From Bacteroidota bacterium (GTDB lineage: Bacteria > Bacteroidota > Bacteroidia > Bacteroidales > Prolixibacteraceae), in contig JAUYMU010000137.1 in NCBI GenBank assembly GCA_030698405.1, positions 30,008 through 94,007 on the forward strand: 64,000 nt of DNA, given 5' to 3'. Shown here one piece after another: positions 1 to 64,000 of this stretch; positions within the stretch are counted from its first letter, which is position 1; each line of letters opens with the position of its first letter. The notes beneath the pieces are model-generated. The model was not told the DNA's origin. It worked only from the letters and a program-made list of their open reading frames with translations, and searched no databases. The position numbers and the translations under genes were made by a program.

Positions 1-2
1 AT

Positions 3-1694
3 CGTGGAAATGTATTGGGCATTGTGATTGTGGCGAGGGATGTTACCGAACAGAAAAGAATTTCGACCGAATTGACCGAAGCAATTGTTTTTGCCGAGCT
101 GGCTGTAGGAATTGCCGAAGAAGCAAAATCGAAAGCTGAAAAAGCAACAATACTTGCTGAAAATGCAGTAAAAGCGAAACAGCAGTTTTTGTCGAATATG
201 AGCCATGAAATCCGAACTCCGATGAATGCGATCATCGGATTTACAAAGGTGATGTTGAAAACCGAATTGAATGCAAAACAAAAAGAATATTTGCATGCCG
301 TCAAATTGAGTGGCGATGCCTTAATTGTCCTCATTAATGACATTCTTGATTTGGCAAAAGTGGATGCTGGTAAAATGATTTTTGAAAAAACACCCTTTAA
401 ACTGTCCTTATCTATTGCAGCCATGCTGCACCTGTTTGAGACCAAAATCTGGGAAAAGAATTTGTTGCTGGTTAAAGAATACGACAAAAGAATTCCGGAA
501 GTGCTGGTTGGCGACCCGGTACGTTTGCACCAGATTATTCTGAATTTGGTAAGCAATGCTGTAAAATTTACGAACAAAGGAAAAATCACCGTCAGCATTC
601 GTTTGCTGAAAGAAGATGAAGAGAATGTAACCATTGAATTTGCAGTTACCGATACCGGAATTGGAATTCCAAAGGACAAGATAGCCAATATTTTCGAAAA
701 TTTCCAGCAGGCAACAAGCGGCACATCGCGCATATATGGCGGAACCGGCTTGGGTCTTGCAATTGTTAAACAATTGGTAGAATCGCAGGGTGGTAGTATC
801 AAGGTAAATAGCAAAGTGGATGAAGGATCTACTTTCAGCTTGATATTACAATTTCAGAAAACAAAAGAAACGGTTGAAGCAGAACCTGAATTAGCAGAAT
901 TAGACAAAAAAATCAGCAATATAAAAGTATTGGTGGCCGAAGACATTGCCCTCAATCAATTACTCATGAGAACACTATTGGACGATTTTGGGTTTGATTG
1001 TGACATTGCAGCAAACGGAAGAATAGCAGTCGAAAAACTAAAGGCCAATTCGTACGATATTATTCTGATGGACTTGCAGATGCCCGAAATGAACGGGTTT
1101 GAAGCCACCGAATATATTCGGCATGAAATGAAATGTAACATTCCGATCATCGCCCTGACAGCAGATGTTACCACGGTTGATCTGGCAAAATGCAAATACG
1201 TTGGAATTGATGATTACATTCCGAAACCTGTCGATGAAAGATTATTGTACAGTAAAATAATCAATTCAGTCAAAAAAACCGCAACTAAAAAAAGAAAATG
1301 TATAGTTGAAAATATTGTTACTGAAGAAGAACATGAAAAATTTACGGATCTGGAATACTTAAACCAGCGAACAAAGTCAAATCCTAAACTGATGATGGAA
1401 ATGATTTCAGCTTACCTGGAACAAACCCCGCCATTGGTTAGCGCCATGAAACAAAGTTACCATGATAAAGATTGGAATTTACTGTATTCGGCAGTACATA
1501 AAATGATCCCGTCATTTTCAATCATGGGTATCAGCGAAGATTTTGAAACCATGGCAAAAAAAGTTCAGGAATATGCAAGTACACAGAAACAGACAGATGG
1601 AATATCAGATATGGTAGTTCAGCTTGAAAATGTTTGTGAACAGGCCTGTAAAGAATTAGAAATAGAGTTTAATATAATAAAAGATACTAACTAA
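3..1694 (+). CDS. Hybrid sensor histidine kinase, HisKA-HATPase-REC-HPt (5' truncated by window edge)
   Basis: The reading frame is open to the left edge. The first residues match the end of a PAS/PAC domain (G-I-V-I-V-A-R-D-V-T-E-Q-K), so the true start lies upstream. Counting from the TTG at 15: an Ala/Glu-rich linker helix, HisKA with phospho-acceptor His64 in NMSHEIRTPMNA, a HATPase with N box NLVSNAVKFT, DTGIGIP and GTGLGLAI, a REC domain (Asp near 353 in MDLQMPEMNG) and a C-terminal HPt-like domain (His near 495 in AVHKM). This is a complete phosphorelay in one chain, so the last His could pass phosphate to a separate regulator. The next gene, a single-domain regulator, overlaps by one base and is the obvious partner. 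All catalytic motifs look intact. Confidence 0.93.
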   Translation, partial: RGNVLGIVIVARDVTEQKRISTELTEAIVFAELAVGIAEEAKSKAEKATILAENAVKAKQQFLSNMSHEIRTPMNAIIGFTKVMLKTELNAKQKEYLHAVKLSGDALIVLINDILDLAKVDAGKMIFEKTPFKLSLSIAAMLHLFETKIWEKNLLLVKEYDKRIPEVLVGDPVRLHQIILNLVSNAVKFTNKGKITVSIRLLKEDEENVTIEFAVTDTGIGIPKDKIANIFENFQQATSGTSRIYGGTGLGLAIVKQLVESQGGSIKVNSKVDEGSTFSLILQFQKTKETVEAEPELAELDKKISNIKVLVAEDIALNQLLMRTLLDDFGFDCDIAANGRIAVEKLKANSYDIILMDLQMPEMNGFEATEYIRHEMKCNIPIIALTADVTTVDLAKCKYVGIDDYIPKPVDERLLYSKIINSVKKTATKKRKCIVENIVTEEEHEKFTDLEYLNQRTKSNPKLMMEMISAYLEQTPPLVSAMKQSYHDKDWNLLYSAVHKMIPSFSIMGISEDFETMAKKVQEYASTQKQTDGISDMVVQLENVCEQACKELEIEFNIIKDTN

Positions 1695-2125
1695 TGAACA
1701 AACAAAAAATAAAACTTTTTCTGGTAGATGACGATGCTGTGTATTTAAAATCACTGGAAATTGAGTTCATGGAACTTGGCGATTTTAAAATTGAAACATA
1801 TCCTACCGGTGAACTTTGCATTGAAAATCTATCCCACAATCCTGATGTAATTATTCTGGATTATGAGCTCAGCGGCATTGATAAAAAAGCAATGAACGGA
1901 ATAGACGTACTGGATAAAATAAAGGCGTTCAATCCTGAAACTCCGGTAGTGATGCTTTCTTCGCAGGATAAAATAGAGGTGGCAATAAACTGTATGCACC
2001 ACAAAGCTTTCGACTATGTTGTTAAGAGCGAAACAGCTTTCTTACGATTGAAAAAAATTATCCCTGCCATTTTCCGTTACAAAAAAATGGAAAAACAATT
2101 AAGTTGGTACATGGAGCGGATGTAA
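1694..2125 (+). CDS. Single-domain response regulator (twin copy 1)
   Basis: A 143-residue receiver domain with no output domain. Asp12-14 form the acidic pocket, Asp56 (IILDYEL) is the phospho-acceptor, Ser89/Ser90 and Lys111 complete the set. The ATG overlaps the stop of the upstream hybrid kinase (TAATG), so the two are translationally coupled and probably form one phosphorelay. The extra C-terminal helix ends in WYMERM. A second copy at 3449 is about four-fifths identical by eye and shares this tail. It cannot bind DNA itself; it probably acts as a relay or by protein interaction. An intrinsic terminator follows. Confidence 0.93.
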   Translation: MNKQKIKLFLVDDDAVYLKSLEIEFMELGDFKIETYPTGELCIENLSHNPDVIILDYELSGIDKKAMNGIDVLDKIKAFNPETPVVMLSSQDKIEVAINCMHHKAFDYVVKSETAFLRLKKIIPAIFRYKKMEKQLSWYMERM

Positions 2126-2158
2126 GCAATTGACAGTAAACATTTACTGATAAAAAAA

Positions 2159-2201
2159 AGGAGTGTTGTTGGTTTTATTACCGACAACACTCCTTTTTTT
2201 T
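2159..2201 (+). terminator. Intrinsic terminator after response regulator
   Basis: A 14-bp stem (AGGAGTGTTGTTGG pairing with its near-perfect complement, one G-U pair), an 8-base loop and a run of eight T. An A-run precedes the stem, so it could also work in the reverse direction. Confidence 0.85.
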
Positions 2202-2232
2202 GCGCAATTAGCTAAACATAAAAGCCCATAAT

Positions 2233-2297
2233 CAGTGAATTTTGCAAGTATCGAACAGAACTTTGCAACTTTACCGGCAATAAAGGCCTCACCTTTG
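2233..2297 (+). promoter_or_regulatory. AraC-type direct-repeat operator plus promoter, site 1
   Basis: Half-sites at 2237-2248 (GAATttTGCAAG) and 2258-2269 (GAACttTGCAAC) are 21 bp apart. The -7 box CACCTTTG is at 2290-2297. The DUF3494 lipoprotein start lies 36 bases further on. This is the most TGCAA-rich member of the family. Confidence 0.75.
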
Positions 2298-2333
2298 AGT
2301 CGTGGCAATACTGTCACCAACAAAACAAAAAAA

Positions 2334-3164
2334 ATGAACCTTGTAAAACTAATGCCAATCATGGCTATGCTATTGGTTGGATTAATCACCGGTTGTAGTA
2401 AAAGTGCAGATAGCGTTTATGGATTAAACGAAACTTCAGTTTCAAATCAAACTGCCATTTCTTCAGAAAATTCCACCAATCTGAAGTCAGCTGTGATTTT
2501 ACCACAAGAAGGAAATTTAAAAGGTGTAAATCTGGGAGTTTCAGGCGATTTCGTAATTCTATCGAAAACCGGAGTTACCAGTGTGTATAAATCCAGCATT
2601 ACCGGAGATATTGGAACAAGTCCGATTACAGGGGCCGCAATGGTTTTCAGTTGTGGTGAAGTGACAGGAAATGTATATTCAGTTGATGCTGCCGGCCCTG
2701 CATGTAAAATTACCAGCGCCACCAGATTAGGAATTGCAGTTCTTGATATGCAGGCTGCCTACACTGATGCCGCCGGACGTGTTAACCCTGATTTTCTGAA
2801 TTTAGGAGCCGGAAATATTGGTGGCAAAACACTTACTCCTGGTTTGTACAAATGGACAAGCGCACTTGTTATCCCAACGGATATTACTATTTCGGGCAGC
2901 CCGACTGATGTTTGGATTTTCCAGGTTGCCGGAACCCTAATAATGAGTTCAGCTGTAAGAATTACGCTGGCCGGTGGCGCTCAGGCAAAAAATATTTTCT
3001 GGCAGACATCTGGTGCCGTTACTTTAGGAACCACCAGCCACTTTGAAGGTATCATAATAAGCCAGACAGGAATTAATTTGCAGACAGGCGCATCAATAAA
3101 CGGAAGATTGTTGGCGCAAACTGCTGTAACATTACAAATGAATGCTGTTACACAGCCAAAATAA
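2334..3164 (+). CDS. DUF3494 (ice-binding-like) lipoprotein
   Basis: A 276-residue protein beginning MNLVKLMPIMAMLLVGLITG with a lipobox Cys at about residue 21, so it should be a lipid-anchored envelope protein. Residues about 75-275 match the DUF3494 ice-binding-like beta-solenoid family: VWIFQVAGTL, GGAQAKNIFWQ, GAVTLGTTSHFEG and NGRLLAQTAVTLQ are hallmark strings. Known members bind ice, but many bacterial members have no proven activity and may be adhesins. The ATG at 2334 is chosen because an upstream in-frame start at 2235 would run across the operator and -7 box. It sits alone between two near-identical response regulators, with its own operator and a strong terminator. Confidence 0.85.
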   Translation: MNLVKLMPIMAMLLVGLITGCSKSADSVYGLNETSVSNQTAISSENSTNLKSAVILPQEGNLKGVNLGVSGDFVILSKTGVTSVYKSSITGDIGTSPITGAAMVFSCGEVTGNVYSVDAAGPACKITSATRLGIAVLDMQAAYTDAAGRVNPDFLNLGAGNIGGKTLTPGLYKWTSALVIPTDITISGSPTDVWIFQVAGTLIMSSAVRITLAGGAQAKNIFWQTSGAVTLGTTSHFEGIIISQTGINLQTGASINGRLLAQTAVTLQMNAVTQPK

Positions 3165-3180
3165 ATTTCTCTTATCACCA

Positions 3181-3223
3181 AAACACAAAAAGGCGGTTCC
3201 GGTGGGATCGCCTTTTTGTGTTT
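3181..3223 (+). terminator. Intrinsic terminator after DUF3494 gene
   Basis: A perfect 15-bp stem: 3181-3195 (AAACACAAAAAGGCG) pairs with 3209-3223, with a 13-base loop. The A/T-rich outer stem supplies a T-tract on either strand. Confidence 0.88.
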
Positions 3224-3252
3224 AAGTGTAGGAATGACTGGCCGGATTAAAT

Positions 3253-3318
3253 GTGTGAATATTGCAAATAAATAACGAAATTATGTAACGATATCCCATG
3301 CAATGGGTTGCAACTTTA
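3253..3318 (+). promoter_or_regulatory. AraC-type direct-repeat operator plus promoter, site 2
   Basis: Half-sites at 3257-3268 (GAATatTGCAAA) and 3278-3289 (AAATtaTGTAAC), 21 bp apart. The -7 box CAACTTTA is at 3311-3318. It drives the response regulator at 3449 through a leader of about 125 bases, the longest in the set. The leader contains an ATGAAG/CTTCAT hairpin at 3363-3384. Confidence 0.75.
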
Positions 3319-3448
3319 CAGCACAAAATTATATTTCAATAATGCCCGTTTGCAAAGGTTATATGAAGGTGAAAATATCTTCATAAGAAACATGCAACAT
3401 ATAAAACAGACCGTGGAAAATGAATAATCTGATTAAAAGCGCAAATCA

Positions 3449-3880
3449 ATGAACAACGAAAAAATTAAAATATTTCTGGTCGATGATGATGCCCTGTATT
3501 TAAAATTACTTGAAATTGAATTGTTGGAGCATGAGGATTTCGATATTCAAACTTATTCAACAGGTGAACTTTGCCTGGAAAATCTGAAATATAATCCCGA
3601 TGTGATCATTTTGGATTATGAACTTAATGGCATTGATAAAAAAGCTATGAACGGATTAGATATTCTTGATAAAATAAAAGCCTACAATCCTTTAATTCCG
3701 GTGGTAATGCTTTCGTCGCAGGATAAAATAGAGATTGCAATAAATTGTATGCATCACAAAGCTTTCGACTATGTTGTTAAAAGCGAGACTGCTTACCTTC
3801 GGCTGAGAAAAATCATCCCTGCCGTTTTCCGATTCAAAAAAATGGAAAAAGAACTGAACTGGTACATGGAGCGGATGTAA
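3449..3880 (+). CDS. Single-domain response regulator (twin copy 2)
   Basis: A 143-residue receiver, paralogous to the product at 1694, with the same acidic pocket, phospho-acceptor Asp56 in IILDYEL, LSSQDK and VVKSET motifs and the same WYMERM end. It has no output domain. It leads a unit with the CHASE3 kinase that starts 13 bases downstream, and carries an AraC-type operator upstream. Keeping two copies next to different kinases suggests the phosphate input was split between two sensors after duplication. Confidence 0.92.
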   Translation: MNNEKIKIFLVDDDALYLKLLEIELLEHEDFDIQTYSTGELCLENLKYNPDVIILDYELNGIDKKAMNGLDILDKIKAYNPLIPVVMLSSQDKIEIAINCMHHKAFDYVVKSETAYLRLRKIIPAVFRFKKMEKELNWYMERM

Positions 3881-3893
3881 TACAATTTTTAAA

Positions 3894-5519
3894 ATGAAAT
3901 CGAGTATCCGTATGAAACTTATAATACTGGCAGGCATAATTTTGGCCGGCAATGTGTTCATAGGTTTTGCCGTATATATCACCAACCAAAAGCGCATTGA
4001 ATCGCAACAACTGGTAAAAAAATCTGAGAAAATTATTTCCAATTTAGGCAATATACACTTACTTGGCAAAGACATAGAATCAGCTTCGCGGGGCTTTATT
4101 ATTACCAACGACAGTTCATTTCTTAAGCCACTATTTACTGCCGAAAAATTGATCTTTAAAAATATTGGCCAACTCCGGCAACAATTTCAAAACAATGCTA
4201 TCCAGACCCAGCGTGTTGATTCGATTCATTATTATATGGAAAAGCGATTGGCCTTTTCGTTGCATCAGGCCGAATTAAGGAGCAATCAGGGATTAGCGGC
4301 TGCAATAGCTTTTGCTTCAACCAATCAGGGCTTACATTATTCCGACAATTTGCGACAGATTATCACTGCAATTGAGCAACACGAGGACACAAATCTCAAA
4401 CAACTTCAGCAGGCAAACATGTATAGCGTGAAGGCATTCAACTGGATTTCACGAATTATGGTTGTTCTAATTTCCTTAATTACAATTCTATTATTAATTG
4501 TTACAGGCAAAAATTTACAGCAAAATGAAAAGAGAGAAAAAAAAGCTGCAGAATTAGTTGTTGCCAACAAGGAACTTGCATTTCAAAATTCAGAGAAAGA
4601 AAACCGGGCGGCTGAATTGATCGTTGCCAACAAGGAACTTGCATTTCAGAACAAAGAAAAAGAGAACCGGGCAGCAGAATTGATCCTCGCCAACAAAGAA
4701 CTCGTATTTCAAAACGAAGAAAAAGGGAAAAGGGCCGCAGAATTAATCATTGCTGATAAAGAACTTGTTTTTCAGAATGAAGAAAAAGAAAAACAGGAAG
4801 CTGCCAACAAAGAACTCGAAGCGTTCAGCTATTCTGTGTCGCATGATTTACGCGCCCCATTAAGACATATCGGAGGATTTGTTGACCTGCTGATTAAAAA
4901 TAGTTCAAATCAGCTCGACGAAAAAGGCACGAGATATTTGAACATCATTTCGGAATCTTCACATGAAATGGGCAACCTGATAGATGCATTACTGACATTT
5001 TCCAGATTAAGCCGTACCGAACTTAAGAAAACCAATATCAACTCCCAAAACATAGTAAACCAGGTTTTAAAAAGTTTCGACAAAGAATTGGCAGGGCGCG
5101 ATGTTGAAATAATTGTTTCTGAATTGCCGGATACAACTGGTGACGAAACATTGATTCACCAGGTATGGGAAAATTTGATCTCCAACGCTTTGAAATATTC
5201 AAAGAACAAGCAAACAGCAACCATCGATATTGGATATGAATTACTGGACAACAAAACAGTTTTTCACATCAGGGACAACGGTGCAGGATTTGATATGAAG
5301 TATGCTGATAAACTTTTCGGGGTTTTCCAGCGATTGCATAGTGCTTCTGATTTTGAAGGAATCGGAATCGGACTGGCCAATGTAAATAGAATTGTGGTGA
5401 GGCATGGAGGAACTTGCCGGGCAGAAAGTGAAGTTGGAAATGGAGCCACGTTTTTCTTTAGCATTCCGAACGAGGAAGTGTTCAGTCGCAGTGATCAGTC
5501 TCAGAAAAGCTTGCAATAA
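3894..5519 (+). CDS. CHASE3 membrane sensor histidine kinase with 20-residue signalling-helix repeats
   Basis: A 541-residue inner-membrane kinase. The first membrane helix spans about 9-29, an extracytoplasmic CHASE3-like four-helix sensor about 30-180, and the second membrane helix about 188-208. Four copies of a 20-residue repeat (pattern NKELxFQNxEKExRAAELI) follow at about 215-300. HisKA has His near 317 (SVSHDLRAPLRH, the phytochrome-like subtype). The ATPase domain has NLISNALKYS, DNGAGFD and GIGIGLAN. There is no receiver. The Rcp1-like regulator at 5597 and the upstream single-domain regulator are likely phosphate acceptors. The stimulus is unknown. Confidence 0.9.
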   Translation: MKSSIRMKLIILAGIILAGNVFIGFAVYITNQKRIESQQLVKKSEKIISNLGNIHLLGKDIESASRGFIITNDSSFLKPLFTAEKLIFKNIGQLRQQFQNNAIQTQRVDSIHYYMEKRLAFSLHQAELRSNQGLAAAIAFASTNQGLHYSDNLRQIITAIEQHEDTNLKQLQQANMYSVKAFNWISRIMVVLISLITILLLIVTGKNLQQNEKREKKAAELVVANKELAFQNSEKENRAAELIVANKELAFQNKEKENRAAELILANKELVFQNEEKGKRAAELIIADKELVFQNEEKEKQEAANKELEAFSYSVSHDLRAPLRHIGGFVDLLIKNSSNQLDEKGTRYLNIISESSHEMGNLIDALLTFSRLSRTELKKTNINSQNIVNQVLKSFDKELAGRDVEIIVSELPDTTGDETLIHQVWENLISNALKYSKNKQTATIDIGYELLDNKTVFHIRDNGAGFDMKYADKLFGVFQRLHSASDFEGIGIGLANVNRIVVRHGGTCRAESEVGNGATFFFSIPNEEVFSRSDQSQKSLQ

Positions 5520-5596
5520 ACAATTTCACAGCTCCAGAGGAGCGGAATATTTGTAGCATAAAAGAATCAAAGAAAAAACAATAAACCACCCAAATT

Positions 5597-6043
5597 ATGA
5601 AAGCAGAAGTTAGAAAAATCCTAATTGTTGATGACAGCCATAAAGATGTTGAACTTGCCATTGCGGCCCTTGCCGAAAATAATCTTGCCAACGAAGTTGT
5701 TGTTGCCGAAGATGGAGTTGAAGCATTGGATTTTTTGTATAAACGCGGTAAATTCAGCAATGATCATGGCGATCCTGCCGTTATTTTACTGGATATTAAA
5801 ATGCCGAGAATGAATGGGATTGAAGTACTCAAACACATCCGTTCCGTTGAAAAATTTAAATTAATTCCGGTAATAATGGTTACCTCATCGGGCGAAGAAA
5901 AAGATCTGGTGGAGAGCTACAAACTTGGGGCTAATTCGTATGTGGTGAAACCCATTGATGTGGCCCAGTTTCTTGATGCCATTAAAGTTTTGGGACAATA
6001 CTGGGCAATTATCAACCAACCGCCACCAGTGAATTTTAAGTGA
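5597..6043 (+). CDS. Rcp1-like single-domain response regulator
   Basis: A 148-residue receiver of the cyanobacterial Rcp1 / phytochrome-partner type, with LIVDDSHKDVEL, a long insert LYKRGKFSND before strand 3, phospho-acceptor Asp66 (ILLDIKMPRMNG), VTSSGEEKD and VKPID. Regulators of this type usually pair with kinases whose H box is SHDLRAPLR, which is what the upstream CHASE3 kinase has. There is no DNA-binding domain. A plain -7 box AATATTTG near 5546-5553 is a plausible own promoter; no AraC-type operator is seen here. Confidence 0.92.
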   Translation: MKAEVRKILIVDDSHKDVELAIAALAENNLANEVVVAEDGVEALDFLYKRGKFSNDHGDPAVILLDIKMPRMNGIEVLKHIRSVEKFKLIPVIMVTSSGEEKDLVESYKLGANSYVVKPIDVAQFLDAIKVLGQYWAIINQPPPVNFK

Positions 6044-6077
6044 TTTAAAATCAGAAACCATTTTGAACTCTAATTTC

Positions 6078-7184
6078 ATGAACAGAAAGATAAAAATACT
6101 GCACCTTGAAGACTCTTTCAAAGATTCTGAATTAATTAAATCATTGATTGAAAGTGGTGAAATCGACCATGATTATTTTGTGGCCGAAAACGAAAAAGAA
6201 TACACCAATATTCTTGAAACCGAAAACATCGATATCATTTTATCTGATTACAGCCTGCCCGATTTTAATGGCAACGAAGCATTAAGAATTGCAAAGGAAC
6301 AATATCCCAATATCCCATTCCTGTTCGTATCAGGAGCAATGGGTGAAAACAGGGCTATTGACGCAATGTTAAACGGAGCCACGGATTACGTGCTCAAAAA
6401 CAAACTTGAGCGTCTGGTTCCGGCGATTAAAAGGGCTCTGAACGAACAGAAACTTACCACTGAACGTCAACAAGCCGGGGAGGAGCTAAAAAGCGCCAAC
6501 AGAGAACTTGTTTTTCAGATAGAAGAAAAAGAAATACGACAGGCTGAATTATTGGTTTTGAACGAGATGCTGATCTGTCAGTATAAAGAGAAGGAAAAAC
6601 TTGCAATAGAGTTAATAGCGGCCAAGGAGAAAGCAGAAGAAAGCGACCGGTTAAAATCCTCTTTTCTGGCCAATATGAGCCATGAGATCAGAACACCATT
6701 GAACGGAATCCTGGGTTTCACTGAACTGCTGAAAGAACCTGATCTTTCATGTAAACAACAAGCGTATTACATCAGCATCATTGAGAAAAGCGGCGCACGT
6801 CTGCTCAATATCATCAACGATATCATGTGCATTTCAAAAATCAATTCGGGGCAAATGGGGGTTTCAATTTCTGAAATAAACGTAAATGAGCAAATGAATG
6901 AAATATTTTCTTTCTTCAAGCCGGAGGCTGAACAAAAAGGCATTAAGATATCCTGTAAAAACAGCATGAGGTTAAACGAAACTTTCATAAAAACTGATAA
7001 AGATAAATTACTGGCCATTCTTTCCAATTTGGTTAACAATGCCATTAAATTCACCAACAAGGGTTCTTTTGGGAAAGGATCGGCCATTTATTTTACCCTG
7101 CCATCGATGAACCTGAAGGAAGTAAAAACAGACAACAAAAATATTATCTGGAACGAAACAATAATAAGGGAAATGAATCTATGA
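6078..7184 (+). CDS. REC-HisKA protein with internally deleted ATPase domain
   Basis: A 368-residue protein. Residues 1-125 are a receiver (Asp57 in ILSDYSLPDF), followed by a coiled helix with two degenerate 20-residue repeats, then HisKA with His near 202 (NMSHEIRTPLNG) and the first half of a HATPase up to NLVNNAIKFTNKGS. There the sequence jumps to FGKGSAIYFTLPS, the very end of such a domain. The D box (DTGIGI) and the G box (GxGLGL) are missing, so it should not bind ATP productively. It may survive as a phosphate sink, scaffold or dominant-negative partner, or may be decaying. The ATG at 6078 is chosen because it aligns with the start of the paralogue at 7181, which overlaps the end by 4 bases. 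Confidence 0.85.
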   Translation: MNRKIKILHLEDSFKDSELIKSLIESGEIDHDYFVAENEKEYTNILETENIDIILSDYSLPDFNGNEALRIAKEQYPNIPFLFVSGAMGENRAIDAMLNGATDYVLKNKLERLVPAIKRALNEQKLTTERQQAGEELKSANRELVFQIEEKEIRQAELLVLNEMLICQYKEKEKLAIELIAAKEKAEESDRLKSSFLANMSHEIRTPLNGILGFTELLKEPDLSCKQQAYYISIIEKSGARLLNIINDIMCISKINSGQMGVSISEINVNEQMNEIFSFFKPEAEQKGIKISCKNSMRLNETFIKTDKDKLLAILSNLVNNAIKFTNKGSFGKGSAIYFTLPSMNLKEVKTDNKNIIWNETIIREMNL

Positions 7185-8869
7185 ACGACAAAATAGGAAT
7201 TCTGCACCTTGAAGATTCGTTCAAAGATTCCGAAATAATTAACGCCAAAATTGAAAGCGCCAAAATTGAATACAATTATTTTCTGGCCGATTGCGAAAAA
7301 GATTTTCTGAATTTTCTTGAAACTGAAAATATCCACCTTATACTATCGGATTACAACCTGCCCGATTACAATGGGAACGAAGCGTTACGAGTGGCCAGGG
7401 AAAAATATCCGCATATCCCATTCATTTTCGTTTCAGGAAAAATAATGGAAGGCGTGGCCATTGAAAAAATGTTAAACGGAGCAACCGATTATGTGTTCAA
7501 GAACAATCTGGAAAGGCTGGTTCCGGCAATTAGAAGAGCTTTGAATGATTATGAACTTGAGACAAAACGCAAACAGGCAGAGATAAGCCTTCAGGAAAAA
7601 AGGGAAATAATTATCGCGCAAAGCGGAAAGTATTTTGAAATCAATAAAGAACTCGACTTTCAAAACGAAGAGAAAGAAAAACGGGCGGCAGAATTAATCA
7701 TTGCCAATAAGGAACTTGCTTTTCAGAACAGGGAAAAAGAAAAACGGGCCGATGAATTATACATTGCCAACAAAGAACTAATATATCAGAATCAGGAGAA
7801 AGAAAACCGGGCTGCTGAATTAATCATTGCGAACAAGGAACTTCTTTATCAAAACGAAGAGAAAGAAAAACGGGCGGCAGAGTTAAGGATTGCCAACAAA
7901 GAACTTGCATTTCAAAACCGGGAAAAAGAAAAACGGGCCGATGAATTGTTTATTGCCAACAAAGAACTTGCTTATCAGAATGAAGAAAAAGAAAAACGGG
8001 CAGCGGAGTTGATAATTGCGAACAAGGAACTTCTTTATCAAAACGAAGAAAAAGAAAAACGGGCGGCAGAGTTAAGGATTGCCAACAAAGAACTTGCATT
8101 TCAAAACCGGGAAAAAGAAAAACGGGCCGATGAGCTGATTATAGCCAATAAAGAACTTGCATATCAGAACAAAGAGAAAGAAAACCGGGCGGCGGAACTA
8201 ATCATTGCCAACAAAGAACTTCTGTTTCAAAATGAAGAAAAAGAAAATCGGGCGGCAGAACTGATTATTGCAAAAGATAAAGCGGAAGAAAGTGACCGTT
8301 TGAAATCGGCATTTCTGGCCAATATGAGCCACGAAATAAGAACGCCCATGAACGGAATCCTTGGTTTTGCCGAGCTGCTAAAAGAACCTGAACTTACCGG
8401 CGAATTGCAGCATGAATACATTGACATCATACAGAAAAGTGGCACACGAATGATGAATATCATCAGCGATATCATGAGCATCTCGAAAATTGAATCGGGA
8501 CACATGGGAATTTCCTTGTCAGAAGTGAATATAAATGAACAAATGAAAGAATTATACACTTTCTTCAAGCCTGAAGTCGAACAGAAAGGATTACAGATTT
8601 TCCTGAAAAACAACCTGGAATCAGAAGAAACCATCGTTAAAACCGACCGGGATAAAGTGTATGCCATTTTGACCAACCTGATTAAAAATGCCATTAAATT
8701 CACCAACAAAGGTTCGATAGAATTTGGATATGGTTCGACAGGCTCACCATCCGGTTCGGTCAGTGAGCCTGTCGAACTGGAATTTTACGTGAAAGATACA
8801 GGCATCGGGATTGATCCTCAAAAAATAGAAACGATTTTTGAAAGGTTCAGGAAGGCAATGAAACACTGA
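7181..8869 (+). CDS. REC-HisKA histidine kinase with ten 20-residue repeats; frameshifted in the ATPase domain
   Basis: A 562-residue product. A receiver occupies 1-125 (Asp57 in ILSDYNLPDY). Ten tandem copies of a 20-residue helix repeat (pattern EKEKRAAELIIANKELxxQN) span about 155-365. HisKA has His near 384, and the HATPase runs through NLIKNAIKFTNKGS and DTGIGID to FERFR. The frame then ends at KAMKH and a TGA. The missing C-terminal 60 residues, including the GAGLGLS box, are present in the -1 frame at 8854-9036. One lost G at about 8854 explains it. A palindromic repeat at 8733-8777 is inserted in frame inside the ATPase domain. As read, the kinase is probably inactive unless frameshifting or a sequence error is involved. 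Confidence 0.87.
   Translation: MNDKIGILHLEDSFKDSEIINAKIESAKIEYNYFLADCEKDFLNFLETENIHLILSDYNLPDYNGNEALRVAREKYPHIPFIFVSGKIMEGVAIEKMLNGATDYVFKNNLERLVPAIRRALNDYELETKRKQAEISLQEKREIIIAQSGKYFEINKELDFQNEEKEKRAAELIIANKELAFQNREKEKRADELYIANKELIYQNQEKENRAAELIIANKELLYQNEEKEKRAAELRIANKELAFQNREKEKRADELFIANKELAYQNEEKEKRAAELIIANKELLYQNEEKEKRAAELRIANKELAFQNREKEKRADELIIANKELAYQNKEKENRAAELIIANKELLFQNEEKENRAAELIIAKDKAEESDRLKSAFLANMSHEIRTPMNGILGFAELLKEPELTGELQHEYIDIIQKSGTRMMNIISDIMSISKIESGHMGISLSEVNINEQMKELYTFFKPEVEQKGLQIFLKNNLESEETIVKTDRDKVYAILTNLIKNAIKFTNKGSIEFGYGSTGSPSGSVSEPVELEFYVKDTGIGIDPQKIETIFERFRKAMKH
8733..8777. repeat. Palindromic repeat inserted in frame in kinase ATPase domain
   Basis: Fourteen-base perfect arms: GTTCGACAGGCTCA at 8733-8746 and its complement at 8764-8777, with a 17-base loop. 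It encodes the Gly/Ser/Pro-rich segment STGSPSGSVSEPVE, which has no counterpart in the sister kinase at 25321, where the same loop is about five residues. The arm sequence is a common dispersed palindrome type in Bacteroidota. Confidence 0.75.
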
Positions 8870-9036
8870 ACAAAAAATATGAAGGAGCAGGTCTTGGATT
8901 ATCCATATCGAAGGCTTTTGTTGAAATGCTTGGCGGAAAAATATGGGTAGAAAAAGATCCTGAACTGTTGGTTACAAGGAACAAACGGGATGGAACAGGC
9001 ACCACCATTTGTTTTACAATTCCATATCACACTTAG
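8854..9036 (+). pseudogene. Out-of-frame C-terminal end of the 7181 kinase
   Basis: Reading from GGC at 8854 gives GNETLNKKYEGAGLGLSISK and on to FTIPYHT with a stop at 9034-9036. This is the G box and final strand of a HATPase domain, exactly what the upstream gene lacks. The junction is a single-base -1 shift. Confidence 0.85.
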
Positions 9037-9058
9037 CAAAAAGTAAAAATCAGACAAG

Positions 9059-9124
9059 GTGTGAATCATGTAACTTTTCGCCGGAATTGTGTAACGCTTA
9101 TCGAGTTAGCAATGATGATCTTTG
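9059..9124 (+). promoter_or_regulatory. AraC-type direct-repeat operator plus promoter, site 3
   Basis: Half-sites at 9063-9074 (GAATcaTGTAAC) and 9084-9095 (GAATtgTGTAAC), nearly ideal, 21 bp apart. The -7 box GATCTTTG is at 9117-9124. Start codon of the small-membrane-protein operon is 38 bases on. Confidence 0.85.
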
Positions 9125-9128
9125 TAAG

Positions 9129-9144
9129 GTGAAAATTAATTCAC
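9129..9144 (+). promoter_or_regulatory. Palindrome at predicted transcription start (GTGAA..TTCAC)
   Basis: Perfect 5-bp arms around AATTAA, beginning about 5 bases after the -7 box, so at or next to +1. Similar palindromes follow sites 4 and 5. It could be a 5' RNA hairpin or a second regulator's site. Confidence 0.5.
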
Positions 9145-9162
9145 AAATTAAATTTATCTAAA

Positions 9163-9489
9163 ATGAAAAAATTAACTCTTGGCTTAATGACTGGTTGCAT
9201 GTTGCTATTATGCAATCCAACCTTATTGAAAGCAGAAACAGAAACTGCAACAACTGCAACAACAGTAACTGCAACAGCTAAATCAGCAGAGATCTCTAAA
9301 ATGGAAATCAGGTTAAATGAAATCAAGGAGATGGATATGAAAACACTGAATTCGGCAGAAAAGAAAGAATTACGCAAAGAAGTTCGCACAATAAAGAGCG
9401 ACATCAAGGCAGTAAACAATGGTGGTGGAGTTTATATTTCTGTTGGAGCTGCAATTCTTATCGTTCTTTTATTAATCCTTTTATTATAA
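9163..9489 (+). CDS. Small exported, C-terminally membrane-anchored protein
   Basis: 108 residues. A signal peptide (MKKLTLGLMTGCMLLLCNPTLLKAE), a Thr/Ala-rich spacer, a charged helix (about 45-85, EIRLNEIKEMDMKTLNSAEKK), then GGGVYISVGAAILIVLLLILLL as a C-terminal membrane helix with no cytoplasmic tail. The paralogue at 18215 has the same plan and the shared words NSAEKKELRKE / TVAEKRELRKE. I do not recognise a characterised family. It is the first gene of a five-gene run of tiny membrane proteins behind an AraC-type operator, which suggests an envelope-stress role (inference). Confidence 0.82.
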   Translation: MKKLTLGLMTGCMLLLCNPTLLKAETETATTATTVTATAKSAEISKMEIRLNEIKEMDMKTLNSAEKKELRKEVRTIKSDIKAVNNGGGVYISVGAAILIVLLLILLL

Positions 9490-9495
9490 GATATC

Positions 9496-9654
9496 ATGGG
9501 AAATTTACTTTATGTCATCGCAGTCATATTAATTATTTTATGGCTCATCGGATTTGTTGGGGTTGGATATAGTGGAGGCATCATACATGTGTTGCTGGTA
9601 ATTGCAATAATTGCAGTAATTCTCAGAGTTATTCAGGGAAGAAGGATACTTTAA
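9496..9654 (+). CDS. lmo0937-like small membrane protein (52 aa)
   Basis: ATG at 9496, stop at 9652-9654. The product MGNLLYVIAVILIILWLIGF continues to GGIIHVLLVIAIIAVILRVI and ends QGRRIL: two membrane helices joined by a glycine turn. This matches the lmo0937 family of about 50-residue membrane proteins, often stress-linked and without known biochemical function. It lies 6 bases after the upstream gene, so it is co-transcribed. Confidence 0.85.
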   Translation: MGNLLYVIAVILIILWLIGFVGVGYSGGIIHVLLVIAIIAVILRVIQGRRIL

Positions 9655-9663
9655 AAAATAAAA

Positions 9664-9873
9664 ATGAAAACAATTGGAATTGTCCTTATAGGACTTGGAA
9701 TCCTTATGATGGTATATACCGGATTCAATTATGTGACCAAGGAGAAGGTGGTTGATTTAGGCCCGATTCAAATCAATGCTGAAAAGAACCACCCAGTACA
9801 ATGGTCGCCAATAGTTGGTTTGGTGCTTATCGTTGGGGGCATTGTTGTTGTTGCTGTTGATAAGAAAAAGTAG
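9664..9873 (+). CDS. Two-helix small membrane protein (69 aa)
   Basis: Helix 1 about 4-20 (IGIVLIGLGILMMVYTG), a soluble loop containing KEKVVDLGPIQIN and HPVQWSP, helix 2 about 49-65, and a basic KKK tail. The fold plan is shared with DUF3185-like proteins widespread in Bacteroidota, with no defined function. It begins 9 bases after the lmo0937-like gene. Confidence 0.8.
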   Translation: MKTIGIVLIGLGILMMVYTGFNYVTKEKVVDLGPIQINAEKNHPVQWSPIVGLVLIVGGIVVVAVDKKK

Positions 9874-9909
9874 AATTACCATTGAGCTTAACTTTTAAAT
9901 TAATCTATT

Positions 9910-10095
9910 ATGCCACTATTATCCATTTTAATTGCAATAATTGTCGTAGGTGTTCTTTTATGGATCATCAATACATTCATCCCAATGGACCGCAAGATCA
10001 AACAGATCTTCAACATTGTGGTGGTGATCGCTCTAATTATCTGGCTTCTCAAGGTTTTTGGCCTGTTCACTTACCTGACGAATGTTAGCATTTAA
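9910..10095 (+). CDS. Thivi_2564-like small membrane protein (61 aa)
   Basis: Two hydrophobic helices (about 3-20 and 34-52) flank the conserved centre NTFIPMDRKIKQIFNIVV, typical of the Thivi_2564 family of small membrane proteins. Function unknown. A second frame starting at 9882 overlaps it but has no family signature and is rejected. Confidence 0.85.
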   Translation: MPLLSILIAIIVVGVLLWIINTFIPMDRKIKQIFNIVVVIALIIWLLKVFGLFTYLTNVSI

Positions 10096-10128
10096 TTAGG
10101 TTTCACTCCACTCAAAAAATTAAAAATT

Positions 10129-10323
10129 ATGAATCTAAAAAGAATCTTTGGGGCAGTACTAACTGTACTCGGAATTGTTGGCCTTATTTATGCCGCAGTA
10201 TTATTTGTAAATGGTGCAGGTGATACGAAGGATTTTAAGGCGCTGGCTATTTATGGAATACTAGGTTTTGTATTCTTCATAGCAGGTATCAGCCTGGTGC
10301 GCACCACAAAAGATGAATCATAG
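10129..10323 (+). CDS. Small two-helix membrane protein (64 aa)
   Basis: Residues about 7-27 and 40-57 are membrane helices; the loop is NGAGDTKDFKALAI and the C terminus RTTKDES is soluble. No family recognised. It is the last gene of the run starting at 9163, about 80 bases before an intrinsic terminator. Confidence 0.78.
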   Translation: MNLKRIFGAVLTVLGIVGLIYAAVLFVNGAGDTKDFKALAIYGILGFVFFIAGISLVRTTKDES

Positions 10324-10401
10324 AAGTCTCTGTTTTATTTAGCTTTTATTATCAATCTGATAAAATAATTGCTAAATATTTAAATAGATGCTCTGGTCAA
10401 T

Positions 10402-10438
10402 ATAAAAGCCGGCTACTTTTTTTGGAGCTGGCTTTTAT
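10402..10438 (+). terminator. Intrinsic terminator of the small-membrane-protein operon
   Basis: A 13-bp stem (ATAAAAGCCGGCT with one G-U pair) around an 11-base loop rich in T; the closing arm ends in TTTTAT. Confidence 0.75.
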
Positions 10439-10562
10439 GTGTTAACATACGAGCCTATTTTGGACCAAAACTCAGAATATTGCAGATAAACCCCCGGTAC
10501 AACTCCATAAACACTACTTTAGCAGTTCAAATTACAACAGTATAATCAAAAAACTGAAACTC

Positions 10563-12167
10563 ATGCTAGTAACCATTACCAGAAAAAAATATACATTTTC
10601 TCCTGATTCCAGCCGGGTAATTGCCCGTTTTCTTTACCTTGACGACGAAAGATCTGCAAACATTATCAGGAAAGTATTGGCCATGCCCGAAAAGGAAGTA
10701 AACCTTGCCATGAGCCAGGTACTGAGAGGTTTTTCGCGCCGTCACCGTAATATTTCGAAAATATTTGAAAAACATTTTGACAGGCTTGCCCCTATTTTTG
10801 ATAAAATAGAAGTGAATGAAGAAGATCTCAGTATGCCTCAGAAATCGTTGATAGGCTCGTATTTCACATTGGAATATTCAATTGAATCGGCTGCTTTCTT
10901 TAATCCATCAATTGTTGAACATCCCGATCAGTCAGAATTAAGGTCAGATGAGAAAAGGGTCATTTTCAGTTTTCGGGCAACCGGTGAAGGACATATTTCG
11001 TCCGTTGTTTTCCGTTCAGGAATACTCGACAAGCACAATAACCTGACGATAGAACCTGTTGGGAAAATGCTGGCCGAAGCAGATAAAATTATACGCAATA
11101 CTTACAATAAAAAAAAATTTCGGAAGAAACTGGATGGAATGCAAGACCACGGAACTGTTATTCCACCTGCTGTTGTTGATAATATTGATGAAATACAAGA
11201 TCCTGAAAATATGATCCCTTCGGGTATCCTTGAAAACCATGAAAAAACGATTGAGAAGGGAAATGTCATTTCTCCGGACTTTATCCTGGATAAGTTAGGT
11301 GACAGCTTTACCTATGGTGAATTGATGAAAAACCTTGAAAAAGCAGTAAAGGATCCGGATCTTACCGAGGATCAGATAAAAATTATCAATCAAATGATGT
11401 GGCTGGCTTCATCGCACTATGAGATTCATTTCTCTATTGATTCGTCTATTTCAGAAAGGGTTATTTTCCCCATTTCAGCAACCGAGCAAAGAGGGATAGA
11501 AGATGCCCGTTTCGTTAAATTTACTGATGACGATGGCGAAATTACTTATTATGCCACCTATACGGCTTTCGATGGAATGACTATTCTTCCGAAGTTAATC
11601 AGCACAAAAGACTTTTATGATTTTAAGGTATTGCCGATTAATGGCGAGATTGCCCGGAACAAGGGTATGGCTCTGTTTCCCCGGAAAATAAACGGAAAAT
11701 ACGCCATGCTTTGCCGAATTGACGGCGTAAATAATTACATCGCTTATTCCGACAGTATCAATATCTGGCGCGAAGCAAAAATAATAATGGAACCCAAATA
11801 CTCCTGGGAACTGGTGCAGGTTGGCAATTCCGGTTCACCAATCGAGACAAAAGACGGCTGGCTGGTTATTACACACGCCGTAGGATCGATGAGAGAATAT
11901 ACTTTGGGCGCGGCATTGTACGAACTTGATAATCCGGAGAAAGAAATTGGAAGGCTGAGTAGTCCGCTGATGGTTCCCAACGAAGAAGAACGTGAAGGTT
12001 ATGTGCCAAACGTAATTTATTCGTGTGGTTCGATGATCCATAATGACGACCTTATTATCCCTTATGCCATGTCTGATCATGCATCAACTTATGCAACCGT
12101 TAATCTTAAGGAACTGCTCGATGTATTAAAAGCCTCCGGAAACAAAAAGGAAGAAGACAATGTGTGA
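10563..12167 (+). CDS. GH130-family glycosidase/phosphorylase
   Basis: A 534-residue protein with no signal peptide, so cytosolic. The N-terminal third is a helical extension. The beta-propeller part carries family GH130 landmarks: IEDARFVKFTDDDG, KGMALFPRKINGKYAMLCRID, WELVQVGNSGSPIET, DGWLVITHAV and GYVPNVIYSCG. GH130 enzymes split beta-mannosidic bonds by phosphorolysis or hydrolysis; the exact linkage cannot be read here. A GT4-type glycosyltransferase with a toroid domain lies at 15915 in the same stress-gene block, so a shared mannose-containing glycan is plausible (inference). The TGA stop is part of operator site 4. A lone half-site upstream at 10475 is not convincing. Confidence 0.85.
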   Translation: MLVTITRKKYTFSPDSSRVIARFLYLDDERSANIIRKVLAMPEKEVNLAMSQVLRGFSRRHRNISKIFEKHFDRLAPIFDKIEVNEEDLSMPQKSLIGSYFTLEYSIESAAFFNPSIVEHPDQSELRSDEKRVIFSFRATGEGHISSVVFRSGILDKHNNLTIEPVGKMLAEADKIIRNTYNKKKFRKKLDGMQDHGTVIPPAVVDNIDEIQDPENMIPSGILENHEKTIEKGNVISPDFILDKLGDSFTYGELMKNLEKAVKDPDLTEDQIKIINQMMWLASSHYEIHFSIDSSISERVIFPISATEQRGIEDARFVKFTDDDGEITYYATYTAFDGMTILPKLISTKDFYDFKVLPINGEIARNKGMALFPRKINGKYAMLCRIDGVNNYIAYSDSINIWREAKIIMEPKYSWELVQVGNSGSPIETKDGWLVITHAVGSMREYTLGAALYELDNPEKEIGRLSSPLMVPNEEEREGYVPNVIYSCGSMIHNDDLIIPYAMSDHASTYATVNLKELLDVLKASGNKKEEDNV

Positions 12168-12227
12168 ATGATGTAATTAATTTCAAAAATTGTATAAGGT
12201 TTTTCTGATGTTAGATCTTCAAATTTG
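12162..12227 (+). promoter_or_regulatory. AraC-type direct-repeat operator plus promoter, site 4
   Basis: Half-sites at 12166-12177 (GAATgaTGTAAT) and 12187-12198 (AAATtgTATAAG), 21 bp apart. The -7 box CAAATTTG is at 12220-12227. The TGA of the operator is the stop codon of the GH130 gene. It drives the CsbD gene at 12267. Confidence 0.8.
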
Positions 12228-12253
12228 TAGTGGTGAAAATGTTTTCACCACTA
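12228..12253 (+). promoter_or_regulatory. Perfect 26-bp palindrome at transcription start
   Basis: Twelve-base arms (TAGTGGTGAAAA and its complement) around TG, immediately after the -7 box. It shares GGTGAAAAT with leaders at 9129 and 12649. Candidate 5' hairpin or dimeric repressor site. Confidence 0.55.
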
Positions 12254-12266
12254 TAATTTTAACGAG

Positions 12267-12452
12267 ATGAACCAAACTGAAGCAAAAGGAAATCTGACAG
12301 AGCAGAAAGGTAAACTCAAACAGAAATTTGCAGGTTTAGTAAATGACGACCGGTTGTTTGCTGAAGGCAAGAATGACGAAGTATTCGGAAAACATCAGGT
12401 CGGACTTGGCCAGCTGAAAGAAAAACTGAAGAAAATTACTTCATCACTTTAG
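12267..12452 (+). CDS. CsbD-like stress protein (61 aa)
   Basis: A short, highly charged soluble protein with the CsbD pattern: GNLTEQKGKLKQKFAGLVND, then EGKNDEVFGKHQVGLGQLKE. CsbD is a general-stress (SigB) protein in Bacillus; its biochemical role is unknown. Monocistronic, with its own AraC-type operator and leader palindrome. The second CsbD-like gene at 12682 has the same arrangement. Confidence 0.88.
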   Translation: MNQTEAKGNLTEQKGKLKQKFAGLVNDDRLFAEGKNDEVFGKHQVGLGQLKEKLKKITSSL

Positions 12453-12578
12453 TATTCGCCCAACGAAATTCCTGTAATACCTTTCAATCTAAAATCATAC
12501 TTCAAAGATTATTCAGACTGTAATAAAAGCAGGAATAGGTAAAAAACATAAAGAAAAAGGTGATTCAAACCCTCCATT

Positions 12579-12644
12579 CTGTGAATGATGTAACTTTTTC
12601 CCGGAATTGTGTAACGCTTTTCAGTCAACAGAACCTCACCTTTG
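12579..12644 (+). promoter_or_regulatory. AraC-type direct-repeat operator plus promoter, site 5
   Basis: Near-consensus half-sites at 12583-12594 (GAATgaTGTAAC) and 12604-12615 (GAATtgTGTAAC), 21 bp apart. The -7 box CACCTTTG is at 12637-12644. It drives the CsbD-like gene at 12682. Confidence 0.87.
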
Positions 12645-12648
12645 TAAC

Positions 12649-12664
12649 GTGAAAATTATTTCAC
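12649..12664 (+). promoter_or_regulatory. Palindrome at transcription start (GTGAAA..TTTCAC)
   Basis: Perfect 6-bp arms with loop ATTA, 5 bases after the -7 box, the same placement as at 9129 and 12228. Confidence 0.5.
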
Positions 12665-12681
12665 CTCCTGATTTAAATGTT

Positions 12682-12867
12682 ATGACAGATTCCGAAGTAA
12701 AGTCAAACTGGAACACAATGAAAACCAAACTGCACCAGAAATTTACTGGTCTAAATAAAAATGAAAAGATGCTACTGAAAGACAAGAAAGATGAAGTGAT
12801 TACAAGACTGCAGATTAAACTTGGTATTTCAAAAGAAGATTTACAAGAAATTATTGCAGGACTTTAA
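12682..12867 (+). CDS. CsbD-like stress protein, second copy (61 aa)
   Basis: MTDSEVKSNWNTMKTKLHQK then FTGLNKNEKMLLKDKKDEVI and a final LGISKEDLQEIIAGL. Same length and charge pattern as the CsbD-like protein at 12267, though less canonical. The ATG at 12682 is preferred over an in-frame upstream start at 12607, which would lie between the operator and the -7 box. The exported protein at 12928 and YtxH at 13419 follow without an obvious terminator. Confidence 0.82.
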   Translation: MTDSEVKSNWNTMKTKLHQKFTGLNKNEKMLLKDKKDEVITRLQIKLGISKEDLQEIIAGL

Positions 12868-12927
12868 AAATCAGATAAAACTAATCATTAATAGAATTAC
12901 TCTTTTTCTCACTTTAACTCAATCAAA

Positions 12928-13377
12928 ATGAAAACATTAAAAATGAATGCCTTTACAAAAAGATTTCTCTTAGGAATTCTTACACTTATGTTGCTGTTTT
13001 CTGTTGAATCGCAAGCAAAAAAATACAAATTTTTAACTTCATCGGTCGTACCGGCTGCACGAGGTTTTGCACAAATAACCCGCGACAACAACCGGAATTA
13101 CGTTATCAAAATGAAGATATCAAATCTGGCAGAAGTACAGCGATTGGATCCCTCAAAACTATCCTATGTTGTCTGGATGGTTACCGACCGTGAAGAAACA
13201 AAAAACATCGGGCAGGTAGATAGTTCTACGAAGTTCATGTCGAAAAAATTGAAAGCATCGTTCAAAACAGTATCGTCGTTTACACCAGCACAAATATTTA
13301 TAACAACGGAAGATGATGCAAGTGTTCGGTATCCAAGCTCACAGGTTGTATTAACCACAAACAGGTTCACAAATTAA
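12928..13377 (+). CDS. Exported hypothetical protein, anti-sigma-like beta domain
   Basis: 149 residues. A signal peptide to about residue 34 (FLLGILTLMLLFSVESQA), then a beta-rich domain with VVPAARGFAQITRDNNRNYV, SYVVWMVTDRE, NIGQV and FITTEDDASVRYPSSQVVLT. The pattern resembles the periplasmic domain of RskA-type anti-sigma factors, but there is no cytoplasmic sigma-binding part. It probably acts in the periplasm. The start could also be the internal ATG at 12943. Confidence 0.75.
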   Translation: MKTLKMNAFTKRFLLGILTLMLLFSVESQAKKYKFLTSSVVPAARGFAQITRDNNRNYVIKMKISNLAEVQRLDPSKLSYVVWMVTDREETKNIGQVDSSTKFMSKKLKASFKTVSSFTPAQIFITTEDDASVRYPSSQVVLTTNRFTN

Positions 13378-13418
13378 TTTTAATCATCACATTATAAATC
13401 AACATTAAAACAAAAGTT

Positions 13419-13673
13419 ATGAATTCAGGAAAAGTATTGTTAAGTGTATTGGCTGGCGCAGCCGCCGGTGCATTGGTAGGCGTTTTGTTCGCACCACACA
13501 GAGGTAAGGTTACCCGCAAAAAAATAGCAAGACAAAGTGGAGCTTACGCTGACTCCGTGAAAGAAAAATTGAGCGAGATAGTTGACAACATCACCGAAAA
13601 ATTAGAAAAAGTAAAAGGTGAAGTTACCGAATATGCCGATCAAAAAATGCACAAAACAGAAAACCTTAAATAA
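13419..13673 (+). CDS. YtxH domain protein
   Basis: 84 residues: a glycine/alanine membrane segment (VLLSVLAGAAAGALVGVLFAPHRGK) followed by an amphipathic helix rich in Lys/Glu. LFAP.RG is the YtxH signature. YtxH is a general-stress protein in Bacillus; the molecular function is not established. It probably belongs to the CsbD/exported-protein unit. Confidence 0.88.
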   Translation: MNSGKVLLSVLAGAAAGALVGVLFAPHRGKVTRKKIARQSGAYADSVKEKLSEIVDNITEKLEKVKGEVTEYADQKMHKTENLK

Positions 13674-14065
13674 GGAAATTCAAATTGAAATGTTACGAAA
13701 GTAATATTTGCAATGAACCTGCTTCGGAAAATTTTAACGTGAAGATTTTCATCTGTTTATAATTTGATTCTTAATTGTCAGATGGAACTCGCCAATAATC
13801 ATTCTCTTGTGTCCCGATATATCGGGATGGCTCGTTTCACGTTCATAGTTTCCGGAGCGGATTCAATTTTTCAAAAAAATAAACCCGGCAATATGAAAGA
13901 TATTTCCTTGAGACCTATATTTTCATTGAGAAAGTTTAACCGATCTCACAAAGGTACTTTGATTGTTATCAACATTTTAACCTCTATTGATTTGGGTAAA
14001 AACAGGAAAGTAATTCTTCCGGATCAAATGATCAAATGACATTTAAACAACAGAAGACAATAGCC
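13674..14065 (+). other. Gene-free stretch with a weak operator-like element and one palindrome
   Basis: No convincing gene. A degenerate pair at 13679-13684 (TTCAAA) and 13700-13705 (AGTAAT) keeps the 21-bp spacing, and ACGTGAAGATTTTCATC at 13738 resembles the start-site palindromes elsewhere, so a decayed promoter of the same family is possible. A TCCCGATATATCGGGA palindrome lies near 13811. A 91-codon frame at 13764 has no protein character. Confidence 0.4.
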
Positions 14066-14407
14066 ATGGAAGACAATACAAATTTATTTGAAACACTGTT
14101 TGCAAGTGCAACCGATTACAGCAAAACAGGCTTTGAGCTTATAAAACTCAAAGCGCTCGATAAATTTTCAGAGGTGGTTTCTTCTCTGATTTCCCATTAT
14201 ATTGTATTGATTGTAATTGCTTCGTTCACCCTTTTTGTATCGCTGGGACTGGCCTATTGGCTCGGCGAAATCCTCGGAAAAATCTATTTCGGATTCTTTG
14301 CGGTTGCAGTTCTTTATGGCATTTCAGGGCTTGTTATAAACTTCCTTTTCCATAAAACAATCAAAAGAATTGTTGCTGATTATCTCATTAAAAAGGTGCT
14401 TAAATAA
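14066..14407 (+). CDS. Holin-X/YqjE-like membrane protein
   Basis: 113 residues: an N-terminal amphipathic region (FETLFASATDYSKTGFELIK), two membrane helices (about 45-65 and 72-95) separated by a short loop, and a basic C terminus. This is the plan of the phage_holin_3_6 / Actinobacterial holin-X superfamily, common in stress operons next to YtxH. It is not evidence of a prophage. The ATG at 14066 is chosen over 14036. It leads a run with 14414, 14809 and 15915. Confidence 0.78.
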   Translation: MEDNTNLFETLFASATDYSKTGFELIKLKALDKFSEVVSSLISHYIVLIVIASFTLFVSLGLAYWLGEILGKIYFGFFAVAVLYGISGLVINFLFHKTIKRIVADYLIKKVLK

Positions 14408-14413
14408 AACAAC

Positions 14414-14812
14414 ATGGAAAACATCACAACCTCTGCCGGATTAAAAAATGCAATTCAAAGGCTGAAATTTCAGCAAGTAGAAAACGGCCAGCGTTTGGAA
14501 GAAGATTTTTACAATGTTGTGGAGAGCTTAAAACCTGCCAACCTCATCAGAAATGCGATGGGTAACATATCTGCCAATCCCGGATTGATCGACAATATTT
14601 TGGGCGGTGCCCTTGGGTTGGTTACAGGCTATCTTTCAAAAAAAATAGCCATAGGTGGTTCCGGCAATATCATCAAAAAACTTTTAGGGACTATTTTACA
14701 GTTTGGGGTAACCAGCGTGGTTGCTACACACCCCCGGACTATTCGGGTAGTTGGTCAGTTTATTCTTCAAAAAATACTTCGCAAAAAAGAATATAAAACT
14801 GAGATATCGTGA
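14414..14812 (+). CDS. Hypothetical protein of a YtxH/holin-type stress operon
   Basis: 132 residues. A charged helix (about 8-45), a glycine-rich hydrophobic stretch LIDNILGGALGLVTGYLSKK, and a second hydrophobic segment about 84-105. No family recognised. It starts 6 bases after the holin-like gene, and its stop overlaps the GTG start of the permease at 14809, so the four genes look translationally coupled. Confidence 0.75.
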   Translation: MENITTSAGLKNAIQRLKFQQVENGQRLEEDFYNVVESLKPANLIRNAMGNISANPGLIDNILGGALGLVTGYLSKKIAIGGSGNIIKKLLGTILQFGVTSVVATHPRTIRVVGQFILQKILRKKEYKTEIS

Positions 14813-15918
14813 CAGCTACCGGTAAAGAACTGCAACTTCCGTTTTATGCCAAGGCATCACTCATTTTAATCGGGTTGTATGTTCTTATCAACATGTTATA
14901 CATCGCGCAAGACATTATAGTGCCTCTTGTTTTTGCTGTAATTATTTCAATTGTTCTTCATCCGGTAGTAAATTTTTTTGTACGCAAGAAGATAAACCGG
15001 ATTGTTTCAATTGTAATTACCATATTCCTCACTTTTATAATCATTGGCTCAATTGCCACCCTGCTCATTTCGCAGGCAAGCCAGTTTAGTCAATCATGGC
15101 CCATGCTGGTCGAAAAATTTACCGGCATACTCAACCAAACAGTTTCCGCTGCATCCGGCTATACCGATATAAGTCCGGAAGCGATCAATGAATACATTGA
15201 CAAAGGCAAGGATGAAATGCTCAATGTAGGGAAAGCCGCAATTGGCGAAACACTCATAACCATCGGCGGAATCATATTGGTATTGCTTCTGGTTCCTGTA
15301 TATGTCTTCATCATATTATTTTACCATTCGCTCCTGATTGAGTTTATTCACAAAGTATTCGGAAGAAGCGATCAAAGTCAGGTAAGCGCAATCGTTTCCG
15401 AAACGAAAACTGTTATTCAGCTATACCTTGTTGGTCTCATTATCGAAGCCGCAATAATTGCGGTTCTGAATTCTGTCGCACTGCTGGCACTTGGAATTGA
15501 ATATGCCATCCTGATTGGAATTATTGGTGCATTGCTCAACGTCATTCCATACATTGGCGGCCTTGTTGCAGTCGCCTTGCCGATGATCGTCGCACTTGCC
15601 ACCAAATCTTCGGGCATGTATGCCGTTTACGTCTTAATCGTTTATTACATCATACAATTGATTGACAATAACTACATCGTTCCAATCATCGTTTCCTCAA
15701 AAGTAAAGATCAATGCACTGTTCTCAATTATTGTGGTTTTTGCCGGAAATGCCTTGTGGGGAATATCCGGCATGTTTCTGTCAATACCACTGCTTGCAAT
15801 TATAAAACTCATTTTCGACCATATCGAACCGCTAAAACCCTGGGGATTTTTATTGGGTGACACCATGCCATCTTTACTAAAAATGAAACCATTTACCAGA
15901 AAAACTAAACTATCATGA
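14809..15918 (+). CDS. AI-2E family (PerM/TqsA-type) permease
   Basis: A 369-residue polytopic membrane protein of about eight helices. The fold features are an N-terminal helix pair, the long amphipathic segment with SQASQFSQSWPMLVEK, and the conserved C-terminal block LNVIPYIGGLVAVALPM, YIIQLIDNNYIVPIIV and SKVKINALFSIIVVFAGNALWGISGMFLSIPLLA. Family members export AI-2 or exchange Na+/H+; the substrate is not predictable. The GTG start overlaps the previous stop (GTGA) and its end overlaps the glycosyltransferase start (ATGA). Confidence 0.9.
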   Translation: MTATGKELQLPFYAKASLILIGLYVLINMLYIAQDIIVPLVFAVIISIVLHPVVNFFVRKKINRIVSIVITIFLTFIIIGSIATLLISQASQFSQSWPMLVEKFTGILNQTVSAASGYTDISPEAINEYIDKGKDEMLNVGKAAIGETLITIGGIILVLLLVPVYVFIILFYHSLLIEFIHKVFGRSDQSQVSAIVSETKTVIQLYLVGLIIEAAIIAVLNSVALLALGIEYAILIGIIGALLNVIPYIGGLVAVALPMIVALATKSSGMYAVYVLIVYYIIQLIDNNYIVPIIVSSKVKINALFSIIVVFAGNALWGISGMFLSIPLLAIIKLIFDHIEPLKPWGFLLGDTMPSLLKMKPFTRKTKLS

Positions 15919-18134
15919 TAAAAGAAGCCAGTACTGAAATTCTAATTATCACCTCCTATCCGCCCAGGGAATGCGGCATAGCAACTTATTCGCAGGATTT
16001 AATCAGATCGTTGAATAATAAATTCAGCAATTCCCTGTCGGTAAAAGTATGTGCGATGGAAGCTGATGAAGTGGATTATGAATATCCCGATGAAGTGAAA
16101 TACATCCTGAAAACCTCCATCGCCGCCGAATATGAAAAACTGGCAATCACAATAAATAATGACAAAAACATCAAAATTGTGTTGATACAGCACGAGTTTG
16201 GTTTTTTTCACGTTCAGGAACAGGCATTCCTGAAATTTCTGACGGAAGTTTCAAAACCCGTTGTGGTTGTTTTTCATACTGTCTTGCCTAATCCTGACGA
16301 AAAATTCAAAAAAAACGTACAGCGCATTGCGGCTGCCTGCGAATCAATCATTGTAATGACCAACACTTCCGCCGGACTTTTAACAAGCGATTATGGCGTG
16401 CCAACGCAGAAAATTTCTGTAATCGCGCACGGAACACATTTGATTCCACGTTTAAGCAAGAAATCTTTAAAACTGAAATATAAACTAAAAGGCCGCAGGG
16501 TGCTGACCACCTTTGGCTTACTAAGTTCAGGAAAAGGAATTGAAACCACCATTGAAGCGATGCCGGCCATTGTTGAAAAATGTCCTGAAGTAATGTTCCT
16601 GGTAATTGGAAAAACCCATCCTGAAGTGGTGAAAAACGAAGGCGAAAAGTACCGGGAAATGCTCGTCAAAAGAGTGGAAGAACTTGGGCTTAACAACAAT
16701 GTACGATTTATCAACAAATATCTGGATTTGCCAGAACTGCTTGAATATTTGCAGCTTACCGACATTTACCTGTTTACGACCAACGATCCGAACCAGGCAG
16801 TAAGCGGTACTTTTGTTTACGCAATGAGTTGTGGGTGCCCAATTATTTCGACACCGATACCACATGCAAAAGAAATATTGACGAAGGATACAGGTATTAT
16901 TTTTGATTTTCGGAATTCACAGCAATTGGCTACTGCTGTAATCAAGCTCCTTCGAAATGATAAATTACGAAGGAGCATCGGCATAAATACCTTGCAGAAA
17001 ATAGTTTCAACAGCCTGGGAAAATTCTGCAGTTGCCCATGCGATGTTGTTCAGTAAAATTATGGGCGATAAAATTACCATTCGGTACAATTTGCCGCCGA
17101 TCAACCTGAAGCATTTAAACAACATGACAACCAGTATCGCTATGATCCAGTTTTCAAGAATCAATCAACCGGATATTGGATCAGGATATACCCTCGATGA
17201 CAATGCCAGGGCACTGGTTGCATCTTGCATGTATCTGGAAACGACGGGCGACAGGAAAATCGTTTACAAGATCAAAAAATACCTCCGCTTTATAAAGTAT
17301 TGCCAAAAGCCTGATGGCGACTTTTTAAATTATGTTGATAAATATCTTGATTTTACCGGTCAAAACGAAGAGGATAATTTAGATGATTCGAATGGCCGTG
17401 CTATTTGGGCTTTGGGCTATCTGACTTCGTTACCAGGCCTTTTGCCCGCCAAACTCATATCAGATGCCGGATCAATGATTGAAAAATCAATGCCGCACAT
17501 ACGAACAGTAAGCTCCACAAGGTCGATGGCATTTGCAGTAAAAGGCTTATATCATTATCAAACCGTGGTAAATTCTCCTGAAATTGTCGAACTTATAAAA
17601 ACCTTTGCCAATCGGATGGTTCAGATGTACAGGCACGAATCAGGTAAAGGTTGGGAGTGGTTTGAAAGTTACCTCACCTATGGAAACAGCACCTTGCCCG
17701 AAGCGATGCTTTACGCATGGTTGCTGACAAAAGATGCGGTTTATAAAGACATTGCCCTTGCTTCGTTCAATTTTTTGCTCAAACAAATTTTCAATGAGAA
17801 CGGGATTGAAGTAATTTCGAACAAGCACTGGCTGCAAAAAGGACAAAAACCAGGGAAATTTGGAGAACAGCCGATTGACGTTGCTTACACAATAATGACA
17901 TTGAGTACCTTTTACCATATATTTAACGACGACGATTACCGTATAAAAAAGGAAACCGCTTTTAACTGGTTTCTGGGAAGCAACCGTTTGCACCAGATTG
18001 TTTACAATCCATGTACCGGCGGTTGTTACGACGGGCTGGAGGATACGCATGTGAACCTTAACCAGGGCGCTGAATCAACGGTAAGTTACCTGATGGCAAG
18101 ATTAACTCTGGAGAAGAATGTGGCAATAATGTAA
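15915..18134 (+). CDS. GT4-type glycosyltransferase fused to an (alpha/alpha) toroid domain
   Basis: 739 residues. Residues 1-385 are a GT-B fold: ITSYPPRECGIATYSQDL, LIQHEFGFF, LTTFGLLSSGKGIETTIEA and the donor-binding end SGTFVYAMSCGCPIISTPI with AKEIL. From about 395 an all-helical six-hairpin region follows (GYTLDDNARALVASC, WEWFESYLTYGNSTLPEAML, YNPCTGGCYDGL). Such fusions occur near GH130 enzymes, as here at 10563. A cytosolic mannosyl-oligosaccharide pathway is an inference. The stop codon TAA is the TGTAAC core of operator site 6. Confidence 0.85.
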   Translation: MIKEASTEILIITSYPPRECGIATYSQDLIRSLNNKFSNSLSVKVCAMEADEVDYEYPDEVKYILKTSIAAEYEKLAITINNDKNIKIVLIQHEFGFFHVQEQAFLKFLTEVSKPVVVVFHTVLPNPDEKFKKNVQRIAAACESIIVMTNTSAGLLTSDYGVPTQKISVIAHGTHLIPRLSKKSLKLKYKLKGRRVLTTFGLLSSGKGIETTIEAMPAIVEKCPEVMFLVIGKTHPEVVKNEGEKYREMLVKRVEELGLNNNVRFINKYLDLPELLEYLQLTDIYLFTTNDPNQAVSGTFVYAMSCGCPIISTPIPHAKEILTKDTGIIFDFRNSQQLATAVIKLLRNDKLRRSIGINTLQKIVSTAWENSAVAHAMLFSKIMGDKITIRYNLPPINLKHLNNMTTSIAMIQFSRINQPDIGSGYTLDDNARALVASCMYLETTGDRKIVYKIKKYLRFIKYCQKPDGDFLNYVDKYLDFTGQNEEDNLDDSNGRAIWALGYLTSLPGLLPAKLISDAGSMIEKSMPHIRTVSSTRSMAFAVKGLYHYQTVVNSPEIVELIKTFANRMVQMYRHESGKGWEWFESYLTYGNSTLPEAMLYAWLLTKDAVYKDIALASFNFLLKQIFNENGIEVISNKHWLQKGQKPGKFGEQPIDVAYTIMTLSTFYHIFNDDDYRIKKETAFNWFLGSNRLHQIVYNPCTGGCYDGLEDTHVNLNQGAESTVSYLMARLTLEKNVAIM

Positions 18135-18185
18135 CTTTTTTTCGGAATTGTGTAACAAGTCAAAACTTGTTATTTCACAACTTTA
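18120..18185 (+). promoter_or_regulatory. AraC-type direct-repeat operator plus promoter, site 6
   Basis: Half-sites at 18124-18135 (CAATaaTGTAAC) and 18145-18156 (GAATtgTGTAAC), 21 bp apart. The -7 box CAACTTTA is at 18178-18185. The first half-site contains the stop codon of the glycosyltransferase. It drives the small protein at 18215. Confidence 0.85.
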
Positions 18186-18214
18186 GACACACAAATAAAT
18201 TAAAAAGAAACAAT

Positions 18215-18526
18215 ATGAAAAAGACCATTTTTATTGCATTAATGATGATTTTCACATTGGGTGCAACGTCATTTGCAAACAATTCTGATTCGAAAACTGC
18301 TCCGGTTGCAACTGAAAACAAATTATCCACTGAAGAAATTACCCGCATGAACAACCGTGTTGAAGAAATTCGCGACATGGACAAATCGGACATGACGGTT
18401 GCAGAAAAACGTGAATTAAGAAAAGAAAGCAAGGGAATTAAGGAAAATGTACGCAAAGGTGGCGAAGTGATTTACATCAGCGGTGGTACCATTTTACTGA
18501 TTATCCTGATCCTTATTTTGATCTAA
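18215..18526 (+). CDS. Small exported, C-terminally membrane-anchored protein (paralogue of 9163)
   Basis: 103 residues: signal peptide (MKKTIFIALMMIFTLGATSFA), a spacer, the charged helix EITRMNNRVEEIRDMDKSDM with TVAEKRELRKE, then GGEVIYISGGTILLIILILILI as the C-terminal anchor. Its layout and key words match the protein at 9163, and each gene has its own AraC-type operator. The ATG at 18215 is preferred; an upstream start at 18167 would precede the -7 box. Confidence 0.82.
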   Translation: MKKTIFIALMMIFTLGATSFANNSDSKTAPVATENKLSTEEITRMNNRVEEIRDMDKSDMTVAEKRELRKESKGIKENVRKGGEVIYISGGTILLIILILILI

Positions 18527-18610
18527 TCAGATAATTCAGGGTAAAGTGATATTGCTGCTATAAATGCAGAATCAATGGATCATAAAATAATATGGTATGA
18601 TTCCCTTTAT

Positions 18611-18650
18611 ATAAATATGCAATACGGCCAGTATTGCATATTTATTTTTT
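18611..18650 (+). terminator. Intrinsic terminator after 18215 gene
   Basis: A perfect 15-bp stem (ATAAATATGCAATAC) with loop GGCCA and a T-run. Confidence 0.88.
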
Positions 18651-19066
18651 ATAAGTATTCGATTGTTTACCCATGTTATCAATTGCATCCCGATTCATCA
18701 GCGATTTATTTAATGTAGTTCATTTTAATTAAGCTTTGCAAATTAAATTGATTGACAATGATTTATGAAAATATTTACTAGAATTAAATATGGCCGATGC
18801 CTTTTTCGTGAATCTTTGTGGCTTGGTGACTTAGTGGCAGTTTTCTTTAATGCCACAAAGACACCAAGCCACAAAGTAACACTAAGGCCGCCACATTTTA
18901 TTTTTAATTTATAATTTTATTATCTCATATTCAATAATTTACATTTCATACGACTAAAACAAATAGAGCCTGAAAAATTACTGATGAAAATCGTGGGCAA
19001 AGGATATTTTTCATTATTTAACTGTATAGGCACATAACCGGATATTTATTTTTTATAAGCTAAACA
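18651..19066. repeat. Intergenic region with a long inverted repeat (18814-18876)
   Basis: Arms of 26 bases at 18814-18839 and 18851-18876 match at 24 positions; the core word is CTTTGTGGCTTGGTG. A related but looser copy is at 24654-24758. The rest of this stretch holds no gene I can support. It is the leader region of the M1 peptidase gene. Confidence 0.65.
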
Positions 19067-22000
19067 ATGCAAAAAAACCACTCCTATATCGTTCATCTGA
19101 AGCCACTTATCCCCTCCCCGAAAATCATGCAACTCTTGCTTGTTTGCTTCATTTTTATCCTGTCAATTTCCGAAGTTTCGGCTCAGGAATATATTCAGCA
19201 GGAAGTCAATTTCAGGATAAATGTTACGCTGAACGATAAATTGCACGAATTAAACGCCTTTGAAACAATCGAATACATCAACAACTCACCCGACGCGCTT
19301 CATTCGCTTTATTTTCATTTGTGGCCAAATGCCTATTCAAACAATAAAACCGAATTGGGCAAACAGTTGTTCCTCATCAATGGAAAACAAAAACTTTTTA
19401 ACGATCCTGAATTGCAGGGATACATCGATTCGCTCGACTTTAAAGTTGACAACCAGCAGGTTCAGTGGAATTTACTGGCAGATCAACCGGATATTTGCAA
19501 AATATTCCTGAATGCTCCGCTTAAATCAGGCGACACGATACTGATCACCACACCGTTTCATGTTAAAATACCCAAAGGTGTAACCTCCAGATTGGGACAT
19601 ATCGGCGAATCCTATCAGATTTCGCAATGGTATCCAAAACCGGCTGTTTACGACCGCAACGGCTGGCATCCGATGTCGTATCAGGATCAGGGCGAATTTT
19701 ATTCCGAATTCGGAAGTTTCGATGTAAGCATTACTTTGCCTGAAAATTACATCGTAGGCGCAACCGGAATACTGCACAATACCGACGAACTTGACATGCT
19801 TGACAAACTGGCTGCCGACACTGCATGGATCAAAACAATACCTTCTGAAGAAGCAGCCTTTCCGTCGTCTTCAGAAAAAATGAAAACACTCCGATATACA
19901 GAAAGCAACATTCACGATTTTGCATGGTTTGCCGATAAGCGGTTCCATGTTTTGAAAGGTAAAGTGAAACTTCCGAATTCAGGAAAAGAGGTAACCACGT
20001 GGGCAATGTTTACAAATCAGCAGGCAGAACTTTGGAAAGATGCCATTCCTTACATAAATAATGCGCTCTGGTATTTTTCGAAATGGAACGGCGATTATCC
20101 CTACGAAAGTTTTACCGCCCTGCAAAGCGCACTGAGCGCCGGAAACGGCATGGAATATCCCGGAATTACAGTAATTGGTATGGCAAGTGATGCTTATGCG
20201 CTGGATGATGTGATTGCGCACGAAGTAGGGCACACGTGGTTTTACGGCGTATTGGGATCGAACGAACGAAGGTATCCGTTTTTGGACGAAGGCATTACCA
20301 GCGCAAACGAAGTCCGGTATATGACTGAAAGATATCCCGACAAAAAACTTTGGGAGGTCATGATCAGAAACACGAAACTGGCCAGATTTTTTAACATCGA
20401 CCAAATGCCCGTAAAACTAAAGAGCGAACTCGAATGGCTTTCGCATGCCCGCGACAACCTTGAGCAACCCATTGATTTACACGCAAACGATTACACCACT
20501 TTAAACTATGGCCTGATAATTTATACCAAAGCCGGAATGGTCTTTAACTATCTGCGCGCTTACCTTGGCGATTCGGTTTACGATTCGGCCATGCACGAAT
20601 TTTACCGCGAATGGAAATTCAGGCATCCCCAACCCGACGATTTGCGCAAAACATTTGAAACCGTTACCGGCAAAGACCTCGACTGGTTTTTCAGTGATTT
20701 GATTGGCATCACCAAAAGACTGGACTATAAAGCGGTTCGTTTTGAGAACCAGAAGCTGCTCGTACAAAACAATGGCGAGTTGGCATCGCCACTGGTTATT
20801 GCCGGAATGACCGGTGATTCCGTTTGTTTTGAAAAATGGGTGGATGGTTTTGAGGGACAGCAGTGGATCGAACTTCCGCCGGGAAATTATTCTGAACTGA
20901 AAATCGACCCAAAACATGTTTCGCCCGAACTTTTCAGGCTCAACAACAACATTCGCACAACCGGACTTTTTCCAAAGGCTGACCCAATCCGGAAACAGCT
21001 TTACTTTACACTTGAAGATCCGGAGAAAAGGTATCTGAGTTATTTCCCCGCATTTAACTGGAACCGCGAAAACGGACTGATGTTTGGAATGGCTGTACAC
21101 AGCGGTTTTCTGATGCCCAAACCGTTCGAATATTTTGTGATGCCGTTTGTATCGTTCAAAAATGGCGGATTGGCCGGTTTCGGGAAAGTGGCCTACAACT
21201 TTACTCCCTTCGAAAACTTCATCCGAAAGGCTACCATTTCGCTGGAAGGAACACAATTCGGCGCTCCCGGCAATCAGAATTATCAAAAGGCAAAAGTTGG
21301 ATTGGACCTGTACTTCAGGAACTACAAAGCAAACAGTCCTTTGTCGCAAATGGTATTCGGGAACTACATAACAGCATCAAACCTGCATCAGATTCAACTT
21401 CAGGAAAAAGCAGCGATGAGTTCTTTTCTGCAATTTGGCTACCAGTTGGAAAAATCGGCCATCATCAACCCGTTCAGGCTACTGGTTTCATCTGAATCCA
21501 CTCAGTCGTTCCTGAAAACATCCATGGAGTTGAATTACCGGGTAAGTTATTACGGAAAGAAAAAAGGTCTGGATATTCGCTTGTTTGCCGGAACCATGCT
21601 GAAAAATAATCCTGAGGTTCCCTTTTATGCGCTTTCGCCGAGCGGCCGGAGCGGATCGGAGCAATATCTGTACGAAGGTACTTTCCCCGATCGTTTCAGC
21701 GAATTTCCTTCGACTTTATGGTCGCGACAAATGAGCTTTTCCGAAGGTGGTTTGGTATCGCCGGTGAACGAGCAGCTTGGATACAGCCAATGGCTTGTTT
21801 CATTGTCGTTCACAAGCAGTTTGCCCGGAAATGCCAACCGGCTACCTGTAAAACCGTTTGTAAATTTCCTCCTGAACGATCACGGAAACGGATCGGAAAA
21901 CAATTCGCCCTTATTTTACGAAGCAGGCCTGAAAGCAGGGTTATGGAACTTTTTAGAAATTTACATCCCCATTGTAGTTTCCGAAAACATCGAATCAATT

Positions 22001-22096
22001 ACCGGATCGTTCAAAGATCGGATTCGTTTGGTTTTTAGCCTGAATGCAATCAATCAGGTAAAGTTAAATTCAGGGGTGGGTTTTGAGGTAAGGTAA
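19067..22096 (+). CDS. M1-family metallopeptidase (gluzincin), exported
   Basis: 1009 residues. A signal sequence (LLLVCFIFILSISEVSAQ) ends near residue 40. The catalytic zinc site is HEVGH (first His near 385), followed by the third ligand in FLDEGITSANE near 408, with an upstream GNGMEYPG exopeptidase motif, all diagnostic of M1 aminopeptidases. The C-terminal 350 residues are beta-rich and could form an outer-membrane-associated domain. The role is likely peptide trimming in the periplasm. No AraC-type operator precedes it; site 7 lies just after its stop. Confidence 0.9.
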   Translation: MQKNHSYIVHLKPLIPSPKIMQLLLVCFIFILSISEVSAQEYIQQEVNFRINVTLNDKLHELNAFETIEYINNSPDALHSLYFHLWPNAYSNNKTELGKQLFLINGKQKLFNDPELQGYIDSLDFKVDNQQVQWNLLADQPDICKIFLNAPLKSGDTILITTPFHVKIPKGVTSRLGHIGESYQISQWYPKPAVYDRNGWHPMSYQDQGEFYSEFGSFDVSITLPENYIVGATGILHNTDELDMLDKLAADTAWIKTIPSEEAAFPSSSEKMKTLRYTESNIHDFAWFADKRFHVLKGKVKLPNSGKEVTTWAMFTNQQAELWKDAIPYINNALWYFSKWNGDYPYESFTALQSALSAGNGMEYPGITVIGMASDAYALDDVIAHEVGHTWFYGVLGSNERRYPFLDEGITSANEVRYMTERYPDKKLWEVMIRNTKLARFFNIDQMPVKLKSELEWLSHARDNLEQPIDLHANDYTTLNYGLIIYTKAGMVFNYLRAYLGDSVYDSAMHEFYREWKFRHPQPDDLRKTFETVTGKDLDWFFSDLIGITKRLDYKAVRFENQKLLVQNNGELASPLVIAGMTGDSVCFEKWVDGFEGQQWIELPPGNYSELKIDPKHVSPELFRLNNNIRTTGLFPKADPIRKQLYFTLEDPEKRYLSYFPAFNWNRENGLMFGMAVHSGFLMPKPFEYFVMPFVSFKNGGLAGFGKVAYNFTPFENFIRKATISLEGTQFGAPGNQNYQKAKVGLDLYFRNYKANSPLSQMVFGNYITASNLHQIQLQEKAAMSSFLQFGYQLEKSAIINPFRLLVSSESTQSFLKTSMELNYRVSYYGKKKGLDIRLFAGTMLKNNPEVPFYALSPSGRSGSEQYLYEGTFPDRFSEFPSTLWSRQMSFSEGGLVSPVNEQLGYSQWLVSLSFTSSLPGNANRLPVKPFVNFLLNDHGNGSENNSPLFYEAGLKAGLWNFLEIYIPIVVSENIESITGSFKDRIRLVFSLNAINQVKLNSGVGFEVR

Positions 22097-22108
22097 ATAT
22101 TTCAGAAT

Positions 22109-22174
22109 GTGTGAATAATGCAATTATTATTAAAAAAAATGTAACAGAAGAATGCTCAGATATTCCGATTTTTG
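22109..22174 (+). promoter_or_regulatory. AraC-type direct-repeat operator plus promoter, site 7
   Basis: Half-sites at 22113-22124 (GAATaaTGCAAT) and 22134-22145 (AAAAaaTGTAAC), 21 bp apart. The -7 box GATTTTTG is at 22167-22174. It drives the gene at 22228. Confidence 0.75.
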
Positions 22175-22227
22175 CTGTGTGATATTTTATATCCGGCAAA
22201 TAAGGCTAACAAATTAGAAACACAATT

Positions 22228-22806
22228 ATGACAGTAATTAAAATTGAAAAGAAAAAACCGGTTTGGCCATTGATATTGGGTATTGGCGTTGTTGCCGTGC
22301 TTATTTATTTTTTTGCTTTTAATGAAAAAGAAGAAACAGTGCAGGAAGTTCAGTTTACCGAAGATCTGATAAACGTGACTGAATTCAACAGAACAGTTGC
22401 TGCCTATGTGAGTTTCATAAATGAGGATACCCTGAAAATGGAGTTTAACGATTCGTTCAGTAAAGAGGCATTTCTGAAATTGGTTGACGCAACAAATGCA
22501 ATGGCTGAAGAAATTAATATGGACATTCATTCGAATATGGCCAGAGTAGTAAAGTACGTTAACAGAATAAAAGCTGATCCCATTGAAACCGCCCATGCCG
22601 ACGATTTCCGAAAAGCTGCCGATCTTTTAACCAGCTCAGTTTTGAAAAGTATGCAGCAGTCAAAATATCCTGATTTGGCCAGCGATATTGTGGAACTCGA
22701 AAATGCATCCGCCTCCATTGATCCGAATATACTGATACTCGATCAGATATACCAGATTAAAACGTTTTTCAGAGAAGCTTCCGACCTGCTTCTGAAGATG
22801 AATTAA
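22228..22806 (+). CDS. Membrane-anchored hypothetical protein
   Basis: 192 residues: a basic N terminus, one membrane helix (about 13-30, PLILGIGVVAVLIYFFAF), then a soluble helical domain with FTEDLINVTEFNRTVAAYVS and DIHSNMARVVKYVNRIKADP. The topology suggests an inner-membrane protein with a periplasmic domain. No family recognised. Monocistronic between operator sites 7 and 8. Confidence 0.78.
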   Translation: MTVIKIEKKKPVWPLILGIGVVAVLIYFFAFNEKEETVQEVQFTEDLINVTEFNRTVAAYVSFINEDTLKMEFNDSFSKEAFLKLVDATNAMAEEINMDIHSNMARVVKYVNRIKADPIETAHADDFRKAADLLTSSVLKSMQQSKYPDLASDIVELENASASIDPNILILDQIYQIKTFFREASDLLLKMN

Positions 22807-22818
22807 ACTTTCTAAAAT

Positions 22819-22884
22819 GTGTGAATCTTATAATTTTTCCCAAAAATTGTGTAATACATTTTTTTACCTCCACATTTATCTTTA
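22819..22884 (+). promoter_or_regulatory. AraC-type direct-repeat operator plus promoter, site 8
   Basis: Half-sites at 22823-22834 (GAATctTATAAT) and 22844-22855 (AAATtgTGTAAT), 21 bp apart. The -7 box TATCTTTA is at 22877-22884. The start codon at 22908 is 23 bases on. Confidence 0.8.
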
Positions 22885-22907
22885 GGGTATTCTAATAATT
22901 ATGAGCG

Positions 22908-24077
22908 ATGAATGTATTATTGGTATATCCGCAATACCCCGATTCTTTTTGGAGTTTCAAAAATATAATGAAATTTATCTCAAAGAAAGCGACGGTGCCG
23001 CCACTCGGGCTGATAACCGTTTCGGCAATGCTCCCGAAAACATGGAAGAAAAAACTCGTTGACATGAATGTTTCAGCGCTGCTACCGGCTGATCTGATTT
23101 GGGTCGATTATGTTTTTATCAGCGCCATGCACATACAGCAGGAATCGGTTGACAAAATTATTGACCTTTGCCTGAAGTATGAAGTTAAAATTATTGCAGG
23201 CGGCTCGCTGTTTACCCAGGAATACATGAAATATCCGCAAATTGACCATTTCATACTGAACGAAGCAGAAATTACAATGCCTTTGTTCCTGAAAGATTTA
23301 AATGCCGGAAAGACTCCGGAAAAAGTTTACAGAACCGATCATCATGCGGATATCACATTGACTCCCCTGCCCGATTTCAATTTGTTGTCGATGAAAGACT
23401 ATGTCACTTCCACATTTGTTGGCATCGAAACTCCTGACGAAAAATCACTTCAGGAATGTAACAAGGGGCAAAACAATAACAGGGACCTGCTGCACAGTGT
23501 GAAAAAGATACAAAATGCCGGGTTGCAGGTTTCAGGCGGATTTATCGTAGGTTTCGATACGGATACAGCCTCTGTATTTCAGAAACAAATTGATTTTATA
23601 CAGCAAAGTGGAATTGTATCGGCGATGGTCGGGTTGTTAAATGCCCCAAAGAATACGGTGCTTTACAACCGGCTGAAAGCTGAAAACCGGCTGACATCCG
23701 AATCATCGGGAAACAATACCGATACATCCATGAATTTTATCCCGGTGATGAATCGTCAGGAACTTTTAGACGGGTATAAAAGCATCATTCAGAATATTTA
23801 TGCAACAAAGCCCTATTACAAACGAATCCGCAGGTTCCTGCTAAACTACCGGCAAATTTATAAACAGAAAAAGAAAATGGAATTTTCGTATCTCGTCAGT
23901 TTTTTCAAATCGCTTTTTGTCATCGGTATTGTAAGCAAAGGCCGGGGCGAATACTGGAAACTGTTGATTTGGACTCTTTTCAGGAGGCCTGCATTATTAA
24001 AAGACGCTCTGACATTTGCTGTATATGGATACCATTTCAGAACTGTTTATGGGATAAGCAACACGAATAGTAATTAA
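22908..24077 (+). CDS. B12-binding radical-SAM relative lacking the Fe-S core (DUF4070-type C terminus)
   Basis: 389 residues. The N terminus (about 1-140) is the cobalamin-binding-like domain of B12-radical-SAM proteins (MNVLLVYPQYPDSFWSFKNI, PPLGLITVSAML). Full-length relatives then have the CxxxCxxC cluster domain. Here LPDFNLLSMKDYVT is joined directly to STFVGIETPDEKSLQECNKG, from the late radical-SAM barrel, and continues into the DUF4070 region with YKRI. About 100 residues, including every cluster cysteine, are missing without loss of frame. Radical chemistry is therefore not expected; it may be a binding protein or a decaying gene. A small conserved gene follows 17 bases on. Confidence 0.82.
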   Translation: MNVLLVYPQYPDSFWSFKNIMKFISKKATVPPLGLITVSAMLPKTWKKKLVDMNVSALLPADLIWVDYVFISAMHIQQESVDKIIDLCLKYEVKIIAGGSLFTQEYMKYPQIDHFILNEAEITMPLFLKDLNAGKTPEKVYRTDHHADITLTPLPDFNLLSMKDYVTSTFVGIETPDEKSLQECNKGQNNNRDLLHSVKKIQNAGLQVSGGFIVGFDTDTASVFQKQIDFIQQSGIVSAMVGLLNAPKNTVLYNRLKAENRLTSESSGNNTDTSMNFIPVMNRQELLDGYKSIIQNIYATKPYYKRIRRFLLNYRQIYKQKKKMEFSYLVSFFKSLFVIGIVSKGRGEYWKLLIWTLFRRPALLKDALTFAVYGYHFRTVYGISNTNSN

Positions 24078-24094
24078 AAATAAACAAACAACAC

Positions 24095-24478
24095 ATGAAA
24101 ACAACAAAACGTTTAGGCATTTGGATGGATCATTCGACCGCCAATTTAATTGAATTTACAGATGACAACACTGAAACAACTGAGGTTGAAGTACAGGTTG
24201 GGGAACAGGACGAACCGCTAAATGCACGCGATGAAACCATGATTCAAAATAAAGATCAGAATGAACTCGCTGATTTTTACAAGAGAATAAGCGAAGTTAT
24301 CAAAGGTTATGATGAAGTACTTCTTTTCGGCCCAACCCATGCAAAAGATGAATTAAACAACATTTTAAAGGATGATCGTCATTTTGATGAAGTGAAAATT
24401 GAAATAAAACCGGCAGACAATATGACAGAAAACCAACAGCAGGCTTTTGTCAAAGAACATTTTGATATCAACGGATAG
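24095..24478 (+). CDS. Hypothetical protein, possibly release-factor-domain-like
   Basis: 127 residues, soluble. It opens RLGIWMDHSTANLIEF and contains VIKGYDEVLLFGPTHAKDEL and a C-terminal DEVKIEIKPADNMTENQQQA. The alternation of beta strands with a conserved FGPT.AK.EL turn recalls the third domain of eRF1/Pelota-like proteins; this is a weak resemblance, though a clear baeRF family 3 gene is present at 48926. It lies downstream of the radical-SAM relative and is probably co-transcribed from site 8. A hairpin terminator follows. Confidence 0.7.
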   Translation: MKTTKRLGIWMDHSTANLIEFTDDNTETTEVEVQVGEQDEPLNARDETMIQNKDQNELADFYKRISEVIKGYDEVLLFGPTHAKDELNNILKDDRHFDEVKIEIKPADNMTENQQQAFVKEHFDING

Positions 24479-24544
24479 ATGTGCAACAACTTTCGAAATT
24501 GTACGCCCCATGTAAATGGGCTTAGTTTTTATCGATAAACATTC

Positions 24545-24583
24545 AAAGAGATGCTTTACTGTAATTCAGTACAGCGTCTCTTT
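24545..24583 (+). terminator. Intrinsic hairpin after 24095 gene
   Basis: Ten-base arms (AAAGAGATGC, one G-U) with a nested ACTG..CAGT inner stem; the right arm ends in TTT. Confidence 0.65.
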
Positions 24584-24877
24584 ACTTTAATAAATACAAT
24601 GTCTTAAAAAACCTTATTTTTGAGTCCACTGCGAAAACCCTAAAACAAGGAAATGCCACTAAGTCACCAAGACACAATCCGCCAACTGGCGGACACAAAG
24701 CCTTGTTTTTCAATTTTTTAAACTTGGTGTAGCTTAGAGTTTTCGTGCCTTTGTGGCAAAAAAGTACTTTTCGGAGTGAACTCATTTTTAAATAAAAGGC
24801 AATCAATGCTATTTGTTTCTTAAATCATGCAACACTATTCACTGTTAAAAGATTCAATTTTGCCAATCACAATCTAA
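24584..24877. repeat. Intergenic stretch with dispersed CCACnAAG-type repeat
   Basis: TGCCACTAAGTCACCAAG at 24654 and the opposing words CTTGGTG (24723) and TTTGTGGCA (24750) form a loose inverted repeat of the same kind as 18814-18876. A TCCGCCAACTGGCGGA palindrome sits inside at 24677-24692. I see no gene or operator here. Confidence 0.6.
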
Positions 24878-25153
24878 ATGAAAATATTGATGGAAAAAAA
24901 TCAAAAAGACCAACGCATTCAGCAATCTGATGGAAAGTCAAAACAACCTTTAACCGGAAACGAAAGACAAAATCCGGCAAAAAGACCGAGGATTCCACGT
25001 CCTGACAAACCAGTGACTCCTCCATCGAAGCCGGAAATAAATCCGGAACCCGCCATCCCTGCACCGGGTATACAGGAACCAGAAATTAACGACCCAACCC
25101 GAATAGATGAACCACCTCCGGTTTTTAATCATAAAAATGTGAGAATCATGTAA
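24878..25153 (+). CDS. Small proline-rich hypothetical protein
   Basis: 91 residues (87 if the ATG at 24890 is used). It is hydrophilic, with a Gln/Lys-rich N terminus then PRIPRPDKPVTPPSKPEIN and repeated PEP/PAP words, so it is likely disordered. No signal peptide. The stop codon TAA lies inside operator site 9. Modest confidence as a real gene; codon usage resembles its neighbours. Confidence 0.6.
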   Translation: MKILMEKNQKDQRIQQSDGKSKQPLTGNERQNPAKRPRIPRPDKPVTPPSKPEINPEPAIPAPGIQEPEINDPTRIDEPPPVFNHKNVRIM

Positions 25154-25203
25154 ATATCAACAAGAATTCTGTAATTTTTTCAAGTGTCATCTCAATAAAT
25201 TTG
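25139..25203 (+). promoter_or_regulatory. AraC-type direct-repeat operator plus promoter, site 9
   Basis: Half-sites at 25143-25154 (GAATcaTGTAAA) and 25164-25175 (GAATtcTGTAAT), 21 bp apart. The -7 box TAAATTTG, a full match, is at 25196-25203, one base closer than usual. It drives the hybrid kinase at 25321. Confidence 0.82.
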
Positions 25204-25320
25204 ATGAAAACTTATTAAGGCGAGAGAAAGAAATGTTTGAACAGCAGTAACATAAGCTTGGAATAACAAAATCGGAACTGGCAAGTCATAGAAGTGCTTC
25301 AACAAATTAAAATTGGTGGA

Positions 25321-27069
25321 ATGAAAAAATTACTTTCAAAAACAGACATAACAAAGAAAGATTCTCCGGAAGATTTCAGGACACAAGGTACAACTGACAA
25401 AAATGAAGATGTACAGCCTGATGAAAAACTGAAAGAATCGGAAATGCGATACCGGCGGTTGTTCGAATCGGCAAAAGACGGAATCCTGATTCTCGATTTC
25501 AAAACAGGCGATATAGTTGATGCAAATCCATTTATCGTTAAAATTATTGATTTGCCTTTAGAAGAAGTACTCGGAAAAAAACTTTGGGAAATCGGACTTT
25601 TCAGCAATAAAGAAGATTCTGAACTTGCCTTTATCGAGTTGAAAACGAATGGCTATATCCGTTTTGAAGACATGCCAATACAAAGGCGAAATGGGAAAGC
25701 TATTCAGGTTGAATTTATAAGCAATGTTTATTTAGAAAACAGAACAAACGTTATTCAATGTAATATCAGGGATATAACAGAACGGGTTAAGCAAGAATTT
25801 GCCTTAAAAGAAAGTGATCAGAACCTAAAGAAGCAAAACACAGAATACGCTAATCTTAATAAAGAATACACAGCACTTAATAAAGAATTAAAGAAAAAAT
25901 TTGATCAAATTCAGCAAATCAACAATGATTTGATTTTGGCAAAAAATAAGGCTGAAGAGTCGGATCAGCTAAAATCTGCATTCCTGTCCAATATGAGCCA
26001 TGAAATTCGGACACCCATGAACGCAATAACCGGATTTTCAGAATTACTTTTGCATCTGGGATCATCATCGGAAGATAAACTTGAAAAGTACCTTAATATT
26101 ATTAATGCCAGCAGCAGGCAGCTTTTATCAGTTATAAACGATATAATTGACATTTCAAAAATAGAATCCGGTCAGTTGTCTATTGAATCAGAATCAGTTA
26201 ACATCAATAAGTTAATGGATGAATTATGCGTTACGTACACTCATTTGGTCGATTTAAAGAAAGTAAAATTAATTTGTCAGCTTGTTAATCCCAATAAACT
26301 TATTCAGGTTAAAACAGATGGGAACCGAATCAGACAGGTGATTTGTAATTTATTGAACAATGCCATCAAATTTACGAAAGAAGGTGAAATCAGCTTTGGA
26401 TATACTGTTCAGGAAAATTTCATTGAGTTTTATGTTAGTGATACCGGTATGGGCATCGCACCTGAAAACCTGTCACTTATTTTTAATCGCTTCAGACAGG
26501 TGAAAGCAACCAACAGTCAGGTAAATGAAGGCAATGGATTAGGATTGGCCATTGCAAAAGCTTTGGTTGAAAAGCTTGGCGGAACCATTGGCGTTGATTC
26601 GAAACCCGGGATAGGTTCAAATTTTAAATTTACAATTCCCTACGAAAATAAAACAGTTGATACTGTGTCAAAACCTATTGAAACAGACAATTACAATTGG
26701 GAAGATAAAACCATTCTAATTGCTGAAGATGAAGCAATTAACCATACATATATTAAAGAAATACTTTCAGATACAAATGCAAAAATACTTCAGGCGTGGG
26801 ATGGGAAGCAGGCTGTTGATTTTGTAAAAACCGACCCTGAAATTTCATTGGTTTTAATGGATCTGAAAATGCCTGTAATGGATGGGCACGAAGCCTTGCA
26901 CATAATTAAACAAATTAAGCCGGATCTGCCTGTTATTGCTCAAACGGCTTATGCAAACAGCGACAGCAGGAAAAGTGCCTTGAAAGGTGGTTTTGATAAT
27001 TATATCACAAAACCCATTGACAGCGCCCTACTCATGGAGGTATTAGACAATTATCTTTCAGAAGATTGA
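25321..27069 (+). CDS. Soluble PAS hybrid histidine kinase (PAS-HisKA-HATPase-REC)
   Basis: 582 residues from the ATG at 25321 (a GTG at 25294 is an alternative). PAS at about 40-165 (YRRLFESAKDGILILD, DITERV), a coiled linker with YANLNKEYTALNKELKKK, HisKA with His near 227 (NMSHEIRTPMNA), complete HATPase motifs (NLLNNAIKFT, DTGMGIA, GNGLGLAI), and a C-terminal receiver with Asp near 514 (VLMDLKMPVMDG). No membrane helix, so it senses a cytosolic signal. It is intact, unlike the kinases at 6078 and 7181, and sits under an AraC-type operator with an AraC protein gene 76 bases downstream. Confidence 0.92.
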   Translation: MKKLLSKTDITKKDSPEDFRTQGTTDKNEDVQPDEKLKESEMRYRRLFESAKDGILILDFKTGDIVDANPFIVKIIDLPLEEVLGKKLWEIGLFSNKEDSELAFIELKTNGYIRFEDMPIQRRNGKAIQVEFISNVYLENRTNVIQCNIRDITERVKQEFALKESDQNLKKQNTEYANLNKEYTALNKELKKKFDQIQQINNDLILAKNKAEESDQLKSAFLSNMSHEIRTPMNAITGFSELLLHLGSSSEDKLEKYLNIINASSRQLLSVINDIIDISKIESGQLSIESESVNINKLMDELCVTYTHLVDLKKVKLICQLVNPNKLIQVKTDGNRIRQVICNLLNNAIKFTKEGEISFGYTVQENFIEFYVSDTGMGIAPENLSLIFNRFRQVKATNSQVNEGNGLGLAIAKALVEKLGGTIGVDSKPGIGSNFKFTIPYENKTVDTVSKPIETDNYNWEDKTILIAEDEAINHTYIKEILSDTNAKILQAWDGKQAVDFVKTDPEISLVLMDLKMPVMDGHEALHIIKQIKPDLPVIAQTAYANSDSRKSALKGGFDNYITKPIDSALLMEVLDNYLSED

Positions 27070-27145
27070 ACCTAAATAAGTACCAGATAATTGATGAGTT
27101 ATTTAATCCATTCAACTATTAATTTCACCCATATTCTACTATAAA

Positions 27146-27664
27146 ATGAAAAACGAGATCCAAGTAACAATCGAAATAAACGGGCAGAATAATCCGGAAC
27201 AGCATGGTGAAATTGCAGAATTACTTAAAGTAGAATCAGAAGTAAAAATTTCGAATGACAATAAACAAATTTCTACTTCAGATCAGTTAGATACTGAGTT
27301 ATATAAGCTGATTGAAGAAATTAAAACTGCCGTTCATCAGTTAATTTATCTTTCTGACAAACTTCCGGATCAGAAAACTTCAAACTATATCATTAATAAA
27401 GTCAACCGCGAATATTCCTATCTGAACGAACTTTTTATAAGCAATACAGGCATTTCGATTAAAAAGTACATCAATATCCAGAAAATTGAACTCGTTAAAG
27501 AAATACTGTTTTACGACGAAACCGATCTGTTTGTAATTGCCCGTAAATTAAATTTTCGAAGTGTATCGAAATTAGAAGACAAGTTTATTAAACAAACCGG
27601 TGTATCTGTTGCTTTTTACAAACTACTTCGAAAAACCAGTGCAGGAAAATCCAAAAATGTGTGA
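27146..27664 (+). CDS. AraC-type DNA-binding protein (short form)
   Basis: 172 residues. The C-terminal about 90 residues form an AraC/XylS double helix-turn-helix: NYIINKVNREYSYLNELFIS, TGISIKKYINIQKIELVKEIL, then LFVIARKLNFRSVSKLEDKFIKQTGVSV. The N-terminal 75 residues are hydrophilic with no recognised sensor. It is related to the protein at 33058 but lacks its HMA-like domain. It is a candidate to bind the 21-bp direct repeats seen 16 times here. Its own stop TGA is part of operator site 10. Its upstream region has no copy of the operator. Confidence 0.85.
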   Translation: MKNEIQVTIEINGQNNPEQHGEIAELLKVESEVKISNDNKQISTSDQLDTELYKLIEEIKTAVHQLIYLSDKLPDQKTSNYIINKVNREYSYLNELFISNTGISIKKYINIQKIELVKEILFYDETDLFVIARKLNFRSVSKLEDKFIKQTGVSVAFYKLLRKTSAGKSKNV

Positions 27665-27724
27665 ATTATGCAATTATTTTCAAAAATTGTGTAAGCCTTT
27701 GGTCGGTGCATCGCAGTATATTTA
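27659..27724 (+). promoter_or_regulatory. AraC-type direct-repeat operator plus promoter, site 10
   Basis: Half-sites at 27663-27674 (GAATtaTGCAAT) and 27684-27695 (AAATtgTGTAAG), 21 bp apart. The -7 box TATATTTA is at 27717-27724. The operator shares the TGA stop of the AraC gene and drives Dps. Confidence 0.82.
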
Positions 27725-27766
27725 TACAGATATAATTTTGTGAGTCTAAATGTAAATCAATAATTT

Positions 27767-28306
27767 ATGAAACCAGTAAACGAAATTCCAGACCAAAACA
27801 ACGAAGTTGTTGTTACTTTTCTCAATCTTCTGCTGGCTGATGAATATGTACTATATACCAAAACCAGAACTGCACACTGGAACGTTGATGGTTCAAACTA
27901 CTTCGAACTGAATGTTTTTCTGGAACACCAATATAATTTACTGGACGTGATCATTGATGATCTGGCAGAACAGATCAGATCGCTCGGATATTTTGCATTG
28001 GGCTCACTCAAAGATTTCCTGAGTGTTGCACAAATGGGTGAAGATAATCGCAACTATGAAAACTCATCGCAAATTCTCGGTTCGCTTTTACACGATCACG
28101 AAGCAATTATCAGTATTATTGAACATGAGATACCACCAATTTCAGATGAACTTAAAAGCATGGAAACTGCCTCTTTTTTAGCCGGAATATTGGACAAACA
28201 AAGGAAATCGGCCCGCCAGATCAAGGCATATTTATCAAGTCCTGAATTAAATTCAGACAACCATCTTCGAATTGTTTATAACCAATCAGTCGAACAGCAG
28301 TTATAA
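27767..28306 (+). CDS. dps: Dps-family ferritin-like protein
   Basis: 179 residues, a four-helix Dps fold: FLNLLLADEYVLYTKTRTAH, WNVDGSNYFELNVFLEHQYN and LLDVIIDDLAEQIRSLG. The ferroxidase ligands are His37, Asp64 and Glu68, with the 27-residue spacing of Dps. Dps proteins store iron, consume H2O2 and, in some species, coat DNA. The protein is cytosolic. It lies directly under operator site 10. Confidence 0.93.
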   Translation: MKPVNEIPDQNNEVVVTFLNLLLADEYVLYTKTRTAHWNVDGSNYFELNVFLEHQYNLLDVIIDDLAEQIRSLGYFALGSLKDFLSVAQMGEDNRNYENSSQILGSLLHDHEAIISIIEHEIPPISDELKSMETASFLAGILDKQRKSARQIKAYLSSPELNSDNHLRIVYNQSVEQQL

Positions 28307-28368
28307 ATTCAAATTGAATTCAAAACCTCAACCATATTACAGGAAACTGGCTGGAGGAAATAATAACC

Positions 28369-28404
28369 ATGAATAAAATATCTGAGCTTAATAAAAAATT
28401 ATGA
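28369..28404 (+). CDS. Possible 11-residue leader peptide
   Basis: ATG at 28369, preceded by GGAGG, encoding MNKISELNKKL. Its TGA overlaps the ATG of the next gene (TATGA). It may couple translation of the small membrane protein to an upstream signal. Too short to prove from sequence. Confidence 0.3.
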   Translation: MNKISELNKKL

Positions 28405-28607
28405 GAAAATTTTCAAACAACACCCTGCTCTATGCAGTTGCGATATTGGTTATTATAGTAGCTTTTTTACTACTGGGCGGTGGCTCAATGCTCAAAGGAA
28501 ACAGATCATTGGGTCTGGAAAATCTTAGATGGTTGCAGATTTTGATTAGTTTAGCGATCGGATTCGGACTGGGCTTGTTATACTCCCGAAGGAGGAGATG
28601 GTGGTAG
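28401..28607 (+). CDS. Small two-helix membrane protein (68 aa)
   Basis: Helices at about 8-28 (LLYAVAILVIIVAFLLLGGG) and 44-62, then RRRRWW. The basic-aromatic tail would face the cytoplasm. No family recognised. It follows Dps in the same direction. Confidence 0.75.
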   Translation: MRKFSNNTLLYAVAILVIIVAFLLLGGGSMLKGNRSLGLENLRWLQILISLAIGFGLGLLYSRRRRWW

Positions 28608-28697
28608 TCCGCAATCTAAAACTATTTTAATCAATTATTCATGATTGCAAACTCAAAATCGGCCAATGTCACAAGATGGACTGGAGCCAAACGAAAA

Positions 28698-29063
28698 ATG
28701 AAAAAATTCTTTTTTGGTATTATCTTCCTGATTGTAATTATTTCAGGCCCCTTTATTTACGTGAAGTATTTTTATACTTACAGCGAAGGATACCGTGCCG
28801 GACTGTTGCAGAAATTTTCGCGCAAGGGCAATCTGTTCAAAACCTACGAGGGTGAGATGATACTCAGCAGCGTAACAGGAAATCAGAACGTCGCGATTGC
28901 ATCTGAAAAATTCTTTTTTTCGGTAACCGACAAGAATGTGGCAAATCACCTTGATACGATACAGGGGCAAATGGTGATCGTTCATTACAATCAGAAAAAC
29001 GGCGCATTGTTCTGGAAGGGCGAATCGGAATACATAGTTGACAGCGTAAAGCCAATACCCTAG
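28698..29063 (+). CDS. Membrane-anchored hypothetical protein
   Basis: 121 residues from the ATG at 28698 (an upstream start at 28641 would add 19 atypical residues). One N-terminal membrane helix (FFFGIIFLIVIISGPFIYV), then YTYSEGYRAGLLQKFSRKGN, FKTYEGEMILSSV and a C-terminal beta domain. The YSEGYRAG..QK.S.KG..FKTYEGEM block is conserved in Bacteroidota proteins of unknown function. Probably faces the periplasm. Confidence 0.78.
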   Translation: MKKFFFGIIFLIVIISGPFIYVKYFYTYSEGYRAGLLQKFSRKGNLFKTYEGEMILSSVTGNQNVAIASEKFFFSVTDKNVANHLDTIQGQMVIVHYNQKNGALFWKGESEYIVDSVKPIP

Positions 29064-29106
29064 CGAATTTTTCGTATCTTTCAGTGAATTTTCAACATAG
29101 ATAACG

Positions 29107-32079
29107 GTGAAACAAGTGCAGGATAAATTGACAAAAATGTTAAGAAAAAAACCTTCTGAACCGGAGACCGTTAATTTCCCAATTGTTTGTATTGGGGCGT
29201 CTGCCGGAGGTTTGGAGGCCCTGGAACAATTTCTGAGCCATGTTCCCGGGAACAGCGGAATGGCGTATGTTGTTATCCAGCACCTCGATCCGACACAAAA
29301 AGGAATGTTGCCCGAATTACTTCAGCGAGTTTCAACCATGGAAGTTTTTCAGGTGAGAGACCGTATGGCAGTTAAGCCGAACAAAGTGTATGTGATTCCG
29401 CCCAACAAAAGTATGTCAATATCCCAGGGAATTCTTCATCTGGTCGCTCCGGTCGAAATAAGAGGACTTCGTCTTCCAATCGATTTTTTCATGCTTTCGC
29501 TTGCTGACGACCAGCAGGAAAGGGCTGTAGGTGTGGTTCTTTCAGGAATGGGCTCCGACGGCAGCCTGGGACTTGGCGCCATAAAAGAACAAAACGGTAT
29601 TGTAATGGTACAGGAACCCTCCACTGCAAAATTCGACAGTATGCCGCGCAATGCCATCGCCTCGGTGATTGTAGATATTTTGGCTCCGGCCGAAGAGCTG
29701 CCTGAAAGACTGCTTAAACTTCTGAATCATATTCCCGAAATAAAATCAGTTTCTGACACAGAAGTTCAGAACAAAAATTCGCTCGAAAAAATCATTGCCA
29801 TTCTGCGCAAACAAACCGGAAACGATTTTTCGCTGTATAAGAAAAATACAATGTACCGTCGTATCGAAAGACGAATGGCAGTTCACCAAATCAAAAGAAT
29901 AACTTCGTATGTCAGTTTTTTGAAAGAAAATCCACAGGAAGTGGAAATTCTTTTCAAGGAGCTGATGATTGGCGTAACCAATTTTTTCCGCGACCCAACT
30001 GTTTGGGAAAAGCTGAAAGAGGCTTTTATCCCGGATTTGATTGCCGGTCTTCAGGAAGGTTCTACACTTAGGGCTTGGGTGGCAGGATGTTCAACCGGAG
30101 AAGAAGCCTATTCGCTTGCCATCGTGTTTAAAGAAACACTCGAAAAAATAAAACCACACGGAGGTATTTTATTACAGATATTTGCCACCGATCTCGACAA
30201 TGAAGCTATTGACGCTGCCAGAAAAGGAGTTTTCCCGGCAAATATTACTGCCGATGTATCGCCTGAACGACTGAACCGGTTTTTTATCCTTCAGGATGAG
30301 AATTACCGGGTAACCACCGAAATAAGGGAAATGGTTGTGTTTGCGCAACACAATATCATTATGCACCCTCCATTTACAAACCTCGATATTCTTACCTGCC
30401 GTAATCTGCTGATTTATATGGATCAGGAACTGCAAAAGAAAATACTTGGGCTGTTTTATTATAGTCTTAATCCTGAAGGAATTATGGTGCTTGGCAGTTC
30501 TGAATCACTCGGGACCCAAAGTCATTTGTTCAAGGTGGCAGATAATAAACTGAAGATATACAAACCGTTGGACAAAATTTCAGCAACGCGCGAATTATTC
30601 GATTTTCCCTCATCATTTTCCCGGTCTAGATCTACTGATATGGAGAAACAAATTCAAGTTAAATTGCCCCAAAATATTGAATCGCTTGCCGATAAAATGT
30701 TGTTGCAGCATTTTTCGCCTCCCGGAGTTTTGGTAACTGAAAAAGGCGACATCGTTTACATTAGCGGACGCACCGGAAAATATCTGGAACCGGCAGTTGG
30801 CAAGGCAAACCTGAATATCTTCGCGATGCTTCGCGAAGGTTTGCGCAACGATTTCCCCATCGCGTTCCGTAAAGCCATCCTGACCAAAGAGGCTGTGGTT
30901 TTGCACAACATTAAAGTTGGCACAAACGGAGGCACACAAAACATCAATGTTACCCTGAAGTGGATCGATAAACCTGAACCTTTAAACGGGATGGTAATGA
31001 TTATTTTCAATGATTTGCCAAAGGTTCCGGATGCTGAACTTCAGAAAAAAAAAGGTAATAAAACCATCGTTAATATTACGCAATCGGAGCTTGAGGCAGA
31101 GTTGCAGCATACGCGCGAAGAAATGCATTATACGCTCGAAGAAATGCAAACTTCGCAGGAAGAACTTAAATCGACCAACGAAGAATTGCAATCAACCAAC
31201 GAAGAATTGCAATCGACCAATGAAGAACTTACGAGTTCGAAGGAAGAAATGCAAAGCCTGAACGAAGAATTGCAAACGGTAAACGCCGAATTACAATCGA
31301 AGATCGATGATTATTCGAGGGTGAACAATGACATGAGGAACCTGCTCAACAGTACCGATATTGCCACCCTGTTTCTCGACAACAAATTACATATCAGGCA
31401 ATACACCCCACAGGCAACAAATATTTTTAAACTCATAAAAAGCGATATCGGACGGCCATTCACCGACCTGGTTTCTGACCTGATTTATCCTGAAATGGTT
31501 GAAGATACTGTAGAAGTAATAAAGACACTGGTTTTTATAAAAAAACAAATCCCAACAAAGGACGGACGTTGGTTTTCGGTACGAATCATGCCATACCGCA
31601 CCTTCGAAGACCGGATTGACGGACTGGTTATCACGTTTTTCAACATCACCGATCTAAAACAACTGGAAGCCAAATTATACGAAAACGAACAGGTACACCA
31701 GTTGATTTTGAATTCATCGTCTGATGTAATCATTAAATTATCAAAAGATTGCAACATTCTGGAATTTAATCCAGAAGCAGAAATATTTTTTGGAAAGAAA
31801 CGGAAAGATGCAATCGGCCAGAGTTATATCCGGCAGTTTGTTCCGGAACCACTTCAGAAAAAAACTGAAAAAGACTTCCATAAACTATTGAAAGAAAGGG
31901 TGGTTGCCAATTTTAAAATGAAGATGACAGCAGCCGAAGGAAAAGAGTGCGAAGTTGAATGGACGGTAAATATCCTGCTCAACAGCTTACAGGCTGCAAC
32001 AGAAATAATTTTGATAGCGAAAAAGAAGGGAGACGGGAGTCGGAAGTCAGAATACGGGAGACGGGAGTCGGAAGTTTGA
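29107..32079 (+). CDS. CheB-CheR-PAS fusion protein, no kinase domain
   Basis: 990 residues, GTG start. CheB methylesterase at about 24-205 with Ser32 (IGASAGG), His59 (QHLDP) and Asp151 (SGMGSDG). CheR methyltransferase at about 225-480 with FFRDPTVWEKL, WVAGCSTGEEAYSLA and NLLIYM. Then a long coiled coil near 670-740 built on repeated STNEELQ, and two PAS domains (about 745-860 and 870-980). No HisKA or ATPase follows. No chemoreceptor or CheA is in the window, so a non-chemotaxis role is likely. The last dozen codons run into a heptanucleotide tandem repeat. The companion PAS gene is at 32342. Confidence 0.9.
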   Translation: MKQVQDKLTKMLRKKPSEPETVNFPIVCIGASAGGLEALEQFLSHVPGNSGMAYVVIQHLDPTQKGMLPELLQRVSTMEVFQVRDRMAVKPNKVYVIPPNKSMSISQGILHLVAPVEIRGLRLPIDFFMLSLADDQQERAVGVVLSGMGSDGSLGLGAIKEQNGIVMVQEPSTAKFDSMPRNAIASVIVDILAPAEELPERLLKLLNHIPEIKSVSDTEVQNKNSLEKIIAILRKQTGNDFSLYKKNTMYRRIERRMAVHQIKRITSYVSFLKENPQEVEILFKELMIGVTNFFRDPTVWEKLKEAFIPDLIAGLQEGSTLRAWVAGCSTGEEAYSLAIVFKETLEKIKPHGGILLQIFATDLDNEAIDAARKGVFPANITADVSPERLNRFFILQDENYRVTTEIREMVVFAQHNIIMHPPFTNLDILTCRNLLIYMDQELQKKILGLFYYSLNPEGIMVLGSSESLGTQSHLFKVADNKLKIYKPLDKISATRELFDFPSSFSRSRSTDMEKQIQVKLPQNIESLADKMLLQHFSPPGVLVTEKGDIVYISGRTGKYLEPAVGKANLNIFAMLREGLRNDFPIAFRKAILTKEAVVLHNIKVGTNGGTQNINVTLKWIDKPEPLNGMVMIIFNDLPKVPDAELQKKKGNKTIVNITQSELEAELQHTREEMHYTLEEMQTSQEELKSTNEELQSTNEELQSTNEELTSSKEEMQSLNEELQTVNAELQSKIDDYSRVNNDMRNLLNSTDIATLFLDNKLHIRQYTPQATNIFKLIKSDIGRPFTDLVSDLIYPEMVEDTVEVIKTLVFIKKQIPTKDGRWFSVRIMPYRTFEDRIDGLVITFFNITDLKQLEAKLYENEQVHQLILNSSSDVIIKLSKDCNILEFNPEAEIFFGKKRKDAIGQSYIRQFVPEPLQKKTEKDFHKLLKERVVANFKMKMTAAEGKECEVEWTVNILLNSLQAATEIILIAKKKGDGSRKSEYGRRESEV

Positions 32080-32157
32080 AGACGGAAGACCGAAGACGGA
32101 AGACGGAAGTCAGAAGACCGAAGTCAGAAGACCGAAGACGGAAGATTAAAGACAGGA
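32028..32157. repeat. Heptanucleotide tandem repeat (AGACGGA/AGTCAGA type)
   Basis: About 16-18 imperfect 7-base units such as AGACGGA, AGACCGA and AGTCAGA. It starts inside the 3' end of the CheB/CheR gene. Seven is not a multiple of three, so unit gain or loss changes the protein's C terminus. Confidence 0.8.
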
Positions 32158-32196
32158 AACCAGTAATGAAAATAAATTTATAAACAGGTAAAAAAT

Positions 32197-32261
32197 AACC
32201 ACATAGGCAGATAGTTCACATAGAAAAATAATAACTATGTTTTCTATGTGCCTATGTGGTT
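32197..32261. repeat. Inverted repeat of the CACATAG type
   Basis: AACCACATAGG at 32197 and CACATAGAAAA at 32217 are matched by TTTTCTATGTG at 32240 and CCTATGTGGTT at 32251. It may act as a transcription attenuator between the CheB/CheR gene and the PAS gene. Confidence 0.65.
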
Positions 32262-32341
32262 CAAAATTATAAACACATGAAAGACCAGAAAATACAGTCT
32301 TCCTACAAATTTTTAAAACCATGAATTTAAACTATTTTGCC

Positions 32342-32890
32342 ATGAACGAGGAACTGGATTATACAAATGCACAGACGTTACGAAAGAGTGCCGAAGAAAA
32401 ACTGAAGGTAAGGCAAGATAAAACGAGCACTTCCACAATAGAAACCGATGTGAAAAGGCTCGTCCACGAACTTCAGGTGCACCAGATTGAACTGGAAATG
32501 CAGAACGAAGAACTGGTACAGGCAAACGAAAGGGCAGAGTCGTCGCTGAAAAAATACACCATGATGTACGATTTTGCACCCATGGGTTATTTTACCCTCG
32601 ATCAGAGCGGAATGATATGCGAGTTGAATTTTACCGGCGCAGAATTGCTTGGCGACAGGCGCTTTTCTCTTATCAACAGCAACTTTAAGTTATTCGTTTC
32701 AGAAGAGACACTGCCCGTATTCAACAATTTCTTAAACCTGATTTATTTGGGCAGGTCGAAAGAATCGTGCAAAATAATGCTGGGGAGCGACTCCGAAAAC
32801 CGGTGCCAGGTTTATATGGAAGGCATTGTAACAGGCGACAATGGTAAATGTCTTTTATCGGTAGTAGATATTACGAATTTCTATAAATAG
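32342..32890 (+). CDS. PAS-domain protein without output domain
   Basis: 182 residues from the ATG at 32342 (upstream alternative at 32321). An N-terminal helix (YTNAQTLRKSAEEKLK), a coiled segment KRLVHELQVHQIELEMQNEE, then one PAS domain beginning YDFAPMGYFTLDQSGMICEL. No kinase. The HELQVHQIELEMQNEEL word is typical of genes next to CheB/CheR-PAS fusions in Bacteroidota, as here, so it probably works with that protein. Confidence 0.85.
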   Translation: MNEELDYTNAQTLRKSAEEKLKVRQDKTSTSTIETDVKRLVHELQVHQIELEMQNEELVQANERAESSLKKYTMMYDFAPMGYFTLDQSGMICELNFTGAELLGDRRFSLINSNFKLFVSEETLPVFNNFLNLIYLGRSKESCKIMLGSDSENRCQVYMEGIVTGDNGKCLLSVVDITNFYK

Positions 32891-33057
32891 GACAATTTTA
32901 TATCTTTATCAATTAATTGTATCAAAAGTAACCTTTGCCATTAAAAAGAGGTATAAATCAACAATGTTACTCAGTATGATATGGTAATCAGTCAGTAATA
33001 CAACGGTTTTTAAAACCGGATAATTAAAGGATATGATTTTTCACTAACATTAGCAGC

Positions 33058-33618
33058 ATGGAGCTCCACATCAAAAATATGGTTAGTAATCGCTGCAAAC
33101 TGATTTTAAAATCAGAACTTGAAAAACTTGAGATAAATTATACCGACATAAATCTGGGCAGTGCAGAAATTACCGAAGACATCACCCCGGAAAGGAAAAA
33201 CCTGCTGGACTTCAATCTGAAAAAATTCGGGCTTTCGCTAATTGAAGACAAGAAAGGGATGTTGGTTGAAAAAATAAAAAATATCATCATTGAATTGGTT
33301 CATTATTCAGAAAATCAGATCAAGCTAACCTTCTCTGATTATTTAAGCGAAAGACTAAATTACGATTACACCTATCTGGCCAATCTCTTTTCGGAACACC
33401 AGGGAATATCCATTGAACACTACTTTCTGAGCCACAAAATTGAACGGGTAAAGGAATTGCTGATTTACGACGAACTCAACATTACCGAAATAGCCTACAG
33501 ATTGCATTACAGCAGTGTTGCGCATTTGTCGAACCAATTCAAAAAAATCACCGGATTAACCCCGTCCCACTACAAACATCTCAAGTCGAAAAAACGTATT
33601 CCACTCGAAAAGGTGTGA
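33058..33618 (+). CDS. AraC-type regulator with HMA-like N terminus
   Basis: 186 residues. Residues 1-60 resemble a heavy-metal-associated fold (MELHIKNMVSNRCKLILKSE); most relatives have MVCxRC, but here the first Cys is Ser, so a CxxC metal site is lost. The C-terminal part is a complete AraC double helix-turn-helix: YTYLANLFSEHQGISIEHYF, KIERVKELLIYDELNITEIA and SSVAHLSNQFKKITGLTPSH. Proteins of this type bind direct repeats about 21 bp apart. It is the best candidate for the 16-site operator family. Its stop codon TGA is part of operator site 11. Confidence 0.9.
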   Translation: MELHIKNMVSNRCKLILKSELEKLEINYTDINLGSAEITEDITPERKNLLDFNLKKFGLSLIEDKKGMLVEKIKNIIIELVHYSENQIKLTFSDYLSERLNYDYTYLANLFSEHQGISIEHYFLSHKIERVKELLIYDELNITEIAYRLHYSSVAHLSNQFKKITGLTPSHYKHLKSKKRIPLEKV

Positions 33619-33678
33619 ATAATGTAACTCCTCTCTGCAATTGTGTAACACTTTCACGTAATTTCAGACCCATCTTTG
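33613..33678 (+). promoter_or_regulatory. AraC-type direct-repeat operator plus promoter, site 11
   Basis: Half-sites at 33617-33628 (GAATaaTGTAAC) and 33638-33649 (CAATtgTGTAAC), 21 bp apart. The -7 box CATCTTTG is at 33671-33678. It shares the TGA stop of the AraC gene. The first ATG downstream (33691) opens only a 20-codon frame. Confidence 0.83.
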
Positions 33679-33690
33679 TTTCAATTAAGA

Positions 33691-33753
33691 ATGAACCTAT
33701 TTGAAAATTCATTCAATGAGGCCACTCCGAAAAGTCAAAGTGTCAAAAAATAG
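33691..33753 (+). CDS. Possible 20-residue ORF, maybe a gene remnant
   Basis: MNLFENSFNEATPKSQSVKK, 13 bases after the -7 box of site 11, a spacing seen at other sites. It ends where palindromic repeats begin, so it may be the stub of a gene cut by repeat insertion, or a short peptide. Confidence 0.35.
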   Translation: MNLFENSFNEATPKSQSVKK

Positions 33754-33960
33754 TCCTGAAAGGACTAAATTTGAATAACCGTCCCGATTTACTATCGGGA
33801 CGGAAAAACGAAAGATGAACACGCAACACTGAAAGTGCTGAATATTAACACACTAAAAATTCAACCCCTTCAGGGTTGTGGTTTTGATTTCATTTTCTTC
33901 CATCCCGATTCTCGGGATGGTTATTCAAATTTTATCCCTTCGGGATAAGTATATTTTCAT
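33754..33960. repeat. Cluster of short palindromic intergenic repeats
   Basis: A chain of hairpins: TCCTGAAAGGA, CCGTCCCGAT...ATCGGGACGG near 33780-33803, AACCCCTTCAGGGTT near 33866, CCATCCCGATTCTCGGGATGG type near 33900, and TTATCCCTTCGGGATAA near 33932. Related elements recur near 36840-36930, 47110-47315 and 61720-61860. Confidence 0.75.
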
Positions 33961-33982
33961 CAGATCGATAAAACAAACCTTT

Positions 33983-34765
33983 ATGAAAATTTGCACCTTA
34001 ATTTTCTTTATACTTTTGATTAACACATTGTCAGTTAATGCACAACCATTTGTTAATCCATCCATTAAGCCAAATACCGCGTTCATGGCCGGCGAAAAAC
34101 TTACCTATCAAATCAGGTATGGTATTATTGTTGGTGGAATTACCACACTCTCACTAACAAATGATATTTACGAAAACAAAGAGGTTTTTCATGCTGTTGC
34201 CACCGGTAAGACAACAGGTATGGCCGAAGTTATTTATGGGGTAAATGATGTTTACGAAAGTTGGTTCGACAAGGAAACAAACCTTTCGTACAAACAAATA
34301 CGCAATATAAAAGAAGGCAGCTACACCAAGTACAACGAAGTTACCTACAACCGCAAAAACAACACTGTAAATTCAAAGCTTTCCGGAGTACATAGCGTTC
34401 CTCCGAAAATTCTCGACCTGGCCACATCACTTTATTACATCCGAAGGATCGACTTTTCGAAAGTGAAAGAAAACGAAGTTATTTTTCTGAACATCTATTT
34501 TTCCGACGAAATATTCCCATTTTACATACGGTACAAAGGGAAGGAGACCATCAGGACCAAATTCGGGAAGATCAGTTGCCTCAAAATTTCGCCTGTGGTT
34601 GAAGTCGGGCGAATGTTTAAAACGCCAAACGATGTCAGCATCTGGATTACTGACGATGGAAACTATATTCCCGCTATGATTGAGATGGATATCCGTATCG
34701 TAGGAAAAATACACCTAAAGCTGATAAATTATGAAAATATCGTTCATCCATTAAATATTCAGTAG
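33983..34765 (+). CDS. DUF3108 exported protein
   Basis: 260 residues from the ATG at 33983; the longer frame from 33878 would be translated from the repeat cluster. A signal peptide (MKICTLIFFILLINTLSVNA) then the DUF3108 pattern: AFMAGEKLTYQIRYGIIVGG, VNDVYESWFDKETNLSYKQI and a C-terminal ISVWITDDGNYIP-like beta segment. Periplasmic beta protein, function unknown. Confidence 0.85.
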   Translation: MKICTLIFFILLINTLSVNAQPFVNPSIKPNTAFMAGEKLTYQIRYGIIVGGITTLSLTNDIYENKEVFHAVATGKTTGMAEVIYGVNDVYESWFDKETNLSYKQIRNIKEGSYTKYNEVTYNRKNNTVNSKLSGVHSVPPKILDLATSLYYIRRIDFSKVKENEVIFLNIYFSDEIFPFYIRYKGKETIRTKFGKISCLKISPVVEVGRMFKTPNDVSIWITDDGNYIPAMIEMDIRIVGKIHLKLINYENIVHPLNIQ

Positions 34766-34785
34766 CAATCTCTTAAACTTTTAAT

Positions 34786-34851
34786 GTGTGAATATTGTAA
34801 TTTATTTTTAAAGTTGTGTAATACATACTTTGATAACAATATTTAAATTTG
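34786..34851 (+). promoter_or_regulatory. AraC-type direct-repeat operator plus promoter, site 12
   Basis: Half-sites at 34790-34801 (GAATatTGTAAT) and 34811-34822 (AAGTtgTGTAAT), 21 bp apart. The -7 box TAAATTTG, a full match, is at 34844-34851. It drives the M48 peptidase at 34894. Confidence 0.87.
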
Positions 34852-34893
34852 CTCTGTCAGTTACCTGACAATTAACTAAAAAAAATATAACAA

Positions 34894-35694
34894 ATGAAAA
34901 ACATTTTATTTCTAATGCTGATCGCCAGCCTTTTAGGAGGTTGCGCAATGAATATGGTAACAGGACGCAACCAGTTGAGCCTGGTGCAGGAATCTGAATT
35001 ACAGGTTATGGCCCTGGCTCAGTACAATACATTTTTGACGGAAAATAAACCATTAAGCAACTCCAACAGCAGCGCTGCAATGGTTGACCGGGTTGGTGCA
35101 CGTATTGCGAACGCAATTACAAAATATTATACCGGCAAGGGTCAGGGAGAGGTGCTTGAGGGATATAAATGGGAATTCAACACCGTTGACAGCAAGGACG
35201 TTAATGCCTGGTGTATGCCAGGAGGAAAAGTTGTTGTTTACACAGGTCTGTTGGCTGTAACCCAAAACGAAACAGCGCTTGCCATTGTTATGGGGCACGA
35301 AATTGCCCACGCCATTGCCAAACATGGCAGCGAAAGAATGAGCCGCGCGATGGTTCAGCAGTTGGGTGGAACCGCTTTGGAAGTCGCTTTGTCACAAAAA
35401 CCACAGCAGACAAGAGATTTGTTTATGACTTCGTACGGCATTGGTAGTCAGGTTGGAGCCATGCTGCCATGGTCGCGTCAGCAGGAAACAGAAGCTGACC
35501 AGTTTGGGTTGATATTCGCCGCTATGGCCGGATACGATCCCCGTGAAGCCATTCCGTTCTGGCAACGAATGTCGTCAGCTGGCGGAGCAAAACAACCCGA
35601 ATTTTTAAGCACTCACCCGTCTGATGATACCAGGATGAGAAAGCTGAATCAATTTATGCCTGAAGCATTAAAATATTATACCGGACGCAAATAA
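34894..35694 (+). CDS. M48-family lipoprotein metallopeptidase
   Basis: 266 residues. A lipoprotein signal (MKNILFLMLIASLLGGC) gives a membrane-anchored periplasmic protease. The zinc motif is HEIAH (first His near 135), with the third ligand in QETEADQFGLIFAAMAGYDP; NAWCMPGGKVVVYTGLL precedes it. This is the LoiP/BepA/HtpX-like group that degrades misfolded envelope proteins. It leads a unit with the BrkB protein at 35746 and a 39-residue protein at 36684. Confidence 0.92.
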   Translation: MKNILFLMLIASLLGGCAMNMVTGRNQLSLVQESELQVMALAQYNTFLTENKPLSNSNSSAAMVDRVGARIANAITKYYTGKGQGEVLEGYKWEFNTVDSKDVNAWCMPGGKVVVYTGLLAVTQNETALAIVMGHEIAHAIAKHGSERMSRAMVQQLGGTALEVALSQKPQQTRDLFMTSYGIGSQVGAMLPWSRQQETEADQFGLIFAAMAGYDPREAIPFWQRMSSAGGAKQPEFLSTHPSDDTRMRKLNQFMPEALKYYTGRK

Positions 35695-35745
35695 TAACCG
35701 AATCTGGACAACCCAACAGTTTAATTTGTTTTCGATACAATAGAA

Positions 35746-36648
35746 ATGAAGTTAAGTTTAAAGAAGTTTTATTCAGTTCTGAAAAATGCATTTGGCGAAT
35801 GGTGGGAAAAAGATCCGTTTCGCGAAAGTGCAGTTATTGCCTATTATGCGATTTTTTCGTTGCCCGGATTGCTGGTGGTAATTCTGACCCTTGCCGGATA
35901 TTTCTTTGGACGCGATGCTGTAAATAATCATGTGGCAGCACAATTCTCTTCCACGATGGGAGTCGATACAGCCGAACAAATTCAGAAAATGATTATAGAG
36001 GCAAGTAAAATGAAAAATTCGTTCTGGGCAACCATCATCGGAATTGTTACAATAATTGTTGGCGCAACCGGCGTGTTTGCACAGTTTCAGAAATCATTGA
36101 ATACCATTTGGGAAGTAAAGACTGATGAAAAAAAATCAGGCATCTGGATTCTGATCCGGATCCGCCTGTTTTCATTTGGGCTGATCGTTTCTATTGCATT
36201 TTTGCTGATTGTTTCACTTATAATTTCGGCATTGCTTGCGGCATTTGGCAACTGGATATCAGGTAATTTTTCAGAATCACTGCTGGTGGGTTTAAAAATG
36301 GTAAATTTCATGTTATCACTGGTTATACTCGCGGTGTTGTTTGCACTTATGTTTAAATTTTTACCCGATGCCAAAATAAAATGGAGACATGTCTGGATTG
36401 GCTCACTGGTCACTGCACTTCTGTTCGATATTGGGAAATTTGCGCTGGGTATGTATTTCGGAAAAGTAAACCCCGGCATTGGATATGGCACTGCAGGTTC
36501 AGTTATTTTAATCATGCTTTGGGTTTCATACTCTTCGATGATCGTTTTTTTCGGCGCAGAATTTACACGCGCCTATGCCGATGAGTATTATGGAAAAATA
36601 GCGCCAAATGAAGTTGCCAGAAAAGATATTCAAAGCAAATCCAATTAA
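35746..36648 (+). CDS. YihY/BrkB family membrane protein
   Basis: 300 residues, about six membrane helices. Family marks: WWEKDPFRESAVIAYYAIFS and LPGLLVVIL, the GATGVFAQFQKSLNTIWEVK motif, FKFLPDAKIKWRHVWIGS, GYGTAGSVILIMLWVSYSSM and FFGAEFTRAYADEYYG. The molecular role is unknown (early links to RNase BN were withdrawn). It lies 51 bases after the M48 gene and shares its operator. Confidence 0.9.
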   Translation: MKLSLKKFYSVLKNAFGEWWEKDPFRESAVIAYYAIFSLPGLLVVILTLAGYFFGRDAVNNHVAAQFSSTMGVDTAEQIQKMIIEASKMKNSFWATIIGIVTIIVGATGVFAQFQKSLNTIWEVKTDEKKSGIWILIRIRLFSFGLIVSIAFLLIVSLIISALLAAFGNWISGNFSESLLVGLKMVNFMLSLVILAVLFALMFKFLPDAKIKWRHVWIGSLVTALLFDIGKFALGMYFGKVNPGIGYGTAGSVILIMLWVSYSSMIVFFGAEFTRAYADEYYGKIAPNEVARKDIQSKSN

Positions 36649-36683
36649 TCAGTTTTAGTTTCAAACCTTAAAACAAAATAAAA

Positions 36684-36803
36684 ATGAACAATCTATTCAG
36701 AGGATTAATATCAGGTTACGGAGCTTCAAAATTAGGCGGAGGCTGTTTCGGTACCGTTATAGTATTTGTAATTATCTGGGTTATACTTGGGCAATGTAGT
36801 TAG
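36684..36803 (+). CDS. 39-residue single-helix membrane peptide
   Basis: MNNLFRGLISGYGASKLGGG then CFGTVIVFVIIWVILGQCS. A glycine-rich start and one membrane helix. It is 35 bases after the BrkB gene in the same direction. Similar small peptides occur in Bacteroidota stress operons; function unknown. Confidence 0.65.
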   Translation: MNNLFRGLISGYGASKLGGGCFGTVIVFVIIWVILGQCS

Positions 36804-36829
36804 CTTTGTTTAACGCAACCTTCTCAGTA

Positions 36830-36930
36830 TCCAGTCACCCTGAACTTGTTTCAGGGTCTCCTCATAGAATTTCCCCCGCACTTCGTACGGGGTTATTCAT
36901 ATTTAGCCCCTTCAGGACAAATAAAGCTCA
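36830..36930. repeat. Short palindromic intergenic repeats
   Basis: ACCCTGAACTTGTTTCAGGGT near 36838-36858, CCCCGCACTTCGTACGGGG near 36873-36891 and AGCCCCTTCAGGACAAATA near 36905. These belong to the repeat kinds listed at 33754. Confidence 0.65.
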
Positions 36931-36971
36931 AGATAAATATGCTTAATAAAACTTAACAACTTAAAGAAATA

Positions 36972-36979
36972 TATCTTTG
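36972..36979 (+). promoter_or_regulatory. -7 box of the MmeI-like gene
   Basis: TATCTTTG, a full match to the phylum -7 box, 70 bases before the start at 37050. There is no AraC-type operator at the required distance, so this restriction gene is outside the regulon. Confidence 0.55.
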
Positions 36980-37049
36980 CTGTTATTAGTGGTTGCAACA
37001 AGTGTAAAAAAACTACACAGCAACATTTAACATACAGATTGCAGAATAT

Positions 37050-39980
37050 ATGGCACTAAGTTGGAACGAAATAAAAGACCGCGCATTAAATTTCTCGAAA
37101 GAGTGGGCTGGCACTTCAAATGAAGAAGCAGACGCAAAACCATTTTTGGTAGAGTTTTTCAACGTGTTTGGTATTAGCCGTAAACGATTTGCGACTTTTG
37201 AGCATCGGGTAAAAAAATTAGATGACAAAGACGGCTACATTGACCTGCTTTGGAAAGGAACAATTTTAATTGAGATGAAAAGTCGGGGCAAAAACCTTGA
37301 CAAAGCCTACCAGCAAGCCATTGACTACACATACGGACTGAAACCTCACGAATTACCGAAATTCATTCTTATTTCAGACTTTGAGAACTTTCGGCTTTAC
37401 GATATGGAAGCCTCCCCTAACTCATCAGAAGGAGCGGAACCAATACAGTTCAAGCTAAGTGAATTGGTTAACAATGTGCAGCATTTTGGATACATTTTAG
37501 GGTATCAAAAAAAGATTTACAAAGAACAAGACCCCGCAAACATTAAAGCCGCAGAGTTAATGGGTAAACTTCACGACCGGCTGAAAGAAATTGGCTACAC
37601 TGGTCATTCATTGGAAGTTTATTTGGTTCGTATTCTGTTTTTATTGTTTTCAGAAGACACAACCATTTTTAACAAACAACAATTTCAGGACTATATTGAA
37701 CAGCGAACAAACGAGGACGGAAGCGATCTGGCATCTAAGCTTCAGGAACTATTTCAAGTATTAAACACTTCAAAAGAAACCCGTTTTAAAAATCTGGATG
37801 AACAATTGTCCGACTTTCCTTATATCAACGGGAAACTCTTTGAAGAAAACCTGCCGACTGCAAGTTTCGACACCAAGATGCGGCAAGCCTTGTTAAACTG
37901 TTGTTACATCGACTGGAGCAAAATATCGCCTGCTATTTTTGGTTCAATGTTTCAAAGTGTAATGAATCCAACAGAGCGAAGAAATCTGGGGGCGCATTAC
38001 ACCAGCGAAACCAACATCCTGAAACTGATTAAACCGCTTTTTCTCGACGACCTTTGGAAAGAATTTGAAAACGTAAAAGGCAATAAATACAAACTTCCCG
38101 AATTTCACGAAAAGCTTAGTACGCTTAAATTCCTCGATCCTGCCTGTGGTTGCGGAAACTTCCTGGTGATTACTTACCGCGAATTGCGTTTGTTGGAACT
38201 GGAAATATTAAGGGCACTCAATAAAACCGGACAACGGTTTTTAAATGTAGCTGATATTATTTGGCTCGATGTTGATCAGTTTTATGGCATTGAATATGAA
38301 GAATTCCCTGCGAGAATAGCCGAAGTAGCCATGTGGTTGATCGACCACCAGATGAATATGCAAATCAGCAACGAATTTGGTCAGTACTTTGCCCGGTTGC
38401 CATTGAAAAAAGCAGCAAGAATAGTTCATGGTGATGCGTTGGAGATAGATTGGGGAACATTGAAGTATAATAATACTGCCTATGTTTACGCCGAGGAATT
38501 GAATTATCGTGTGGTAAACGAATCGTTACCGTCTTTCGGTACTTTGAACGTTATTACAAAATCGGCAACCGAAATAAAGGGAAGTCAAACTTTTCCTTAT
38601 AGCAAACAAAACGACCGGATAAAATACGATTACATTCTTGGAAATCCGCCTTTTATCGGTTCGAAAATAATGAAACAAAATCAGCGTGACCAAATTGTAA
38701 AACAGTTCGACAATGCAGACGGTAGCGGCGTTTTAGACTATGTGACAGGTTGGTACATGAAAGCAGCAAAATATATTCAAAACACAAAAATTAAAGTTGC
38801 GTTCGTTTCAACAAATTCAATTGTTCAAGGTGAACAAACAAGTATTCTTTGGGGGCAAATGCTCAACAAATACAACATTAAAATTCACTTTGCCCACCGC
38901 ACCTTTAAATGGAGCAACGAAGCAAAAGGAAATGCTGCTGTTTACTGTGTTATTGTTGGATTTGCCAACTTCGACACCAACAACAAAAGCATTTTTGAAT
39001 ACGAAGATATTAAGGGTTCAGCCCATGAATTGAAGGTGAAAAACATCAATCCGTATTTGGTTGATGCAAAAGATATTCTAATCAGTACAAGAAAAAAACC
39101 AATATGTAATGTGCCAGAGATGTCATATGGTAGTATGGCTAATGATGGTGGAAATCTTCTATTAAACGATGAAGAAAAGCAAAAAATAATCGAGGCTAAT
39201 TTTAAGTCGGAAACCTTTATAAAACCTTTTGTCGGTTCATTTGAGTTTATAAACAACATAAAAAGGTGGTGTATATGGCTAAAAGATGTGTCACCTGATG
39301 AATATTCGGATATTAAGGAAATCACCAATAAGGTTAGAGAAGTACAAAGATATAGGTCAAAGAGTACTCGATTAGCTACCCAGAAGTTAGCATCTTATCC
39401 ATATTTGTTTGGAGAAGTAAGACAGCCTGATTCTAATTATTTGATAGTTCCAGGAGTTTCTTCTGAAAACAGGAAATATATCCCTATTGGCTATATGGAT
39501 AAAGAAGTTATTGCCAGTGATTTAGTTAGAACAGTTCCAAATTCAAGTTTGTTATTTTTTGGAGTACTAACATCAATGATGCATATGGCTTGGGTTAAAA
39601 GTACTTGTGGAAGATTAAAAAGTGATTTTAGATATTCGAGTAGTCTTGTTTATAACAACTTTCCCTGGCCGGAAAATCCAAACGAAAAGCAAGTAAAAGC
39701 TATTGAAACAGCAGCCCTAAGAGTATTGGATGCTCGGTTGCAATTTCCAAACAGTTCACTTGCCAACCTTTACTCCCCAACGACAATGCCACCAGCTTTG
39801 GTAAAAGCACACAACGAACTCGATAAAGCTGTTGATTTGGCTTACCGCTCGCAACCTTTTACCAGCGAAGCAAACCGAATGGTTTTCTTGTTTGAGCTTT
39901 ACGAAAAATACACGGCTGACCTTTTCACGACAAGCAAAAAGAAAGTATTCAAAATTCCGAAATATGACGACAGAAAATAA
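37050..39980 (+). CDS. MmeI-like type IIL restriction-modification enzyme
   Basis: A 976-residue single chain. The N-terminal nuclease domain has Asp65, Glu75 and Lys77 (GYIDLLWKG..LIEMKSRG), a PD-(D/E)xK site. A helical spacer (about 160-330) leads to an N6-adenine methyltransferase with the SAM motif LDPACGCGNFL near 361 and NPPF near 531. The target-recognition and C-terminal domains follow (NNFPWPENP, then a helical tail). These combined enzymes cut and methylate the same strand set by one recognition domain. All catalytic residues are present, so it looks active. The small gene at 39964 overlaps its end. Confidence 0.92.
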   Translation: MALSWNEIKDRALNFSKEWAGTSNEEADAKPFLVEFFNVFGISRKRFATFEHRVKKLDDKDGYIDLLWKGTILIEMKSRGKNLDKAYQQAIDYTYGLKPHELPKFILISDFENFRLYDMEASPNSSEGAEPIQFKLSELVNNVQHFGYILGYQKKIYKEQDPANIKAAELMGKLHDRLKEIGYTGHSLEVYLVRILFLLFSEDTTIFNKQQFQDYIEQRTNEDGSDLASKLQELFQVLNTSKETRFKNLDEQLSDFPYINGKLFEENLPTASFDTKMRQALLNCCYIDWSKISPAIFGSMFQSVMNPTERRNLGAHYTSETNILKLIKPLFLDDLWKEFENVKGNKYKLPEFHEKLSTLKFLDPACGCGNFLVITYRELRLLELEILRALNKTGQRFLNVADIIWLDVDQFYGIEYEEFPARIAEVAMWLIDHQMNMQISNEFGQYFARLPLKKAARIVHGDALEIDWGTLKYNNTAYVYAEELNYRVVNESLPSFGTLNVITKSATEIKGSQTFPYSKQNDRIKYDYILGNPPFIGSKIMKQNQRDQIVKQFDNADGSGVLDYVTGWYMKAAKYIQNTKIKVAFVSTNSIVQGEQTSILWGQMLNKYNIKIHFAHRTFKWSNEAKGNAAVYCVIVGFANFDTNNKSIFEYEDIKGSAHELKVKNINPYLVDAKDILISTRKKPICNVPEMSYGSMANDGGNLLLNDEEKQKIIEANFKSETFIKPFVGSFEFINNIKRWCIWLKDVSPDEYSDIKEITNKVREVQRYRSKSTRLATQKLASYPYLFGEVRQPDSNYLIVPGVSSENRKYIPIGYMDKEVIASDLVRTVPNSSLLFFGVLTSMMHMAWVKSTCGRLKSDFRYSSSLVYNNFPWPENPNEKQVKAIETAALRVLDARLQFPNSSLANLYSPTTMPPALVKAHNELDKAVDLAYRSQPFTSEANRMVFLFELYEKYTADLFTTSKKKVFKIPKYDDRK

Positions 39981-40446
39981 ATATCACCAATTCGGTGAGG
40001 ATGATTTAATCGTCCTTGCATTTCTGAAAAACATAAAACAGTATGCTCCAGACAACTTCGATTATTTGATTTTTTTCGGAGCGTCGGCCCGCGAAATGAT
40101 TAAATTTCTGGAATACCCCGAAAGATATGGCAATTTTGATTTCGTTTTTGTATGTAGTTTGCTCTCTGCAATACGTAAAACCTTTCAGCATTACATAATT
40201 AAACGAACTGAGGTGCCGTCGCAAACAATGGAAGATAAAATAATGGCTTCAATTTTAAAAAAGTCTAAAGATGCTTTTAAGCCTTTGTATGCCAGCGAAC
40301 GACTTATTAATAAATCCCATTTAATAGCTTACCTACGGCGCGACGAAGTAATAGAGAATTGGAATAGTTGGTTATTATTTGTAGTTCAAGGAACAGTTGA
40401 GAAATTAAAAGCTGAAATGCGACTGAAATTCGAAATAACAGGATAA
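39964..40446 (+). CDS. Hypothetical partner protein of the MmeI-like enzyme
   Basis: 160 residues from the ATG at 39964, overlapping the methyltransferase end by 17 bases. Soluble, mostly helical, with FGEDDLIVLAFLKNIKQYAP, FFGASAREMIKFLEYPERYG and LINKSHLIAYLRRDEVIENW. No known family. The overlap implies co-translation with the R-M enzyme, so an accessory or regulatory role is likely (inference). An upstream start at 39832 would be inside the R-M gene and is rejected. Confidence 0.75.
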   Translation: MTTENKYHQFGEDDLIVLAFLKNIKQYAPDNFDYLIFFGASAREMIKFLEYPERYGNFDFVFVCSLLSAIRKTFQHYIIKRTEVPSQTMEDKIMASILKKSKDAFKPLYASERLINKSHLIAYLRRDEVIENWNSWLLFVVQGTVEKLKAEMRLKFEITG

Positions 40447-40452
40447 ATAAAG

Positions 40453-40500
40453 CTTTCCCAAAGTTTATTTAAACTTGAAAAAAACTTTGGGAAAGTTTTT
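40453..40500. terminator. Bidirectional terminator, CTTTCCCAAAG hairpin
   Basis: A perfect 14-bp stem (CTTTCCCAAAGTTT) and a T-run on the + side; AAAG pairs give a T-rich tail on the other strand. It lies between convergent genes (40446 + and 40504 -). The same stem recurs at 58831. Confidence 0.85.
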
Positions 40501-40503
40501 CCT

Positions 40504-42111
40504 TTATTTATCCCTTCTTTGCCGCCTGCTCGCTTTTCTTGTTTCCGGGGTTTTCAAAACACTACTTTTAACTCCCGAAAGAATTGATTTGGCACAATAA
40601 TTAAAGAGAAATTTTTCAGGATTTCTTTCATAATCAATCACTCCAACCCTCACTTCTTCGCCCGGCATTGGGTTCGAGTTCACTATTTTCATATTGGCTA
40701 TTACAGAAATCACGCGCTCTTTTACGGCGGTGGTATCATCCGTGCGTTTATTCTTAACGGCAACATTTAATCCATTGTATCGCAGGTTCATCTGGCCGGT
40801 AGCTTTGGTATTGTTTGCCGTAAAGCTGAAATTCATTGCATCAATCTTCCCGGCTGTCGCATATACAAAAGCATTTTTCTCCAGCATTGGGTTCAGTTCC
40901 ATTACTTCCATTCCCGAAAGTGTTCCATTCACTGCAAATGTGTTCTGGTTGTCGAATAATCTTCCTTTCAGCAGCACATTCATTTTAGCCTTCCCCATTA
41001 GATAAGCTTCAGCTTTAAAACCAACATAAGCTTTTTCAGTTTTGTAAATAGTATCGTTGGTAATGTTGAAAATCAGCACCTTCAGTCTGTCAAAGCTGAT
41101 TATTCCCGGCTCGGTTGCTTTCTCAGCATGTTCGGTATAAGTTATGTTTCCGCCTGAAATGCCGATCGAATCAATACTGAGCATACCGGGATAGTTGTAA
41201 ATCAAATCCTGAAATGTAGCTTTTTTTACATGACTCGATTCTTTGCGTTTATCACGAAAAATGTTCGCATCCACTTCACCTATTTCGATGTAAGAGCTTT
41301 TCATTTTTCCGGATTTTATGAAGTCAGTTGCAGAAAAATCGTGAAACGATATCTGGCTGAGCCCGGCTTCGAAACGATCAATTTCAAATGGATGTTTGGC
41401 TGTGAATTCGTAATTGCTGTAATTAGGGTGAACAGAGAAACTGTCAATAACCAGTCTGTTTGAAGTTGCCGAATAGTTTATTCCGGAGCTTCTAATGGTG
41501 TACATGCTGTCAGCCGAAACAGTTCTTTGTTGCTGCGCATTAAAATCAAATTGCTTAAGTATATCCGTGGAGATAGTGTCAAGTTTGGCAACCTGCAAAT
41601 CATACACTTTCAAAACTGCATCATTCAGCGAAAATGCCTTTGAAGTCAACCTGTCTTTTATATCCACGGCCAACCGATCAAAAACAAGGTTTTCAATTCT
41701 GAAGTTTAATGTCGAAACTTTCGCAGGCCCTGTTTTTTCCTGAAATGGAAACTTTCCTGCAATACGACTGTTGAAAATGTTAACTTCCCTGACATCAATG
41801 TCATTTTTGAACAGCGCTTTAAACAGTTTGATCCCCTTGAATTTTACAGATGCAATTTCACCTTTTAAATCAGTCAGGCTGTCATTTTGAGATTTCGGAC
41901 TCAGTGTGATATTTTTGAGCTCAATTCCTGATTGAAGGATTGCGATATTAACTTTCTCAATTTCCAGATGGTATTTATCGGAGCTTTTATTAAATGCTGC
42001 CTGAATTTTTTTCGCAGCCCACGGTTCAAGAAACACCATTATTAAAAGCATGAACAATAGCACAAAAGCAACTATTCCGATTAAAATCTTCACTACTATA
42101 TTTCGTCTCAT
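40504..42111 (-). CDS. AsmA-like membrane-anchored protein
   Basis: 535 residues. One N-terminal membrane helix (VKILIGIVAFVLLFMLLIMV) and a long periplasmic beta-rich region with repeated strand words such as SGIELKNITLSPKSQNDS, FRIENLVFDRLAVDIKDR, AFSLNDAVLKV and LRYNGLNVAVKNK. This is the repeating beta-groove plan of AsmA/TamB-like lipid-transport proteins. The tail is very basic (RKASRRQRRDK). The only long minus-strand gene in the centre of the window. Its upstream region is the heptanucleotide repeat at 42190. Confidence 0.8.
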   Translation of the reverse strand: MRRNIVVKILIGIVAFVLLFMLLIMVFLEPWAAKKIQAAFNKSSDKYHLEIEKVNIAILQSGIELKNITLSPKSQNDSLTDLKGEIASVKFKGIKLFKALFKNDIDVREVNIFNSRIAGKFPFQEKTGPAKVSTLNFRIENLVFDRLAVDIKDRLTSKAFSLNDAVLKVYDLQVAKLDTISTDILKQFDFNAQQQRTVSADSMYTIRSSGINYSATSNRLVIDSFSVHPNYSNYEFTAKHPFEIDRFEAGLSQISFHDFSATDFIKSGKMKSSYIEIGEVDANIFRDKRKESSHVKKATFQDLIYNYPGMLSIDSIGISGGNITYTEHAEKATEPGIISFDRLKVLIFNITNDTIYKTEKAYVGFKAEAYLMGKAKMNVLLKGRLFDNQNTFAVNGTLSGMEVMELNPMLEKNAFVYATAGKIDAMNFSFTANNTKATGQMNLRYNGLNVAVKNKRTDDTTAVKERVISVIANMKIVNSNPMPGEEVRVGVIDYERNPEKFLFNYCAKSILSGVKSSVLKTPETRKASRRQRRDK

Positions 42112-42189
42112 AGGATGCCAAAGATGTCAAAACCTGCATTTAAAACCGTTACAGAATTCCGGGAAAGATTTACAACATTCGCACATTTC

Positions 42190-42475
42190 AATGGTTTGGC
42201 TTCTGGCTTTCTGGCTTTCTGGCTTTCTGGCTTCTGGCGTCTGGCGTCTGGCTTCTGGCTCCTGGCTTCTGGCTCCTGGCTTCTGGCTTCTGGCGTCTGG
42301 CTCCTGGCTTCTGGCTTTCTGGCTCCTGGCTTTCTGGCTTCTGGCTCCTGGCTTCGGACTTCGGACTTCGGACTCCCGTCTCCCTGCCCCTTGCTCCTCG
42401 CCCCCTGCCCCCTGCTCCCTGCCCCTTGCTCCTTGCCCTTTGCTCCCTGCTCTCCGCTCCCTGCCCCCTGCCCCC
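42190..42475. repeat. Heptanucleotide tandem repeat (TTCTGGC / TTCGGAC / CCCCTGC)
   Basis: Some 280 bases of 7-base units: TTCTGGC with CTCTGGC-like variants, then three TTCGGAC, then CCCCTGC/CCCTTGC. Complement of TTCGGAC is GTCCGAA, so it belongs to the same family as the repeat at 32028, in opposite orientation. It lies in the promoter space between divergent genes and directly abuts operator site 13. Confidence 0.85.
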
Positions 42476-42480
42476 AAAAT

Positions 42481-42546
42481 GTGTGAATCATGTAATTCTT
42501 TCTGAAAGTTCTGTAACAGCCAAACTGCAAATACAGTATAACTTAG
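42481..42546 (+). promoter_or_regulatory. AraC-type direct-repeat operator plus promoter, site 13
   Basis: Half-sites at 42485-42496 (GAATcaTGTAAT) and 42506-42517 (AAGTtcTGTAAC), 21 bp apart. The -7 box TAACTTAG is at 42539-42546. It drives the UspA operon. Confidence 0.8.
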
Positions 42547-42590
42547 TACTCATAAAACACATCATCAATTTTTAAATTAAATCAAGCAAT

Positions 42591-43076
42591 ATGAAGACAA
42601 ATCAGATCAAACATGTACTAATTTCCGTAGATTATGATCCAACGGCTCAAATGGTAGCAGAACAAGGCTTTTCACTGGCAAAATCAATGGGTGCCGAAGT
42701 TACTTTGCTGCATGTGATTACAGATCCAACGTATTATTCATCAACCGAATTTTCCCCAATTTTGGGTATCGGCGGTTATATAGAAACCGCCCAGATTCAA
42801 CTGGATACTGTTGACGGACTCAAAAATGCAGCCCAACATTTTCTCGACAAAACCAAACGACATTTAGAGGACACAAACATTCATACAGTTGTAAATGAAG
42901 GAGATATAGCAGATACAATTTTGAAAACTGCCAAAGAACTGAAGGCAGATATTGTTGTTCTGGGTTCGCATAGCCAAAAATGGTTGGAAAACATCCTCGT
43001 TGGAAGCGTTACGGAGGAAGTTCTGAAACAAACCCGGATACCGGTATTTCTGATCCCAACAAAAAAAAGAGATTAA
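42591..43076 (+). CDS. Universal stress protein (UspA family)
   Basis: 161 residues, one Usp domain: VLISVDYDPTAQMVAEQGFS, VTLLHVI, DIVVLGSHSQKWLENILVGS and VTEEVLKQTRIPVFLIP. The ATP-binding motif G-2x-G-9x-G(S/T) has Ser in place of the second Gly (GSHS..GS). Cytosolic. Leads the operon UspA-aldolase-CheB-DUF202. Confidence 0.93.
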   Translation: MKTNQIKHVLISVDYDPTAQMVAEQGFSLAKSMGAEVTLLHVITDPTYYSSTEFSPILGIGGYIETAQIQLDTVDGLKNAAQHFLDKTKRHLEDTNIHTVVNEGDIADTILKTAKELKADIVVLGSHSQKWLENILVGSVTEEVLKQTRIPVFLIPTKKRD

Positions 43077-43078
43077 TC

Positions 43079-44101
43079 ATGAATACGAATGAACTTATTG
43101 GCACAGCAAGGTTGATGGTCGATGACCACAAAGGAATTCTTGCAATGGATGAAAGTTTTCCAACTGCCAACAAACGATTTGCAAAATTGGGAATTCCGCA
43201 AACTGTGGAAGCCCGCCGTGCCTATCGGGAAATGCTTGTTACTACGCCTAATCTCGGAGAGTTCATTAGCGGAGCCATCCTTTTTGATGAAACCATCCGT
43301 CAAAAGACCAAAGACGGTACTCCTATGATTAAAGTTCTCACTAATTCCGGGATTATCCCCGGAATAAAAGTTGACACCGGTACAAAAGATCTGGCCGGAC
43401 ATCCCGGAGAAAAAATAACCGAAGGACTCGATGGATTGAGTGACCGCCTGGCTGAATATTATGAGATGGGTGCTCGGTTTGCCAAGTGGCGGGCGGTGAT
43501 TGTAATTGGTGATGGCATTCCCACAAAAGCTGCCATTGAAACCAATGCAGTGACTTTGGCTCGTTACGCCGCATTGTGTCAGGAAGCGGGTCTGGTTCCG
43601 ATTGTTGAGCCTGAAGTACTGATGGACGGCGACCATACCATGGAGCGATGCTTCGAAGTTACAGAAGAAGTGCTTCGGACAGTTTTCAACCAACTGTACC
43701 TGCAAGGAGTTTTGCCTGAAGGCATCATCCTAAAACCAAATATGGTTGTACCCGGTTTAAGCTGTTCAATACAGAAATTAAACAACGAAGTGGCTGATGC
43801 TACCGTAAAATGCCTGATGCGGTCAGTCCCTGCTGCTGTTCCCGGAATTACTTTTTTATCGGGTGGACAATCGGCAGAATTGGCCTCAGCGCGGTTGAAT
43901 GCCATGAATATTCATTTCAAATCAAAATTGCCCTGGGAGTTATCATTTTCTTATGGCCGGGCCCTTCAGCAACCAGCTTTGGAAACATGGCTGGGACTGG
44001 ATGCAAATGTTCAGGAGGCACAAAAAGCACTTTATCACCGGGCCAAATGCAACTATGCTGCGCGCCTTGGAGAATACAATTCCGGGATGGAAACAACTTG
44101 A
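43079..44101 (+). CDS. Class I fructose-bisphosphate aldolase
   Basis: 340 residues, a TIM barrel with Schiff-base Lys near 219 (EGIILKPNMV), the class I N-terminal signature (LMVDDHKGILAMDESFPTAN), IVEPEVLMDGDHT and FLSGGQSAE. It converts fructose-1,6-bisphosphate to DHAP and glyceraldehyde-3-phosphate in both glycolysis and gluconeogenesis. The ATG at 43079 is chosen; an upstream frame would overlap UspA. A central metabolic enzyme under a stress-type operator is noteworthy. Confidence 0.93.
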   Translation: MNTNELIGTARLMVDDHKGILAMDESFPTANKRFAKLGIPQTVEARRAYREMLVTTPNLGEFISGAILFDETIRQKTKDGTPMIKVLTNSGIIPGIKVDTGTKDLAGHPGEKITEGLDGLSDRLAEYYEMGARFAKWRAVIVIGDGIPTKAAIETNAVTLARYAALCQEAGLVPIVEPEVLMDGDHTMERCFEVTEEVLRTVFNQLYLQGVLPEGIILKPNMVVPGLSCSIQKLNNEVADATVKCLMRSVPAAVPGITFLSGGQSAELASARLNAMNIHFKSKLPWELSFSYGRALQQPALETWLGLDANVQEAQKALYHRAKCNYAARLGEYNSGMETT

Positions 44102-44115
44102 TCTTATAATAAAAA

Positions 44116-44712
44116 ATGAAAACGAAGAACTCTGCAAAAGATTTTCCAATTGTATGCGTAGGCGGATCAGCCGGAGGTCTGGATGCTTATATCCGCTTAC
44201 TGAAAAATCTGCCATCCGATATGGGTGTTGCCATAGTTATTGTGAATCACCTGAGAACGGTGTCCACACTACTACACGAAATTCTTCCGAAATACACCCA
44301 GATGCCAGTCAGGCTGATAAAGGAAAAATTAGACATCATTCCCAATCAGGTTTTCATCATTCCTGAAAAGCGCGATTTACACGTTCTTAATGGAGAATTC
44401 CGTCTGAAACCCATCTCAAAACCGTGGGGATGGCCCGATGTAATCAATGTTTTCATGCGCTCACTGACTGAAAATTGGGATGGAAAACTTATCGCAGTGA
44501 TTGTTTCAGGTTATGATGGTGACGGAGCAGACGCGCTTTGTGGCATAAAAGAAGTTGGTGGCATTACCATCGCACAAAAACCAGAGACTGCCGCACACCC
44601 TGATATGCCTGAAACTGCAATAGACAGCGGGTGCATCGACTTTATCCTTTCGCCTGAAGATATTGCCAAAGAAATTATACGGATTGCTCACAAGGAAAAA
44701 GTGGATGAATAG
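44116..44712 (+). CDS. Stand-alone CheB methylesterase domain
   Basis: 198 residues, catalytic domain only, with Ser18 (GGSAGG), His45 (VNHLR) and Asp136 (SGYDGDG). No receiver domain. In full CheB a receiver controls access to the active site, so this protein should be unregulated or controlled by partners. No chemoreceptors are in the window. It resembles the CheB part of the fusion at 29107. Confidence 0.88.
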   Translation: MKTKNSAKDFPIVCVGGSAGGLDAYIRLLKNLPSDMGVAIVIVNHLRTVSTLLHEILPKYTQMPVRLIKEKLDIIPNQVFIIPEKRDLHVLNGEFRLKPISKPWGWPDVINVFMRSLTENWDGKLIAVIVSGYDGDGADALCGIKEVGGITIAQKPETAAHPDMPETAIDSGCIDFILSPEDIAKEIIRIAHKEKVDE

Positions 44713-44726
44713 TCTAATAGAATTTC

Positions 44727-44999
44727 ATGAACGAAGAACGAAAACAAGGAGCTGCAAATGATCATTTGGCAAATGAACGTACCTATCTTGCATGGGTACG
44801 CACAAGCATCGGAATAATGGCATTCGGGTTCGTGGTTGTCAAGTTTTCTTTATTTGTAAAACAAATTTCCATACTACTTGGAAATGAAGCCATCATCCAT
44901 CCAAAAGAGTATTCTTCATTTATGGGTATTGTCCTTGTATTGGTGGGCACAATTACTGCAATTCTTTCATACATACGCTATAAAAGCCGGAATGTGTGA
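44727..44999 (+). CDS. DUF202 (YidH-like) membrane protein
   Basis: 90 residues, two to three helices, with the DUF202 opening HLANERTYLAWVRTSIGIMA and a closing helix IVLVLVGTITAILSYIRY. Function unknown. Last gene of the UspA operon. Its TGA stop is part of operator site 14. Confidence 0.9.
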   Translation: MNEERKQGAANDHLANERTYLAWVRTSIGIMAFGFVVVKFSLFVKQISILLGNEAIIHPKEYSSFMGIVLVLVGTITAILSYIRYKSRNV

Positions 45000-45059
45000 A
45001 TGTTGCAATTTTTCCATAAAATTCTGTAAAACAATTATGCTTAAAAGTTCCGTACTTAG
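44994..45059 (+). promoter_or_regulatory. AraC-type direct-repeat operator plus promoter, site 14
   Basis: Half-sites at 44998-45009 (GAATgtTGCAAT) and 45019-45030 (AAATtcTGTAAA), 21 bp apart. The -7 box GTACTTAG is at 45052-45059. It shares the stop codon of the DUF202 gene. The weakest -7 box of the set; the hydrolase start is 14 bases on. Confidence 0.7.
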
Positions 45060-45073
45060 TACTTTCTATATTC

Positions 45074-45913
45074 ATGAATAACAACAATATGCGAAACAAA
45101 GGAACAAATATTAAAATAACCGTTAAAAAACTGACAGTTAGCTACAACGATGAAGGACCAAAAGATGCACCTGTAATCATTTTCATTCATGGATTTCCAT
45201 TCAACAAATCAATGTGGAACGACCAAACGGAAGTGCTTACAGAGAAATGCCGGGTAATTGCTTACGATGTCCGCGGGTTTGGAAACTCCGAGGCCGGAAC
45301 CGATGATTTCTCGATTGAACTTTTCGTATCCGATCTCATTAACCTGATGGATGCGCTGAAGATTGAGAAAGCCATGCTTTGTGGTTTGTCGATGGGCGGA
45401 TACATTGCCTTAAATGCTATTAAAAATTACCCGAAACGATTCAGCGCGTTAATACTGTGCGATACCAATTGTGTGGCCGATACACCCGAAGCTGTCGAAA
45501 AAAGGATGATGACAATTGAGAAAATCGATAAATATGGGGTAGAACTATACGCAAATGAAAGCATTAAAAATCTTTTTGCGCCTATATCTTTTGTTACAAA
45601 CCAGGAAAAAATTGCTGTTGTAAAGGAGATGATCATGAAAGCTATTGTACAATCGCTCTCTTCCACGTTGCTTGCATTGACCAGGCGGAAAGAAACATGT
45701 AACAATCTGCCCGACATAAAAGTGCCGGTACTGATAATGGTTGGCGAAGACGATAAAATAACTCCACCGGTAGCAGCAAGGCAAATGCACAAAAACATCA
45801 AAGGTTCTATCCTGAATGTAATTGAAAATGCCGGTCATTTAAGCAACATCGAAAATTCTTATGAATTCAATATATACCTCGAAAAATTTATTTCATCAGT
45901 AAGATTAAAATAA
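45074..45913 (+). CDS. Alpha/beta hydrolase
   Basis: 279 residues with nucleophile Ser106 (GLSMGG), acid in GEDDKITPP and His in ENAGHLSN, plus IIFIHGFPFNKSMW. A classical serine hydrolase, substrate unknown. Cytosolic. Alternative start at 45089. It carries its own operator after the UspA operon. Confidence 0.88.
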   Translation: MNNNNMRNKGTNIKITVKKLTVSYNDEGPKDAPVIIFIHGFPFNKSMWNDQTEVLTEKCRVIAYDVRGFGNSEAGTDDFSIELFVSDLINLMDALKIEKAMLCGLSMGGYIALNAIKNYPKRFSALILCDTNCVADTPEAVEKRMMTIEKIDKYGVELYANESIKNLFAPISFVTNQEKIAVVKEMIMKAIVQSLSSTLLALTRRKETCNNLPDIKVPVLIMVGEDDKITPPVAARQMHKNIKGSILNVIENAGHLSNIENSYEFNIYLEKFISSVRLK

Positions 45914-46116
45914 AGCGCCTATTATGAATCGCTGAATTCGATGTTGAGCAAATACAAATTGGAACATCCTAAAGACTCAAAATAAAACATGATCGCGTGG
46001 TTCGATCAGATATCATCAATATATTTAAATAATGGTATGCCCTTTGATACTGAGATTTTCTTCTGCGGAAAATATTTAAACAGCTTATCAATTTTAAATT
46101 CAATAATTCAAAACAC

Positions 46117-46629
46117 ATGAAAGCAAAAATTAATATTATCTATTTGTTGGTAGCAGTATCAATCCTTGTTTTTACAGGATGTAAAGGAAAAGACGGAAAC
46201 GATGGACTTGATGGCCTCGATACCACAGTATATTATTCTGAATGGATCACTCCATCGGCATGGTTAGGTAATTCGGGCGATTGGTATTTCAATGTTGATG
46301 CTCCCGATTTAAAGGCGGATATTGTAGAGAGTGGAGTAATTCTGGCCTATGTTTCCCTGGATGGCGATGTTTATCCGGCTGCAGTGAGGCCTTTACCTGC
46401 TTATGCAGTGGGGGCAAACTGGGATTTTTTAATTCCGGATTATGAGATAATAGAGTTTACTTCCGATATGAGTTCAAGGCCGTTTACAACAGGGAATCTC
46501 TTTCGGTTCATTGCAATTCCGGGTAACATCAAAACCCTAAAATCAGCATCATTGGAAAACATCAGTGAAAAAGAGCTTCGAAGTATGCCGTACAAAGATG
46601 TTTGCAAATTATTCAACATCCCGGAATAA
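46117..46629 (+). CDS. Small lipoprotein with collagen-like Gly-x-y start
   Basis: 170 residues. Lipobox FTGCKG at about 22, then GKDGNDGLDGLD, a short run of Gly-x-y triplets typical of Bacteroidota outer-membrane lipoproteins, followed by a beta-rich domain (WYFNVDAPDLKADIVESGVI). Probably surface-exposed. No operator. Confidence 0.78.
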   Translation: MKAKINIIYLLVAVSILVFTGCKGKDGNDGLDGLDTTVYYSEWITPSAWLGNSGDWYFNVDAPDLKADIVESGVILAYVSLDGDVYPAAVRPLPAYAVGANWDFLIPDYEIIEFTSDMSSRPFTTGNLFRFIAIPGNIKTLKSASLENISEKELRSMPYKDVCKLFNIPE

Positions 46630-46639
46630 CAAAAACCGG

Positions 46640-46927
46640 TTACTTTTCGAAAATCTTGTCGATGGTTTTGGCCAGATCGAAATCCAGTTGGGTAATTCCT
46701 TTGGCTTCGTGATTGGTCAAAGATATGCTCACTTTATTGTATGAATTGCTCCAATCCGGATGATGGTCTAATTTTTCGGCAACCAATGCAATGGCAGTCA
46801 TAAACGAAAAGGCTTCGACAAATGATTTGAATTTAAATTCCCTGTTAAGGGTATTTTTTTCAAGCGACCAGTCTTTTAGATTTTTAGTCAGAAATTCTTT
46901 GACTTCCTGTTCTGTGAATGCTTTCAT
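46640..46927 (-). CDS. 4a-hydroxytetrahydrobiopterin dehydratase (PCD/DCoH)
   Basis: 95 residues with the family motif EKLDHHPDWSNSYNKVSISL; the His-His-Pro site dehydrates 4a-hydroxy-tetrahydropterin. The C-terminal helix has AKTIDKIF. Cytosolic. Convergent with the lipoprotein gene, 10 bases from its stop. Confidence 0.9.
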   Translation of the reverse strand: MKAFTEQEVKEFLTKNLKDWSLEKNTLNREFKFKSFVEAFSFMTAIALVAEKLDHHPDWSNSYNKVSISLTNHEAKGITQLDFDLAKTIDKIFEK

Positions 46928-47364
46928 CGTTTCAGTTTTAAAAGTTTAGAACAATACAAGGCTTCGATAACCTTTCAAACAACGAACAAGCTCAGAGATT
47001 AAATTGTTCGGGATAAATGATTTGCAAATACAAAACGTTCTAAAAAAGATAGGTGTACGACAAAATTCCTAAATTGATAATTTCCGTTAGTCAGTTATCA
47101 AATGTTATTTGAAATCCTGAAAGGATTTAATGTCAATAGCCCTGGATGGAATCCGGGGTAAAATAATGATAAAGAACAACAACCCTGCAAAGGGTTGAAT
47201 ATAAAAGTGAAAAATTCAACCCTTTACAGGGTTGCAAACCTGTCTTTCCTTTACCCCTGAGTTTCACTCAGGGCTATTCATATTCAACCACTTTGTGGTT
47301 ATTTTGACAAAAAGGGAATTATGCGTACGAAAAAAGTCATTGCCATATTTTCAGAAAAAAAGTC
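46928..47364. repeat. Intergenic palindromic repeat cluster before fumC
   Basis: CCTGAAAGG near 47116, GCCCTGG...CCGGGGT near 47139-47159, CAACCCTGCAAAGGGTTG near 47180, TTCAACCC...GGGTTG near 47214-47234 and CCCTGAGTTTCACTCAGGG near 47255. A block at 47271-47315 is repeated almost identically, in opposite orientation, at 61721-61765. No gene seen; the fumC promoter must lie within or just after it. Confidence 0.7.
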
Positions 47365-48762
47365 ATGAATTTCAGAATAGAAACTGACACCATGGGCAAG
47401 GTTGAAGTACCTGCCGATAAATACTGGGGGGCGCAAACTCAGCGTTCGTTGCAGAATTTCAGAATTGGTCCTGCTGCATCCATGCCCATAGAAATTATTC
47501 ATGCTTTTGGTTATTTGAAAAAAGCAGCAGCCATTACGAACCATAAACTCGGTTTGTTATCCATCAATAAGATGGTTTTAATCTGCCAGGTGTGCGATGA
47601 AATTATTTCTGGAAAACTCGACGATCAGTTTCCATTGGTCATCTGGCAAACAGGCTCCGGAACCCATACCAATATGAATTGCAATGAGGTTATCGCAAAC
47701 CGGTCGCATGTATTTCTTGGCAACAAATTAGGCGAAGGCGACCGTATGGTTCATCCGAACGATGATGTAAATATGTCGCAATCGTCAAACGATACTTTCC
47801 CCACCGCAATGCACATTGCAGCCTACCGTAAAATTGTTGAATATACCATTCCGGCAATAGAAAAACTGAGAAATACGCTGGCTGTAAAATCAATTGTAAT
47901 GGCCGAAATCGTAAAAATAGGCCGTACTCATTTGATGGATGCAACCCCGATTTCGCTCGGACAGGAATTTTCGGGATATGTGTCTCAACTGGCTCACGGA
48001 TTAACTGCATTAAAAAACACTTTACCTCATCTTTCGGAATTGGCAATGGGTGGAAGCGCTGTTGGAACAGGGCTGAATACTCCCGAAAGTTATGACCTTG
48101 AAGTTGCCGCTACCATTGCCCGGTTAACAAACCTGCCGTTTATTACTGCCGAAAACAAGTTCGAATCGTTGGCTGCAAATGATGCCATTGTTGAAACGCA
48201 TGGAGCAATCAAGCAACTGGCCGTAAGCCTGATGAAAATTGCAAACGACATCCGAATGCTGGCTTCAGGCCCCCGTTCAGGAATCGGGGAAATAACGATT
48301 CCCGCAAACGAACCAGGGTCATCCATCATGCCGGGAAAAGTAAATCCAACGCAAATCGAAGCGCTGACGATGGTTTGTGTTCAGGTGATGGGAAACGACA
48401 CGACGATTTCCTTTGCTGGTTCATCCGGACACTTCGAGCTGAATGTTTTCAAACCCGTGATGATAAATGCCCTTTTGCAATCGGCTACACTTATTGCCGA
48501 TGCCTGCAAGTCGTTCAACGATCATTGTGCCATGGGAATAGAACCAAACCAGGAGCGGATTGAAGAAAACCTCCGGAATTCGCTGATGCTTGTTACCGCA
48601 TTAAACCCTCACATCGGTTATGAAAATGCCGCAAAAATTGCCAAAAAGGCTTATGCCGAAAACACAGGATTGAAAGAAGCTGCATTAAAATTGGGCATTA
48701 TAACTGAGCAGCAATTTGATGAATGGGTTGTTCCCCGTGATATGATCGGACCCGTAAAATAA
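47365..48762 (+). CDS. fumC: Class II fumarate hydratase
   Basis: 465 residues. The superfamily signature [16 protein letters not shown] and catalytic-loop residues near 320 are intact; N-terminal [20 protein letters not shown] and [38 protein letters not shown] complete the substrate site. It interconverts fumarate and malate. No AraC-type operator. Confidence 0.95.
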
Positions 48763-48795
48763 CACTCTTCAAATCAGGAAATCTACTCTCCGAAT

Positions 48796-48861
48796 CTGTG
48801 AATAATGTAACTTTTTACCAAAGTTATGTAACGCTTACCGCAAGCAAACTATTTATCTTTA
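48796..48861 (+). promoter_or_regulatory. AraC-type direct-repeat operator plus promoter, site 15
   Basis: Half-sites at 48800-48811 (GAATaaTGTAAC) and 48821-48832 (AAGTtaTGTAAC), 21 bp apart. The -7 box TATCTTTA is at 48854-48861. It drives the baeRF3-CbpM-TamB-TamL unit. Confidence 0.87.
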
Positions 48862-48925
48862 TAAAGTCATTCAAATATTGACATAACTGCTCCGCCAGAC
48901 GCGGATTTTATATAAATAACTAAGA

Positions 48926-50002
48926 ATGCAGAAAGATAAAATAGAAAAACTGGCTTCCGAGAGAGGCAACCCATGCGTAACAATTTCGATGAATACCCAT
49001 CGTACACATCCGGATAATCAGCAAGATGTTGTTGAATTAAAGAAACTTATAAAAGAGGCGCATGATCATGTCAAGAACGAATTTGGCCAGCATGAGGTAA
49101 ATAATTTGCTTTCCAAAATTGACAATCTGGAACAGGAAATAGATGTTAACTACAATTTGGAAAGTATGCATATTTTCCTTTCAGATACAACGACAGAAAT
49201 AGTAAAATCATCGTGGCCAATTGCCAGAAATGTGGTTTCTGTGGCCGAAAATTTTGTGATCAAACCTTTGATTAAAGACTTTAACCGCATTGAAGAGTAC
49301 CTTATCCTTGTGCTTTCCCAATCGGATGTTCGGTTGTTGCGCGCCATTAATGACAGTATAGCCGGAGAAATAAAAGGTGAAGATTTCGAATTCGCCGACA
49401 ACCCATATTTCCTGACCAACCTTGATAAATCGAGCGATGGAAAGCAGGTTGATAACATGGTTCGTGAATTTTTCAATCAGATTGACAAAGCTGTGGTGAA
49501 GATTCACAATAAAACCTCCATGAATGTTGTGGTAATTTGTACCGAAAAAAATTGGAGCCGCCTGTTGCAGGTTGCCGACAAACCTTCCATTTATATCGGA
49601 AACTTCAACATAAACAGCAACGATTCGGCAAATCATTCGATTGCAGTTGAAGCGTGGCAAATAGTGAATGAACTTCAGGAAAAAGGCAGGGCAAAAGCCA
49701 TTCAGGAAATGAAAAATGCGGTAGGAGAAGGTAAAGTTATTACCGATTTACTAGATATTTTCCTTGCAGTTCAGGCTGGAAGGGGAGATTTGCTGATTAC
49801 CCACGATGACTATCATCAGGCTGTAAAAATGAATGGACAGTATTCATTCTATCCGGTTGATGATGTTACCCTGCCTGGTGTGATTGATGACATTACCAGC
49901 GAAATTGCCTGGGAAGTCATTTCTAAAAAAGGCCGCGCAATATTTACCGATCAGGAAGAATTCAAAACTTTTGGAAATATTGCATTAAAAGTCAGGTATT
50001 AA
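48926..50002 (+). CDS. Bacterial archaeo-eukaryotic release factor homologue, family 3 (baeRF3)
   Basis: 358 residues: an N-terminal helical/beta part (ERGNPCVTISMNTHRTHPDN), an eRF1-like middle with VLSQSDVRLLRAINDSIAGE, and a C-terminal eRF1_3-like domain (GRGDLLITHDDYHQAV). Domain order and length fit baeRF family 3, proposed to act on stalled ribosomes. There is no GGQ in the stretch I read, which fits the divergent bacterial branch. Leads a four-gene unit. Confidence 0.85.
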   Translation: MQKDKIEKLASERGNPCVTISMNTHRTHPDNQQDVVELKKLIKEAHDHVKNEFGQHEVNNLLSKIDNLEQEIDVNYNLESMHIFLSDTTTEIVKSSWPIARNVVSVAENFVIKPLIKDFNRIEEYLILVLSQSDVRLLRAINDSIAGEIKGEDFEFADNPYFLTNLDKSSDGKQVDNMVREFFNQIDKAVVKIHNKTSMNVVVICTEKNWSRLLQVADKPSIYIGNFNINSNDSANHSIAVEAWQIVNELQEKGRAKAIQEMKNAVGEGKVITDLLDIFLAVQAGRGDLLITHDDYHQAVKMNGQYSFYPVDDVTLPGVIDDITSEIAWEVISKKGRAIFTDQEEFKTFGNIALKVRY

Positions 50003-50024
50003 AGAACTTTCAAATTTGAAGATT

Positions 50025-50324
50025 ATGGAAATGCAAAAATTAATCGAGGTAGAATCGTTTTGTGAAAAAAACGACATTGAAATTTCATTTGTCAATACAC
50101 TGGAAAAAAACGGATTGATAGAAATCACAAAAATTGAAGAAACCAATTTTTTCAATTTTGATCAATTAATGGAATTGGATAGGTATATTCGGTTTTATTA
50201 TGAGTTGAATGTAAATCTTGAAGGAATTGATGCCATCAAACATTTATTTTGCCGGGTTAATGAAATGTGCGATAAAATTGCTTCATTTCAAAACAAGCGA
50301 TACCTTTACTATAACGGTATCTGA
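50025..50324 (+). CDS. cbpM: Chaperone modulator CbpM-like protein
   Basis: 99 residues. MerR-like: MQKLIEVESFCEKNDIEISF, then FFNFDQLMELDRYIRFYYELN and VNLEGIDAIKHLFCRVNEM. CbpM modulates the DnaJ-like CbpA, but no DnaJ/CbpA gene lies beside it here. ATG at 50025 (or 50031) is chosen because the upstream TTG has no support. 22 bases after baeRF3, 10 before tamB. Confidence 0.82.
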   Translation: MEMQKLIEVESFCEKNDIEISFVNTLEKNGLIEITKIEETNFFNFDQLMELDRYIRFYYELNVNLEGIDAIKHLFCRVNEMCDKIASFQNKRYLYYNGI

Positions 50325-50334
50325 TTAAGTAAAT

Positions 50335-53300
50335 ATGATTAGTGTGAAATCAGTGATCAGGGTAACGATAAAGGCGATCATTTGGATCGCCCTTATCTTT
50401 GTGCTTTTATTTCTGACCATTGCCTTACTTATTCAAAAACCTTCCATTCAAACAAAGATCGTTCAGTTTGCCACTTCCTTTATCAGCAACAAAACCAATA
50501 CAAAGGTTGAGATCGGTAGTGTGAGTATTGCATTTCCAAAAACAGTAGTTATTGAGGGACTTTATCTGGAAGACCTCAATCAGGATACTATGATTTATGC
50601 CGGAAAAGCGAAGGTGAACATTGCACTTTACGACCTGTTAAAAAGTAAAATTGCCATCAGTTCGTTCGGTCTGGAAAATGCAACTGTAAAACTTCACAGC
50701 ACCCTGGCAGACCCGCTGTTCAATTACAACTTTCTGCTTACCGCATTTGGCGACACAACCTCGAAAGCAAAATCAGATACACTTTCAGCATCAAAATGGA
50801 CATTCAGTCTCGATGAAATTGAGCTTGAAAACATACGGTTTACCTACCACGATGAATATGCTGGAATGAATGTTTTCGCCGGAATAAAAAGTGCAGAAAT
50901 CGCCGTAGATATTCTTGATCCGGGAAAATCGATTTACCAATTCGACGAAATGGTTGTAAATGGATTGACTGCAATTGTCAGAAGAATTAATTCCGGGAAT
51001 ATTTCAGCAGGCAATCCTGAAAGCGTTTTGCCCAGAATAGTCGCGAATAATATTCAAATCGGCAATTCCACCATCAGCTTTGCCGATTCAATTGGAAATC
51101 TGTCGGTGAATGCCATTCTCAGCGAGTCGGAACTGGAAAATTTTTCCATCGACTTGCAAACGGAGCTTTTGAACATTGAATCGATCAACCTTGCGAAAAG
51201 TCAAATCCGGTATCACGACTTCAAATCTGAAATCCCATTGGGTTCAGTTGTTGCAACTTCAGAAAACAACTGGCAGGTTTCGGTTAAAAGTATTGAAATG
51301 CTCGACAATGTGTTTGTTTATAAAATCGGCAATAATCCTGAAATAAAAGGTTTGTTCGATCCTAAAAATTTAAATTTCAATCATTTGGATCTCGAAGCGA
51401 CCGATTTCTTTTATTCATCGGTACTGACAAAAGTATCGGTCAAAGAATTCAGTGCAATCGATCAGAATAACTTCGCGTTCACCCATCTTGAAACCGATTT
51501 CAGTATGGATGCAAATTCCATTACCACCAACAAGCTGAAATTCACCACTGCCAATTCCAGCATTAACGCTGATTTTAATATCCGGTTTAAGTCTCTGAAC
51601 ACATTGATTGAATCACTGGAATTCATCCACATGGATTTGACACTTCGGAATTTACGCTTCAGAAATTCCGATCTGCTTTATTTTAATCCTGAATTGATTG
51701 CACAGCCTTTCTTTAAAAACCGGTCGAACATCACAACCGCTTCAGGAAAAGTAAATGGATCGCTGAAAAATCTGAAGGCGAAAAACCTGACAATAAAAAC
51801 AGGTGAAAACACCATTTTAAAAACCGATTTCATCATCAAAGGTTTACCTGATTATGAGACTGCATTTTACGATTTCCCTAATCTGAGCCTCATTTCAGGA
51901 AAGAAAGATTTGGTAATGATGGCCGGCCCGTACCTTCCCGACAGCATCGGAATTCCTGAAAATATCAGTTTGGATGCGGTCTTCAAAGGCAGAATGAAGG
52001 AGTTTGAAACCACCGCGAATATGACCAGCAGTTTTGGTGATGCAAATATTATTGCATCCATTGATCCGGCTGAAAATTTCAGCGGCAAAGTAATCATGAG
52101 CAGTCTGGATATTGGCCGGTTTTTAAAAGATACTGTTCTATATGGACCGGTATCGTTAACCGGTGAAGCCGACGGGCAGGGACTGGACATGAATACGATC
52201 AAGGCAAAAATCAAGGCTGAGGTAACAGAACTATACCTAAATAACTACACCTATCACAACCTGAACATGGATGGCACGGTGAACGGCAAACAATTCGAGG
52301 GGAAAATAAATCTGGACGACGAAAACATGGTATTCGATTTCGACGGTTTGGTGAACTTAAACCCGGATCAGGAACAGTATAAATTTAAGCTGAACGTGCT
52401 GGGGGCAGACCTTAAAAAACTAAAATTAACCGAAGCCGATGTGCAGATAAGTTTTATTTCGGCAGCCGATTTAAAAGGCGGATCGGTTGACAAGATGAAC
52501 GGAACGGCTGGAATCAACAAGATTATAGTTGCCCGCGGAGGAAAAAAATACTTACTCGATTCGTTTTTAACCGCTTCGGTAAACGAACCAAACAAAAGCG
52601 AAATCAATGTCAGCAGCTCGCTCATCGACATCAAATATTCAGGCACGGTCTCTCCTATTGCCCTGCCTGCTTTGCTCAATCAATTCATAAACAATTATTT
52701 TCCGCTATCCGATTCAATACAGCAAGTAAAGAAAGGCGACCAGTCGAATTTCAATTTCGAGATACAATTTCACAACCATCCCATTCTCTCGAAAGTGCTT
52801 TTGCCTGAACTGCTGGAATTCGAACCGGGAATCATTAAGGGAAGTTTCGATAGTCAGAAAAGCGAACTGAAGCTGAATGCATCAATGAAAAAAATTGTTT
52901 ACGGAACGACAGAAATTAAAGATTTTGTAGTGGATGTAAATTCAGACAACACAGCTCTGAATTACAAATTTTCAAGCGCTGCCATTTCGAACTCACAAAT
53001 AAGCCTGGACAATTTTTCGCTGGATGGAAAACTTGCAGACAACATACTGTTTGCAAATGTCTCCTCAACCGATGGCAAAAAGAAGAAGCTGCTGATGATG
53101 TCGCAGATGACAAAGAACAATGGAAATTACAAGCTGACACTCGATCCGAAAGAATTTTATCTGGTGAACAAGCAATGGAATATTGCTGCTGATAATTCAA
53201 TTGAATTTGGAAATCAGGGATTCAGGATACACAAATTTTTCTTTGATCATGCCGAAAGTCAAATTAACGTCGCCTCGGTTCACGATCGGTTCAACGATGA

Positions 53301-55323
53301 TCTGATCGTTGAGATCATCAATTTCAGGCTCGACGACATTTCAGGAATAATTGAAAAAGATACCGCCATGGTGAAGGGAACTGTTGACGGAAGTGTAATG
53401 CTTAAACGGGTTGCCGAATCGTATGGATTAATCTCGGATATAGAAATCAATAACCTGATTGTGAAAGAAGTTCCAATCGGCAATTTATCGTTACAGGCAG
53501 AGCGGTCGGAAGCAAATAAATTCGATATTGACGTGACTTTGTCAGGCCCCGATAACAATCTTACCCTGAGCGGTCATTTCATCCCGGATGGCGTTGCGAA
53601 TGCGATCAACATAAAAACTGAAATTCAATCGCTTTCGATGAAAACCATTGAAGCTTTTTCGATGGGTCAGATTAGCGAAGCAGACGGAACGCTCACCGGA
53701 AATTTTTCAGTTAAAGGTACAACTGCAGCGCCTGAACTTACAGGCGAACTGGTTTTCAACAATGCGTTCATGAAACCTTCTTTCCTGAACAACCGTCTGG
53801 AAATTAAAAACGAAACGATTCAACTGAAGAAGGATGGAATCTATTTCGACTCATTCACCATGTTGGATGGCAATCAGAATACGGCGATCATTGATGGTTC
53901 TGTTCAGATGAATCAATTTTCGGATTTCGTTTTCGCTTTACAGGTCAATACCAACGATTTTTTGCTGTTCAACACAACGGCAAAAAATAACAAAGAATTC
54001 TTTGGGCGGATGGTTGTTGACAGCAAAATAAATGTAACCGGCCCAATGAGCCTTCCGGTTGTAAACGCAAGGGTGACGATGAAAAAAGGCTCGAACTTTA
54101 CATTTTCAGTTCCTGAAGACAAACTGACCACCGACAAGGGGGAAGGTGTGGTTGAATTTGTAAATAAAATGAAATTCCACCCGATTTTAACCAGAGGCGA
54201 TAGAAAAGGTGGACAAATCACCGGCACGTCTGGCTATGATATCTCCTCCATTATTTCAATCGACAAGGAAGCAACGCTCCGTTTGTTAATGGATCCGGCT
54301 TCCACCGACTCATTGGTAGTCCGGGGCGATGCTGCATTAAGCTTCACCATGGATCAAAGCGGAAAAATGAGCCTTACCGGCGCCTACAATTTAAGTGACG
54401 GAAGTTACCTGGTATCGTTGGAGTCGGTCATCAAAAAGAAATTTGCCATTAAAGCGGGAAGCACGATTATCTGGAACGGTGATCCGATGGATGCCAATAT
54501 ATCGATCGATGCAATTTATACCGTTCGGGCTTCGCCAATCGACCTTGTTGCCGATCAAATATCCGGGTTAAGTGATGTTGACAAGGGCGGCTATAAACAG
54601 CGATACCCATTTTTGGTTTTGCTGAAACTTCGTGGCGAAATTTTACATCCTCAAATTAGTTTCGAAATACAATTATCGCCCGAAGACAAAGGAATATTGG
54701 GTGGCGCTGTGAATCAGAAACTAAACATGCTGAATGTAGATGAATCGGCATTGAACAAACAGGTTTTTGCTTTACTGGTATTGGGTCGGTTTACCCAGGA
54801 AAATCCTTTTCAAACCGAATCTGCCGGTGGAACTTCCACCATCATCCGGTCAACTGTAAGTAAATTTTTATCGGCACAATTAAATCAGCTGAGCTCCAAA
54901 ATGATTCCCGGAGTGGAGTTGAATTTTGACATACAATCGTACGACGATTATCAGACCGGAAGCGCAAAAGGAAGAACGGAAGTGGAGATTGGTGTCAAAA
55001 AGCAACTCTTCAACGAGCGATTGTCGGTAGAATTGGGTGGTTCAGTTGATGTTGAAGGAGATCAGGCCAAACAAAATACGGCAAGCGAAATTACCAGTGA
55101 TGTAACCATCGAATATAAACTGAACAAGGATGGCACTTTCAGGATGAAAGGTTTCAGGCACAATCAGTACGAAGGCGCCATCGAAGGTCAATTGGTCGAA
55201 ACCGGTGTTGGTTTGGTATATGTACGCGATTTCAATAGCTGGCGGAGATTTTTCAAACCGTACAAAAGACAGCCCCCTAAATCCCCCGAAGGGGGACTTT
55301 TAGAGACCCTCCCTGACAAATAA
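50335..55323 (+). CDS. tamB: Translocation and assembly module protein TamB
   Basis: 1662 residues. An N-terminal membrane anchor (AIIWIALIFVLLFLTIALLI), then a very long periplasmic beta-taco repeat region, ending in the TamB (DUF490) domain with SDGSYLVSLESVIKKKFAIK, GSTIIWNGDPMDANISIDAI and LGGSVDVEGDQAK. TamB bridges the two membranes and helps lipid transport or outer-membrane protein assembly. Its last 17 residues (PPKSPEGGLLETLPDK) are encoded by a palindromic repeat that is absent from other members. The next gene, TamL, starts 1 base after its stop. Confidence 0.93.
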   Translation: MISVKSVIRVTIKAIIWIALIFVLLFLTIALLIQKPSIQTKIVQFATSFISNKTNTKVEIGSVSIAFPKTVVIEGLYLEDLNQDTMIYAGKAKVNIALYDLLKSKIAISSFGLENATVKLHSTLADPLFNYNFLLTAFGDTTSKAKSDTLSASKWTFSLDEIELENIRFTYHDEYAGMNVFAGIKSAEIAVDILDPGKSIYQFDEMVVNGLTAIVRRINSGNISAGNPESVLPRIVANNIQIGNSTISFADSIGNLSVNAILSESELENFSIDLQTELLNIESINLAKSQIRYHDFKSEIPLGSVVATSENNWQVSVKSIEMLDNVFVYKIGNNPEIKGLFDPKNLNFNHLDLEATDFFYSSVLTKVSVKEFSAIDQNNFAFTHLETDFSMDANSITTNKLKFTTANSSINADFNIRFKSLNTLIESLEFIHMDLTLRNLRFRNSDLLYFNPELIAQPFFKNRSNITTASGKVNGSLKNLKAKNLTIKTGENTILKTDFIIKGLPDYETAFYDFPNLSLISGKKDLVMMAGPYLPDSIGIPENISLDAVFKGRMKEFETTANMTSSFGDANIIASIDPAENFSGKVIMSSLDIGRFLKDTVLYGPVSLTGEADGQGLDMNTIKAKIKAEVTELYLNNYTYHNLNMDGTVNGKQFEGKINLDDENMVFDFDGLVNLNPDQEQYKFKLNVLGADLKKLKLTEADVQISFISAADLKGGSVDKMNGTAGINKIIVARGGKKYLLDSFLTASVNEPNKSEINVSSSLIDIKYSGTVSPIALPALLNQFINNYFPLSDSIQQVKKGDQSNFNFEIQFHNHPILSKVLLPELLEFEPGIIKGSFDSQKSELKLNASMKKIVYGTTEIKDFVVDVNSDNTALNYKFSSAAISNSQISLDNFSLDGKLADNILFANVSSTDGKKKKLLMMSQMTKNNGNYKLTLDPKEFYLVNKQWNIAADNSIEFGNQGFRIHKFFFDHAESQINVASVHDRFNDDLIVEIINFRLDDISGIIEKDTAMVKGTVDGSVMLKRVAESYGLISDIEINNLIVKEVPIGNLSLQAERSEANKFDIDVTLSGPDNNLTLSGHFIPDGVANAINIKTEIQSLSMKTIEAFSMGQISEADGTLTGNFSVKGTTAAPELTGELVFNNAFMKPSFLNNRLEIKNETIQLKKDGIYFDSFTMLDGNQNTAIIDGSVQMNQFSDFVFALQVNTNDFLLFNTTAKNNKEFFGRMVVDSKINVTGPMSLPVVNARVTMKKGSNFTFSVPEDKLTTDKGEGVVEFVNKMKFHPILTRGDRKGGQITGTSGYDISSIISIDKEATLRLLMDPASTDSLVVRGDAALSFTMDQSGKMSLTGAYNLSDGSYLVSLESVIKKKFAIKAGSTIIWNGDPMDANISIDAIYTVRASPIDLVADQISGLSDVDKGGYKQRYPFLVLLKLRGEILHPQISFEIQLSPEDKGILGGAVNQKLNMLNVDESALNKQVFALLVLGRFTQENPFQTESAGGTSTIIRSTVSKFLSAQLNQLSSKMIPGVELNFDIQSYDDYQTGSAKGRTEVEIGVKKQLFNERLSVELGGSVDVEGDQAKQNTASEITSDVTIEYKLNKDGTFRMKGFRHNQYEGAIEGQLVETGVGLVYVRDFNSWRRFFKPYKRQPPKSPEGGLLETLPDK
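55270..55305. repeat. GC-rich palindromic repeat inside the 3' end of tamB
   Basis: AGCCCCCTAAATCCCCCGAA then GGGGGACTTTT. An inverted copy lies at 55401-55428, inside the 5' end of tamL. Together they could fold the mRNA at the gene junction. Confidence 0.75.
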
Positions 55324-55324
55324 A

Positions 55325-57691
55325 ATGATTGACAAGAAGATGATAAAATTTTCACACATAGAAAAAATGATCATAAAAAAACTGAAAGCGCTGCTTTTCT
55401 TAAGCCCCCCTTGGGGGGTTTGGGGGGCCGTTCTCCTTTTGGCATCATGCAGCGGTACACGGCATTTACCCGATGGTGAAAAGCTTTATACCGGTGCAGA
55501 AATTAAACTGGAATCAGCTGAACACGTAAATAAAAAACAAATCAAAGCTGCGGCCGCAGGTGCTGTGCGCCCGCTACCGAACAAAGGATTTTTTGGTATT
55601 CGACCTAAATTGTGGATGAACAATCTGGCCGGACCCGAGCCCAAAACCAAATTGGAGAAGTGGCTGAAGAAAACAGGCGAACCCCCTGTACTCATGAGTA
55701 GCGTTAAACCAAGTGTTACCGCCGAAATAATTGATGCCAGACTTTTTAACATGGGGATATTCAGGAGTTTTACTGAATACAAAACCGAAGATAAAAAGAA
55801 TAGCGCCAAAGTAATTTACACCAGTCATTTGCACAAACCATACGTGGTTAAAGAGCTGCTTTATAATATTTCAGATGACAGTGTAAGTCGTTTAATTCTG
55901 CTGGAAAAAGACAAAACACTGATCAAGCCCGGTGATGATTATAATCTCGACGCCTTGAAAACCGAACGGATGCGAATCGACGCTTTCCTGAAAAACAAGG
56001 GCTATTTCTACTTCAATCCCGATCATTTGCTTTTCAAAGCCGATACTTCGAACATCAATCAGGATGTTTCGTTCACATTGACTTTAAAAGACAGTATCCC
56101 GGTTGATGCCCTGACTGTTTATCACATCAACAATGTGCATGTCAATCAGAACTATTCCTTGAATGAAAGACGATCACAAAATGCGCAAGACACGATTGTA
56201 GTAGGTGATATCGTATTTTTTGGGAGAGAAGAACGAATGGCGATCAAACCAAAGGTACTTTCAAAATCAATTTACCTGCGAAAAAACGATGTCTTTTCAA
56301 GGCAAAACCACATCATCACGCTGAACCGTTTGATGTCGATGGGGAATTTCAAACTGGTACAGGTGAACTTTGCCGAAAACAATGATTCAGGGCCGGGATT
56401 GCTGGATGTAAATATCCTGATGACACCCATGCCCAAACGAACATTCAGGGCTGAATTTGATCTGGTTTCAAAATCGAATAATTACGCAGGACCGCGAATG
56501 AATATGAGTATCCTGAACAGAAATACCTTTGGCGGGGCAGAATTGTTAAATCTCAATCTGGCCGGATCATTTGAAGCACAAATAGGTAACAAGAATGAAA
56601 ATTTGTATTCCTATTCCTACAATCCACAGGTTGAACTGACATTTCCACGCTTTATTCTTCCGTTTAATATTAAAGGTTCGAGCAGTTTTTACGTTCCAAA
56701 AACACGATTATTACTCTCCTACAACTACTTAAAACGAGTTAATTATTTCGACATGCGTACTTTTAAGTTCGTATATGGTTTTAAGTGGAAAGAAAATATC
56801 AGGAAAGAACATGAATTGAATCCAATTGACATCAGCTATACCCAAATCGGGAACAAATCAACGACATTCACTGATTTGCTCGAAGCAAACCCTTTTCTGA
56901 AAAAAAGCTATGAAGAGCAGTTTATTGCCGGAGGCAGTTATTCGTTTACCTACAATGAGCAAATGCTGACCGGGAAAAAACTGCAATCCTATTTTCAAGG
57001 CAACTCAGAGCTTGCCGGTAATGTTTTTTCACTGGCAAACGGTATTTTCGGCAACAAAGTATCGTCAGAAAATCCTTCAAAAGTGGTTGGCTCAATCTAT
57101 TCGCAATACGCAAAACTCAGCCTCGATGGACGCAGTTATCTCAACTTCAAGGACAAAAACAAACTGGCCATGCGGGTTTTTGCCGGAGTAGCCCAACCAT
57201 TCGGGAATTCTTCCGTGATGCCTTATATCAAGCAGTTCTTCTCCGGAGGACCAAACAGTATCCGTGCTTTTCAGATTAATTCTGTTGGTCCCGGAACATA
57301 TTTTCAGGATACAGGCAAAAGAGGCTTTTTGCAAATGGGAGGCGATGTAAAACTGGAAGCAAATGCAGAATACCGCTTTGGCATTTACAGCTTCTTCAAA
57401 GGAGCTTTGTTTGTCGATGCCGGAAATGTGTGGTTGCTTAAATCAAATCCGGCCAATACCGGAAGCCCGTTCATGTTTTCCAAATTTATGAACCAGATGG
57501 CCGTTGGCGCCGGAGCAGGGATAAGAATCGACGTTTCCTTTTTCATCTTGCGCTTCGATCTGGCCATGCCACTGCGAAAACCCTGGCTCGAAGAAAACAA
57601 CCGCTGGGTAACCAACGAAATCAACTTCGGAAGCTCTGCCTGGAGAAGCGACAATTTGGTTCTGAATGTGGCGATTGGATATCCTTTTTAA
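55325..57691 (+). CDS. tamL: TamL: lipoprotein BamA/TamA-family outer-membrane protein
   Basis: 788 residues (an ATG at 55367 gives a typical signal). Lipobox LLASCSG, then POTRA-like modules with PYVVKELLYNISDDSVSRLI and a C-terminal 16-strand barrel of the Omp85 type (FFSGGPNSIRAFQINSVGPG, the conserved barrel motif, and AIGYPF at the end). Bacteroidota use lipidated TamL in place of TamA, paired with TamB as here. The region just before the lipobox (SPPWGVWGA) is encoded by an inserted palindromic repeat. Confidence 0.92.
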   Translation: MIDKKMIKFSHIEKMIIKKLKALLFLSPPWGVWGAVLLLASCSGTRHLPDGEKLYTGAEIKLESAEHVNKKQIKAAAAGAVRPLPNKGFFGIRPKLWMNNLAGPEPKTKLEKWLKKTGEPPVLMSSVKPSVTAEIIDARLFNMGIFRSFTEYKTEDKKNSAKVIYTSHLHKPYVVKELLYNISDDSVSRLILLEKDKTLIKPGDDYNLDALKTERMRIDAFLKNKGYFYFNPDHLLFKADTSNINQDVSFTLTLKDSIPVDALTVYHINNVHVNQNYSLNERRSQNAQDTIVVGDIVFFGREERMAIKPKVLSKSIYLRKNDVFSRQNHIITLNRLMSMGNFKLVQVNFAENNDSGPGLLDVNILMTPMPKRTFRAEFDLVSKSNNYAGPRMNMSILNRNTFGGAELLNLNLAGSFEAQIGNKNENLYSYSYNPQVELTFPRFILPFNIKGSSSFYVPKTRLLLSYNYLKRVNYFDMRTFKFVYGFKWKENIRKEHELNPIDISYTQIGNKSTTFTDLLEANPFLKKSYEEQFIAGGSYSFTYNEQMLTGKKLQSYFQGNSELAGNVFSLANGIFGNKVSSENPSKVVGSIYSQYAKLSLDGRSYLNFKDKNKLAMRVFAGVAQPFGNSSVMPYIKQFFSGGPNSIRAFQINSVGPGTYFQDTGKRGFLQMGGDVKLEANAEYRFGIYSFFKGALFVDAGNVWLLKSNPANTGSPFMFSKFMNQMAVGAGAGIRIDVSFFILRFDLAMPLRKPWLEENNRWVTNEINFGSSAWRSDNLVLNVAIGYPF
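55401..55428. repeat. GC-rich palindromic repeat inside the 5' end of tamL
   Basis: AAGCCCCCCTTGGGGGGTTT then GGGGGGC, the reverse complement form of the repeat at 55270. It codes for part of the signal peptide without breaking the frame. Confidence 0.72.
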
Positions 57692-57722
57692 TTATTTTTG
57701 TCGGAACAATTATATCAATGTC

Positions 57723-57929
57723 ATGAAAGTACTATTAGATATACCCGACAACAAGGCTGCCTCTCTGATGGATGTACTGGGAAGCATTTCATATTTAAAA
57801 GCAATGCCAATTACTGAAGCCAAAGCATTGTTATTAGAAGAATTAAAAGAGGCTGTAGAAGAAATGAAGCTGATAAAGGCAGGTAAAAAAACAGCCCGTA
57901 ACGCTGAAGATTTTTTAAATGAGCTATAA
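57723..57929 (+). CDS. Type II antitoxin
   Basis: 68 residues: MKVLLDIPDNKAASLMDVLG opening and a Lys/Glu helix (LLLEELKEAVEEMKLIKAGK) ending in AEDFLNEL. It overlaps the toxin gene by 11 bases, the usual antitoxin-toxin arrangement. The ATG at 57723 is chosen over an upstream frame inside tamL. Confidence 0.82.
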   Translation: MKVLLDIPDNKAASLMDVLGSISYLKAMPITEAKALLLEELKEAVEEMKLIKAGKKTARNAEDFLNEL

Positions 57930-58248
57930 CGTAAAGTCTATTGCTGTTTTTGAGCGGCAAGCGAAAAGGCTAATTCGCAAATATGCCTCACTGAAAAATG
58001 AGCTTTTGGAACTGGTGCAAAATCTCAAAGAGAATCCGGAACAAGGAATAGCATTGGGAAATCATTGTTTCAAAATCCGAATTGCTGTCGCATCAAAGGG
58101 CAAAGGGAAATCAGGCGGAGCAAGAATTATCACGAACTTTGCAGTTTCTAAAAACACGGTTTATCTGCTTTCAATTTACGATAAGTCTGAAAAAGACAAT
58201 CTTACCGATAGAGAATTGAATGAACTTCTACAATTTATTCCTGAATAA
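57919..58248 (+). CDS. RelE/ParE-type toxin
   Basis: 109 residues with the fold pattern of RelE-like mRNA interferases: FERQAKRLIRKYASLKNELL, the ALGNHCFKIRIAV strand, GARIITNFAVSKNTVYLLSI and YDKSEKDNLTDRELNELL. Target presumably ribosome-bound mRNA (family knowledge). Complete, so the module is probably functional. Confidence 0.85.
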   Translation: MSYNVKSIAVFERQAKRLIRKYASLKNELLELVQNLKENPEQGIALGNHCFKIRIAVASKGKGKSGGARIITNFAVSKNTVYLLSIYDKSEKDNLTDRELNELLQFIPE

Positions 58249-58307
58249 ATCTTAACGCTTCAATACAAAATACAAAACAACCATTATCAAAGCATGGGAG
58301 GTATTTC

Positions 58308-58694
58308 ATGGAAAAGTTGAAAAATATAAAAATTGAAAAAGTTTGGTTCGATGATGACAACATCTACATCCAAACAAATGATGGAACAGAAAAAAGCCAC
58401 CCGCTGCGTTGGTTCGACAGGTTGTGGAATGCTACCCCCGAACAACGTGAACAATATGAATTAAGCACTTGGGGTGATTCTATTCATTGGCCGGAACTGG
58501 ACGAGGACATGAGTCTCGAAGGCTTCTTCACTTACAACAAAGACGAAACAGAAAAAGAGCAAAATGAGGTATCGCGTGTTTTTCGGCAGTTTCCTGCAAT
58601 AAATATTACACGGTTTGCCGAACAGGTTAAAATAAACCGCAGTCTTTTGGCAAGCTATGTTTGTAACGAAAAAAAAACCATGAATCAAGAATAA
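58308..58694 (+). CDS. DUF2442 plus helix-turn-helix protein, C terminus frameshifted
   Basis: 128 residues. DUF2442 (KIEKVWFDDDNIYIQTNDGT, SHPLRWFDRLWNATPEQREQ) and then an HTH-like end (INITRFAEQVKINRSLLASY). Full-length relatives continue to an IEEALHQLGxxLL tail; that tail is present out of frame at 58693-58755 (KKQIEEALHQLGKDLLAVKL). A nine-A run at 58669-58677 and a TGA account for the loss. Often an antitoxin-like regulator in this phylum. Confidence 0.78.
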   Translation: MEKLKNIKIEKVWFDDDNIYIQTNDGTEKSHPLRWFDRLWNATPEQREQYELSTWGDSIHWPELDEDMSLEGFFTYNKDETEKEQNEVSRVFRQFPAINITRFAEQVKINRSLLASYVCNEKKTMNQE

Positions 58695-58755
58695 AAAACA
58701 AATTGAAGAAGCCTTGCACCAGCTTGGGAAAGATTTGTTAGCGGTAAAATTATAG
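58693..58755 (+). pseudogene. Out-of-frame C-terminal tail of the DUF2442 protein
   Basis: Reads KKQIEEALHQLGKDLLAVKL and stop, the expected end of the upstream HTH domain. The frame is one base off the upstream gene and the connecting stretch contains a TGA, so at least two changes separate them. Confidence 0.7.
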
Positions 58756-58830
58756 TAACCGATGCACCTCAAAAAAACCTTAGTAACGTAGATCAGCCCC
58801 CAAACCTTAACCTTATTAGCCTTATGCTAG

Positions 58831-58878
58831 AACTTTCCCAAAGTTTTTTAAGTATGAATAAACTTTGGGAAAGTTTTT
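58831..58878. terminator. Terminator hairpin, same stem as at 40453
   Basis: A perfect 16-bp stem (AACTTTCCCAAAGTTT) with a 13-base loop and a T-run. It ends the DUF2442 unit, just before operator site 16. Confidence 0.85.
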
Positions 58879-58899
58879 AACAATAGATTAAAGGGAAAC

Positions 58900-58964
58900 C
58901 TGTGAATGATGTAACTCTTTTCAAATGTTGTGTAAGATTTAAAGGTTGCTGACTCATATCTTTA
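58900..58964 (+). promoter_or_regulatory. AraC-type direct-repeat operator plus promoter, site 16
   Basis: Half-sites at 58904-58915 (GAATgaTGTAAC) and 58925-58936 (AATGttGTGTAAG type, core TGTAAG), 21 bp apart. The -7 box TATCTTTA is at 58957-58964. It drives the P-ATPase at 59021. Confidence 0.83.
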
Positions 58965-59020
58965 TATTTTTGCAAATAATCATACATACCCGGCCTGCCG
59001 TGCAACAATCAAAATAATAT

Positions 59021-61687
59021 ATGTGGTTTATCAAATCAAACGAAGAAGTTCTCAAAGAACTTGATATAGATTTATTGAAGGGGCTTTCTGAAGAAGAAGC
59101 CAAAATCAGGCTGGAGAAATACGGCCCGAATAAATTAACTGCCAAAAAGAAGAAAAACATTCTTCAACTGTTTGTTGCCCAACTTCAGGAATGGCTCATC
59201 TATATTTTGTTTGCGGCGGTGGTAATAACCCTGTTCATGGGCGAGTACATCGATTCGGTAATCATTCTGCTCGTAATTATTGTAAATGCAGTATTGGGCG
59301 TAGTTCAGGAAGTGAAAGCCGGAAAGGCGATTGAAGCGCTTCAGAAAATGTCGTTTCCAAAGGCGCTCGTCCGCCGAAACGGTGAGGTAAAGGAAGTTGA
59401 TTCTGAAAATGTTGTTCCCGGTGACATTCTGATCCTCGATGCCGGACGGTTCATTGCCGCCGATATCCGTTTAATCGAATCGGCCAACCTGCAAATAGAG
59501 GAATCGGCATTGACCGGAGAATCTGTTCCTTCAGAAAAAAATGCATTACTTGCCTATACCGACCCCAAAACACCGCTGGGCGACCGCGATAATATTGCAT
59601 TTATGTCAACCCTTGTGACAAACGGCAGAGCTGTTGGAGTGGTGGTTGAAACCGGCATGAATACCGAAGTCGGCAAAATCGCGCACATCATCAACAGCGA
59701 AGAAAAGACCAAAACACCGCTGGAAATCCGGCTCGATCAGTTGGGAAAAACACTGGGTAAAATTGCCATCGGAATCTGTGTTTTTATTTTCCTGATTGCT
59801 TTAATCCAGGGCCGCGAACTCACAGAAATGTTCCTTATGTCGGTTTCACTGGCTGTAGCTGCTATTCCTGAAGGACTTGCAGCCATCGTGGCAGTGGTTC
59901 TTTCAATCGGCGTAACCAGCATGTCGAAGAAAAACGCGATCATCAAAAAATTACCCGCTGTTGAAACGCTCGGATCTGTCAACATTATTTGCTCCGACAA
60001 AACCGGAACATTGACGCAGAACAAAATGACTGTTCAGCGCTATTTCAATTTAGAAGGTGAAATAGTTGTTGAGCGGGGCAAGGAAAATGCTGCAACAGAA
60101 GATGTCAAACTGCTTGCAAAAGCGATGGTGCTTAGTTCCGACGCAACTTATGAAAACGGAACCGGAACCGGCGACCCAACCGAAATTGCCTTGCTACTCC
60201 TGGGCGACGATCTGGCAATTGACCGCAAAACAGTAAATGCCGAAAACAAACGGGTGGATGAGTATTCCTTCGATTCTGACCGCAAGTTAATGTCAACCCT
60301 CAACGAAAACAATGGAAAGTTTACGGTTTACACGAAAGGCGCGATTGGCAACCTGGTAAAAATTTCGACACATGTTTTGCTGAATGGGAAAATTGTTCCC
60401 TTTACCGATGAGCACAAATCAAAATACAACAACGCTACGGATGGCATGTCGAACAATGCGCTCCGCACGCTGGGCGTGGCTTTCAAAGAGGTAAGTTCTG
60501 CTATTCCTGCTGCTGAAATGGAAAAAGATCTGGTACTTATCGGGGTTGTCGGAATGATCGACCCTCCCCGATCGGAAGTAAAGGAATCTATTCAGAAAGC
60601 GAAACAAGCCGGAATCACCACCATCATGATTACCGGCGATCACAAAAACACCGCATTTGCCATTGCAAAGGAACTTGGAATTGCCGACAATATTGATCAG
60701 GCCATAACCGGTCAGGATATTGAAGATTTTTCGGAAACAGAATTTACTGAAAAAGCGATCGGGTTTCGTGTATTTGCACGCGTATCGCCCGAACACAAAG
60801 TACGCATTGTACATGCCCTGAAATCTCACGGAAACATTGTATCGATGACTGGTGACGGAGTGAACGATGCGCCTTCGCTGAATGCCGCCGATATTGGTGT
60901 TGCCATGGGAATTACCGGAACCGATGTAGCCAAAGGCGCGTCGGATATGATACTGACGGATGATAATTTTGCCACCATTGTTTCGGCAATTGAGCATGGC
61001 CGGAACATTTACAACAACATAAAGAAGTCAGTCATCTTTTTGCTTACCTGTAACCTTGGCGAAGTAGTTACCATGTTCGCAGCAATTCTGATTGGCTGGG
61101 AAGCGCCGCTGATTGCCACTCAGCTTCTTTGGATCAACCTGATTACCGATTCGTTTCCGGCAGTTGCACTGGGCATGGATCCCGGAAGTCCGGATGTGAT
61201 GAAGGAAAAACCTCGCAATTCGAAAGAGAGTTTTTTTGCAGGCGGAGCAGCATTTCATCTGATCCTTGGTGGGTTCTTAATCGGAGCATTGACCATTCTG
61301 GCTTTCTGGTTCGGATATTACGAACATGGATACAGCCCGTTTGATCATTCCGTTCCGGCAGAAACAGTAGAATATGCACGTACCATGGCCTTTATGGTTC
61401 TGGTAATGTGCCAGTTGTTTTATTCGCTGGCGATGCGGCACAGTTCAAAATCAATTTTCCAGATTGGCGTTTTTACCAATAAATACCTGATTGGTGCCAT
61501 TGTCGTGGGTGTACTTCTTCAGTTGATCATCATCGGGATTCCGGCCATGCAAACCGCCTTTCATTTGCAAATGCTCGACCTTCAGGGTTGGATAATGGCC
61601 ATTTTACTGGGTTTGGTTCCGCTGTTCTTCAACGAGATTTTCAAAATATTTATCAGGGCACGCAACCGGGAAACGATAGTTTTGTGA
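59021..61687 (+). CDS. P2-type cation-transporting ATPase, Ca2+-like
   Basis: 888 residues, about ten membrane helices. Phosphorylation Asp326 (SDKTGTLTQNKMTVQ), TGES dephosphorylation motif, nucleotide-binding and hinge motifs (TGDGVNDAPSLNAADIGVAM). Helix 4 has PEGLAAIVAVVLSIGV and helix 6 NLITDSFPAVALGMD, as in Ca2+-ATPases of the PMR1/SERCA branch. It should pump a divalent cation out of the cytosol at the cost of ATP. It is under operator site 16. Confidence 0.93.
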   Translation: MWFIKSNEEVLKELDIDLLKGLSEEEAKIRLEKYGPNKLTAKKKKNILQLFVAQLQEWLIYILFAAVVITLFMGEYIDSVIILLVIIVNAVLGVVQEVKAGKAIEALQKMSFPKALVRRNGEVKEVDSENVVPGDILILDAGRFIAADIRLIESANLQIEESALTGESVPSEKNALLAYTDPKTPLGDRDNIAFMSTLVTNGRAVGVVVETGMNTEVGKIAHIINSEEKTKTPLEIRLDQLGKTLGKIAIGICVFIFLIALIQGRELTEMFLMSVSLAVAAIPEGLAAIVAVVLSIGVTSMSKKNAIIKKLPAVETLGSVNIICSDKTGTLTQNKMTVQRYFNLEGEIVVERGKENAATEDVKLLAKAMVLSSDATYENGTGTGDPTEIALLLLGDDLAIDRKTVNAENKRVDEYSFDSDRKLMSTLNENNGKFTVYTKGAIGNLVKISTHVLLNGKIVPFTDEHKSKYNNATDGMSNNALRTLGVAFKEVSSAIPAAEMEKDLVLIGVVGMIDPPRSEVKESIQKAKQAGITTIMITGDHKNTAFAIAKELGIADNIDQAITGQDIEDFSETEFTEKAIGFRVFARVSPEHKVRIVHALKSHGNIVSMTGDGVNDAPSLNAADIGVAMGITGTDVAKGASDMILTDDNFATIVSAIEHGRNIYNNIKKSVIFLLTCNLGEVVTMFAAILIGWEAPLIATQLLWINLITDSFPAVALGMDPGSPDVMKEKPRNSKESFFAGGAAFHLILGGFLIGALTILAFWFGYYEHGYSPFDHSVPAETVEYARTMAFMVLVMCQLFYSLAMRHSSKSIFQIGVFTNKYLIGAIVVGVLLQLIIIGIPAMQTAFHLQMLDLQGWIMAILLGLVPLFFNEIFKIFIRARNRETIVL

Positions 61688-62099
61688 TTTCAGAATAATC
61701 TGGGTGTTACGACAAAATTTCCTTTTTGTCAAAGTAACCACAAAGTGGTTGAATATGAATAGCCCTTCTGGAAAAAACAATAGAACGCGGATTTACGCGG
61801 GTTCAGCGGATAGAAAGCGGATTTATATTCCAATCCCGAGTGCTCGGGATGGAATGGATTCAAAAAAAGACAAATGGGATAATGGATGGTTGATATTTTT
61901 ATAAGGGTTTCTTTAGAAAATCATCACGACTTGTCGGGATTTTAATCCGCATTAATCCGCTAGATCATATTTAATCCGCGTTCCATTGTTTTTTTTTGTA
62001 TTGGTATTTCTTTATTATTCGTGGGTACATGGTAGTTGCGGCTGGCAGGCCTTCAGGATTTCAAAAAACATTTGATGACTGATTAACTGAATTATTAAT
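61688..62099. repeat. Intergenic repeat region after the P-ATPase
   Basis: 61721-61765 repeats 47271-47315 in opposite orientation. Outer arms at 61777-61796 (AACAATAGAACGCGG...) and 61971-61990 pair at 18 of 20 positions; between them lie further CGCGGATT / AATCCGC words and an ATCCCGAGTGCTCGGGAT palindrome. No gene I can support. Confidence 0.7.
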
Positions 62100-62831
62100 T
62101 TAGGAATTTTGTCTTTCACCCGATAATCTCATGCGGTAAGCATTCATGGCAGTTTTTCCCAATTTCCGGATCAGGCGTGAGTTAACCAGAAATCCAACAG
62201 GCGCGCCTATGATGGGTATCAGTTGGGCCATCTTTGCAAGGTCGATGTAGTCGCGGTATTCCTGCTGAAAATTTCGCCAGTCAAACTGATGAATATCTTC
62301 CGGAAGTTCCCGGCTTTTTTTATCCCAGTCAACCATTTTCAGGTAAACGTTTCTCCTGTGTTCATGACTTGAGAATGCCAGCTCGAAAATATGCAACAGG
62401 TAAACCCTTTCCTTGTAATCTTTTACATTGAACCCATACATCGAAGAAATATCAAACAGTAATTTCAGCTTGATGCCAATTAAAAGCGGAAAATCTGCAA
62501 ATCCCATCAATATGCCGCCTGCACCGGTTATTCCACCCTCAACGGCAGCGGTGGTTCTGTAAGTTTCTATTTTTTGCCGTACGGCCGATTCACATTCCTG
62601 AAACGATTTGTACGACAAAGTTTTGGTCGCAGTATGGGTAGCGCCGAATAAAACCCCGCGTATCATTTGTTTGATGGTTGCCGTTATTGCCTGATGGATT
62701 TTTTCGGGTATCCATGTATTGATTTTGACCTGTACTTTTTTAGATAGCCAGTTGACAAGCGAAGGCTGCTGAAGCATTTGCTTTTGCCAGACCGTTAATT
62801 CTGAAAGTATCTGTTTCTGATAGTCATCCAT
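62100..62831 (-). CDS. EcsC-family protein
   Basis: 243 residues. A helical N-terminal part (SLVNWLSKKVQVKINTWIPE) then the EcsC core: AAVEGGITGAGGILMGFADF, PLLIGIKLKLLFDISSMYGF and the C-terminal AQLIPIIGAPVGFLVNSRLI. EcsC proteins are cytosolic or membrane-associated with no fixed function. Minus strand, followed by the HigA-like gene upstream. Confidence 0.87.
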   Translation of the reverse strand: MDDYQKQILSELTVWQKQMLQQPSLVNWLSKKVQVKINTWIPEKIHQAITATIKQMIRGVLFGATHTATKTLSYKSFQECESAVRQKIETYRTTAAVEGGITGAGGILMGFADFPLLIGIKLKLLFDISSMYGFNVKDYKERVYLLHIFELAFSSHEHRRNVYLKMVDWDKKSRELPEDIHQFDWRNFQQEYRDYIDLAKMAQLIPIIGAPVGFLVNSRLIRKLGKTAMNAYRMRLSGERQNS

Positions 62832-62842
62832 TGCCGAAGGAG

Positions 62843-63199
62843 CTAATACTCTTTAATCAGCAGGCTATAAGGTATCTTGGCCTTTTGATGCAGATTTCGA
62901 ACCATTCGCAAGTTTAATTTTCGTTCCCGGTTCATCACTTTTGACACAATTGCCTTATCGCCGATAATACCTACCAGATCTTTTGCTTTCAATCCTCTCT
63001 GCTCTATAAAATACTGAATTACATCTATCGGATCAGCCTCGGGCAGCGGGTAGTTTTCATTTTCGTATTTCTCAACCAGAACCGATAATAATTGCAATTC
63101 ATCTCCTTCAGGAGTATTTGGCAGTGCGTCCATAATCATCTCAATCCTCGCTAAAATACTTTCGTATTCAGCATCTGTTTTTATAAGACTTTTAATCAT
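62843..63199 (-). CDS. HigA-like helix-turn-helix protein without a toxin
   Basis: 118 residues: N-terminal helical part (DAEYESILARIEMIMDALPN) and a C-terminal XRE-type HTH with VIQYFIEQRGLKAKDLVGII and DKAIVSKVMNRERKLNLRMV. HigA antitoxins usually follow a higB toxin; none is seen in the 750 bases upstream. So it is an orphan antitoxin or a regulator. The EcsC gene follows 11 bases after its stop. Confidence 0.83.
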   Translation of the reverse strand: MIKSLIKTDAEYESILARIEMIMDALPNTPEGDELQLLSVLVEKYENENYPLPEADPIDVIQYFIEQRGLKAKDLVGIIGDKAIVSKVMNRERKLNLRMVRNLHQKAKIPYSLLIKEY

Positions 63200-63947
63200 T
63201 GTTCAATTTTCTAATTCTTCCCGATGCGAAGTTAAAAATTAGTTGACAAAATGACAACCAATATTTAAAGTATTTTCTCTAAGGATCAATATAACCGACG
63301 TGCCCGGTACTGAAATACGAAGCACAGTACCCGGATCAGACTTCGCAGGATTACTGAGCGGGTGACTTCTCTCTGGTAGCGGACTGTTCTGAATCTTTAA
63401 ATCATCCGTCACATAAATGTGACAGCCTGTCCCGATTTTTATCAGCGATTTTAAGAGTATTGCTGGTTTACAAAATAGAGATTTATATGTTTGTATATGA
63501 ATGATATACAAACATTTTTACTCATTTAGAAAACGGCGGAGTCAAGTGAATTTTTTATTAGGTTGTATATTGATGACAAATAAGGTAATAAGGTTAAAAA
63601 TCACATACATTAATTTTCTACTAAGGTTAAAGTATTGAAAATAAGGTTTTTCTGTTTTTAATAAACCTTATTTTTTTCATCAAACCTTAGTAGAAAGGGT
63701 AAAAGGAGAAAACCAACCTTATTACCTTATTTAATAATGAAGAAAATGCCGTCCTATTTAAATTCATTAAAATCCCGATTAACTAATTCTAAATGTGCAA
63801 ATTACAAAGTATGAACTAAAATAAAAACCCTTTGGAAAATCGCTGATTTTTATCGGAAGCAAAGGATCAGACATCCAATACCTATGTTTGATTATCAACG
63901 CCTAACAGGATAATTGCCGTAAAGTAATAATCCTTACCTTAGCGGTC
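63200..63947. other. Long gene-free stretch with a nested palindrome
   Basis: No convincing gene. A 90-codon minus-strand frame at 63239 has no protein character. The structured element at 63578-63732 is described separately. The remainder is AT-rich with no operator of the AraC type. Confidence 0.6.
63578..63732. repeat. Three-arm nested palindrome built from TAAGGTT words
   Basis: Outer arms 63578-63595 (AAATAAGGTAATAAGGTT) and 63715-63732; middle arms 63615-63628 (TTTCTACTAAGGTT) and 63683-63696; inner arms near 63638-63648 (AAATAAGGTTT) and 63663-63673. All are perfect matches in order, so the whole element of about 155 bases can fold as one branched or extended hairpin. Confidence 0.8.
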
Positions 63948-64000
63948 ATGGGACAACTATTACTACCAATATTTCCTGTCGACACCCGAATGATCACTCT
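63948..64000 (+). CDS. Start of a gene cut by the window edge, perhaps transposase-like
   Basis: ATG at 63948, open to the edge: MGQLLLPIFPVDTRMIT. The opening with FP.DT..I resembles the N terminus of some Bacteroidota transposases, but 17 codons are too few to be sure. Confidence 0.35.
   Translation, partial: MGQLLLPIFPVDTRMIT

Follow-up and report, generated by a model that had tools for sequence, protein, structure and literature searches.

AraC/XylS activators work at tandem half-sites (araI1-I2), and the class II activators SoxS, MarA and Rob bind single boxes as monomers. To our knowledge, it has not been settled by what means Bacteroidota, without RpoS or SigB, bring their survival genes under common control. 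The sigma-A box TAnnTTTG has been mapped at -12 to -5 in Flavobacterium psychrophilum (PMC9723704), in a paper whose main text contains no occurrence of either "AraC" or "general stress". Among the listed titles and abstract openings of open-licence papers on AraC or general stress regulons in Bacteroidota, none describes the regulon proposed here.

We observed that a single operator-promoter module, composed of AAATGTGTGAATnATGTAACTTTTnnnnAAAATTGTGTAACaCTTT, 16 bp and YAnCTTTG, is repeated throughout the window, the 64,000-nucleotide stretch of Prolixibacteraceae DNA that we analysed. A search with the pattern GAATNNTGYAAYN12TTNTGTAA, allowing up to two mismatches, returned 16 matches, compared to a mean of 0.16 and a maximum of 2 in 100 dinucleotide shuffles. 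The sites are far commoner than in shuffled sequence. Across the whole genome there are 42 matches, whereas the reversed pattern gives 4. The module recurs across Bacteroidota, with hundreds of further sites in related bacteria. These sites are real and are copies of one conserved module. The initial annotation had listed 16 coordinates, and the sequence it described is present at every one, in some cases weakly. Fifteen are among our 16 matches; the other, at 2233, is a weaker copy (GAATTTTGCAAG / GAACTTTGCAAC) beyond the reach of the pattern, and the box behind it, CACCTTTG, lies at an alternative 21-bp spacing. The one match that had been missed, at 42149-42180, is on the minus strand, which corrects the statement that all sites are on the plus strand. 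The predicted operators in the window are as follows.

2233..2269, plus strand, weak operator before the ice-binding-domain gene 2334-3164
3253..3289, plus strand, operator before the receiver-domain gene 3449 and the CHASE3 histidine kinase gene 3894
9059..9095, plus strand, operator before gene 9163, encoding a small, apparently secreted protein
12162..12198, plus strand, operator before the CsbD gene 12267-12452
12579..12615, plus strand, operator before the small ORF 12682-12867 (61 aa)
18120..18156, plus strand, operator before gene 18215, encoding a small, apparently secreted protein
22109..22145, plus strand, weak operator (2 mismatches) before ORF 22228-22806
22819..22855, plus strand, operator before the B12-binding/DUF4070 gene 22908
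25139..25175, plus strand, operator before the PAS histidine kinase-receiver gene 25294
27659..27695, plus strand, operator overlapping the P0001 stop codon, before the Dps/ferritin-like gene 27767
33613..33649, plus strand, operator overlapping the P0002 stop codon (GTG-TGA), before the DUF3108 gene 33878
34786..34822, plus strand, operator before the M48 peptidase gene 34894 and then the BrkB-domain gene 35746
42148..42184, minus strand, operator missed earlier, before gene 40504-42111 (minus strand)
42481..42517, plus strand, operator before the Usp-family gene 42591
44994..45030, plus strand, operator before the alpha/beta hydrolase gene 45074
48796..48832, plus strand, operator before the baeRF family 3 gene 48926
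58900..58936, plus strand, operator before the P-type cation ATPase gene 59021

The stop of the preceding GH130 gene overlaps the operator at 12162..12198, and gene 40504-42111 has a sub-threshold match to DUF748. The products of 9163 and 18215 fall in one homology cluster; the clusters were built by single linkage, which mixed multi-domain kinases together. Farther downstream of the operator at 12579 lie gene 12928, the YtxH gene 13419 and the AI-2E transporter gene 14809. ORF 12682-12867 had been taken for a second CsbD gene, a reading that we drop: Pfam finds nothing of CsbD in it, even with the limit relaxed to E<=1.

Module geometry was assessed in 236 non-redundant copies. A box resembling TAnnTTTG lies exactly 22 bp beyond the motif in 168 of them and 21 bp beyond it in 17, and an ORF follows the module in 229/236. 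The 21-bp direct repeats described earlier are present across these sites with a degenerate second half, which usually reads AA(A/G)TTnTGTAAC and not GAATnnTGTAAC; agreement between the halves averages 8.5 of 12 positions. Similarly, what had been called a -7 box is found at a fixed distance, more commonly as YAnCTTTG than as TAnnTTTG, with C the commonest first base and TT nearly invariant. The module has the same kind of box at a fixed place as the Bacteroidota housekeeping promoters described in PMC9723704, but differs from them in its usual YAnCTTTG form and in that TTG almost never stands at -33 (2/236, a count that covers module sites only).

The deviation of the box from TAnnTTTG raises the question of whether the element is an alternative sigma promoter. 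This genome encodes two RpoD-like sigma factors (~300 residues each), either of which would be the reader. The phylum had been said to lack RpoS and SigB, and no protein in this one genome scores over the curated cut-off of the SigBFG or RpoS model; because the two RpoD-like factors are present, a stress sigma factor still has to be reckoned with. However, the A and the TTTG that mark the normal box are retained in the module, two repeats spanning ~40 bp upstream exceed a sigma contact, and module presence follows an AraC subfamily within genera (see below). We consider a sigma promoter very improbable.

Two genes in the window had been put forward as the source of the AraC-type regulator.

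27146..27664, plus strand, P0001, a divergent AraC paralogue of 172 aa
33058..33618, plus strand, P0002, a short AraC-family protein of 186 aa, the proposed activator

P0002 comprises an N-domain (residues 1-63) and an AraC DNA-binding domain (residues 64-186). It matches HTH_18 and HTH_AraC in Pfam (66.1 bits, cut-off 33.6, and 43.2 bits, cut-off 26.6) and has the two-HTH DNA-binding fold of AraC/XylS proteins. It has at least 8000 homologues at E<=1e-30, and the names shown among the 120 matches listed read only AraC or helix-turn-helix. The N-domain looks HMA/Atx1-like in its predicted arrangement. Among 40 aligned homologues Cys13 is invariant, and the position where HMA domains have their MxCxxC metal-binding loop reads CxxC in 18 and SxxC in 22, including P0002, with an invariant second Cys. 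None of ten proteins scanned scored above the Pfam HMA cut-off of 24.8; the best was L037 (16.6 bits, E 0.01), two further proteins were weaker and P0002 was without any match. P0001, which scores 30.6, falls below the Pfam AraC cut-off. The loop of the N-domain is missing from it, as are several residues in the second recognition helix that are otherwise invariant. With both elements unconserved, we ruled it out on sequence as the main regulator, a role that is unlikely for it. P0002, which is supported by adjacency and co-occurrence, is the best regulator candidate, ahead of this degenerate paralogue.

The second recognition helix of P0002 is also found in two paralogues elsewhere in the genome, C23:28065 and C76:8539, which may act alongside it; in two others, C98 and C47, this helix differs. 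A scan of these four loci with a 63-bp pattern that tolerated as many as 6 mismatches found operators at C98 alone: one starts ~330 bp ahead of the gene, with 3 mismatches, and the other directly follows the gene, with 6. None was found at C23:28065, C76:8539 or C47.

Linkage and co-occurrence tie the operator to this family. In 80 loci from named relatives, the operator adjoins the P0002-family gene in 56: it lies at the 3' end of the gene in 47, of which 30 have the TGA stop within the operator at one exact offset, and upstream in 9. The 24 loci without an adjoining site count against the association. Within genera, site-richness tracks the presence of a close P0002 homologue (51 observed, compared to at most 42 in 20,000 permutations). 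Proximity was also marked, with 23/91 sites and 14/32 genomes within 10 kb of an AraC gene where 0.9 and 0.9 were expected; we give this count in place of one at 35 kb, a limit that was picked after the distances were seen. The proposal of AraC-type 21-bp direct repeats beside the core promoter is thus well supported, as predicted operators, by geometry, linkage and co-occurrence.

A different regulator, for example a LytTR-type response regulator, might read the operator, with the AraC gene merely one of its targets. Direct repeats spaced by about 21 bp are known targets of LytTR proteins, the genome has 13 LytTR genes, and several site-driven genes encode two-component proteins. Furthermore, 4 of 58 site-rich genomes are without the AraC family, which counts against an AraC regulator, and a LytTR gene shares a contig with an isolated site in our genome (C60, 1.2 kb), in G008 (C51, ~5 kb) and in G002 (C64, ~16 kb). 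However, the AraC gene is mostly upstream of its adjoining operator and not downstream (47 vs 9, of 80), and the motif differs from what we take to be the LytTR consensus. No LytTR gene lies within any multi-site cluster in the eight genomes examined (own C23 and C10; G001 C1:187-224 kb; G002 C13; G006 C32 and C66; G008 C10; G009 C17; G010 C113; G435 C6). On this linkage in the eight genomes we set a LytTR regulator aside, and we regard control by a regulator other than AraC as unlikely.

We think it probable that P0002 and the paralogues that share its helix bind the module. They would thereby bring RNA polymerase to promoters without a recognisable -33 box. These proteins would bind the two direct repeats 21 bp apart, presumably with each repeat taking up a single two-helix AraC domain. 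If the box sits at -12 to -5, as it does in F. psychrophilum, the far repeat would fall at about -66 to -55 and the near one at about -45 to -34. This is a class II-like position, in which bound P0002 would bring in RNA polymerase and make up for the absent -33 contact. The HMA/Atx1-like N-domain with its invariant Cys13 may sense a metal or thiol signal. This arrangement has in common with AraC/XylS activators at araI1-I2 the two-helix DNA-binding domain and 21-bp direct repeats, the nearer one adjoining the core promoter. In contrast to these activators, P0002 is short (186 aa) and has the predicted HMA/Atx1-like N-domain and no cupin-type sensor, and one operator type stands before dozens of promoters. 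It differs from SoxS, MarA and Rob in its two strictly spaced repeats and its extra N-domain.

CsbD, Dps-like ferritins, YtxH, Usp and M48 proteins are general-stress families. All of these are found among the targets, together with sensor kinases and transporters; CsbD, ferritin/Dps-like and YtxH genes appear in a tally that covers site-driven genes only. Tallies took, among ORFs with a start no more than 300 bp away, the longest, a choice that biases them. Behind site 12579, this procedure named 12928 and not 12682. In Bacillus subtilis, csbD, dps and ytxH are among the SigB targets listed in PMC7824861. The stress regulon proposed by the initial annotation is plausible from these target families, and it is plausible that the sites drive a predicted set of stress and cell-envelope genes. 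Outer-membrane barrels, MlaE, OmpA, ice-binding and Big_5 proteins are also among the targets. Together with the metallochaperone-like N-domain they would fit a narrower regulon under the same sites and AraC regulator, serving envelope maintenance, biofilm, cold (ice-binding) adaptation or metal response. Against this stand the general-stress families and the SigB control of three of them in B. subtilis; a narrower purpose is conceivable and we give it some weight.

The target set would form a general or envelope stress regulon, presumably under activation by P0002. Should the targets indeed form a stress regulon, one activator would do part of the job done by RpoS or SigB elsewhere. CsbD, Dps and YtxH are families common to the SigB regulon of Bacillus, but the SigB and RpoS regulons are sigma-controlled, whereas control here would be by an AraC-type activator with presumed stress induction. 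We tentatively suggest that in Bacteroidota the place of a stress sigma factor might be taken by a master activator. This AraC protein, short and equipped with a metallochaperone-like sensor, would switch on dozens of promoters that share one strict operator, a copy of which often lies within the 3' end of the gene for the activator itself. A concrete operator, a candidate regulator with thousands of homologues and a promoter list are now in hand. If true, this would be a stress switch of a kind unusual for Bacteroidota, would give the phylum a set of regulated promoters, and would point to an unrecognised pairing of a sensor domain with an AraC domain.

The initial annotation had placed 16 direct-repeat operators in the window, all on the plus strand. 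We found the described sequence at all 16 positions, although it is weak at some. A pattern of two repeats 21 bp apart, allowing up to two mismatches, matched the window 16 times, compared to a mean of 0.16 and a maximum of 2 in shuffled windows. Fifteen of these matches coincide with the proposed sites and one is new; it lies on the minus strand, so the single orientation did not hold:

42149-42180, minus strand, new operator, preceding the minus-strand gene 40504-42111

Site 2233 is too weak for the two-repeat pattern, yet it keeps the promoter spacing and has an ice-binding-domain gene behind it. A longer 63-base pattern, extended into the -7 box, gave 16 window matches at up to five mismatches, and its reversed form gave none.

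To characterize the module, we aligned 236 non-redundant sites (at most one mismatch) from the window and its own genome, from six relatives' genomes and from 80 named loci. Conservation extends to positions that were not used in site selection: TGTG before GAAT, AAA ahead of that TGTG, a T-rich run past the first TGTAAC, an A preceding the second half, and a box YAnCTTTG in which TT is almost invariant. A TAnnTTTG-like box (at most one mismatch) starts 22 bp past the pattern end in 168 sites and 21 bp past it in 17, that is, in 185 distinct sites; no other downstream offset exceeds 10 sites, while offsets within the motif also score because its own letters match the box. Two of the 236 sites have TTG between -37 and -30. 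PMC9723704 places the sigma-A box TAnnTTTG of Flavobacterium psychrophilum at -12 to -5, and by this ruler the repeats would span roughly -66 to -55 and -45 to -34. Enrichment upstream of genes had been put forward as a check with the original proposal. Within 300 bp downstream of 229/236 sites, an ORF of 55 aa or more begins, compared to 112/236 when the opposite direction is scanned and 69.7% for random positions.

The products of two short AraC-type genes had been suggested as regulators. P0002 (33058..33618, plus strand) carries both AraC Pfam domains above cut-off and remains the candidate; its paralogue P0001 (27146..27664, plus strand) does not. On its sequence, we rejected as main regulator P0001, which departs at S152, S158, Q160 and K162, invariant in 40 homologues, and is without the MVxxRC loop. 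The genome encodes four more P0002 relatives at E<1e-30, two of which, at C23:28065 and C76:8539, have the same second recognition helix as P0002.

We then assessed the best 80 of 562 P0002 homologue loci, whose titles include Bacteroidales MAGs, Niastella, Flavihumibacter, Terrimonas, Emticicia, Lacihabitans, Flavobacterium and Mucilaginibacter. These 80 loci hold 198 sites (reversed pattern, 4; 30 permuted patterns, mean 4.0, largest 11), with at least one site in 72. The site starts between -10 and +150 from the AraC match end in 47 of the 80, and an in-frame AraC stop falls inside the operator in 39 of these 47. The offset is exactly +2 in 31 loci, 30 of which have the TGA stop within the operator. 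In this compact window, stop-codon overlap is not limited to AraC genes: it also occurs at sites 12162, 18120 and 44994. Nine of the 80 loci have a site upstream of the AraC gene, in seven of them at a distance of 80 to 108 bp, an arrangement that would permit self-activation; 24 have a site in neither place.

The module is not confined to the window. The own assembly (5.49 Mb in 138 contigs) contains 42 matches at up to two mismatches (reversed pattern, 4), of which 16 are on C23, the contig whose positions 30008-94007 form the window, 8 on C10 and the remainder scattered. We screened 140 genomes from the window's family; at one mismatch or fewer, the pattern occurs at least once in 88 of them and 10 to 37 times in many, compared to 0 to 3 control matches per genome. 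Across 395 Bacteroidota genomes, the 63-base pattern at up to three mismatches was found in 37 (control, 1 match overall), and it is therefore absent from most sampled members of the phylum. None of the titles and abstract openings listed by searches of the open-access literature describes this module or regulon.

Site number follows the P0002 family. Excluding the own genome, at least three sites occur in 51 of the 60 family-set genomes that encode a homologue at E<=1e-60, compared to 7/79 others; within-genus label shuffling reached at most 42 in 20,000 trials. Genomes average 11.4 sites with a close homologue, 1.05 with only a distant family member and 0.68 with none. In the window's genus, the corresponding fractions with at least three sites are 16/16 and 0/6. 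Across the phylum set, the P0002 family is present in 35/36 site-bearing genomes and 142/358 others. For the 91 sites listed from 32 genomes, a P0002-family gene is present within 35 kb of 43, in 16 genomes (random placement, 3.2 and 2.9), a limit picked after the distances were seen. Conversely, fewer than three sites occur in 9/60 genomes with a close homologue. A family member at E<=1e-25 was not found in 4/58 family-set genomes with at least three sites, in 14/87 with at least one, or in G331. Three site-bearing genomes in which no P0002-family gene was found (G030, G122 and G331) may use another regulator or retain relic sites. Since target genes should co-occur likewise, co-occurrence alone does not make P0002 the regulator.

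Among the genes behind the window sites are those for CsbD, Dps/ferritin, Usp, M48, P-type ATPase, baeRF3, sensor kinases, alpha/beta hydrolase, an ice-binding protein and small proteins that are apparently secreted. For at least 12 of 15 scored window targets, a homologue lies behind a site elsewhere, although the kinase group is joined by shared domains. Targets were grouped at 60% identity, and 132/134 representatives (first 330 residues) were scanned, matching 112 families. Raw tallies among the 25 commonest were PAS_9 6, Big_5 5, ferritin, CsbD and outer-membrane barrels 4 each, ice-binding and AraC 3 each, and MlaE, YceI, M48, OmpA and YtxH 2 each. The largest target group (20/226 target ORFs) is a small, apparently secreted family without a clear Pfam match, represented by 9163-9489 and 18215-18526. 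A Bacillus subtilis SigB core list in PMC7824861 includes csbD, dps and ytxH.

The site cluster also contains a gene with all five MmeI restriction-methylase Pfam domains (37050-39980), a CheB-CheR-PAS fusion (29107-32079), a lone CheB methylesterase (44116-44712) and a pair of TamB-like and Omp85-like genes (50335-57691). A possible toxin-antitoxin unit comprises a RelE-like domain gene (57919-58248) and, beside it, a small ORF (57666-57929) and a gene for a DUF2442 protein (58308).

The initial annotation described a phylum not known to carry RpoS or SigB. In the own genome, no SigB-type or RpoS-type protein scored above cut-off, but two RpoD-like sigma factors of ~300 residues are encoded (C53:37404-38213 and C119:13704-14516), one of which might function in stress or as an accessory sigma.

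In conclusion, the operator-promoter module is established at the level of sequence, and its reading by the P0002 family is strongly supported, short of proof. The family would activate transcription from these promoters, perhaps in response to a metal or thiol signal, and the regulon would serve a role in stress.
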